From NCBI GenBank assembly GCA_943704415.1, contig CALSCO010000261.1:1-44174 (forward strand): a stretch of DNA of 44,174 nucleotides, given 5' to 3'. Source of the stretch: Parvularia atlantis (taxonomy: Eukaryota > Opisthokonta > Rotosphaerida). A model generated the notes under the pieces. The model made no database searches. It worked only from the letters and a program-made list of their open reading frames with translations, and was not told the origin of the DNA. The translations under genes were made by a program, and so were the position numbers. Below are positions 1 through 44,174 of the stretch, one piece after another. Each line of letters opens with the position of its first letter. Positions within the stretch are counted from its first letter, which is position 1.

Positions 1-2446
1 GGCGGCGTGTCGTACAGCGGCGCGTGCGTGCAGACGACGACCACGGTGTTCAACTACCTGCTGCAGTGGTGCCTCACGCCGTCGGTGCGCGGCGCCCGCC
101 TGCTTACCTTGCGCCGTCTCATGCGATGCGCGCCCGCGCACATCAGAGCTCGTTCGCGTACTGCGGCGCACAGCCGGTCAACAACACGGAACTGCCATCC
201 GGTGCCCCCACGTCGTCTCCCAGTGCGTCGATCGCTGCTGCGAGCACGGTGAGTTGCTGACGCGTGCCGTGCGCACAGCGCCCGAGGGTGAAACGAGTGG
301 CAACAGCGCCGTCGTGGGTGCTGCGGTCGGCGCCTCGTTCGGCTTCGTGGCCATCGCGGGCATCCTGTTTGCGGTGATCTGGTTCACGCGACGCAAGCCC
401 ACGCCCAAGAACGCGTACGAGAGCGCCGAGTCGACCGTCAGCATCGCGCCGTCGGCCCTGCCCGCGGGCTTTGGTGGCGCCGGCCTCACGCAGACGAGCG
501 CGACGCACATCACACAGACGCACGTCTCAACCATGGGCTCGACCAAGGTGCATGGGCGCAGGCGTGTGTGCTTGGCGCTGTGTGCTGATGCGGCGTGTGC
601 GCGCGCAGCTCTCGGGCTCGTCGGGCAGCAACACCAACACCAACATCTCCGGCGGCCAGCAGCAGCACTCGATATACTCGGTCGGCAACACCAAGACGAG
701 CGTGTCGTCGGGCGGCAGCGTGCGTGATCGTCGTGCGCGGGCAGCTTTGCTGGGCTCACGCGCGTTGCACAGGGCGGCTACCGTCCCGACTTCCAGGGCC
801 GCATGGCCAACGTGCCGCTGCCGCTGTCCGGCGCGGGCGGCGCCGTGGGCGGCACGGAGATGACCGTGCTCAACACGCAGCTCGGTGCGTGTGCGCCCCT
901 CAGCGAACGCTCGTGCGCGGCTGCTGACCTCCCGCCCGCCCGCCCGCCCCCTCCGTGCACAGAAAAGTCGCTCCCGGGCTTCCTGATGCTCTCGGACCTG
1001 TCGTCGCAGATCCGCCTCGGCCGCGTGATCAACGCTGGCGCGGCCGGCACGCTGTACGAGGTGCGTGCGGCGGCAGCGGTGGCACAAGCGGCATGGCCGG
1101 TCGCTCACGCGGTGCCACAGGGCTTTGTCGTCGACCCGAACCTGCGCGCGCGTGCCGGCGAAGAGCGCGTGGCCGTCAAGACCGTGCGCTGTGCGTTACG
1201 CGCGCGCTGCCGCTGCGGCTGTTGCTGCTCACGCGGGTGCAGACCCGAACCACACACCCGAGCAGGCACTCGAGGCGTTCCACCACGAGATCACGGCGAT
1301 GTGGTCGCTGTCGTTCCACCCGAACGTCGTCAAGCTGATCGCGTTCGATGACGCAACGACGAGCATGGTGCAGCCGCTTTACGACGTGCGTCCGCGTGTC
1401 TCGGTTGCTGAGGCCGGCCGCGCTCAGCCAATGTGCGCGCGCGCAGGGCGACCTCGACAACTTCCTGCACAAAAACCCGGACCGCCTCAACCTTGACGAC
1501 GTCATGCGGCTGCACCTGATTGTCTGCGTCGCCAAGGTGCGCACGCAGGGCAGATGGGCGCCAGGCAGGGGCTGACGTCGCCGCAGGGCATGGCCGAGAT
1601 CCACAACCTCGGCATCGTCCACCGCGACCTCAAGTGCGCCAACGTGCTGCTGCGCTGGCTGCCGCAGCTGGACCTGCCCGAGGTGGTCATCATCGGTGCG
1701 GCCGCACGGGCTGCGTGAGCTGCTGGTGGCGAGGTGCTCACGGCCGGCCGGCCCGCGCAGACTTTGGTATCGCGCGCATCGCCGAGAACCACAAGGTCGC
1801 GGGTCGGCGCGAGTTTGACATGTTTGGTCTGTCGCCGCGCTACGCCGCACCCGAGGTGCGGTGCGCCAGCGCGAGCTCGTGCGCGGACCTGACGCTCGGG
1901 GGCGCGCGGTAGGCGTTCGCGCGGTACTACATGAAGGACCCGGAGGAGCAGTCGACCGAGCTGCAGAAGAAGTCGGACGTTTACTCGTTCGGCGTCATGG
2001 TCTGGGAGATCCTGTGCCGGCGCATCCCGTGGGACGGCATGACGTGCGTGGGGCTCTTTGCGCCGAGCAACCGACTGACACGCGTGTGCACACGCAGGGC
2101 CGAGCAGATCCAGATGAATGTGCGGTCGGGCGTGATCCTGCCCGCGCCCGCACAGCCCATGACACCGAACGTCGTGCAGGTGTGCAACGCGGCCTCGCCC
2201 CGCCGCCCGCTGCCCGGCGCTGATCGCCTGTTGCGTGCGCGCAGTTGGCGATGACGACGCTGTGGCGCGCGTGCAGCCAGATGGACCCGCAGGGCCGTCC
2301 GGGCTTTGCGCTCATCGTCGAGAAGGTGCGCCGGTCGCACACGCGCCGCGCGTCTTCACGCGGACGGCGCGCAGCTCGGCGTGGTCGTGCGCGAGCTCAA
2401 CAACCAGCTGCTCAAGACGCAGTTCGACCAGAAGCAGCGCAAGTGA
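1..2446 (+). CDS. Receptor-like TKL protein kinase, 3' part
   Basis: About 15 exons are visible; the start lies outside the window. The visible product begins with the end of a Cys-containing ectodomain (QWC near position 75, YCG near 158), then a Ser/Thr-rich stalk and one membrane helix (exon 279-547, core VAIAGILFAVIWF followed by RRK). A Gly/Ser/Asn-rich linker leads to a complete kinase domain: VAVKT (beta-3 Lys, near 1170-1190), HRDLKCAN (near 1620-1640), DFG split by an intron as IID/FGIARI, an APE-like AAPE, and the late motif WRACSQMDPQGRP. All catalytic residues are present, so an active kinase is expected. HRDLKxxN and the final W...RP are typical of the tyrosine-kinase-like (TKL) group. 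It ends LKTQFDQKQRK. Ligand and pathway are unknown. The ectodomain/stalk/helix order resembles the protein at 40799-43829. Confidence 0.85.
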
Positions 2447-2678
2447 TGGCCGGCGCGTGCCTGTTGCGGTTTTCTTTTCCTTCTTTTCTCCCTCCCTTCC
2501 TGTTTGTCCCCGCGCACTCTCGGTCAGTTCTGGAACTCGCTGCATCGCAGACCGGTGGGGCTCTGGGCGCAGACGAGCGAGTGCGCGCACGCAGCAAGCA
2601 CAGCAATCGATGCACATCTGGCACACACGCAGCGCACATCACGCATTTCGCAGTGCGGCGGCCGGCCGCGTGGCCACG
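2447..2678. other. Spacer with pyrimidine tract
   Basis: No gene is seen between the kinase stop and the PWP1 start. Positions 2469-2512 are an almost pure C/T tract, unlike the surrounding C/G-rich DNA. It could be 3' processing signal of the kinase gene or promoter of PWP1; the sequence does not decide. Confidence 0.4.
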
Positions 2679-5147
2679 ATGATCACGGCGCTTGGCTGGG
2701 TGCGGCGCGGCGTGGCGCAGCGCAACCCGCAGCGCTTCGAGCCGAGCCCGGACCAGCTGGCCGAGCTGACGGCGCAGGCCGACGCCGACGCGGCCGCCTT
2801 CGAGCGCGGCGGCGCGGGCGACGACGACGACGAGGGCGAGGGGGACGAGTGGGAGGACGAGGACGACTCGGACAGCGACGACGACGACGACGACGAGCAG
2901 CAGCAGGGCGAGGGCGAGGGCGAGGACGCGGATGCCGAGGCGGAGCAGGGCATGGATGCCGACGCCGACGGCGCGGACGACGCCGAGCCGGCCGCGGCCG
3001 CTGACGCGATGGATACGGACGACCTGCGTGAGTACAACCTCGACACGTACGACGACGAGCCGTCGGGTGCGCGGGCGTGCCGCTCCCCCAGGTGACCGGT
3101 ACGCTCACTGCGCCGCCCGCCCGCAGACCTGAACATCTTCGGCTCGCTCAAGGGCCTGCAATACTACCCGAGCAACTCGCAGGACCCGTACATCACGCTC
3201 AAGGACGAGGCCGACAGCGACCCGGAGGAGGACGACCTCGTGGTCGAGCCCACCGACAGCCTCATCCTCGCGGCCAAGACCGAGGACGACATCAGCCACC
3301 TCGAGGTCTACGTGTACGAGGAGGCCGAGGAGAACCTGTTCCTGCACCACGAGCTGCTCCTGCCGTCGCTGCCGCTCTGTCTCGAGTGGATGAGCTTCAA
3401 TGTGAACGAGCCGAGCTCGGCGGGTGCGCGTGGCAGCCCGGCTGTCGCACGCGTCCTGAGCACTGGCTGCGCGCAGGCAACTTTGTCGCCATGGGCACGT
3501 TCCAGCCCGAGATCGAGATCTGGAACCTGGACGTAATCGACGCGCTGTACCCGTACGCGACGCTCGGCAAGGCGCCCGAGGGCCACAAGAGGCGCAAGAA
3601 CAAGGTGCAGCGCGTGCGGCTTGACTGCCCGCGCGCCTCACGCCCCGTGGCCCGCAGGTGCATGCCGACTACCACACGGACGCGGTGCTCGGGTTGAGCT
3701 GGAACAAGGCCCACCAGTGCGTGCGGCGTGCGCGGGGGCGCGAGCACGCCGGGCCGACGCACGTGTGCGCAGAAACATGATGGCGAGCGCCTCGGCCGAC
3801 ACGAGCGTCAAGCTGTGGGACATGGCGCAGACCAAGTGCCTGCGGTCTTTCACGCAGCACGGCGACAAGGTGCGTGCGCACACACGAGGGTGGAGACTGC
3901 TGACACGCAGAACGACGTGCGTACGGCACAGGTGCAGTCGGTGGCGTGGAACCCGAGCGAGACGACGGCGCTGCTGTCCGGGTCCTTCGACAAGACCGTC
4001 AAGGCACGTACGCATGCGCCCGCAGATGCCAGCGTCTGTCGCTGACCGCACGCAGGTCATGGACGTAAGAGCACCGGGCGAGGTGCTGTCGTGGGCGGTG
4101 ACGGCGGACGTCGAGACGAGCAAGTGGAACCCGTTCGCGCCGCAGCACTTCCTCGTGCGGTCGACGCGCACTGCCCGCTTGCGCGTTGCTGACGGCCGGT
4201 GTGTGCGCGCACAGGTGAGCACCGAGGATGGCCTGATCACATACTTCGATGCGCGTGTCTCTGGGTGCGTGCGGCGCCGAACGCACCTTAGTGCTCGCAG
4301 CTCACCGCGACGCGCAGGTCGCGGCCGCTGTTCACGCTGTCGGCGCACGAGGACGCCGTGTGCGGCGTCGAGTTCAACCCGCTGGTGCGCGCGTGCAGCG
4401 GGGCGACGGGGAACACGCACTGACAAGCGCGATGCGGACAGATCCGCGACTGCCTCGTCACGTGCTCGTTCGACAAGACGGTCAAGCTGTGGGACCTCGA
4501 GGGCCAGCGGCCGTCACTCGTGCACACGCGTGACATGGGCCTGGTACGCAGCGGGCCCGGTTTGCGGAGGGCAGGCTGACGCGCGCCGCTTGCGCAGGGC
4601 AAGCTTTTCTCGTGCAGTTTCTGCCCCGACTCGCCCATGGTTGTGGCCGTGGCGGGCGGGAAGGGCAAGGTGCGTGCGCGCGGACGCTGATGGGCCTCGC
4701 CTGACCTCGGCGCGCAGATCGAGGTGTTTGACGCGGGGCAACTCGCGCCCGTGAAGCGCCAGTTTGGCGCGCGCATCGACGCAGCTGTGGCCGCAACGGC
4801 CGCCACGCCCACCGTACACGCGGTCGCAGCAGCAGCAGCAGCAGCAGGCGCACCTGGGCCTGCCAAGGGCAAGGTGCGCGTGCTTGCACGGTGGGCCCGC
4901 TGGCGTGACTGACGCGGGGCGTTCGCACAAGGCCGCGTTCAAGCTTACGGACCGCCTCACGGCCGAGGCCACCGCGCGGCTCGACGCCCAGGCGGCGCTC
5001 GCGGCGAGCCCGTCGCCGGCCACCGCGTCGGATGCCGGCACGAACGGCGTCGGCAGCGGGAGCAGCGGCGGCAGCGGCGGCGGCGGCGGCGGCGGCAAGA
5101 AGAAGAAGAAGAAGAGCAAGGCCCAAGATGGCATGTCGAGCAAATGA
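2679..5147 (+). CDS. PWP1: PWP1 homolog, WD-repeat ribosome-biogenesis factor
   Basis: Thirteen exons. The start gives [14 protein letters not shown], matching the conserved PWP1 N-terminus (AWVRxGVA). An acidic Asp/Glu stretch (about residues 45-120) follows, then [20 protein letters not shown] and WD repeats with [61 protein letters not shown] and LVHTRDMGL. Each has a direct counterpart in human PWP1. The C-terminus is Gly-rich and then a Lys run ending KAQDGMSSK, a likely nucleolar-type basic tail. PWP1 proteins act in rRNA transcription and large-subunit assembly in the nucleolus. The intron 4004-4055 starts with GC, not GT (AAG/GCACGT). The last intron (from 4875) ends in AAG rather than the usual CAG. 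Confidence 0.95.
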
Positions 5148-5302
5148 TGAATGGTTTGCCTTTCTACAAGTGAACGCGCTGTGCGCTCACTTGCGCCGCA
5201 GCAGCGAGCGACCATGTCGCAAAACTGAGGGATTTCGCCAGTTGTAGATCTGGGAACGCCATTACTAACCGCGCACACATACGCCCGCGCCTGCCGCCTG
5301 CA

Positions 5303-7754
5303 ATGGCGGACGCGCGCGCTGTCACCGATGTCGCGGCTGCGGCCGCCGCGGGCGACTGGGCGGCGGCGGCGGGCCACCTGCGCGCGCTGGCCCGTGCGGA
5401 TCGGCCTCGCGTGCGTGTCGCAAGCCGTGCGCATCGTGGTTGCTCACTGGTCGCGGTGCAGGTCGCGTACAACCTCGCCGTTGCGCAGTACCGCGCGGAT
5501 GGGCGCACCGATGCGCTCGCGGCGCTGGTCGGCGGCGTGCCCGAGGCGCACAAGGCCGCGGCGCACTGCGCCCTCGCGATCGCGCACTACCGGCAGGGGC
5601 GGCTGGACGCGGCGCGGGGCGTGCTTGAGCGGCTCGTGCCCGCGCTGGACGCGGTCGACGACGACGTCGCGCTGAGCGCCTCCCTGCTGCTCGTCGAGGT
5701 CGCGCTGCGGCAGGGCGACGTCGAGCGCGCGCGCCAGGCCGTCGCGCTCACCGAGCAGCGCTTCTTGGGACTGCTGGCCGGCACGCGCGCCCGCGAGATG
5801 CCGTGCGACGTCTGACCGAGCGCATGCGCGAAACAGAGGGCGGCAAGGGCGCGCACGGCACTGCTGACAACGACGAGGACGAGGACGACGCGAACGAGGA
5901 CGAGGACGGGGGCGCGGCGTCCGCTGCACCTGCTGTCGCCAGCGTCGCCCTCGGCAACGTCGCGCTACTGCTGCACCTGTACAAGGTGTGCTGTGCCTCG
6001 CCGCGGCGGCCGTGCTGACTGACCGTGTGCGCGCACCAAGGCCCGCCTGTCGCTGCAGATGCGCTCGCTGCGCCAGGCGCGCCGCGAGGTCAAGGCCGCG
6101 CTGGCCATCGACCGGCGCAACCCGACGGCGCTCTTCCTGAAGGCACGCAGCCAGCTGTGCGCGCCAAAGTGCCAAAGCTCCCGCGCAGGCCTACGCCGAG
6201 TGTCTGCGGCACAACGCCAAGAAGAGCGTGCGCATACTGCACATCACGCAGCGCTCGTCCGCGGCCGCCACGTACGTCTGCGTTGTGCGGTGCCCGCTCA
6301 CTGACACTACGCACGCGCGTCAGCTCATCGCGCGCCATCTACATCAGCAACCTCGGCGGCGTGTACTTGCAGCAGCGGCGATTCGCGGCGGCGACACTGC
6401 TGCTGCATCAGGCCGCAACGGGAGGTGCGCCCATTGCGATGCACCGCGCGCCGTGCGGGACCGACACAGGTTTCGCCTCAGGCGCGTCTGAATTGCAGCA
6501 GTTTCAGCTCGGCGCATCCCCGCTGCTGCCGAGCGCGCCATCACCGGCGACGTGGGCAGCGTTCCAGCTTGGCACAGCGCTCGTGCTGCGCGGCGCCGGC
6601 GCGGACGCGTTGCGCGTGCTGCTCGACGTGCAGGCCGTCAGCGATAGCTTGCTCGTGCGTCTGCGCCTGGGCGAGGCCACGCTGCTCGTGCTCGACAGCG
6701 ACAGCGCGCCGGTGCGGCCGCATCTCGCATCCGTGTGCGCGCGCGCTGCTGACTCACGCTGCCGCCCCACAGACCGTCGCTGCAGTCGCCGCGCTGTTGC
6801 GCAAGCACGGCCACGCGAGCAAGGACGACGCCATCGGTGCACTCGCGGGCTTTGCGGCCGTATGCTTCGAGAGCGTCAGCGCGGCCGAGGCGAATGTGCC
6901 GGGGCTGGCCGAGCTGCGTGTGGCCGCGCACTGCGGGTGCGGGTGCGCCGTCTACTGGCGCTGGCGCTGATGCGCGGTGCACGCCAGCCTCGCCCGCGCG
7001 TGCCTGCGAGTGCGACGGCTGGACGACGCGATTACGCACGCGGCTGCCGTGCTCGGCGTGGGCGGCGGTGGTGCCGCGAGCAAGCGTCTGCACGGCTACC
7101 TCGCGTGCGCCCGGCTTGCGTCCTTCGCCGTGCTGTGCTGACTGCCTTCACTCAGTGACGCCGCGCTCTGCGTCGCGCACGCCTGTGCGGCGCTTGGTCG
7201 AGCCGCGGACGCTGTGCCGGTGCTGAACACGCGCATCCAGGTGCGTGTGACGTGCCGGGACTGCTGCGAGGTGACGCACGATCGCCGGCAGGAAGTCGAG
7301 GCGAACGGGTACGAGGCCCTGCGCGCGTCCTTGCGGCTGTGCCTGGCGGCGGTACTCGCTCACCTGGGCCGTCACGCCGACGTGCTGCGCGTGCTGGACC
7401 CGCTGCTGGTGCCGCACCAGCCAGGTGCGCTGCGGTGCTGGCGCGCGCATCAGGCGTGCTTACGGCGTGCGCCGTCCAGCGCCGCCGGCGTGGCTCGACG
7501 TGCGCAAGGGCGCTGTGCCGCCGTGGATGGCAGCGAGCTATGCGCCGTCCGTGCGCGTGTCGCCGGCGGTGGCAGACGCGCCGCAGCGGTTGCAGGTGGT
7601 CACGCTGTACGTTCACAGCCTGCTGCACGTCGGTGCGTGCGCAAAGGCTGCCTGTTGTCGTGCGCGCATGCTCACAGCGCACGCAGGCGAGAGCGGGCGT
7701 GCGCTGGACGTGCTGCGCGCAAACCGACACGAGACAGGCAGCGCGCAGTGGTAG
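5303..7754 (+). CDS. CNOT10: CNOT10 homolog, CCR4-NOT complex subunit
   Basis: About 13 exons; start MADARAVTDVAAAAAAGDWA, end ETGSAQW. The protein is a TPR solenoid of Ala/Leu-rich helical pairs. The first blocks (AYNLAVAQYRADG, CALAIAHYRQGRLDAARGVL, LLVEVALRQGDVERARQA) follow the CNOT10 pattern, as do a mid-protein acidic insert (near 5860-5910), the block YISNLGGVYLQQRRFAAATLL and the C-terminal block TLYVHSLLHVGESGRALDVL. CNOT10 with CNOT11 forms a module of the CCR4-NOT mRNA deadenylase in the cytoplasm. Two introns are GC-AG: 5781-5836 and 6143-6188. Only these splits keep the frame. The exon edges between about 6840 and 7190 are my least certain in this gene. The identification rests on family pattern and length rather than one diagnostic motif. 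Confidence 0.7.
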
Positions 7755-7782
7755 TGCACACGCACGAATGTGCTGTACAAAC

Positions 7783-10700
7783 GTTTACAGGCCCCCAAAC
7801 TCGCTCATGGCTGCCGCCGCGCGCGTGAACACGTCGACGCGCTCGCGTGCCCGCCTCCGCTGCTCGTCGACCGCGGGATCCTCGCGCAGCAGCTCGTCCA
7901 GCTGGGCGTCGTCGCGGATGAGCTCGGTGCGCAGTCTGTCTCGTACGCGCGCGTTCAGCGGTTGCGTTGCGGCGGCGGGCTGTGGCGCACCGCCGGTGCA
8001 GCTCGCGCTTTATGAAGTTGACGAGGTAGCACATGATCGCCTTGGGCACGGCGTCCTCGATCGTGCGCCGCACGATCACAAAGTACGCGATGATCAGTGC
8101 GCCTGCCGCACCACAAGTAAGCGTGCTGCACAACCGAGCAGCTGCGCACATACGCAGAATCTCGATCTCGGCGCTCTCACGGTCGGTCACCTGCGCCTGA
8201 ACGATGCGTTGCGCATTGTGGGGTGTCAGCAGGCAGCAAGGCAGCACGACGGCGCTGCCGCACTAGCGTCGACGTGATGGCCGCGGCGGTCCCGTCCGTG
8301 ATCGCCGGCTGCGTGGCCGAGCGCGGCCGCTGCACCTGCGCACCGTTAATCACTGCAAAGCACCCGGACACGCCGCACCGGCTCGCCCCCGCCGCTGACG
8401 CCGAGTGCGCCGAAAAGCATGCCGAGCAGGTTGCCGCCGCTGCCCGCGCCACTGCACCGTGTCGTGCGGGTCAGCGCAGGCAGCACGGGCAAAGCGCGTG
8501 CGCGCACGTCTGCTTGGAGGCGGCGAGCACGGTCTGGTGCCGCTGCGTCGCCTGGTAGGCCACGGCCTCGGGCACAAAGTCGCGGTGCTTGGTGTTGATG
8601 TGCGCGAGCTCGATCTGCGCATGGACGGCTGAGCGACGCGGCCGTTGTGCAAACGCGCAGGCGCACGTCGATCAGGCTGTCGATCATCGCGACCGTCGGC
8701 CCCAGGCCCTCCTTCTGCAGCGCGGCCGCGAGCTGGCCGATGCGGCGCTGCAGCTCCGGAAAGCGCACAAGGTCCTGCTGATGGCGTCAGTCGCGCGCGT
8801 CTGATGCGCGGGCGGGCGGGCGGCGCACCCGCGGCTGCGCCTGCACGACGATCTTGGTCACCTCGTCCGACACGAGCTGCGCGCACTGCCGGCTCGGTGC
8901 GCGCAGGCGCTCCAGCTGGCGCTTGACGAGCGTCTCGAAGGCGGCGTCCGGGATGAATAGCGACTGCTGTGCGCCCTGCGAGCCCATGCCGCGAACCGCT
9001 CAGCAGCGCCGCAGTCGCTTGCACTGCGTACGCACGCCGCAGTTGCGCAGCGCCATGCGCAGGTCTTGCGTCGTCAGGCCCGCGCACGGGTCCGTTTCCT
9101 CGAGCTCCCTCTGAAAGCGGTCACGGAAGATGCTGGCGATGCGCGCGCCGCCGACACTGCGTTGCGCGCGTGCGCGTGTGACTATGAGGCGCGCACGCCG
9201 TGTCTGTGCGTACATCTCGTTGCCGCCCAGGTCCGCGCGCCCGTCGATCAGCGCGGCAAACACGGCAGCGAAGGCGTCGATCTGCTGGAGCAGCGCGGCC
9301 ATCTGCGCCGCCGCGAGGCACGTCAGCGAGCGGTTGTTGTTGGCACAAACGCGGCGGCGCACCTTTTGCGTGCGCGACTGCACCGGCTCGCCGTACAGGA
9401 GCATGCGACGCTGCGCCTGATCGAGTTGCTCGTGCACGCGCATGCGAATCGTCGGCAGCTGGGCGTGGATGCTGCTGACGAGCAGCTGCGCAGGCCAGTC
9501 AGCGACAACGACAGCGTTGCGCGCGCGTACCTGGTTGAGCTCGCGCGACAGGTTCGCCGTGCCGCAGCGGTGCGCGATCGGGGCGTAGGCCGGGTGCGCG
9601 CGGAAGTACTTCTCCTCGGCCAGCAGCGACTCCCTGGCGTGCGGCGTCAGCGCGCCCGAGAACGCATGCTCGTCGCGCCGCACGCACTGCAGCGACCGCC
9701 CCGCGCGCGTGTCGTGCTGGCTGCGGTTGACAACGCCGACAAAGCCCAGCCGCAGCGGCACCTTGCGCCCGGCGAGGATCTCGGCCGCGTCCGTGCCGCG
9801 GTCCATCAGGTCGAGCTTGGTCAGGACGCCGATGGTGCGCTCCCCTGCGCCGCGCGGCATGAGGCGGCTTTGCTTGCGTGTGGCAGGCTGCGCACCGTCC
9901 GGGTCGAGCTCGGCTGCGAGGTTGAGCGACTCGGAGTTGGCGATGTCGACGTTGGCCGCCGAGACGGCAAGGATGATGCTGTTGGGCTGCTGGGCGTACC
10001 TGACGACGAGGTCGCGGATCTGCCGCGCGATGTTGGCAGGCTGGTTGCCGACGGGGATCTATGGTGTGTACGCGAACGGGTCAGCGACCGTTTGTGCACA
10101 CACGACGCCTCGGACGCACCTTTGTCAGCCCGGGCAGGTCCACGAGCGCGAGCGTGACGACCTTGGGCGAGCGGATCGTGAGCAGGATCGGTTCGGCGCT
10201 GATGGCCTTGGCCACGCCGCACTTGCGGTTCGTCTCCTGCGCGCGCCGGTGAGCATGGGCCGTTGCACACGCCGTCCGTGCCGCCCGCGCGCCTCCTCGA
10301 TCTCGCGCCGCATCTGGCCAAAGTCGTAGAAGCGGCGGCTCGGGACGTGCGCAAACTCGCCGTACTCCTCTGCGCGCGCGCCGGGTCGTTTCGGTCGTGG
10401 CGCAACGGTCGCCCGGCCGCCACCGACCTTGCGACTGCGGCGTGTGCACGAGCTGCAGCACGAGCGGGCGCCGCGTGACGATGTCGGCGCCGCGCGGCAG
10501 GAAGTCGCGCCCGACAAAGGCCTCGAGCACGGAGCTCTTGCCGGCGCTCTGGCTGTGGCGGATGCGGCGCGCGGCGTGTTGGGTGACTGCTTTTGCGGCG
10601 CGTACGCGTCCAACGCGCCTGCCCACGACGACGATCGACGGCAGCTGCAGCGGGTCGTCCTGCAGCGAGTCGGTGATGCCCTGTGCGGGCCTCAGTGCGG

Positions 10701-10787
10701 CGCGCGCGCGCACAGGCCAGCCTGCCAGCGGCGCACCCGCAGCTTGTTGAGCGCGACGATCAAGCGTGACGCGTCGCCGCTCGCCAT
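7783..10787 (-). CDS. Dynamin-related GTPase (Drp1/Dnm1/Vps1 type)
   Basis: About 18 exons. I chose the start at 10787 (MASGDASRLIVALNKL), which fits the dynamin N-terminal helix; an in-frame ATG at 10880 would add 31 residues. G1 is GSQSAGKSS, then GRDFLPRGADIVTRRPL (G2), DLPGLTK (G3), TKLDLMDRG (G4) and VNRSQ (G5). The middle domain (SIHAQLPTIRMRVHEQL, GGARIASIFRDRF) and GTPase effector domain (EDAVPKAIMCYLVNFIK ... LDELLREDPAVDEQRRRA) are complete. A Gly/Ser variable segment (GAGSGGNLLGMLFGALG) replaces a PH domain, so it is a membrane-fission DRP for mitochondria/peroxisomes or vacuole traffic rather than classical dynamin. Introns 10553-10618 and 10237-10292 are GC-AG. It is convergent with CNOT10, 28 bp between stop codons. 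Confidence 0.93.
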
Positions 10788-11473
10788 CTCTTCGCCGAGC
10801 ACCACAAAGGGGTAGGTCCTGGTAAGCACAAAATACACGAGGGCCGGGTACATCTCTCTGCGACTCGAGGGGGGTGCCACCTACCGACGTGGTATCAGGT
10901 CGGGTTCAGTCTTGGCGCCGGCGCTTGGGCTGCTGGCCGTTGTCGTTGGCAGGGCGGTCGCGGCACTGGGCCGCTCGAGGCCGCTCGAGGCCGACGGCGT
11001 GCAAGAAGACGGCCGGCACGCGTTCATATGTCCCTTGACCATGTGTCGCTGCACGGTGAAGGATGCCGTGAACGGACTTGACGCCCGACGTGTAGTACGA
11101 CGGGCTGGCTGTTGACGTGAAACGATGGCGCGCTCATCCTTCTCCCCACAGCGCCGCCAGAATCGCACACAACGCCACAGGCAACACAAACAGCATCCCT
11201 GGCACCCGCACAGCAAGCGGCGAGCCGCACGGTGGGCCGCACGGGCCACACGAGCCGCCCGCCCGCCGCGACCCGCCGTCACGCATCCTCCGCCATGCTG
11301 GCACGCGCGGCCGTCCACCTAGGCGCGTACGCCATGATGGAATACGCATGCGTACACGTAAGTGCATTAGTGTATGCTACCTGTGTACAAATGTTGTTAC
11401 TCAGCTGGCAAATGAACGTGAACTTAGGCTGAGCCGGCCGAAGAAAACAAGGAGGGTTGTACATAGGGGGGCT
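10788..11473. other. Long spacer between two minus-strand genes
   Basis: This is the only stretch over 300 bases without a supported gene. It separates the dynamin-related gene from the end of squalene monooxygenase. The left half stays GC-rich and the part 11335-11465 is clearly richer in A/T. A CTCGAGGCCG unit occurs twice in tandem near 10975-10994. One small minus-strand ORF with a hydrophobic segment is listed separately. Confidence 0.5.
11134..11286 (-). CDS. Possible small membrane protein ORF
   Basis: A 50-codon minus-strand ORF starts MRDGGSRRAGG and ends with a convincing hydrophobic stretch, MLFVLPVALCAILAALW, followed by GEG and stop. No family is recognised. It could be a real tail-anchored micro-protein, one exon of a small spliced gene continuing toward 10900, or chance coding in GC-rich spacer. 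The region 11335-11465 upstream of it is A/T-richer, as expected for intergenic sequence. Nothing else supports it. Confidence 0.2.
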   Translation of the reverse strand: MRDGGSRRAGGSCGPCGPPCGSPLAVRVPGMLFVLPVALCAILAALWGEG

Positions 11474-13403
11474 TCAAGCGGCCGCGAGCTCGACGTCGCC
11501 GTACTTGCGGTGGTCGAGCAGGACGAGGTCGCGCATGAGCAGCGGCACGATCACGGCCGAGGCCGAGTAGAGGGCGCCGACAAACTGCCACGGGCTTTTG
11601 CAGCGAAAGACGGCGTAGCCGGCCACCGTGAAGAAGTGCCGCACGAGCCACAGCGGCGACGGGTTGAGGCCCGACAGGAGCCCAAGGCTGCGCGCGTCGT
11701 CAGGCCGCCGGCGCCGCAGACACACGAGGCGTGGGCAGGAACGCACCAGTGCGTGCCGTACTTGGGGAAGTAGTCGAAGCAGGCCTGCTGCACCGGTGCC
11801 AACCCCGGGTTGACGCTGCCGCCGCAGAACACGTCGTACAGCGCCTGGGGTGCCGCGCGTGTGAGTCTCACCCGGTCCCTCAGACGCCGCACGCACGCAC
11901 CTGCGACAGGATGTTGATCGTCGACGCCGTGTTGCGCCGCTCGTCGTACAGCTGCTTGACGGTGTCGAACACGAGCGCGCGGTCCGAAAGGTTGGGCACG
12001 CGTCGCAGCTGCACGACGGGACGGTGAGCGTGGACGCGCGCAGTGCGGGCGGCGCGCACCAGCTTGGCCAGGTGCACGACGTCTGTGAGGGCCACGGTCA
12101 TGCCGCCGCCCGTGAGCGGGTGCCGCATGTTGAGCGAGTCGCCGAGGGCGAGCGCGCCCGGTCGCCGCACGGCCGCCGTGGGCAGGATCTGGCACGGCAC
12201 GGAGCGCAGGCGCTGCGCGGGGTGGCGTGAGCATGCAAGCCGGCAGGGGCAGACGGGCACGATGCGCACCTCTTCGGCCGCGATCCGGAACGGCTCCTGG
12301 AAAAACTCGGGCAGCTGCGGTAAGACGGTCTCGAGCAGGTGCTGCTTGAGGTCGCCCTTCGAGACGGACGGGAGCGGGTCGGGCACGTTGACGAGGACGC
12401 GCACCTGGCCAGCGCGAGGGGTGAGCCAATCGCCCCTGTTTTGCGGTGGGCGCGCGCACCTCGCCGGTCGCGATCTCATAGCAGAGCACGGGCGCGGGGC
12501 GGGCCATGAGCACGTAGGCGTACTTGCTGTACGGCAGCGGCACGTTGCGCATGAGCAGCGCGACAAAGTGCGACGAGTACGACGGCGTGGCGGTTGACAG
12601 GCGCTTGCGCAGCTTGCTAAAGCAGCCGGTGCAGTCGACCGTGAGTGGCGCCTCCACGCGCTGCGCCGTGCCTCGATTAGCGCGCGCGGGATGCGCACAC
12701 ATGGCGTGCGCACCACGACGACGTCCGCGCCGCTCGCATCCTTGGTGCGGTAGACGACGCCGAGCACCGCGTCGTCCTGCTCAATGAGCTCGAGCACGGT
12801 GCCCTCGACGATCGTCACACTGCGTGTCGCGCGGGTGAGGCGCGACGCAGGAGCGGCGGCAGGGTAGCGGGGGGAGCGCACTTGGGCTGGGCACGCGCCG
12901 CGGCGCGCAGACGCGTCACGAAGCGCCCGTGGTGGAAGCTGCGGCCGGCGGCGGGCTGCAGCTTGGCCGCGGTGAGCACGTCGGCGTTCTCCCACGGCGG
13001 GTAGTCGATCGGGACGTGCTCGTGGCGGGGCAGTCCGGCCGCGGCGCGCGCCTTCTGGCCGTCGATGTCGTCGGGCGTGACGGCCTCCTTGTAGACGACG
13101 TAGCCCTGGCACTCGCGCGCGTCGATCCGGTTGACGCAGTCTGGCGCGTCCGCGTCAGCCGCTGCGCGGGCGAGCGGGCCGGCGCGCCGCACCACCGAGG
13201 CCGAGCTCCTGCAGCTTGAGCAGGCCGCCGGGCTGCAGCAGCTCGCCGCGGAACGTGTCGGGCTCGGTCAGGTCGCGCTCGACGAGGAGCACACGGCGGC
13301 CGTCGGCGGCGAGGGCGTGCGCGAGCGACGCGCCGGCGATGCCCGCGCCGAGCACGACGACCTCGGGCGCAGGCGCGGCAGGCGCGGCGGGCGCGGGGGC
13401 CAT
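11474..13403 (-). CDS. SQLE: Squalene monooxygenase (squalene epoxidase)
   Basis: Nine exons. FAD-dependent enzyme converting squalene to 2,3-oxidosqualene in sterol synthesis at the ER. The N-terminus carries the Rossmann motif VVVLGAGIAGASLAHALA and VERDL, then FRGELLQPGG, which is diagnostic for the family. Next come ECQGYVVYKEAV, GRSFHHGRFV, VTIVEGTVLELIEQDDAVLGV and the second FAD motif LGDSLNMRHPLTGGGMTVAL. The C-terminus has the expected hydrophobic helices (SGLNPSPLWLVRHFFTVAGY). Only about 12 residues precede the FAD fold, so the N-terminal regulatory/membrane segment of animal SQLE is absent, as in fungal and protist forms. The intron 12820-12896 appears to use a GC donor. The gene is divergent from the CNPPD1-like gene, 187 bp apart. 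Confidence 0.95.
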
Positions 13404-13590
13404 GAGTGTGAACGGCAGTGCGGCGTCATTCGCGGCGGCGGCGGCGGTCCCCTCGGGCCCGGTCAGGCCACTCGCCGCGCAGCCAATCAGCGCGTGTCTG
13501 GGAGGATAGCGCTGTGTACGTCACGCTTGAACTTCAATATCAATGGGCATACATATCCTACTTTTGTGCTTCACAGCGCGCTCATTGGCA
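13404..13590. promoter_or_regulatory. Shared divergent promoter region, SQLE / CNPPD1-like
   Basis: These 187 bp lie between the start codons of two divergent genes, so promoters and both 5' leaders must fit here. The right third (13510-13565) is A/T-richer (for example ACTTCAATATCAATGGG). No TATA box is evident. Confidence 0.4.
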
Positions 13591-14843
13591 ATGCGAAGGC
13601 GTACGAGGAGGTTCCTGCCCGTCCAGCTCTCGCCGCGCGCGCCCGTCTACGAGGTGCGCGCGGCCCCGCACAGCGCGGCTCGGCCTCACCACGCGCTCGT
13701 CACGTGCGAGCGGCAGCCGCTCGGCGCGTACCTGCAGCTCGTGCGCTCGCTGCGCGACACGGGCTTCGCCACCGGCGCCGAAACGGCCATGCCGCCGGCG
13801 CTGATCGGTCAGCCCCGGCGCCCCCCACGCCCGGTGCGCACGGTGCTCACGTGACGCGCGCGGCGCAGACATCACCGCGGCGCTCATCGCGACGCTCGTG
13901 GCCGTGCCCGGCGTGCTCGAGCGGCCGGAGGACGCCGTCGTGTTCACCAACTTTGTCAAGCGCGTGCTCCGCCGCTCTGACGTGTCGTGCTCGGCGCTGC
14001 TGCTCGCCGTCTTCTACCTCAACCGCCTGCGCCCGGCCGCGCCGCTCACGCTCAGCGCGTCGGACGGCACGGGCTGCGCCGAGTTTCTCGCCGCCGTCGT
14101 CATCGCCGACAAGGTGGCTGCTGCTATTTGCGGAGTGTCCGGGCGCTCACGAGTGCGCTCGCCCGCCGCAGTACATCGACGACGCGGCCTACGCCAACGT
14201 GTTCTGGGCGCGCATGAACGGGCGCTACTCGCTCGCGCAGATCAACAGCCTCGAGCGCGAGTTCCTCGGCCTGCTCGAGTACGACCTCTTCGTGTCCGAC
14301 CACGACTACGACCGCTTCCTCTCGCGCCTCGAGCTGCATCTCGCCCTGCGGCAGGTCGCGCGGCGGCGCATCCTCACCTACGCCGACCTCTGCGTCATTC
14401 TCGCGTCGCTTTGGGTGCTCCCGCTGCCCTGGGCAGCCCCGCCGGCCAAGGACGCGCCGCCGCCACGGGGCAGCGACGAGCAGGCGCCGGCCAAGACGGT
14501 CAACGATGTGGCACCGGGGCCGCGGCCGGGGCTGGGGCCGCTGCACGCGCTCTGGACGTGGCTCTTCGTACCGGTCGTGCGCTTCATCACGGCGCAGGGC
14601 ACGGACGACGACGCGGCCACGCGGCAGCTCAGCATGGCCGTGCTTGTCACGCGCGTGCTCTTCCGCCTGTGCCTGGCCTACTGCGCCGCGCTTGGGACCA
14701 TGTACGTGCTCGCGCAGGCGGCCGCGGCGGTCGTCGCGCAGCGCTGGCTGGCCGCGTACCTCTCCAGCGCCGCTGCGTGCTCCCTGCCGCAGACGGCCGC
14801 CCTCGCCCTCACCGACCCAGACGTCGTCTCTGCCTGCGCATGA
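13591..14843 (+). CDS. CNPPD1: CNPPD1-like membrane cyclin (PHO80/Pas1 cyclin fold)
   Basis: Three exons: 13591-13807, 13869-14113, 14172-14843. The cyclin box runs from VVFTNFVKRVLRRSDVSCSA through ALLLAVFYLNRL, ADKYIDDAAYANVFWARM, LAQINSLEREFLGLLEYDLF and VSDHDYDRFL. This is the arrangement of the PHO80/Pcl cyclin family. Beyond it is a Pro-rich linker and a C-terminal region with a hydrophobic helix (VLFRLCLAYCAALGTMYVLA). CNPPD1 proteins combine this cyclin fold with a predicted C-terminal membrane segment. Partner kinase and role are unknown. The start MRRRTRRFLPVQLS was chosen because coding character begins there; an upstream ATG at 13543 is possible. A generic PHO80-type cyclin is the alternative. 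Confidence 0.7.
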
Positions 14844-14926
14844 TCGCTTGTGTTTGTGATGAGAAAGATGCTGCTTAGCGCGTGACACAAAGTGGGAGGT
14901 TATGGTCCGATCGCGCTACCGCCAGC

Positions 14927-17642
14927 TCACTTGGCGCCGAGCGCCTCCTCTACCTGCTGCGTGAGCACGTGCACGCGCATGCGCAGCCGGCCTTGGTTGG
15001 AGTAGTGATCGTACTTGCTGATCGCCAGCGCCAGCTGCTCCTTCGCCGCGGACCACTGCTGCCGCTCCATGAGCACCCTGCCGCGGGCCGTCAGCCGCCT
15101 TCTCCCCGTGCCCCTGCCGCGACGCACTTGGCGTGCTCCATGCGCGCGTACGGCGCGATGTAGTGGTCGAGCGTCAGCGCCGCCTCGGCCGACAGCAGCT
15201 CGTTGAACGACGCCTCGGCGCCGGCCAGGTCCTGCCGCCACACCTCAGCAAGCCGCTCGCCCGCAAGGCGCACCACGTGCGTGCCTTCATCTCGCGCTGG
15301 ATCGTGCCCTGCAGCAGCAGCGCCAGGCAAAAGTCGTCCGCCAGGTGCGTCGTCGCGTCCTTGGAGCTCTTGCGCGAGCCCTTGACCTCGAGGAACGGGC
15401 ACGTCTTGCTGATTGCGCGGTCGCCGGCGGCACACGTCAGCGCCGCGCCGTGTCCATGCGCAAGGGCGCACCTCTCCTCGCGCAGACGATCAGCCTCCTT
15501 CTTGACCATGTCGAGCGCGGTGGCGCTGCTGGGGCCGAGCAGGCGCGAGAAGCCCCAGGCGTACATGAGCTCGAACGCGGGCAGGAGCAGCTTGCGGCCC
15601 TACCGCGTCGCGTCGCGTCAGAGACCACTCTGCTGAATTCGCCTGGCGCACCTGCATCTGATACTTGCGCGCCTTGCGGATCACAAACTTCTCGACGGCG
15701 AGCGACTTGCCGCCGAGCTTCTGCTTGTACGTGGGCACCTGGGCACGCACGTCAGCCTGTGCCGGCGGGCAAGGACGGGCACGCGGGGACCTTCTGCATC
15801 AGCTCGTTGACCGTCTCGCTATCGCCCTTCATCAGCAGCAGCGCCGCCTGGAGGTAGGCGTAGACGGCCTTGGACCACCTGCGGCAGTTGCGCGCCCAGC
15901 TCAGCTCACTGGCGCGCAGCGTGCCGCCGCTCGCCAGCGCACTTGTTCTCCTTCAGCAGCCGGTTGGCGTACGACGCCGCCTGCTCCCACTGCAGCAAGA
16001 AACAGTGGCACCTGCGCACGCGTGCGGCTGAGCCTGGCTGCGCTCGCGTGAGGGGCCTGCAACCACGCACCACGCGAGCTCCCAGTAGCAGATGTGGTGC
16101 AGCTGCTGCCACTGCAGCTTGGAGGCGATGGCCTTCTCGAAGGCGACGACCGCGTCGGCCGGGTTCTTCTTCGTCTCAAACATCTTGCCCTGCACCGGAT
16201 GTCAGCGGGTCCGCGGCGCGAGCAAGCGGCGCGCGGCACCTGGAAGTACAGGATCAGAGCGCCAGTCGGGTACTGCTTGATGAGCGACTGCAGGATGCGG
16301 TCGGCAGCGTCGATGTCGACGTGGTCCAGCTCGAGGAACGAGCCGAGGACAAGGTGGTACAGCAGCGCGACAAGCTGCGGGTGAGAGCGCGTCAGCCGCG
16401 GCAGCCGTCCCACCGCCGCGGCGGTGCACCTTGCACAGCGGCGAGCGCAGGCCGCTCGAGTCGCAGCCGTCGTACAGCAGCTGCAGACCGACGTCACGCG
16501 ACGCGCTGAAGCCGACAAACTCAATGATCTTGAGCAGCTTGGCCGGCATGAGCGACAGCAGCAGGTTGAAACCGCCCGCGCCGAGGCTGACGCCTGTCGA
16601 TGCGGCTGAGCACACGGCGGCCCAGGCGTAGCAGGTGCGGGCGCACCCGACGTGAAGTGCGGCGCCGTGGCCATCGCCGAGAACGCGTCGGTCTTGTCGC
16701 CCTGTGTGCGCGCGTGCGCGTCAGCGAGGGCGAGCGGGGCGCGGGCAGGGCGTGTGCCTTGGCGCCCTCCTCCTTCCACAGAGCGTGGCAGTTGCGGAAG
16801 GTGAACCAGGACGTGCGGATGTTGACGCCGCTCTTGATCAGGCTCATGAAGCCCTCGTCGTTGAGCACGGAGATGCACGCCTGTGGACACCTGTCGATAT
16901 CAGTGCTCGTCGGGCACGGGCGCCATCGCCGCGCGCGCCTTGAGGAAGACCGACTCGGCATAGATCAGCTCCGCGTGCAGCTGGTTCTTAGTCATCGAGC
17001 GCAGGTTGCTCCCGCTGCCCTTGACCTGCGTGGTGCGGTGCGCAGCGCCTCAGCAGCTGCGCCCGTGCCGTCACAGCGCACGCGAGCGAGCGCACGAGGC
17101 TAGCGAGCGAGCCCAGGATCGACTGCCGGCGCCGATAGATGTTGGCCAGCGCGACCGTGTTCTTGAGCTCGGTATAGGCGCTCTGGATGTCTTCCTGCGC
17201 GCGTCGTGCGGCACGGGCCTCAGCCCGATGCGCGCGAGGCGGCGCGAGGCGCGCAAACGCACGCTCTCCATCGTCATCACCGCGCGTACGCTCAGGATGG
17301 TCGAGTAGCCGAGTGAGTGGTACAGCGACTTGCTGGCCTTGGCCTGGAACAGCGCCTGGGCCTCGAGGAAGTTGTTGTTGAGGAACAGGTCCTCGCCCAG
17401 CTTGACGCTGCGGCGCCGCGGGGGGGTGTGAGGCGCGAGATCCGGTCGGCGATCTGCGCGCCGCACTCCTCGATCGTGCGGTCGCTCGTCACCTCCTCGT
17501 CCACGAGCAGGCCGCTCTCGTCCACCTGCGGCGCATCGTCCTCGGCCTCGGCCTCGGGCGCGTCCTCGAAGCGCTCGTCCTCCTCGTCCGACACGTCGGC
17601 GGGCGGCGCGGCGGCCGCAGCGGCGGGCGACTCGACGCTCAT
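14927..17642 (-). CDS. TTC39: TTC39/IML2-family outer-membrane TPR protein
   Basis: About 15 exons. Start [20 protein letters not shown], an acidic N-terminus, then the family core: LFLNNNFLEAQALF, SKSLYHSLGYSTILSVRAVM, LHAELIYAESVFLKA, SGVNIRTSWFTFRNCHALW, LGAGGFNLLLSLMPAKLLKI, EFVGFSASRDVGLQLL, KFVIRKARKYQM, LLLPAFELMYAWGF, and C-terminal TPRs ending VEEALGAK. IML2 acts at yeast mitochondria in inclusion-body clearance; the animal TTC39 role is poorly known. Introns 16881-16938, 16702-16757 and 15232-15284 are GC-AG. Between about 17400 and 17450 the frame shifts across a 7-G run (17420-17426). I cannot tell a very short intron from a one-base homopolymer error. The frame is otherwise clean. 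Confidence 0.85.
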
Positions 17643-17695
17643 GGCCACGTGCCCCTCAAGTAAAACCACAACAGTGACACGCCGCCATATTGGCC
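17643..17695. promoter_or_regulatory. 53-bp divergent start region, TTC39 / MORN gene
   Basis: Only 53 bp separate the two start codons. The segment contains TAAAACCACAACAGTG and CCATATTGGCCATG, which are A/T-richer than the flanks. Both promoters must overlap each other or reach into coding sequence. Confidence 0.4.
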
Positions 17696-19846
17696 ATGTT
17701 TGGCCGGGCAAGGCGGCCTTCGGCGCCGCCGACGCCGACGCCGACGTCGCCCGCCACGCCCACGACGCCCGGCAGCGCGCGCGCCGCCAGCTCCGACGGC
17801 CGATCGAGCGGCGAGCAGGCGCGCCCGGGCGTCGCCGAGGCCGAGCTGGGCGGCGTGCTGCGGCCGTCGGTCGATGGCACGTTTGTGGGCGAGCGCCAGA
17901 GCTCGCTGCGGCACGGCGTCGGGCTGCAGGTGCGTGCTGCTGTGCGGCGTGTGGGTGCACGGGTGCAGACGGCCGATGAGGACGCGCGATACGCAGACGA
18001 CCGTCGTCGGCAAGGGCGTCAAGCGCTGGTTCGCGGGCGAGTGGGTCAAGGGTGCGTCGCGCGCGAGGTGCGCGCGACCGCGGCCGCTGACGCGCAGGCG
18101 CCAGACGTCATGCACGGCAACGGCGTGTTCGACTCGGGCGCGGGCACGCGCTACGCCGGCCAGTTTGTCGGCGGCCAGCCGCACGGCTTTGGCGCGCTCA
18201 CGAGCGGCACGACCGTCTACTACGGCGCGTTTGTCGACGGCCGGCGGCACGGCTTTGCGGTGCAGCGCGAGCGGCGGTCGCGCGGCGGCGGCGAGATCGT
18301 CGACACGGTTGAGTACCGCGACGATGAGCTCGTGCGGCGCGGCGTGCGCGAGGCCGACGCCATGGCCCGCGCTACAACGGTGGAGCAGGCCGCGCGCCGC
18401 GAGGCAGTCCGGGCCGAGTACCTGTCGTCGCGCGCGCAGGGGCACGACATGGCGGAGCAAGTACGCTGTACCATGGCGCCGCACCGCCGCGGGCTGCTGA
18501 TGCAAACGTGTGCCGCACAGAGCGAGCTGCTGCGGCCGCTCGCGTCGCGTTCGCTCTACCACGACAGCCTCTCGGCGGCGTCGTTTAACATGTGCGTGCG
18601 CGCTCTCTGCTGTTTTTGCTGCACCCCGGTCGGCACTGAACATGCGCACTCTTCTGCCCGTGGGTGCTCGTGTCAAAACCCGGCCAAGATCTCCCGCCGT
18701 TTCTCTCCTGCCGCTCTTTCCTCCCGTCTGCCGCGTTGCGCGCTCACCCGCACCGCGCAGCCTCGGCAAGGACACTACCAACAGCCGCACCACCGTCACG
18801 CTCGTCGTGCGCGACCTGATCGGGCGCCAGGCGGCCGTGCTGCTCTCGCGCGCGACGCCGGTGGAGGCGCTGCTGCGGCCGTTCCTGGAGCCGCTCGGCC
18901 TGCCCCTCACGATGTTCACGGCGAGCCTGAGCGGCGAGGTGATGGACCCGGCGCTGACCGTGGGCCAGTACGGCGTCGAGGACTGGTCCGTGCTCGTAAT
19001 CTGCCTGCGGCCGACGTGGCTGCTGGCCGGGCGCACGCAGGTTCGCCACGCCGCGCGCAATGTGAGCACCGGTCGGCTCACGCGCGTGCACAGGGCCTCG
19101 GTCTCGCCAAGCTGAGCCTGCCGCGCGGTTTTGTGTACCGTGGTCAGGTGCAGCGGCGCCCCGACACAGGCGTCGAGGTTCGGCCGATGCGCGGGGGCGC
19201 GCCGCTGTGTCTAACGCTTGCACGCGCAGATCCCGCACGGCTGGGGCGTGCTTGTGGACTCGACGGGCTTTCTCATTCAGGGCCACTTTGACAACGGGCG
19301 GGTGCGCGCGTGCGACCGGGTCATTGCCCTGGCTGACAGCCGGCGACCAGCTTCACGGCACGTGCGTCGTCGTCGAGGCCGACAAGAGCTCATACCTCGG
19401 CCGCAAGATCGGCGACAAGCGCGACGGCTACGGCGTGTGGACGAGCGCGACGTGCGCGCGGCCCTACGCGGCGTGGGCGGCTCTGACACGCCCCGGCGCA
19501 CAGCGCGGCCAAGTACGAGGGCGAGTTCCGCAACGACGCGTTTGACGGCTACGGCGTCTTCACGGGCACAAAGGGCAAGCTCGCGTCGCAGTTTGCCGAC
19601 GGGCAGCCGGCCGCGTCGAAGCGTGCGTGCCGAGCGTGCGGCCCTGTTCGCGCCCGTTGACGGGGCGATTGGCGCGCAGGCCTCGACAAGGCGCAGACGG
19701 AGGAGCTCGCCGCTGTCGCCGCGCAGCGCGCGCAGGACGTCGCGGCCACGGCCAAGATCGCCGTGCGGCTGGCGCAAACCGCGGCCGAGAGCGTCGGGCA
19801 GGACCCGGCCGTGCTTGCGCTGAGCTCGCTCACGCTCGGCCTTTAA
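17696..19846 (+). CDS. MORN-repeat protein with internal ubiquitin-like region
   Basis: About 10 exons; start MFGRARRPSAPPTPTPT, a Pro/Thr/Ser-rich N-terminus. First MORN block: HGNGVFDSGAGTRYAGQF, GGQPHGFGALTSG, VYYGAFVDGRRHGFAVQ, then a charged helical stretch. The middle exon 18761-19039 encodes a compact alternating hydrophobic region (TVTLVVRDLIGRQAAVLL ... LTVGQYGVEDWSVLVICL) that reads like a beta-grasp ubiquitin-like domain. A second MORN block follows: GFVYRGQVQR, IPHGWGVLVDSTGFLIQGHF, RDGYGVW, YEGEFRNDAFDGYGVF. The C-terminus is Ala-rich and helical. MORN repeats usually bind membranes or scaffold proteins near them. The domain order is unfamiliar to me. Intron 18592-18760 (169 nt) is the longest seen in the window. 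Confidence 0.75.
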
Positions 19847-19882
19847 AAATTCATACACTTGTTCTTGTTGCTTGCGGACGGT

Positions 19883-20712
19883 TCACGCGCCCTTTCTCCG
19901 CTTGCCACGGTCCTCGTCCTGCGCCGGTCGACGTGAGCGAGCGCACCCGAGCGCCCGGGCGCCCGGCATGTCGCCGCGCACCTGCTTCTGCTGCTCCTCC
20001 TGCGCGCGTGCACGCTTCGCTGCCTCGGCGGGGTCGATCACGCCATTGACCCACGTCCCGTTGGCGTCGCCGGCTGCGCGGTTCTTCTCGTGCTCCTGCA
20101 CAAGCGCAAGTGAGCTGCCGTCGCGTCTGGCAGCGGCACGCGCGCGCCACCTTGGCGATTAGCTCGGGCGACCCGCGCCAGCCGAGGTACCGCCTGAGGT
20201 CGCGGCTGCCGAGCATGCGCATCGTCTTGACGCGGAGCAGCGTCGTGCTCTGCGGCCGTCGCTGCGTGAGCGCGCCTACAGCCGCGCCGTCCGCACAACG
20301 CACGCGCTCCGGCAGCAGCTCGCGCCGCATGTCGTCAAACTTGCCGACGCCAAAGCGCTGGATGCCCTGCTGCAGCCGCGCCGTGTCGTCGTCCGTCCAC
20401 GGCTGGTCGTCCTGGCGGATGCGCACACTGCGGCCGCCCGGTCAGTGTCCCCCCCCCCCCCCGCGCACGCCCCGATCCGGCCGTCCGTGCCGTGCCTGAA
20501 GTAGTCGCGGTTGATGCTCCCGTCGGGCCGGATCATCACGCTCGTCTCGGGGAAGGCGTCGCGCGGGCAAAACTGCCGGCGCAGCTCGCGCACACGCTCC
20601 TGCGTGTCGTCCGTGAGCCAATCGGCCGCCGCCGCAGCCCGCTCGCCCGCCTGCCCGCCGCGCGCACCTGCTTCCTCAGATCGAGCTTTGTGGGCGACGT
20701 CGGCTCATCCAT
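19883..20712 (-). CDS. SANT/Myb-like domain protein
   Basis: Six exons; start MDEPTSPTKLDLRKQ, end DRGKRRKGA. A conserved N-terminal patch (QFCPRDAFPETSVMIRPDG, INRDYFRHGTDG) precedes a single SANT/Myb repeat: QPWTDDDTARLQQGIQRFG, VGKFDDMRRELLPE, LLRVKTMRMLGSRDLRRYLG. A second conserved segment, ELIAKEHEKNRAAGDANGTW, closes the domain, and the tail is Lys/Arg-rich. The combination resembles conserved, uncharacterised fungal SANT proteins as I remember them. Nuclear DNA or chromatin binding is inferred from the fold only. One intron contains a run of 14 C on the + strand (20449-20462). The stop lies 36 bp from the convergent MORN stop. Confidence 0.7.
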
Positions 20713-20819
20713 CACGCTGTGCTTGGAAGGACAAAGGCTGACTGCATGGCAAGCAAAACCCGAGGACACGGCGCATCGCAGCATTTCTTGCAGGACACCC
20801 ATCTCGTGACCCCCACACG

Positions 20820-22419
20820 ATGCGCGCCTTCGCCGTCGTCGCCCTCGTCCTGGCCGCGCTGGCCGCCGTCGCGCTCGCGGTGCGCCCCCGCCCGTGCACC
20901 ACGCGCCGCGCGCACGTTCACCCGCGCTCACCGGCGGCGTGCGGCACAGGACGAGACCAACGCGGACCAGCAGCCGCGCCGCCTGATCGAGCTGCAGCGC
21001 GACGTGCGCGTGTGGATGACCGAGGCCGAGGTGCTCTCGCTCATCACCAAGAACGTCGGCTTCATCGACGTGACCGACCACCCGGACCTCGGCACGACGC
21101 TCAAGGCGCGCCAGCAGCGCATCGGTGCGGCCGGCCTGCGCTCACCCTTTTGTTCTCACGCGCACGCGCGGCCCACGCACCAGCCATCCCGACCGCGCCC
21201 ACGCAGCAGGCCCGCGTCAACACGCTCATCCAGACGCTTGACATTGACAACGTGAAGGACAACCTCAACACGTTCACGTCGTTCAACAACCGCTACTACA
21301 CGTCGACCTCGGGCGAGCAGTCGGCCAACTGGCTCTTCCAGGCACGCTTGCGGCGCCGCCTCGCCGTGCGCGTGCTGACCGGCCCGCGCCAGATGGTCAA
21401 GTCGTACGCTGCCAACCGCACCGACGTCTCCGTGACCCAGGTGACCCACAGCTGGCTGCAAAAGTCGGTCCGCGCGCGCATCCAGGGCACGTCGTCGCGC
21501 CGCGACATTGTCGGTGCGCGCTCGCAACGCTCCCGAGCGAGCCGCGCTGACCGCTGCATGACGCAGTCATCGGTGCGCACCAGGACTCGGTCAACAGCCT
21601 GTCGCCGGTCAACGGCCGCGCGCCCGGCGCCGACGACGATGGGTGGCGGCGCAAACACACACAACACGAAGGAGGAATCTGACGCACGCTCTCACGCGCG
21701 CGCGCGCGCACAGCTCGGGCTCGATGACCATCCTCGAGATCTTCGCCAACCTCATGCGCACGGGCTTCCGCCCGGAGCTGACGGTCGAGTTCCAGTGGTA
21801 CTCGGCGGAGGAGGTCGGCCTGCGCGGCAGCGCCGACATCGTCGCGGACATCGTCGCGGACGGCATCGAGGTGCGCGCGATGATGCAGATTGACATGGAC
21901 GGTGCGTGCACGCGTGCGCGTGGTGACCGGCCCCGCCTGACACGCCCGCACGCGCACAGGCTACGACGTCAAGGCCAAGGAGATCGCCATCATCACCGAC
22001 TACACCGACACGACGCTCAACAACTTTGTCAAGCTGCTGGTGGACGAGTACTGTGCGTGGCACGCCCGCGCGCGGCCGTGGCGCGCCGGCGCCTGACGCT
22101 GCGTCTGCTCGCAGGCACGATCCCGTGGGTCACGTCGGTGTGCGGCTACGGTGCGCGCCCGCCGCCGCCGTCGCTGTCGTGAGCGCGTCAAGCTCACACC
22201 CCGACGTGTGTGCGTGCCCCCCTCGCAGGCTGCAGCGACCACGCCAGCTTCAACCGCGCGGGCTTCCCGTCGTGCTTCCCCTTCGAGCAGCAGTTCAGCA
22301 ACATCAACCCGTACATCCACACGGCCAACGACGACCTGCGCTACATCTCGTTCGAGCACATCACCGAGTGGCTGCGCCTCGGCACAGGCTTCGTGGTCGA
22401 GCTGTCGACCAACAACTAA
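20820..22419 (+). CDS. Secreted M28-family zinc aminopeptidase
   Basis: Nine exons. Exon 1 encodes a clean signal peptide, [20 protein letters not shown]. The M28 metal ligands are all visible in order: His in [10 protein letters not shown], bridging Asp in GADDDGSGSMT, catalytic Glu-Glu in [14 protein letters not shown], Asp in [10 protein letters not shown], and the final His in CSDHASF. Conserved Cys ([17 protein letters not shown]) match the disulphide-bearing leucine-aminopeptidase type of fungi and Vibrio. It removes N-terminal residues from peptides in the extracellular or vacuolar space. The C-terminus [19 protein letters not shown] is close to complete-length family members. Intron 21342-21392 is GC-AG. 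It is 107 bp from the divergent SANT gene and 68 bp before the lipase gene. Confidence 0.95.
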
Positions 22420-22487
22420 GCGAACAGCGAGAGGCGACCGCTCACGGTGTCCCTGCTGACATTGAACGAGCGCACTTTCCACGGCAC

Positions 22488-24983
22488 ATGGCTCGGGTGG
22501 AACGCGCCGCGTCGGCCACGGCGCTGCTCGAGCCCGCGCTGCGCGACTCGAGCGGCGTGTACGCGCACCACGAGGGCGCGGGGGCGGCCTCGACCACCGG
22601 CGGCGCGCGCTTCCGCGCCCCGATGCCGCCGACCGCCTTCGACTTTGAGGTCGAGGACCGGCGGCGCAGCGGCGGCGGCGGCGCGCCGGGCAGCCACAAG
22701 CCGTACGGCGTGACGTACCACCTGCTGCGCTGGTGCGGCTGTTGCTGCGCAGGAGGGCGGTGCGGGCTGACGTGCGCGCGCGGCGGTGGCAGGCCCATCC
22801 TCTACCTGCTCGCGCTGACGATCGCCGTCGAGCTCGCGGTCTACACGCTCGTGCGCTGGGTCATCAGCGTGTTCGAGTTCCGCAAGTACGCCGACGTGTG
22901 GCGGCTGTGGTCAGCCACGACGTACGACGAGTGGAAGGTGCGCGCGCGCCGCGCCGGGGAAGGGCCGGGTCGTCGGGAGTCGCTGACGGCGCGCGCGCCA
23001 GGCCGCCGCGATCACCGTGGACGAGCGTCACGGCAAGGACAAGTGGAAGCGCGAGGCCGAGAGCCCGTTCTACGATGCGGTGCTGATCCAGTCGGTCACG
23101 GGCAGCCTGCGCCACTCGCTCGCGCAGGGGCGCACGGGCGACCTGCGCCAGCTCATGCTCGTAGCCTGCCGCAACAACCTCGGCGGCATCGAGAACGAGC
23201 AGCTGTACTCACACACGTACTTTGGCACGAAGCGCCTCGTCAGCCTCTTTGTCGAGAGCGGTGCGCACGCACGGCGCGTGTGCCGCGACCGCAGCGCCTG
23301 ATCCCTCGTTGTGCAGTCGTGCGCAGCATCGACGCGCTCAGCGCGAGCACCGCAGTCGACAACAAGGCTGACCTCTTCCGCAAGCTGGCCAAGGCGTACG
23401 GCCGCACGGCGCTGTGCCTGAGCGGCGGCGCTTCGTTTGGTGCGGCGGACAGCTCCTGTGAAAAACAGCAGCAGCTGATGGCGGCGTCCAGGCTACTACC
23501 ACCTCGGCGTCGTCAAGGCGCTGCTCGAGGCCGACGTCCTCTCGACCGTCATCTCGGGCACGTCGGCCGGCTCGCTCATCGGTGCGTTCGTGTGCTGCCG
23601 CACGGACGAGGAGCTGCAGCAGGTAGGGCTCGCCTCGTACTGGCGTCGCGACACGTGCTGATGCTCTCGCGCGCCAGGCCCTCACGCCCGCCGTGCATCG
23701 GCACTTCAAGGCAAACGACGAGCCGATCCTCAAGGTGCTCATGCGCCTCGTGACCGAGGGCGTCATGTTTGACATCGGCCGGGTGCGTCGTTGCGCTCGT
23801 GTGCGCGCGCGCGGGGCAGCTGATGGCGTCTCGCGCAGTGGGAGCTCAAGATGAAGGAGCACATCACCTTTGGCAACACGACCTTCCTCGAGGCGTACGA
23901 GCGCACGGGCCGCATCCTCAACATCACCGTCTCGGCCGAGGAGAAGTTCAGCCCGCCGTTATTCCTCAACTACAAGGTGCTCCCGCTCGAGGTCCGTCTG
24001 CGCCCCCGAGGCTAGACGCGGACCGCTCGCAGACCACGCCGAACGTCGTCATCTGGTCGGCCGTGCTCGCGAGCTCGTCCGTGCCGTCGTTCCTGCCGCC
24101 GATCGAGCTCAAGGTGCGCCGACACCTGCCTGCGCGCCCCATCGCTGACACGCGCACACAGGCCAAGCGCGCCGACGGCACGCTCGAGCCGTTCAAAGAG
24201 GTCGGCAAGCGCTGGCGCGACGGCGTGCTGCGGCAGGACATCCCACTGACCGGTGCGCCGACCCGCGCCCGCGCAACGTGCGCATCACTCACCGCGAGCG
24301 CAGCGCTGCACCAGCTGTTTGGGGTCAACTACAGCATCGTCTCGCAGGTCAACCCGCACGTCATCCCGTTCTTCTTCGAGTCGCGCGGCTCGGGCGGCTC
24401 GCCGACGCTGCACTGGCACGGCGCAGGCTGGTGAGGCGTGCTGCGGGTGGCTGCGCTGCCGGGCTGACGCGGACGGGTGCGGACGGCAGGCGCGGCGGCT
24501 TCCTCGGCTCGGCGCTCGAGAACGCGCTCCGGCTCGACATGCGCAAGAACATCCAGCTGCTGCAGGACCTGAACCTGCTGCCGCGCGTGCTCGGGCAGGT
24601 GCGTTTGCGTGCTCACGCCGCGAGCCGAGCTGAGACAGGCGCCCGCGCGCAGGACTGGTCGTTTGCGTTCCTGCAGCAGTTTGGCGGCACGGTCACCATC
24701 GTCCCGCCTGTGCGCCTGCGCGACTACTTCCAGATCATCTTCGACCCGAACGAGCGGGTGCTCGCGGCCCCGCGCGGCCGTGTGAGCAGCGCTGACGCGG
24801 GCGGGCGCGCACGTGCAGTACATGGCCGACTACCTCCTCGGCGGGCAGCGCTCGACTTGGCCCAAGCTGTGCATGATCTCGAACCGGATCGCTATCGAGA
24901 AGGCGCTCATGCGCGCGTACGAGGCGCACCGGCCCAAGGGCGTGGCAGGGCTCGCGGCGAGCGCGTCGCAGACGCTCTTCTGA
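22488..24983 (+). CDS. Patatin-like triacylglycerol lipase (SDP1/TGL type)
   Basis: Thirteen exons. Start [21 protein letters not shown] hydrophobic hairpin-like segment ([18 protein letters not shown], then WVISVFEF) precedes the DUF3336-type region ATTYDEWK. The patatin domain has [20 protein letters not shown] (oxyanion loop), the nucleophile elbow GTSAG and the catalytic Asp in [12 protein letters not shown]. Further family blocks are [34 protein letters not shown] and [16 protein letters not shown]. Both members of the Ser-Asp dyad are present. Relatives (plant SDP1, yeast Tgl3/4/5) hydrolyse stored triacylglycerol on lipid droplets; the hydrophobic segment fits droplet/ER anchoring. All introns I could place use GT donors. 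Confidence 0.95.
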
Positions 24984-25044
24984 ACATAGGACGCACGCTT
25001 AGCATGTCACAAAGTTGTAGCGCTTCACTGATGATGCCCGCTCG

Positions 25045-26134
25045 TCACTTCTGCTTCACGCAGCGCTTGTGCGCGATGTCGCAGTTGTAGCCGTTCGGGC
25101 AACTGCAAAGGCGTACTAGCGCTCAGCACCCCGCCACACCCAGCGGGGCGATGGCCGGGCGCACCAGTAGTCGCGGTCTTCGAGGCAGCACTGCGCGTCC
25201 GTGTACGGGCAGCACCCGGACGAGCCGTCGACCTGCGGGCAGCACGTGTCACCGTCAAGGCACGTGTTGCTCTCGCAGCCGTCGAGGGCGCCGCCGCCGG
25301 CCGAGCGCTGCGCCATCGCCACGTACAGCGGCTGCGCGCGTGCGGCGGCGTCAGCCCCGCGCGTTGTGCAAGCACGTGTTGTGCGCGCCTTGGTCAGGGC
25401 GGTCACGCTGGCGCTGTTGGGCAGGCAGAAGATGGCGTCGAGTGTGCAGCGGTAGCCGCTCGGGCAGCAGTTGATCTTGTCGGGGCAGCACGAGGCGTCC
25501 TGGCCGGTGACGTGAGCGTGTACGCACGACAAGCACGCCGTGTATGCGGACGCACGACGTAGGGGCAGCAGCCGTACGCGCCCGTCGTGAGCTGGCAGCA
25601 CGTCTGCGAGTTGGTGCACTCGGTGCCGTCGGGGCACGTATTCTCGCGCACGAGGCCGAGGCGCAGGCCGGCCCATGCGGCCCACGTCTGCTGCGCGGCG
25701 GCGAGCACGGCCTGGCTGCGCAGCGGCCGCACGCACGCGTCCTGCGCCGCGTCGTAGTACGGGAACGCCCCGTCGGCGCAGACGCGGCTGCCGTCGGCCG
25801 GCGCCGGGCGGGCGACGCGCGGGTCGAGGCAGCGGCCGGGCGCGCGCGGGTGACACGTCAGGCCCGCGGCGCAGCACGTCGCGCTGTCGGCGCAGCACTC
25901 GGCGCCCGCGAGCGGGCAGCACAGCTCGCCGCAGCACCTGGCCCGAGCGCGCACCGTCAGGACGCAGCCCGTGCGGGTGCTGCGCGCTTGCACGCACGTG
26001 GCGCCCGCAGCGCAGGCGAGGCCCATGTCGCCGCACAGGGCCGCGGCGAGCGCGGCGTGGCGCAGCGGCACGAGCGCGGCACAGGCGGCCGTCGCGGCCA
26101 CAAGCAGGAGCAGCGCAGGCAGTGCGACTCTCAT
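25045..26134 (-). CDS. Secreted granulin-domain protein
   Basis: Four or five exons. The start gives a signal peptide, MRVALPALLLLVAATAACAA. Cys pairs are spaced as in granulins: an N-terminal divergent module (CCGELCCPLAGAECC, CCAAGLTCH); a second module, TCPDGTECTNSQTCCQL, GAYGCCPY, CCPDKINCCPSGYRC; and a third, TCLDGDTCCPQVDGSSGCCP, AQCCLEDRDY, CCPNGYNCDIAHKRC. Between them lies a non-Cys stretch with PYYDAAQDACVRPL. Granulins are small disulphide-stacked peptides, in animals released from progranulin and lysosomal. In protists their role is unknown; lysosomal or extracellular action is an inference from the signal peptide. Intron 25332-25388 is GC-AG; an intron near 25940-25990 has uncertain edges. 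Confidence 0.88.
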
Positions 26135-26175
26135 TCGAGCGACGACACAAAACGCCCGTCTCCTGCCCGCCCCGC

Positions 26176-26867
26176 TCACTTGCCGCCGGTCGTGCCCATG
26201 CCCATGGCCGTCTTGAACGTGTCGTAGATCCACCACTGCAGGCCCGTGAGCGTGCCGATCATGAGCACGCGCGTGCCCAGGCCCTTGGTCATCAGCGTGG
26301 GCCAGCCGACCTCGCCGATGATCTGGCCGACCGACTTGCCCTTGTTGGCCGACTTGCCCATCTGCGACACGAGCGAGTCGGCCGGGTGCGAGACGATGGC
26401 GCAGATGATGCCGGCGGTGTAGCCCGAGGCGAAGGTGATGCCAAGCTGCGTCGTCTTGGAGTAGGTCTCCTTGGGCGCGGTGAAGACGTGCGAGTAGAAC
26501 AGCTGCACGACCTTCTCGAAGAAGTAGAACTTGGCCACGGTGTAGGGGATCTGGCGCGACCACAGCGGCACGAGCGAGCCGAAGGGGAAGCGCGTGTCGA
26601 CCGCCGTCGCGCGCATCTGCGTCAGCGCCGCGCCAAACTCGGTCGGGAAGGTGCCGGCGGGGCTCGTCTGGACCTTGACCTTGACCATCTCGAGCGGGCA
26701 CAGGGCGATGTCCGCGAAGAACTCGGCGCTCGCGCTACCCGCGCACCAGATCAGGCCCTTGTACTTCTTCGAGTTCTCCTCGCCGGCCAGGTTCATGTAC
26801 ATGTCCTTGAAGATCTCGTACAGGCCGTACTTGAACGCGCCCTGCCGGCCGGCGCGTCAGTGTGTGC

Positions 26868-26902
<35 letters not shown>

Positions 26903-27434
26903 GCAGTGCCGGCACGCCACTGCCGCACCTGCGCCGAGTAGCCCAGCAGCGTCGGCAGCCAGCCCTTGGCGAGCGCGCCGGCGCCCTCCTCCTTGGCGAT
27001 GAGCTGCACGCCCTGGATCAGGCCCTTGTACTTGCCCGGGTTGACCTGCCTGCACGCGTGCGGACACGGTCAGCCGCGCGCGCACGCGTCTCTCGGCGGC
27101 GCTTCCCGCGACGCACATGTTGCACTTGGTGACTGCGGACGGCGAGAGCGGGAGGGCGCGAGCAGGGCGCGTGAGCAGGGGGAAAGATTTCGTGCGCAAC
27201 TTGGCGCACCGTCGAGCGGCGTCACGGCGAAGTGCGTCAGGCCGCACGCGAGGATGCCGCCCACGACGCACTTGCCGTAGTACCTGCGGGGAGGGCGCGG
27301 GCGCGGGCGCGGGTGCGGGCGCGGGCGCGGGGCTCAGCGACCCCGTCTGCCGCTCGCGAGGGACAAACGCACGAGATGTCGTGCGGCACGGCGCCGGCGA
27401 AGCGCGCGTCCCAGGGCTTCTTGTCACCGACCAT
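26176..27434 (-). CDS. SLC25A3: Mitochondrial phosphate carrier
   Basis: Five exons. Start MVGDKKPWDARFAGAVPHDI. The three carrier repeats are visible: YYGKCVVGGILACGLTHFAV then TPLDVTKCNMQVNPGKYKG (PxD-x-x-K signature with the phosphate-carrier-specific KCxMQV); ALCPLEMVKVKVQTSP in repeat 2; SHPADSLVSQMGKSANKG in repeat 3. GWLPTLLGYSAQGAFKYGLYE and LWSRQIPYTVAKFYFFEKVV are typical of this subfamily. It imports inorganic phosphate with protons across the inner membrane for ATP synthesis. Coding begins almost directly at repeat 1, so no cleavable presequence is evident. Introns hold a TG microsatellite and a GCGGGC-type repeat. Confidence 0.96.
26871..26900. repeat. (TG)15 microsatellite in an intron
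   Basis: Fifteen uninterrupted TG units, preceded by TGTGTGCGCG, lie inside the last intron of the phosphate carrier gene. Confidence 0.95.
27291..27333. repeat. GCGGGC-type hexanucleotide repeat in an intron
   Basis: Six to seven imperfect GCGCGG/GTGCGG units in tandem fill most of the first intron of the phosphate carrier gene. Confidence 0.8.
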
Positions 27435-27699
27435 TTTCGACGTGGGCGCGCGGCGCGGGCGAATGTGGCGGGGGAGGGGCGCGGAAGGCGAGACCCTGCG
27501 CGGCGCGAGCGAGGCGGGACACACGTGCGTGAGCCCACGTGGCCCTTCAGGCGGGGCGCGGTCAGCGGGCGCGCAGATCGTGTTTCGCGTGCGATGTGCA
27601 AAGGGCGGCCGCGGTTGATGACAACATGCCCGCGACGCGACGTCAACTCGATGCGCCGGACGGCCACTCTGGTCCACAATTGCGCGCTGACGTCTCGCG
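27435..27699. promoter_or_regulatory. Divergent promoter region, phosphate carrier / PIN-like gene
   Basis: This 265-bp spacer is the widest divergent one in the window. It is GC-rich on the left and more mixed near 27615-27690. No core promoter element stands out. Confidence 0.35.
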
Positions 27700-29688
27700 A
27701 TGGACGCCGGGCAGGTCGTGCTGGTGGCGCTGCAGGTGTGTGTGCGCTCACGCCGCAAAGGCCGGGCAGCGCTCACCTGTCGAGGCGCGCGCAGGCCGCC
27801 GTCAAGGTGTTCCTCGTCGTCTTGGTTGGCGTCGCCCTCACGCGCTACGGGCTGCTGCCGCCGCAGCTGCAGAAGGCGCGCACTGGAGCGCGGCGGAGCG
27901 GCACGGCACGCGCGCTGACACGTGCGCCTCTCGGCAGGGCGTGAGCACGCTCGTCGTCTACGTCTTCACGCCGGCGCTGCTCTTCGTCAAGGTGGCCGAG
28001 GTCATCTCGCCGCAGCGCCTGCTCAACTGGTGGCCGCTCGTGGTCTTTGTCGTGCTCTTCGTGCTCATGGCGTTTGTCGTCGGCTGGTTACTCGCTTTTG
28101 TGCTCGGCATGGGCTCGGTGCGCGCACTCGCCGCACCACGCCGCGCCGCGCATTCGCCGACGACCGCCGGCGCAGGCGCACCGCAACTTTGTCATCTCGG
28201 CGTTCGCGTTCCGCAACACCCAGTCGATCCCGCTCGCGCTCATGATGGAGCTGGCGGTCGGCCTGCCGATCCTGCTCATGGACGACAGGGACACGCCCGA
28301 GGACGTCGCGAACCGCGGCGAGGCGTACATCCTCTTCATCACGGGTGCGCGCGCGCTTTCGCCCATTCACTTGCGGTCTGAGCCTCCTCATCGCCGGCCG
28401 CAGCGCTCGTCAACGTGCTGCGCTGGACCGTCGGTGCGTGCGCCTTGCCCCGGGGTCGTCGCACGGGCGTGCTCATTGGGCGCGCAGGCTCGCGTCTGAT
28501 GGACCACAAGTACGCCGGCGCGAAGCCGCTGAAACTGTGCGGGCACGCCCGGCCCGGCTGCCGACGACGCTCACACGGCCGGCACGCACAGGTCAACGGG
28601 GCAGGACGACGCCGAAGATGCGGGCGCGCCGCAGGACAACGCCGGCAACGGCGAGCATATCGAGATCCGGCGCCTCACGCCCGAGCGCGCCGAGCTCGTG
28701 CGCCGCTCTGACCGCACGCGAGGGCAGCTGCTGACTGACGCCTGGTGCGCACGCAGCACGACCGGCTCGTGCGCGGCCTGTCGTTCGAGTTCCTCTACAT
28801 CGACGCCGACGAGGCCGAGATGATGATGTCCGAGACGCGCGGCCTGCTGGAGGAGCAGGAGGGCGAGGGCGACGCGGCGACGTGCCTGCGCCGGATGTGG
28901 CACCGCCTGAAGCGCTTCGTGCACAGTGCGTACGCCGCCGTGCGCCGCCGTGCACGGGCTGACTGACCCGCACACGGCGCGCACAGAGCTCAGCCCGCCC
29001 GTCGTCGCCATCGTACTCGCGCTCTTTGTGGGTCTCATTCCGCCGCTGCAGGCGCTGTTCTTCGGCGACAACGCGCCGCTGCGCTCGACGGTCACGTCGG
29101 CGCTCAACGCGTTCGCCGACTGCGCTGTGCCGAGCACGCTGCTCGTCCTGGGCGGACAGGTGCGGGTGTGCGCTGCGTCGCCAGCCGCTGACACGCCGAC
29201 GGCGGCGCAGCTGAGCAAGGGGCCCCAGCACGGAAACGCCAGCGGCTCGGCCGGCAAGGATGACATGCGGTGCGCCTCTTTGTCTTTGCGTGGCGTCTGC
29301 TCACCGTGCGCCGCGCAGCCCGGTCGGCTACGTCGCTGTGCTCTTCCTCACGCTCGTCGGGTCGCTGCTCGCGTGGATCCCGCTGGTGCAGCTGCTGGCC
29401 TGGGCCGCGCCGGGCTCGCTCATTCGTATGGACCTGACGATGCGCCTCGTGCTCATGCTCGAGAGCGCAATGCCCGCGGTGCGGCGCTGCGCTGCACCAT
29501 GCGCTGGCGGCGGCTGACGTCTGCGCGGGCGCCAGGCGGTCAACCTGCTGACGCTCGCGTCGCTCAACGGCTTCCTAGAGCAGACCGTCGCCAACGTGCT
29601 CTTCTACTCGTATACGCTCTCGGCCATCACGCTCACGGGCGCGACGGTCCTGATCGTGATCGTGCTCGAGAGTTACCCCATGGCATAG
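27700..29688 (+). CDS. PIN-like / auxin efflux carrier-family membrane transporter
   Basis: Twelve exons. Start MDAGQVVLVALQ, then helices VKVFLVVLVGVALTRYGLL, VSTLVVYVFTPALLFVKVAE, WWPLVVFVVLFVLMAFVVGW, and the hallmark HRNFVISAFAFRNTQSIPLA. A hydrophilic central loop (acidic AEDAGAPQDNAGNGEHIEIR, later MMMSETRGLLEEQEGEGDAA) separates the N- and C-terminal helix bundles. C-terminal helices include VVAIVLALFVGLIPPLQALF, CAVPSTLLVLGGQ, VGYVAVLFLTLVGSLLAWIP and NVLFYSYTLSAITLTGATVL. This is the Mem_trans (PF03547) architecture, as in fungal ECM3-like proteins. Substrate is unknown; auxin transport should not be assumed outside plants. Intron 27874-27937 is GC-AG. Confidence 0.9.
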
Positions 29689-29706
29689 ATCCTTACGCAT
29701 GTTGTT

Positions 29707-31019
29707 CTACAGTTCAACGACCACGGGCGCATCCTCGCCGGTCTCGGGCTCGTCGTCGTCGGCTGCGGCCGCGGCTCGGTCACTGCTTGGCAGGACGACG
29801 ACGCCGAAGCGCGACTCGGCCAGCGTGCACAGCTCCTGGCAGGCCTCGCGCAGCCGGGCGGGCGCAGCGGCGGTGCGTGCGTTGCGCAGCAGCGCGGCGA
29901 GCGAGTGCGAGATGAAGTTGTCGGCCACGGCGTCGGGTGGCAGCAGGTCGACTGGCATCAAACTGAGGTGCACGCGCACGACGTCTGGCGGCGCGTTGGC
30001 CACGTCAGACGCAGCTACACCCACACGGGCGCGCGCGCGCGCACCGACGAAGGACACGAAGAGCTGCGGCGTCTGGCCCATCTGTTCGACGCACGAACAG
30101 AAGAGCACAAACAGGGCCTTCCACTGCTCGAAGCCGTCGTACATCTGCACGACGAGGAAGCACACGAACGCGAGCTGCAGCTCGCCCAGCAGGTGCTCTG
30201 TGCATCGTGGTCAGCGCACGGCGCGAGGGACGGCGGCTCCGTGCGCGCACCGGGCCGGTCGAAACGCGTGGCGAGCTGCCGCAGCAGCCAGCTCTTGTCG
30301 AGGCTGTACTGCGTCACCTGCGCCGGCGGCGCGCCCTTCGGGAACGAGCGCTTGAGGTCGAACGCGGACCACCGCACGTCGGACGGCGTCGGCGCTTCTG
30401 CCAGCGAGGCGTCCGTGCTCGCCGGCGCGCCCGCGTCCTCGGGCGGCATGCCGCTGACCCTGCCGGACGGCGGCAGGAGCAGCTCGAGCACGCGCGGCGC
30501 GATCAACCGCGACAGCGCCTGCCACACCGGGTGCACCTCGTCGAGCGGGTACGCGCCCATCGACGGCTCGAGCTCTGCGCCCGGGCCGGTTACACGCGCC
30601 AGCGCTCGAGCGGGGCAGCGCGCACCGCGCAGCGTGCTGTCGCTGAACACGACCGAGTCGTCCGCGATCAGCTCCTCGCGCTCGGTCGACCAGACGAGGT
30701 GGTGCACCTGGCGCGCCTGCAGCGTCACGAAGATGCCCGAACGTGCGCCGGGCTGGTCGCCGCTCTTGACCGGGCTGCGGCGCACGGGCGTCGCGTCACA
30801 CAGGCGCCCGTCACAGGCGCACGTCACAGGTCGCATCGCGCGCCTAAAGTAGACGAGGTGCAGCCCGGGCGGCAGCATCTTGACGCCGCGGAAGCGCTCG
30901 CCCACGCGCCACGCGCGGAAGTCGACGCCAAACTCGGTGTCGAGCGGGACGCCGTCGACGACGAGCTTGGCGCCGTGCACAAACAGCTCGACATTGCGCG
31001 CATCTTCCTCAGATTGCAT
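29707..31019 (-). CDS. AAR2: AAR2 homolog, U5 snRNP assembly factor
   Basis: Five exons. Start [20 protein letters not shown] aligns with the AAR2 N-terminus. Diagnostic blocks follow: DTEFGVDFRAWRVGERFRGV, KMLPPGLHLVYF, GIFVTLQARQVHHLVWS, REELIADDS, MGAYPLDEV, FPKGAPPAQVTQYSLDKSW, LGELQLAFVCFLVVQMYDGF, EQWKALFVLF and the characteristic end APVVVEL. AAR2 binds Prp8 in the cytoplasm and releases it to Brr2 during U5 snRNP maturation. The first intron (30775-30843) is itself GC-AG. The start codon overlaps that of the divergent gene at 31018. The stop lies 18 bp from the PIN-like stop. Confidence 0.93.
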
Positions 31020-32026
31020 GCCGAACAAGTGGGTGAAAGTCGAGGTAGGCGACGCGCCGCTGGTCATCGCCGCGCCGCACGGCGGCCACGCCAAGCCCGA
31101 CATGATCCCGCGCCGCTCGGGCCCCGGCGTCGTCATCGACGGCGACCTGCACACGCTCGAGCTGGCCGAGCGCCTGGCCGAGCGCTTCACGCAGCGCACG
31201 CGGCGGCACATGCATGTCGTGATCTGCAAGCTGCACCGCAGCCGCCTCGACGCGAACCGCGAGGCGCGCACGGCCGCGCTGGGCGACCCGGACGCTCACG
31301 CGGCGTGGGACGCGTACCACCGCGCGATCGAGCAGGCGGCTGGTGCGGTGCCGTTGTGGAGGTGCCGTTCAATCGCTGACGCCGCGCCGTATCAGCCCGC
31401 GTCGTGCAGCAGTGGGGCCGCGGGCTGATCGTCGACCTGCACGGTGCGGCGTGGCTGTGCAGGTGCGACTGCCGCTGATGCGTGCACATGTGTGTGCGCG
31501 CTTCCCAGGCCAGGGCCACCCCGAACGCTGGATCGAAATCGGGTACACCGTGCGCGACGTCGTGCTGCGCCGCCCGGACGCCGAGCTGGACGCGGCCAAG
31601 TCGTCGCCGCTGCTCACGACCGCGTCGATCGCGGGCCTCGTGCGCCGGCGCATGCAGGCCGGCGTCGCGCCGTCCGAGGTGCTGCGCGGGGCGAGCAGCC
31701 TCGGCGGGCTGCTGGAGGCGGCTGGGTACAGCGCGATCCCGTCGCCGCGGCACCCGCACGCGGCCGGCGGGCACTACTTCAGTGGCGGCTACACGTCGGC
31801 GCGGCACGGCTCGGCGTCGCAGCAGCGGGAGGACGTCGCGCAGGACGTGCACACGCCGATCGCGACCGCGCCGGGGCCGATCGACGCCGTGCAGCTCGAG
31901 CTGCCGCTGGCCGTGCGCGACCCGGCGAGCCCCGCGCGCGACGCGTTCTGCGACGTGCTGTGCGACGTGCTGCTGCGCTTCCTCGCGACGCACTACGGCC
32001 ACGACCACCCGGGCGCGCTGCTGTGA
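31018..32026 (+). CDS. N-formylglutamate amidohydrolase-like hydrolase
   Basis: Three exons: 31018-31342, 31396-31443, 31509-32026. Start [20 protein letters not shown]. The family signatures are APHGG near the N-terminus, [16 protein letters not shown], and [18 protein letters not shown] after the second intron. These carry the His/Asp residues expected to bind zinc in FGase proteins. Bacterial FGase cleaves N-formylglutamate in histidine breakdown; eukaryotic relatives are uncharacterised, so the substrate is open. The rest ([32 protein letters not shown]) is a coherent single exon. No signal or targeting sequence is seen. The next ATG is well inside the conserved core, so this start is almost forced. 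Confidence 0.85.
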
Positions 32027-32067
32027 GCGCCACTGGCACTTGTGGCAGACCACGTGGACCTGTCACG

Positions 32068-34280
32068 ATGCTCCTCCGTGGTCGCCTCGCTGTCACAGCT
32101 GTCGCGCGCCTCAGCACGGCCGCCGCCACCGGCGCCGCGCGCAAGCCGAGCGACAAGCTGTACGCGAGCGCGGCCGAGGCCGTGCGCGACGTCCCCGCAG
32201 GCGCGACGCTCGTCGTGGGCGGCTTTGGCGTGTGCGGCATCCCCGAGAACCTGCTCAAGGCCGTGCGCGATCTCGGCGTGAAGCAGCTGACCGTCGCGAG
32301 CAACAACTGCGGGTGCGCCGCGCACCGCGCCACCACGGGGCGCCGGGTGGCGGCTTAGACGGCCCACAGCCTCGAGGACGCTGGCCTCGGCATCCTGCTC
32401 AAGAACCGCCAGATCAAGCGCATGATCTCGTCCTACGTCGGCGAGAACGCCGAGTTTGAGCGGCAGTACCTCTCGGGCGAGCTCGAGGTCGAGCTGGTGC
32501 CGCAGGTGCGCCGCGGCTCTGTGGTGGTGACGGCCGCTCAGCGGGGCGCACGCACGCGCACAGGGCACCCTCGCCGAGAAGATGCGCGCGGGCGGCGCGG
32601 GCATCCCCGCCTTCTACACGCCAACCGCGCACGGCACGCAGATCCAGACCGGCGGCGTGCCGATCAAGTACAACAAGGACGGCTCCGTCGCCGTCACGTC
32701 GCTGCCGCGCGAGGTGCGCCAGTTTGCCGGCCGCAACTACATCCTCGAGGAGAGCATCCGCGGCGACTTTTCGCTCGTCAAGGCGTGGAAGGCCGACCCG
32801 GTCGGCAACCTGCTCTTCCGGTACGCGCTGCAGCACCGGCGCGGCACGACGCGCCCTGAGTGTCGGCGCGCGCGCGCAACAGCGGCTCGGCACGCAACTT
32901 CAACCCGCCCGCCGCCAAGGCCAGCAAGGTCACGATCGTCGAGGTCGAGGAGCTGGTACCGCTCGGCCACCTCAGCCCGAACGAGGTGCACGTGCCCGGC
33001 ATCTACGTGCACCGCCTCATCGTTGGTCCGTCGTACGAGAAGCGCATTGAGGTGGGTCTCACCGTGCTGCGGTCCGCAGCCGATCGCTCACCCGCGCGCC
33101 GTGCAGCGCCTCACGCTCTCGCCCGCCCCGGGCGCGGCCAACAACGCCGCGGGCGCCAAGCCCGACGCGGACGCGGCCAAGCGCGACTTGATCGCGCGCC
33201 GAGCCGCCAAGGAGTTCCAGGACGGCATGTACGGTGCGTTTGCACGAGCGTGTGCGCCCGTGCACCTGCGCACCGGCATGACCGCGCGCCGCAGTCAACC
33301 TCGGTATCGGCATGCCCACGCTCACGGCCAACCTGATCCCGAAGGGCATGACTGTGCACCTGCAGAGCGAGAACGGCATCCTGGGCCTCGTGCGTGCCGA
33401 CATCGCCCTCGCTGCGCACCGCTGACGCACCCGCGTGCAGGGCCCGTACCCGCAGCCGGGCCAGCAGGACCCTGACTTGATCAACGCCGGTGGGCCTGCG
33501 CGCGCTTCCCGCCGCGGCGCCGTGCTCACGCGCTCGCCGCGCGCAGGCAAGGAGACAGTAACGCTCATCCCCGGCTCGGCGCTGTTTGCGAGCGACGAGT
33601 CGTTTGCGATGATCCGCGGGTGCGCTGCGGGGCGCAGGGCTGTGCGCGCGCTGCTCACGCCGCGAGCGCACGCAGCGGCAAGGTCAACCTGACCATCCTC
33701 GGTGCGATGGAGGTCAGCGCCGGCGGCGACCTGGCCAACTGGATCATTCCGGTGCACACCGCTGGGCCGCTTGCCCGACCGTGTGTGCTGACACGCTCGC
33801 TCACCGCCAGCGCAAGATGGTCAAGGGCATGGGCGGCGCGATGGACCTGTGCTCGGGCGGGAGCCGCGTCGTGATCACAATGGAGCACACGGCCAAGGCA
33901 CGTCTCTGTGTGCGTGCGGCAAGGCTCGCACGCACTGACCACACCGCGCGCCCGCGCAGAACGGGAAATCCAAGATCCTGCCCAAGTGCACGCTGCCGGT
34001 CACGGGCGTGCAGTGCGTTAATCGGATCATCACCGAGCTGGTGCGCCGGCGAGGGCCTGGGCGCGTGTGCGCGGGCTGACGGGCGCGCACAGTGCGTCTT
34101 TGACGTCGTGCCGGGCAAGGGCCTGCTGCTCATCGAGGCGCGTCCGGCTATCTGCCGTGCTCGCCCGGTCGCGACTGACTTGGGAACACGCAGCTGGCCA
34201 AGGGCGTCGCGGTCGAGGACGTGCGCAGGAACACTGCCGCGCCGTTCGAGGTCGCGGGCACCCTCGGCAGCTTCGAGTGA
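32068..34280 (+). CDS. OXCT1: Succinyl-CoA:3-ketoacid-CoA transferase (SCOT)
   Basis: Thirteen exons. The N-terminus [20 protein letters not shown] is Arg/Ala/Ser-rich and fits a mitochondrial presequence. Domain [93 protein letters not shown]. Domain [36 protein letters not shown] (catalytic Glu in SENG), [60 protein letters not shown]. It transfers CoA from succinyl-CoA to acetoacetate for ketone-body use. Introns 33898-33959 and 34138-34193 are GC-AG. It begins 41 bp after the preceding gene stops. Confidence 0.97.
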
Positions 34281-34311
34281 AGTCACTTTGTTGCCGCTGA
34301 GTGCGCTTGCG

Positions 34312-36114
34312 ATGGAGTTGGCGTGGTCGACGCTCTGGGCGCTGGCGATGCCGCTGGTGGACCCCGCGCGGTCCGCCGCGCCGTCGTTCGCCGCCACCGG
34401 CCCGCTCTCGACGCCGCCACCCGAGTGGGACTACAAGCAGCTGTGCGCGCTCATGCGCGACGTGCGGCTGCCGGCGATGGTCGTGGACCTGGACGTGCTC
34501 GACCGCAACATTCGGTGCGACGTGCTCGCCTGCGCCTCGCCGCCCTGACGCGCGCCCCGCGCCCCGCCGCAGCAAGTACGCGGCGATCGTGCGCGCACAC
34601 GGCAAGACGATCCGCCTGGCGACCAAGTCGGTGCGCGTGCCGCAGCTGGTCAAGCACATCCTCGAGCAGGGCGCGGGCGCGATCGTGGGCGTGATGTGCT
34701 TCAGCACGGCAGAGGCGCGCTTCCTGGCCGACGAGTTTGGCGTGGACGACCTGCTGGTCGGGTACCCGAGCGCCGTGCACGACCTGGACGACGCGTGGCA
34801 CCTGGCCCTCGCCGGCAAGAACGTGCAGGCGCGGCCGACCCGTACTCCCGGCCGCGCCTCGCAGACCAACACGTTTGCCCGCGCGCGCACGCGTAGCTCA
34901 TGGTCGACTGCCCCGCGCACATCGACGCGATCGAGGCATTCTGGCAGACCAGGCGCCGCGCGACGCCGCAGGCCCCGGCCGGCCTGCGCCTGCAGGTGTG
35001 CATCGACATGGACTGCTCGCTCGAGGTGCCCGCGCTTGGCCTACACGTCGGGCCGAACCGCAGCCCGCTGCGCTCGCTCGGCACCTGCGAGGCGCTCGTC
35101 GACCGCATCTTGGCGTCTGGTGCGTCGCGGGCGGGCCGCGTGCACTGCGAAGGCGTTGACGCGCGCCGACCAGACTGCGTGACCCTCGTCGGCGTCATGG
35201 GCTACGAGGCACGCACGCGACGCCGACGTTCTGCCCTGACCCTCGCATGCTCAGGCGCAGATCTCGGGCGTGCAGAACACGAACCCGTTTGACCCGTGGT
35301 ACATGCGCGAGCTGATCCCGGTGGTGCAGGTGCGGCGCGCGCCGTCGGGCTGAGCGCGCCAAGGTTAAGCGCGCTGTGGCAGGCCGTGTCGATGCCGGAC
35401 GTGGTGAGCAAGCGCGCCGCCGTCACCGCGATGATCAAGCGCAAGGGCGTCGCGCTCAAGTACTTCAACGTTGGCGGCAGCGGCAGGCGCGGCCGTTCGC
35501 GCGCACAACGGAAAAGCGTTGACCTGACGCGCATGCCGAGCAGCCTCGCCGCGTCGGCCGCCGACCCGTCCGGCACGGAGATCACGGCCGGCAGCGGCTT
35601 CCTGCAGTCGCACCTGTTCGACTACTTTGCCGTGAACCAGAACGAGTGCGCGTTCGCATTCGGTGCGCGGCGTCCGCTGGACGCACGGTGCGCTACAAAA
35701 CTCACTGGCACCGCCTCGGCAGGGCTCCGCGTCACGCGCAAGCCCGTGCCGGGCATCGTCACGTGTCAGAGCGGCGGCTTTGCGGCGAGCGGCAAGACGG
35801 TGCCGGACAAGTCGCCCGTGCCGTTCCTGCCCGTCGGTCTGTCGATCAGCGCCGAGGAGGGCTTCGGCGAGGGTGCGCCGACGGCACTGCGCACGCCGTC
35901 TGATCCGCTGAACCGCGCGTCTCGGACCGCAGTGCAGACGCCGCTGCTGCTGCCGCCGGGCGTCGCGCTCGAGATCGGTGACCCGGTCTTTGCGCGGCCG
36001 GCCAAGGCGGGTGAGATCGCCGAGCGCTTCGAGCACTACATGCTCAAGCGCGGCGGCGCGTGGGTCGACACGCGCGTGCTGACGTACCGCGGCCACGGGA
36101 AGACGTTCTTCTAG
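34312..36114 (+). CDS. D-threonine aldolase / D-serine dehydratase-like PLP enzyme
   Basis: Nine exons; start MELAWSTLWALAMPLVDPAR. The alanine-racemase-type barrel begins LPAMVVDLDVLDRNIRKYA; in this family the PLP lysine follows in the segment AHGKTIRLATKSVRVPQLV. Next come GVMCFSTAEARFLADEFGVD, LLVGYPSAV, QVCIDMDCSLEV and LHVGPNRSPLRS. The C-terminal beta domain has EITAGSGFLQSHLFDYF and ends WVDTRVLTYRGHGKTFF; its HxxxC-type metal site is not clear to me. Related enzymes act on D-amino acids. Four introns are GC-AG: 34829-34896 (acceptor TAG), 35209-35260, 35332-35369 (38 nt) and 35487-35543. It starts 31 bp after the SCOT stop on the same strand. Confidence 0.85.
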
Positions 36115-36143
36115 GCGCAGGCGCGCTGAGCGAAAGGCGCTGT

Positions 36144-37236
36144 TTACAGTTGCGCGGTTGGTTGAGGCGCGGGCGTGTCGACCGACTCGGACTCGGACGG
36201 GTGCGGGCCGCCGATGTCGCGCGAGCGCACGGTGTACATGTCGCGGACGTCGTTGTCGTCTGCATGGTCGCGGTCGACTGCGCGAGCGCCCGTTGAGTCA
36301 GAGCGCGACGCGGGCGTGCACAGCACGCTGCGCGCACCGCGCACGACCGCCTGCGTCTCCGGGTTGGTCGATAGCGCAACGGCCTCGGTGATCTGCCGCG
36401 GCGCGTGTGAGCATCTTGCGACGGATCGACCGCGGCACGGCACGCACCGGCTCCTCGACCGCCTGCGCGCGGCGCTGTGGCCCTGCCGCGCTGTTGCCGC
36501 GGTTGTCTGGGCGCGCGATGTCAGCGTCAGCGGCTCGCGGTAGAGCGGGCGCGCACCGCCGAGCATCCTGGTCATGAGGTTGTCGATGTGCATCGCCGTG
36601 TGGTCCCACGTGTTTGGGAAGTTGAGGCGCAGCGCGACGAGCACGGCCACCGGCGTGAGGGCGCGGCGCGCGACAAAGTTGGTGGCTGGCGGGGACGGCG
36701 GTCAGCGCCCGCAACACCGGCAGGCGGCGGCCGCACCGCGCTGCGCAGCCAGGTCGGCGCCCCACTTGGTGCCGAGCACAAACAGCGCGCCCGGCAGGAA
36801 CGTGTCGCCAAAGAGCACGTTGCGGCGGCCGTCGAGGATCTCGAGCGCGGTCTCCGCGGCCGCGCCAAGGCCCTTCTCGAGCACGTCGAGCTGCTGCCGT
36901 GCGTACTGCACCTGGCCCTACGTGTGCGCACGTTTGACTCGTGTCTGCACGAGACGCCCGGCGAACCTTGACAACGCCGTAGACCACGGCCACGCCGCGC
37001 GCGGCCAGCTCGAGCCGCTCGGGCATCTCGCGCGGCGCCGCGGCGGGCAGCAGCGTCGTGGGCGGGGACGCGGGCGGGTCGTAGATGGCCTTGCGGCGGC
37101 GCAGGTCGTCCTGCACGGCGTGCGCGGGCGGCGGCACGGGCGGCGGCGGGCGCGACGCGTCCCGGGCCCAGAGCAGGACGCCGACGCCGACCGCGACGAC
37201 CGTGGACACGCGCCGGTAGGTAGCGCTGACGGGCAT
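36144..37236 (-). CDS. Probable Mic26/27 (apolipoprotein O family) MICOS subunit
   Basis: Six exons. The start MPVSATYRRVSTVVAVGVGV gives a short positively charged N-terminus and a hydrophobic stretch, compatible with mitochondrial targeting. The core is GVAVVYGVVKGQVQYARQQL, then ALFVLGTKWGADLAAQRA, then NFVARRALTPVAVLVALRL and NFPNTWDHTAMHIDN. Two hydrophobic segments separated by a short linker, with an RR before the second, are the layout of Mic26/Mic27. The tail is long, acidic and Ser/Pro-rich (SESESVDTPAPQPTAQL). MICOS shapes crista junctions in the inner membrane. The match is by pattern only and could be another small inner-membrane protein. Start codons here and of the SCOC-like gene are 24 bp apart. 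Confidence 0.45.
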
Positions 37237-37260
37237 CTTCCCAATGTGCCCGCGCTAAGC
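37237..37260. promoter_or_regulatory. 24-bp divergent start region
   Basis: Only CTTCCCAATGTGCCCGCGCT plus AAGC separates the minus-strand ATG (37234-37236) from the plus-strand ATG (37261-37263). Each promoter must lie inside the other gene, or transcription must begin almost at the start codons. Confidence 0.5.
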
Positions 37261-37500
37261 ATGTCCAAGTCTGCGATCGTGCGCGAGGTGCTGGATGCGC
37301 AGGACGTCGTGCACGGTGCGCGGCGCGGCGCGGTGCGTGCGTGTGCTGTGTGTGTGCCTGACACGCATCGCCGGCGCGCAGCGCTGACCGAGCGTCTGCG
37401 CACGGTGCAGGAGGAGAACACGCAGCTGAGGCGGCAGGTGGCCGCGACGGCTTCAACCGCGACTGTGCCGACGGCGTCGCCCGCGCGCCCGGCGACGTGA
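37261..37500 (+). CDS. SCOC: SCOC-like short coiled-coil protein
   Basis: Two exons, 37261-37315 and 37382-37500, encoding about 58 residues: MSKSAIVREVLDAQDVVHAL continuing TERLRTVQEENTQLRRQV, then an Ala/Thr/Pro tail. The heptad pattern and the sequence VREVLDAQ ... VQEENTQLRRQ match the conserved SCOC coiled coil (NQVLELQ ... VKEENLKLKSE). In animals SCOC is a Golgi protein that binds ARL1 and FEZ1 and affects autophagy. Without splicing the ORF reads through a poorly conserved insert, so the splice is favoured. The protein is short, so a generic coiled coil remains possible. The stop is 22 bp from the convergent DUS stop. Confidence 0.6.
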   Translation: MSKSAIVREVLDAQDVVHGARRGAVRACAVCVPDTHRRRAALTERLRTVQEENTQLRRQVAATASTATVPTASPARPAT

Positions 37501-37522
37501 CTCGGCCCGTCGCCCATGTGTG

Positions 37523-38814
37523 TCATGCTGTGCCATCGTGTACAGGTGCAGCGCGCGAGTCGCGCGGCACGATGTCGAACCGCTCGCGAAACAGGTCGAG
37601 CACGCCCGCGAGGCTCGCCTGCGCACCCAGCGCCCGGCGGTCTGCGCCCGGGGCTCAGCGCGCCGCGAGCCGAGCGCACGAGGCCGCCGCACGCACCGGC
37701 GATGCCGAGCACGTTGTCGCACATCTTGCTCAGGTGGTGCATGAGCGTCTTGTGCGGCATGCTGTACCCGAGCGCGATGTCGAGAAAGTCGGCGATGCAC
37801 TCGGCCGGCGTCTGGCATGCACGTGCGTGCGTGCGCGCGTGCATGCGTGAACAGGGCATAGGCAGCCAGCCAACCGTGCGCGACGTGCCTGCGCGTGCCC
37901 GGCGAAGAGCGCCGGGTTCTCGAGCAGCCCGCGTGCCGCCATCACGCCTGCACCGCGCAGTCATCACTCGCGCGGTGCAGCGCTCGCCGCGGTCGGCGCA
38001 CCGTTCACGCCCGTGCTCGCATGCACCGCGTGCGCGTCGGCCAGCGTGAAGATGGACCCGTTGGCCAGCACGGGCACGCCCACGCTCTGCTTGACCTGCG
38101 TGCAACAGCAGTTGAACGAGCAAGCGCATGCAAACGATCGCCCGCACCAGCTTGATCGCGTCGTAGTTGGGCGCGGTGGACGAGCGCTGCCGCGGCGTCC
38201 GCCCGTGCACCGCGATCCACGCCACGCCAACGTGCTCGGCCGTCTGCGCGAGCTGCACGGTCTTGCTGCGCGGCAGCGGACGCTCAGATTGTGCGGGCAG
38301 CCACCACGGCCGCGCCCGACGCGCGCCTCAGGTCGCTGTCGATGCGGATCTTGATGCTCACGGGCACGCCCGCGCGGTTCGTCGCCTGGCGCACCATGTC
38401 GCGCACGAGGTCGGGCTTGGTGAGCAGGTCGGCGCCGTAGCCGCCGTGCATCGCCCACGACTGTGGACAGCCGCAGTTGAGGTCGACGGCGTCGGCGAAG
38501 GGCGCGGCCAGCTCAGCGGCCGCTGCAAAGTCCTCGGCGCGGCGAGCGCCAAACTGCACCACAAGCGGGCGGTCCTCGCTGTTGGTCGTGAACTCGCTGT
38601 CGCGCGCGCGCGCTGAGGCGACGAACGAGTCGGCGATGATCATCGGCGAGTACACGAGGTCGCAGCCGTAGCGCCGCACGAGCTGGCGAAACGGCAGCCT
38701 GGATCGATGAGCGCGTGTGAATGGTGCGATGCGTGGTGGCACGCGCACGCACTTGGAGTACCGCACCATCGGGGCGGCGACGCACACGAGGTCGCGCGCC
38801 CACACCGCATCCAT
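37523..38814 (-). CDS. DUS4L: tRNA-dihydrouridine synthase, DUS4 type
   Basis: Seven exons. Start MDAVWARDLVCVAAPMVRYS; an in-frame upstream ATG at 38919 would abut the neighbouring mL41 start, so 38814 is preferred. Family motifs: PFRQLVRRYGCDLVYSPMII, ARDSEFTTNSEDRPLVVQFG, VDLNCGCPQSWAMHGGYGAD (catalytic Cys in NCGCPQ), GVPVSIKIRID, VAWIAVHGRTPRQR, VGVPVLANGSI, GVMAARGLLENPALFAG. RDSEFTTN and CPQSWAM favour DUS4 over DUS1-3. It reduces U20a/b in tRNA D-loops with FMN. Introns 38266-38326 and 37812-37888 are GC-AG. The last exon ends DSRAAPVHDGTA; its acceptor was chosen to keep frame (DRRALGAQASLAGVLDLF). Confidence 0.92.
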
Positions 38815-38919
38815 GCACGAGCGTGAGGCGACTGCCGTGCTCGGCGACCGTTGGCAAGACAAAAAGGCCAATGTGCGGCGGTGCAACACGGCATACGTAC
38901 GAGCGCAGTTCGCAGTCAC
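38815..38919. promoter_or_regulatory. 105-bp divergent start region, DUS4 / mL41
   Basis: The spacer lies between start codons 38814 (-) and 38920 (+). It holds a moderately A/T-rich centre (GACAAAAAGGCCAATG near 38858-38873) and no obvious TATA box. Confidence 0.35.
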
Positions 38920-39374
38920 ATGTCAGGGCCGCTGGGTATACTGCGCGGCGTGCTGCGCGGCGCGAGCCGGCGCCCGCTCAACGCCAAGACGGGCCCGCAG
39001 GGCTACGTCAAGGGTGCGCGCGCGCGCGCGCGCGGGAGGCGCACAGAGCGGCGCGTGCTGAGCGTGCGCAGGTCAGGGCGTGCGGCCGACGGGCCGGCAC
39101 ACGAGCCGCGGCGGGTACGTCGTCGACCCAGCCAAGGTCCTCGACTTTGTCGTGCCGGACCTGACGGGCTTCCAGGTGGCCGCCGTGGCCGCCTGTCTGC
39201 CGCTGTTGCTGTGACTGACGCGTGCGCGCGCGACAGCTCAAGCCGTACGTCGCGCACTCGTCGCCCAAGCGCCGCATCAAGCCCGTCACGGCCGAGGACT
39301 TTCTGCGCGCTGCCGGGGTGCTGCCGGCGTCGGGCGCGGGCACGACAGGCGCACCGGGGAGCAGAGCCGCATGA
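38920..39374 (+). CDS. MRPL41: Mitochondrial large-subunit ribosomal protein mL41
   Basis: Three exons: 38920-39013, 39072-39175, 39237-39374. Start MSGPLGILRGVLRGASRRPL, which resembles the human N-terminus (VLRGLVRGAD). The signature LDFVVPDLTGFQLKPYVAHS is nearly identical to the mL41 core (FVVPDLTGFKLKPYV). RTSRGGYV-like Gly/Arg segments precede it. The C-terminus after RRIKPVTAEDFLRAAG is shorter than in animals and ends SGAGTTGAPGSRAA. The protein sits on the mitoribosome large subunit near the exit side. A basic N-terminus serves as likely import signal. The first intron begins with a (GC)n run. Confidence 0.92.
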
Positions 39375-39399
39375 GCATGTGAACATCGGGGCGCAGACG

Positions 39400-40786
39400 T
39401 CACAGCCGCGACGCAGAGGCGCCCTGTGAGGGCGCATGGGAGAGCAGGTGCGACACGAGCACATCGTAGAAGTCTGCGCCGGCGTCCTGCTGGATCTTGG
39501 CCGAGTAGTTGGTCTGCACACCGCGGGTCAGCACGAGCGCCATCACCGCAGAGGCGCGCTCACCGAGACGTTGACGTCGTACGTGAACCGGTTGCCTGCG
39601 TCCGGCGTGAGAAGCGCGCCTCACGCCTCGCGACCCGCACGCGCACGCGCACCCTGCGCGTCCTCGATGAACTCGAAGCCCGCGACCGACACGCCATTGT
39701 CGCGCATGAACTCGGCGTAGCGTCGCACGATCTCGTCACCTGGTGCGACGTCGCGGCGGAGCGTGAAGCGCTGCTGCAGCTTGTCGGCCGGCGTGGGCTG
39801 CTCGCAGGCGTCGGCGGGGCAGCTGCACCACAATGCGCGTGAGTGCACGCCAGCGCACGCCAGCGCAATGCAGCGTGCGGCGCACAGCTCGAAGCCGCCC
39901 TCGGTCGAAGTATACATGGCGTCTGGCGGAGGCGCAGGCGTTCAGCACGGCGCACGGCAGGCTGCCCGGCACGCACACAGCATGCGGCCGCCGACCATCT
40001 CCACGCGCGTGATGCGCGGTAGTGGCGACGCGATGTACTGCTGCACAATCGTCATGCCGTCGATCGACAGCAGCTGCGACAGGTCCGCGCGTCGCAGCAG
40101 CGCGTTGAGCTCGTCCTGGTTGCGCACGAGCACAACGCCGAGCCCTGTCGCGCCGGCATCAGCACGACAGCCGCACAGTGAGCGGCGCCCTCGCCTTTGC
40201 CGCCGCAGTTGGGCTTGACGATGAGCGGGAAGGCCATGCGGCGCGCAGCGGCGGCGATCTCGGGCGCGCCGCCGAGGACGACGCGGTAGTCGGGCACGCG
40301 TACACCGGCCGCCTGCAGCGCCATGTACTGCAGCGCCTTGCTGATCTCGAGCTCGAAGGCCGCGAGGCCGTTCTGCGCGGCAGCAGAGGTGAGCGAAGGA
40401 CAGGACGCAACGTCCTTACGCACGACAACGGTGGCACCGTGCCGCGCGAGCCACTGCAGCACGACGCGGTAGCACGCGATCGACAGTGCGTGCCCGCGCG
40501 ACGCCGCGCTGGCTGAGCAGCGGCTGAAGAAGACAGCGTCGGCGGGCGGCGGGAGCGTGAGATCGAGGTCGCCCGTGTGCATGAACTGCGCTCCTATCAG
40601 CAGCGACGCGACGACCGGCATCGAGCGGCATCCACGCACCACCGTCTCGTGCGGCACGCCGCGCTCGCGCAGCTTGCCCACGAGCGGCGGCAGCCACTCC
40701 TGCATGCGTGCGCGGGCGCGTCAAAGAGAGCTCGCACACCGGGACATCGCGCGTACCTCGTTCTCGTACAGCACCACAACCTTCAT
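39400..40786 (-). CDS. ATP-grasp carboxylate-amine ligase-like protein (RimK/COG0189 type)
   Basis: Eight exons. Start MKVVVLYENE, then EWLPPLVGKLRERGVPHETV. Characteristic blocks: AVFFSRCSASAASRGHALSI, VNGLAAFELEISKALQYMAL, AAGVRVPDYRVVLGG, FPLIVKPNCGGKGLGVVLVR (ATP-grasp glycine loop, restored by splicing), SIDGMTIVQQYIA, ITRVEMVGGRMLYAM, GGFELCPADAC, NGVSVAGFEFIEDAQG and the metal-binding end RFTYDVNVSTNYS. This pattern matches an uncharacterised ATP-grasp family of bacteria and fungi. It likely joins a carboxylate to an amine; substrates are unknown. I first considered inositol-tetrakisphosphate kinase and dropped it. Intron 40145-40194 is GC-AG. Its start is 12 bp from the next divergent start. 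Confidence 0.75.
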
Positions 40787-40798
40787 TTCCTATCGTAA
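40787..40798. promoter_or_regulatory. 12-bp divergent start region
   Basis: Twelve bases, TTCCTATCGTAA, lie between the ATG of the ATP-grasp gene (-, 40784-40786) and the ATG of the Cys-rich gene (+, 40799-40801). Confidence 0.5.
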
Positions 40799-41227
40799 AT
40801 GTACAGAACCGTCGTGCTCGTCCTGATCACCGTCGCGGCGGCCGTTCTGGCCTCGGCGGCCTCGGCAGGCGACGAGCGCTTCGTGCAGGCGCCGACGCGG
40901 CGTGAGACGTTCGCTGCGGACGACGGCACGTGCGGCGCGCTGCCGGTGCAGGTCGACGTCGACAACTGGTGCGAAGCGCACTTCCCCGCTCCACGGCGCG
41001 CTGACGTCGCCGCCGCCCAAGGTTCGGCTACTGCGCCGAGGCCGACTGCGTGAGCGTGCCGGGCCTGCAGCACCAGCGCGTCTCGTGCCCGGCCGCGCCC
41101 GTAACCTCCGTCGCCGACACGCCCCTCCCGGCCGGCGCGCCGTACGTCGTTGCGACGACGTTCTCGGCCGACGACTGCACCGGCGCCGTGGCCATCGAGG
41201 CCGTGCGGGCCGACGGGCAGGTGCGGG

Positions 41228-41265
<38 letters not shown>

Positions 41266-43829
41266 GTGCACCGATGGCCGGCTGGCGGTGCTGAGCGCGC
41301 CGTCGCAGTGCCACACCGTCGGCACGACGTACTCGTTCCGCGCCTCGTGCACGGCCGCGGGCCAGGCCGCCGTGACGGTCTGCCTCGACACGGCGTGCTC
41401 GCAGCTGTGCGCATCAAGCGATAGCAGCACGGGCGTGTGCACGGCGCGGCGCGGCCAGTCGAGCTCGGGCCGGACGACGCGCTCTGAGATGTGGACGTGC
41501 ATCAACCCGGCTGAGCCGACCGCGGCGCCGACCGGCCCGCCCGCACCCACGCCGAGCACGGCGCTCATGGTCGTGACGCGCGGCGAGGTCTGGGACGCGC
41601 AAGACATGCTTGGGAGCGGGTGCGCGTCGTCGCCGACCGCCTTCGCTGTGAGCTGGGTCCAGGGCAGCCCGTGCCGGCCCCAAGGGTGCTTCCGCATGGA
41701 CGAGAACGCGGTCGCGGTGCGCTGCGTGGCCGCAACCAACATCCAGGCCTTCGCCGCGCCGAGCGACCGCCAGTACGTCGTCGTGGACCTGTTTGACGGG
41801 GCGTTCTGCGGCGGGTCGCTGGTACGGCGCGTGGGCTACAGCACCATGCGCCAGTGTATCAACATCGTCGCGACGGCCATGAGCGCATCGTGCGACAGCA
41901 CGGGCAACATCCAGCTGCGCACGTGCGGTCGTGCCAGCAACTGCACCGCCTGCAGCACTTTCTCGACGATCTCGGGCAGCTGCCTGCGCACGGTTGGCCT
42001 GCCGCCGCTCCCGCTCGGCGACGGCGACAGCAGCAGCGCGCCAGCAATCTCGGCGCGTGTTTACTGCAGCAACCGCGCGCCGCCCGGGCCGGCCTACCCC
42101 ACCGCCCTAGTGCCGTCGCGGCCGCCGACCGGGGCGCAATACGTCTGGCGCTTCGACACATTTGCGTCGGCGTCGGGCCAGGCGTGCGACCCCACGTCGC
42201 TCGTCGAAGTCGTAGTTGAGAACGACATCCCCCAGCCGTGCACCGCCAGCGGCCCGAGCGACTGCACAGCGCAGACGCCGAGCCTCGTCAGCTGCCCCGG
42301 CGCGGCGCTCGAGACGGCCGCGGCGCTGCAGCTGCCCACGCAGTCGGCCTTTGTCGTCATCCGCACGTTTGGCACCGACGACTGCCAGGGCGCGCCGTCG
42401 CGTCTGCAGGCCGTCACGGTGCGTGAAGCCTGCGTTGGGCACTCGCACTCACTGGCGCGCGCCCCCAAGGCCGCCGGGACGTGCGTGCGGCTCGGCAACG
42501 GCCTGTACGCCAAGGCGTGGTGCGGCACGGATCTGCGCGCAACCGTGCGGCTGTGCGCGGCAGGCTGCGGTGCGGGCGGCTGCTTTTGCCGGAGGCGCTG
42601 TGGTCACGGTCGGCTCACAGACGACTGCACGCTCGTCACGGACGCGGCAGGCGCCGATACGTGCCAGTCCGACGTGCTCGCGAGCGGCTTGCTCATTGCG
42701 TACAAGGTGCGCGACATGCACACAGCAGGTTGCGGCGGCTGACCCGGGCGCCACGGCAGTTTGAGTGCACGAGGGCGTCGACGGGCAGCGACGGCGACGA
42801 CAATGACGACACGACCAGCACGAGCCGCACCGACCTCTGGCTCGGCGACGACGGTGCAGCGCGCTGCGCGGACGCGCACCCGCCGACGCTGTACAAGGTC
42901 GCGCTCGCGGTGTCGCCGCCGTGCGCGGGCCCGTCGCCGTGCGCCGCGTTCGGCAACGTGGCCAGCGCGACCGAGTGCGTGGAGCCGGCGAGCGTGCTGA
43001 GTGCCCTTGCGCCTCCTAGGTGCGTCTTGTGTGTGGCGTGCGCATGCGCGCGGTTTGGCCTGACGTCAGCCGCAGCGGCCTGCTGTACGTCGTTGTGGAC
43101 GCGTTCAGCGACGCAGACTGCGCCGAGCAGACGCGGACGCAGCGTGTCGGCTTCCTCTCGTCCGCAACCGTGTGCCTCGACAGTGCGTGCAGACACGCAC
43201 GCTGCACCGCTTAGCTCATGCGCGCGGGCGGCTCAGTCCACGCCAGCCAGCTCGTGCGCGTGTCATGCGATGCGACGCAGACCACGGCCACGATCGAGGC
43301 CTGCTCTGACGCCAGTTGCGCGAGCTGCACGCCCGTGCTCGTGGTGCGCGCGCGTATTGCGGGCCTCGGCTTGTCACCGCGCTCACACCGTGTTTGCAGG
43401 CGTCGGGTGGGTGCGTGCGGGCCGACGCGCTGCCTGTGCTCTCGGGCGGCCTCGTCAGCCTCGCGGGCGCGGCGTACCGCGTCCACTGTGGCAACCCGGC
43501 AGCCAGCTTGAGCGGGGGCGGCAGCTCGTGCGTGCTGTGCTACCGCGAAGCGTGGCGCACGCTGACCGTTGCGTGCATGCGACGCAGAACGGGCGCCGTG
43601 GTGGGCCTGGCCGTCGTCGGCGCGGTCCTCGTGCTCAGCGTCGTGGCAGGCCTCGTCTGGCGGTACCGCAAGCGGGTGCGTGCCGCGCGCTTGTGCGGAG
43701 AGGGCAGCAGCTCACACGCGGCAGATGGCCCTGCTGCGCGAGCGGCGGCGGCTACCGGCCACGTTCAGCGAGAGCGACTACGAGAACCTCATGGTCGAGG
43801 ACGAGCTCGAGGTGGACTCCCAGCTGTGA
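40799..43829 (+). CDS. Large Cys-rich type I membrane protein
   Basis: About 11 exons. Start MYRTVVLVLITVAAAVLASA, a signal peptide. The ectodomain (about 750 residues) is built of loosely repeated Cys modules with a recurring beta-strand pattern before a D-C pair: YVVATTFSADDCTGA, YVVVDLFDGAFCGGS, FVVIRTFGTDDCQGA, YVVVDAFSDADCAEQ. Short Cys clusters such as CLDTACSQLC and CSDASCASC follow. A Ser/Gly stalk leads to one helix (TGAVVGLAVVGAVLVLSVV), the stop-transfer WRYRKR and a tail of about 35 residues ending YENLMVEDELEVDSQL. YENL is a possible Tyr-based sorting motif. No enzyme domain is seen; an adhesin or receptor is an inference. The intron 40978-41021 appears to be GC-AG; intron 41221-41309 holds 12 CTG units. 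Confidence 0.8.
41229..41264. repeat. (CTG)12 trinucleotide repeat in an intron
   Basis: Twelve perfect CTG units lie just inside the donor of intron 41221-41309. If retained in mRNA they would read as a poly-Cys run in the gene frame, but splicing GQ to CHTVG keeps the conserved module intact. Confidence 0.9.
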
Positions 43830-44085
43830 ACCCGGGCGTTGGTAACCCTGGGTACTACAAAATGGATGAGAAACAACACTCATTCAACATCCACAGGAAA
43901 GGAGTCAGTACCTGTCCGTATTTCAAAAGGAGCGCACCTTTTGCTTCGTGGTATAGGCCCTAGTTCAGAGCCCGATCCGGGTCGGACACGGTGTGCAATG
44001 TGTTCCTTGCCGGTGATCTTGTGAGGGAAGGCTGCACGAATAGCCGGCGCGCGATCGCTGGGCATGCCGGCGCGCCAGACAGACC
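43830..44085. other. Spacer of lower GC with small hairpins
   Basis: Between the Cys-rich gene and the last gene the base composition drops visibly below that of coding DNA. It contains AAAAGG-6 nt-CCTTTT (near 43927-43944), CCGA-6 nt-TCGG (near 43973-43986), and a GCCGGCGCGC direct repeat (near 44044 and 44067). No ORF is convincing. It may hold the 3' UTRs of two convergent genes or a small RNA. Confidence 0.4.
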
Positions 44086-44174
44086 TTAGTTGCCGAGGCG
44101 GAAGGCGGCGGGTCGCTCAACTTGAAGGCCGGCCATGTAGCACTTCCACAGGTAGGTGATGTTGCGCGCAGCGT
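44086..44174 (-). CDS. C-terminal end of an unidentified gene, cut by the window
   Basis: Minus-strand reading frame with stop TAA at 44086-44088. The last residues are AARNITYLWKCYMAG followed by LQVERPAAFRLGN. The composition is unlike random GC-rich translation (Trp, Tyr, Asn and Met in a short stretch), which supports real coding. I do not recognise the family. The rest lies to the right of the window. Confidence 0.55.
   Translation of the reverse strand, partial: AARNITYLWKCYMAGLQVERPAAFRLGN

Follow-up and report, generated by a model that had tools for sequence, protein, structure and literature searches.

Does Parvularia atlantis begin a sizeable share of its introns with GC, and what would allow such donors to be used? 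The question was raised by a stretch of 44,174 nucleotides, analysed here in full and referred to as the window (contig CALSCO010000261.1, contig 59 of an assembly with 616 contigs and 16.25 Mb). An earlier note, made by eye, had counted about two dozen GC donors among some 190 introns, near 12%, and had called this share unusually high. The mean share of GC-AG introns across 61 species is reported as 1.3% by Iwata and Gotoh 2011 (PMC3033335), and general donor frequencies are given in PMC7072748 and PMC10639083; PMC3488318 adds nothing further on the matter.

All introns described here were predicted from the sequence by a two-strand Viterbi gene finder combining codon usage, a donor matrix, a branch site with acceptor, and length. 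Its training set was the window plus 20 further 10-kb stretches of that assembly (244 kb in total of 16.25 Mb). These stretches were contig starts or neighbouring pieces and were not sampled at random: two came from C417 (picked for Prp8), four from C477 (for U1), one from C142 (for U6) and the remaining 13 from C1, C2 and C300-C310. Masked bases in one sampled stretch were treated as non-coding. All 16 dinucleotides were allowed as donors, an AG acceptor was required in the main run, and the donor model was started neutral in one of two runs and seeded with GT in the other. The coordinates of the earlier note were not fed to the gene finder, which was not wholly blind since its starting branch-site and acceptor matrices had been set by hand after inspection of the introns listed there.

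The gene finder placed 200 introns in the window, with 175 GT, 23 GC and 2 CT donors, which corresponds to a GC share of 11.5% (Wilson 95% CI 7.8-16.7%) and bears out the count made by eye. The 23 GC introns are spread over 13 of the 24 gene models, one of the 13 fusing two neighbouring genes (gene model 15 of the window is such a fusion); the earlier note spoke of at least 13 genes. Eighteen of the 19 GC introns listed earlier were found again exactly, and the last one was moved by 2 bases, from 27874-27937 to 27876-27937. Both strands of each of the 19 listed stretches were inspected, and 14 stretches were seen by eye, on the strand of the gene, to run from GC to AG with a CTGAC-, CTCAC-, CTGAT- or CTGAG-like branch site before the acceptor; a clear branch site was absent by eye in those listed at 6143, 10553, 30775, 34829 and 37812. 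A tRNA scan returned 0 genes in the window and 0 in 20 loci, scanning the window against Rfam with gathering scores as threshold returned 0 matches, and a conserved SSU rRNA pattern also gave 0 matches. The GC-AG introns of the window are the following, "new" meaning additional to the earlier list.

4004..4055, plus strand: GC-AG intron in the WD40-repeat gene 2679-5147; model call, junction at the edge of the matched repeat 312-348
5781..5836, plus strand: GC-AG intron in the TPR gene 5303-7754; model call, beyond the matched stretch
6143..6188, plus strand: GC-AG intron in the same TPR gene; model call, beyond the matched stretch, branch motif unclear by eye
6482..6559, plus strand: GC-AG intron in the same TPR gene; model call, beyond the matched stretch, new
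10237..10292, minus strand: GC-AG intron in the dynamin-like gene 7785-10853; junction gap-free against PDB 8v8t
10553..10618, minus strand: GC-AG intron in the same dynamin-like gene, within the P-loop codons; gap-free against PDB 8v8t
15232..15284, minus strand: GC-AG intron in the Iml2/TTC39-like gene 14927-17642; model call, just past the PF10300 match
16702..16757, minus strand: GC-AG intron in the same Iml2/TTC39-like gene; model call, within the PF10300 match
16881..16938, minus strand: GC-AG intron in the same Iml2/TTC39-like gene; model call, within the PF10300 match
20096..20147, minus strand: GC-AG intron; model call only, new
21342..21392, plus strand: GC-AG intron in the M28 peptidase gene 20820-22419; model call, beyond the PF04389 match
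21649..21713, plus strand: GC-AG intron in the same M28 peptidase gene; within the PF04389 match, new
25332..25388, minus strand: GC-AG intron in gene 25045-26134; model call only
27876..27937, plus strand: GC-AG intron in the membrane-transport (PF03547) gene 27700-29688; within the PF03547 match, start at 27874 in the earlier list
30775..30843, minus strand: GC-AG intron in gene 29707-31067; model call only
33898..33959, plus strand: GC-AG intron in the SCOT (succinyl-CoA:3-ketoacid CoA transferase) gene; gap-free against PDB 3dlx, 685 bits
34138..34193, plus strand: GC-AG intron in the SCOT gene; junction gap-free against PDB 3dlx
34829..34896, plus strand: GC-AG intron in the D-threonine-aldolase-like gene 34312-36114; within the matched stretch, weak homology
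35209..35260, plus strand: GC-AG intron in the same D-threonine-aldolase-like gene; within the stretch matched to 7yqa, weak homology
35487..35543, plus strand: GC-AG intron in the same D-threonine-aldolase-like gene; within the stretch matched to 7yqa, weak homology, new
37812..37888, minus strand: GC-AG intron in the tRNA-dihydrouridine synthase gene 37523-38814; within the matched stretch
38266..38326, minus strand: GC-AG intron in the same tRNA-dihydrouridine synthase gene; junction gap-free
40145..40194, minus strand: GC-AG intron in the ATP-grasp gene 39400-40786; within a weak RimK match of 30 bits

Protein homology was checked for ten window proteins. Fifteen of the 23 introns lie within stretches matched to known proteins, five lie beyond the match in checked proteins (5781, 6143, 6482, 15232 and 21342) and three belong to proteins left out of the check (20096, 25332 and 30775). 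The strongest junction support was obtained with SCOT against 3dlx and with dynamin against 8v8t, both junctions being gap-free in each protein. The donor of 40145..40194, GCGAGG, is off the +4C pattern described below. According to the earlier note, frame and protein could be joined only with a GC start. This wording is slightly strong, as a model restricted to GT finds other junctions, but these insert or delete conserved residues in both genes compared: 22 residues were added in the P-loop of dynamin and 18 removed before ETNRK, while in SCOT 4 residues were added at the 33898 junction and 10 were lost at the 34138 junction.

Over the 244 kb, the GT-seeded run yielded 905 introns with 783 GT and 88 GC donors (9.7%), the others being 15 CC, 6 CT, 4 TG, 3 TC, 2 AT, 2 CG and two others. 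The neutral start (dinucleotides equal, flat donor matrix) led to 910 introns, with 782 GT, 85 GC, 21 CC, 6 CT, 4 TG and a few others, and restricting the donors to GT and GC gave 106 GC among 893 (11.9%). Recovery was simulated with model parameters fixed by changing 640 GT donors to GC in 8 draws of 80; because 570 of them were recovered exactly (59 were shifted and 11 lost), the sensitivity-corrected GC share is about 11%. If the true share were 1.3%, the mean given by Iwata and Gotoh 2011, at least 88 GC donors among 905 would have a probability of about 3e-47. The window is not special in its share, GC making up 23 of its 198 GT-or-GC introns versus 65 of 673 elsewhere (Fisher p 0.42). 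GC introns were found in 20 of the 21 stretches (heterogeneity across the 21, p 0.36), and 57 of the 129 gene models contain at least one. The excess of GC-AG introns is therefore confirmed at the level of predicted introns. The share is indeed unusually high compared with eukaryotes at large, but it is no novelty, such excesses having been published for several GC-rich species, some of them much higher.

The GT donor consensus is G/GTGCGY (+3G 0.92, +4C 0.90, +5G 0.95, +6Y 0.82) and that of GC donors is AG/GCRCGY, with no significant difference at +4, +5 and +6 (88 versus 783 donors); among the 88 GC donors, +4C is found in 76 and +5G in 81. The branch matrix reads GCTSAC and the acceptor GCAG. 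The fraction of introns with a branch motif is 0.72 for GC and 0.78 for GT, the acceptor has C at -3 in 85 of 88 GC introns, and a slight difference was seen for acceptor -4G (67/88 versus 512/783, p 0.04). Median lengths are 57.5 for GC and 56 for GT introns (95th percentile 85 versus 74). Regarding intron retention, 24 of 88 GC and 181 of 783 GT introns are 3n in length and open, with no clear difference. In the gene finder, GC introns thus carry the same signals as the GT class, and they combine a GC donor and an AG acceptor with the other GT-AG signals, as U2-type GC-AG introns do.

The difference between the classes resides in the bases round the mismatch, where the consensus is stronger in GC donors. 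Enrichment was observed for A at -3 (37/88, 0.42, versus 194/783, 0.25; p 8.5e-4), A at -2 (57/88, 0.65, versus 265/783, 0.34; p 4e-8), G at -1 (77/88, 0.88, versus 560/783, 0.72; p 9e-4) and A at +3 (23/88, 0.26, versus 37/783, 0.05; p 1e-9), and all four contribute in a joint logistic fit (z 2.4, 4.4, 2.5 and 6.1, respectively). The AG/GNA context holds 19 GC and 6 GT donors, only 25 in the class, as opposed to 7 GC and 206 GT donors with +3G and no G at -1. The exon-end AG is enriched in GC donors within each intron phase (p 2e-4, 1e-4 and 7e-4). Phase 0 accounts for 51 of 74 GC versus 305 of 622 GT introns, an excess expected if AG-ending codons supply the context. This context rule does not come from a detection bias, since simulated GC donors were recovered almost independently of context (0.83-0.94 in classes of at least 20). 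Decay of CpG as the source of the +3 effect was ruled out because CpG is over-represented (observed/expected 1.26).

Searches for the splicing RNAs led to a single family match for U1 (C477, 41 of 149 candidates scored), U6 (C142, 47 of 492), U5 (C53, 46 of 95) and U2 (C10, 23 of 23). The U1 5' end is AUACUUACCUGG, the U5 loop is CGCCUUUUACUA, U6 has ACAGAG and U2 has GUAGUA, and the pairing regions of all four are canonical as judged by Rfam alignment and by the known features of these RNAs. A U1 pattern left free at three central positions gave one match, the same canonical gene. Both C477 and C142 carry introns of the same type as the window. The sole U6 gene found contains a 48-nt insert. 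A METTL16-like single-exon gene was also seen, flanked by intron-bearing genes; it matches PF05971, a family that also matches E. coli and other bacteria, and we take it to be METTL16-like from its motifs. A second PF05971 match was weak and resembles another methyltransferase. Three pieces of LUC7 were found where two contigs end; together they perhaps make up one gene.

The GC-AG introns are probably U2-type introns of the ordinary kind, with a donor in which C at +2 is tolerated, under mutation pressure and a cost that depends on context. The genome is about 70% GC, and GC outnumbers GT by 2.8:1 in non-coding sequence, so that mutation bias would be the driver of GC donors. A single canonical U1 would serve both GT and GC donors, and the cost of the +2 mismatch would drop steeply with an exon-end AG and further with +3A; mutation pressure would then fill AG-ended sites with GC, and weak sites would remain GT. 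With the non-coding trinucleotides, as called by the gene model, used as a proxy for mutation pressure, the logarithm (ln) of the background C:T ratio over the observed one is 3.2 overall. In donors with +3G it falls from 4.27 without -1G to 3.82 with -1G only and 2.48 with AG, and it reaches 0.98 ± 0.47 with both AG and +3A. Without AG, +3A is of no help (3.98 versus 3.82, and 4.62 versus 4.27). We read this stepwise fall as a balance between mutation and selection, the +2 mismatch being made up for by a favourable exon end and, beyond that, by +3A. Part of the +3 effect is compositional: the +2/+3 interaction has an odds ratio of 6.8, versus 3.5 in background trinucleotides, and about two thirds of it on the log scale reflects composition, chiefly TA avoidance. 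In human, where GC donors are near 1% and the background C:T ratio is below 1, the same measure would be about 4.4; by that comparison, the excess would owe about as much to composition as to weaker selection.

Pairing with U1 at positions -2 and -1, together with pairing to loop 1 of U5, would account for the exon-end effect. A role of U5 is suggested by the enrichment of A at -3, for which U1 offers no explanation; A at -3 and -2 would be a fit for the uridines of U5 loop 1, and U5 may matter as much as U1 here. Compensation by U1 pairing itself is partial at best. Outside +2, the mean number of U1 pairs from -3 to +6 is 5.08 in GC and 4.97 in GT donors, and the mean U1 duplex energy is weaker in GC donors (-2.72 versus -4.40). 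At -3, GC donors pair less with U1 (0.32 versus 0.47) because the gain at this position is A, which U1 leaves unpaired.

Some features of these donors fit less easily with tolerance by a standard spliceosome. C at +4, present in 90% of GT donors, is unpaired with U1 and U6 in the usual register, and it is kept despite pairing with neither canonical RNA and despite the METTL16-like gene; in Saccharomycotina, METTL16 presence is reported to accompany +4A (PMC10581693). Moreover, the frequency of +2C approaches background to within about threefold in AG/+3A sites while total U1 pairing hardly rises. On these grounds the donor could be read in this lineage by something beyond plain U1/U6 pairing, which we regard as unlikely; the reading may be done by a protein, or by U6 itself if the insert in its sole copy found makes it unusual.

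A spread of GC donors through the copying of one intron family, or of a few (introner elements), appears improbable. Introners are suggested by the donor and branch-site consensus, which resembles that of Micromonas (AG/GTGCGT, NCTGAC), and 53% of the IE-A1 introns of Micromonas CCMP1545 are reported to have GC donors (PMC3879977). Matches at E<1e-3 were obtained for 178 of 905 real versus 14 of 905 shuffled introns, the shuffle not keeping dinucleotides, yet they are not enriched in GC introns (18/88 versus 156/783 for GT), and GC versus GT matches number 2 versus 10 at E<1e-6 and 1 versus 6 at E<1e-10. One window intron, consisting largely of a GT repeat, belongs to the strongest family, and no introner-type family, that is introns similar to many others, was found in the 244 kb of the 16.25 Mb. 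A modified U1 snRNA, with the base opposite +2 changed to serve GC donors, is hardly to be expected either. For the GA donors of the copepod Eurytemora, a U1 variant has been suggested (PMC7072748), and the donors studied here also deviate from U1 at +4, but the family search and the pattern with free central positions both end at the one canonical gene. No U1 variant complementary to GC donors was found, and a divergent copy could be absent from the assembly or among the unscored candidates.

It is very improbable that the true donors are shifted GT sites and that GC was called simply as the commonest dinucleotide of the genome. GC does come first among the 15 background dinucleotides listed (16.7%), and a GT-only model (lnL 22016.5) still finds 868 introns. 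Admitting GC as a second donor increased lnL by 721, whereas CG, whose background frequency (15.1%) is close to that of GC, brought 324, CT 265 and CC 263; we think that the latter three may gain by taking up misfit that arises when GC is missing. With GC allowed, a third donor added at most 39 (CC +39, CT +28, CG -1). When 122 non-GT donors were edited to GT in silico and the model was restarted neutral, 905 GT, 3 CA and 0 GC donors were called among 908, and the GT-only junctions put residues in the dynamin P-loop and damage SCOT, as described above. CC donors (15/905, or 33/908 when allowed as third donor) behave as false calls in coding sequence and were rejected. With acceptors freed, AG was chosen in 866 of 925 introns, followed by GC 27, CC 9, AC 8, AT 7, GT 4, TT 3, AA 1 and GG 0; this run was unsettled, GC acceptors rising from 7 to 27 over five rounds, and its 59 non-AG acceptors put the noise of the method at about 6%. 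Sequencing or assembly errors, or C-to-U editing, by which GT would be read as GC, deserve next to no weight, as no supporting evidence was found, acceptors left free gave AG in nearly all cases and never GG, and the GC class is tied to an exon-end context to which errors would be blind. The earlier view of an accepted second class and not errors is hence supported by the +4C, +5G and +6Y shared with GT donors, the similar lengths, the occurrence in 20 of 21 stretches and the 0/925 GG acceptors.

The phenomenon is already known from GC-rich microbes, and what is added here, without claiming it as unpublished, is a gradient by context, seen in a genome where one canonical U1 was found. It bears on the puzzle, left by Iwata and Gotoh, of why GC-AG introns abound in GC-rich species (PMC3033335). 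The intermediate share of about 11%, the one canonical U1 found and the lack of an introner family in 244 kb make the context effect measurable, and the implied selection against +2C drops stepwise when -1G and then -2A are present, and once more when +3A joins them. With an annotation restricted to GT, roughly a tenth of the introns would be misplaced or lost. Judged from predicted introns, the case is ordinary in kind and useful as a clean example.

In the set of Iwata and Gotoh, a GC-AG excess is reported for the most GC-rich genomes, with 39.6% in Aureococcus anophagefferens, 22.2% in Micromonas pusilla and 7.7% in Chlorella (PMC3033335). The GC-AG share of P. atlantis, 9.7% to 11.9%, falls inside that range; the GC content of the window is 67.5-72.5% over its 22 steps of 2 kb. 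The same source ties GC-AG abundance to GC content and calls it not easily explained; base composition alone is not a general cause, since Micromonas RCC299, with a 64.1% GC genome, has 2.7% GC-AG introns (PMC3033335). In M. pusilla, GC donors are partly tied to introners (PMC3879977), unlike in the 244 kb studied here. Emiliania huxleyi is similar in being GC-rich (65%) and in having bulk GC donors with the AG acceptor kept (PMC4028052). It differs in that GC is the majority there, as opposed to about 10% here, and in that its donors are transcript-based and ours predicted from sequence: GC donors reach 56-65% in several data sets, including 56% of 241 manual junctions and 61% of 73358 Cufflinks donors, nine GC junctions were confirmed with RT-PCR and Sanger sequencing, and the JGI models have 15% GC (PMC4028052). 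The G/GTGCGY donor with +4C and the CTSAC branch site are shared with mamiellophytes, GTGCGT donors and CTGAC branch sites being reported in Micromonas (PMC3879977) and Ostreococcus (PMC2483917); the Micromonas branch site lies 43-52 bases from the acceptor, and by eye it is closer here, where the median intron is 56 bases. Two classes of 5' splice sites have been described by Parker, Fica and Simpson 2025 (PMC11732430). The GC donors of P. atlantis fall outside the AG//GUNNN class as defined there, their +5G being unrelaxed (81/88), and like the U5 class of that study they lean on the exon end, AG.

Cytosine occupied position +4 in 707 of the 783 GT donors among the predicted introns of the window and of stretches L011-L030, taken from the assembly holding it. 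This prevalence holds despite U1 and U6 genes which, for those found, are canonical in their pairing regions, and despite the presence of a METTL16-like gene flanked on either side by intron-bearing genes:

L036 1114-2418, minus strand: METTL16-like gene, without introns

LUC7 was recovered in pieces, located where contig C511 ends (end of stretch L033) and where contig C75 starts (start of L034), a split which probably corresponds to a break in the assembly. GC introns were also found in the predicted neighbours of these LUC7 pieces. The most similar introns of the sample were the following:

Window, from 26842: intron consisting mostly of a GT repeat, among the strongest intron-intron similarities
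L017, 1947: intron
L030, 7410: intron

A search of the assembly with one conserved 18S rRNA pattern gave no match, and neither the window nor 20 loci yielded a tRNA with ARAGORN, run with the bacterial-code setting.

The sole U6 gene found in the assembly is split by a 48-nt insert:

L010 1501-1662 (contig C142:8820-8981), plus strand: U6 gene

The insert lies between GATTAG and CATGG, within the AGC triad, and contains GTGCGAGCC, which is similar to the pol III B box motif. No GT...AG boundaries whose use in splicing would restore U6 were detected in the insert. The U6 gene of fission yeast bears an intron, which offers a parallel to the insert-bearing U6 of C142.
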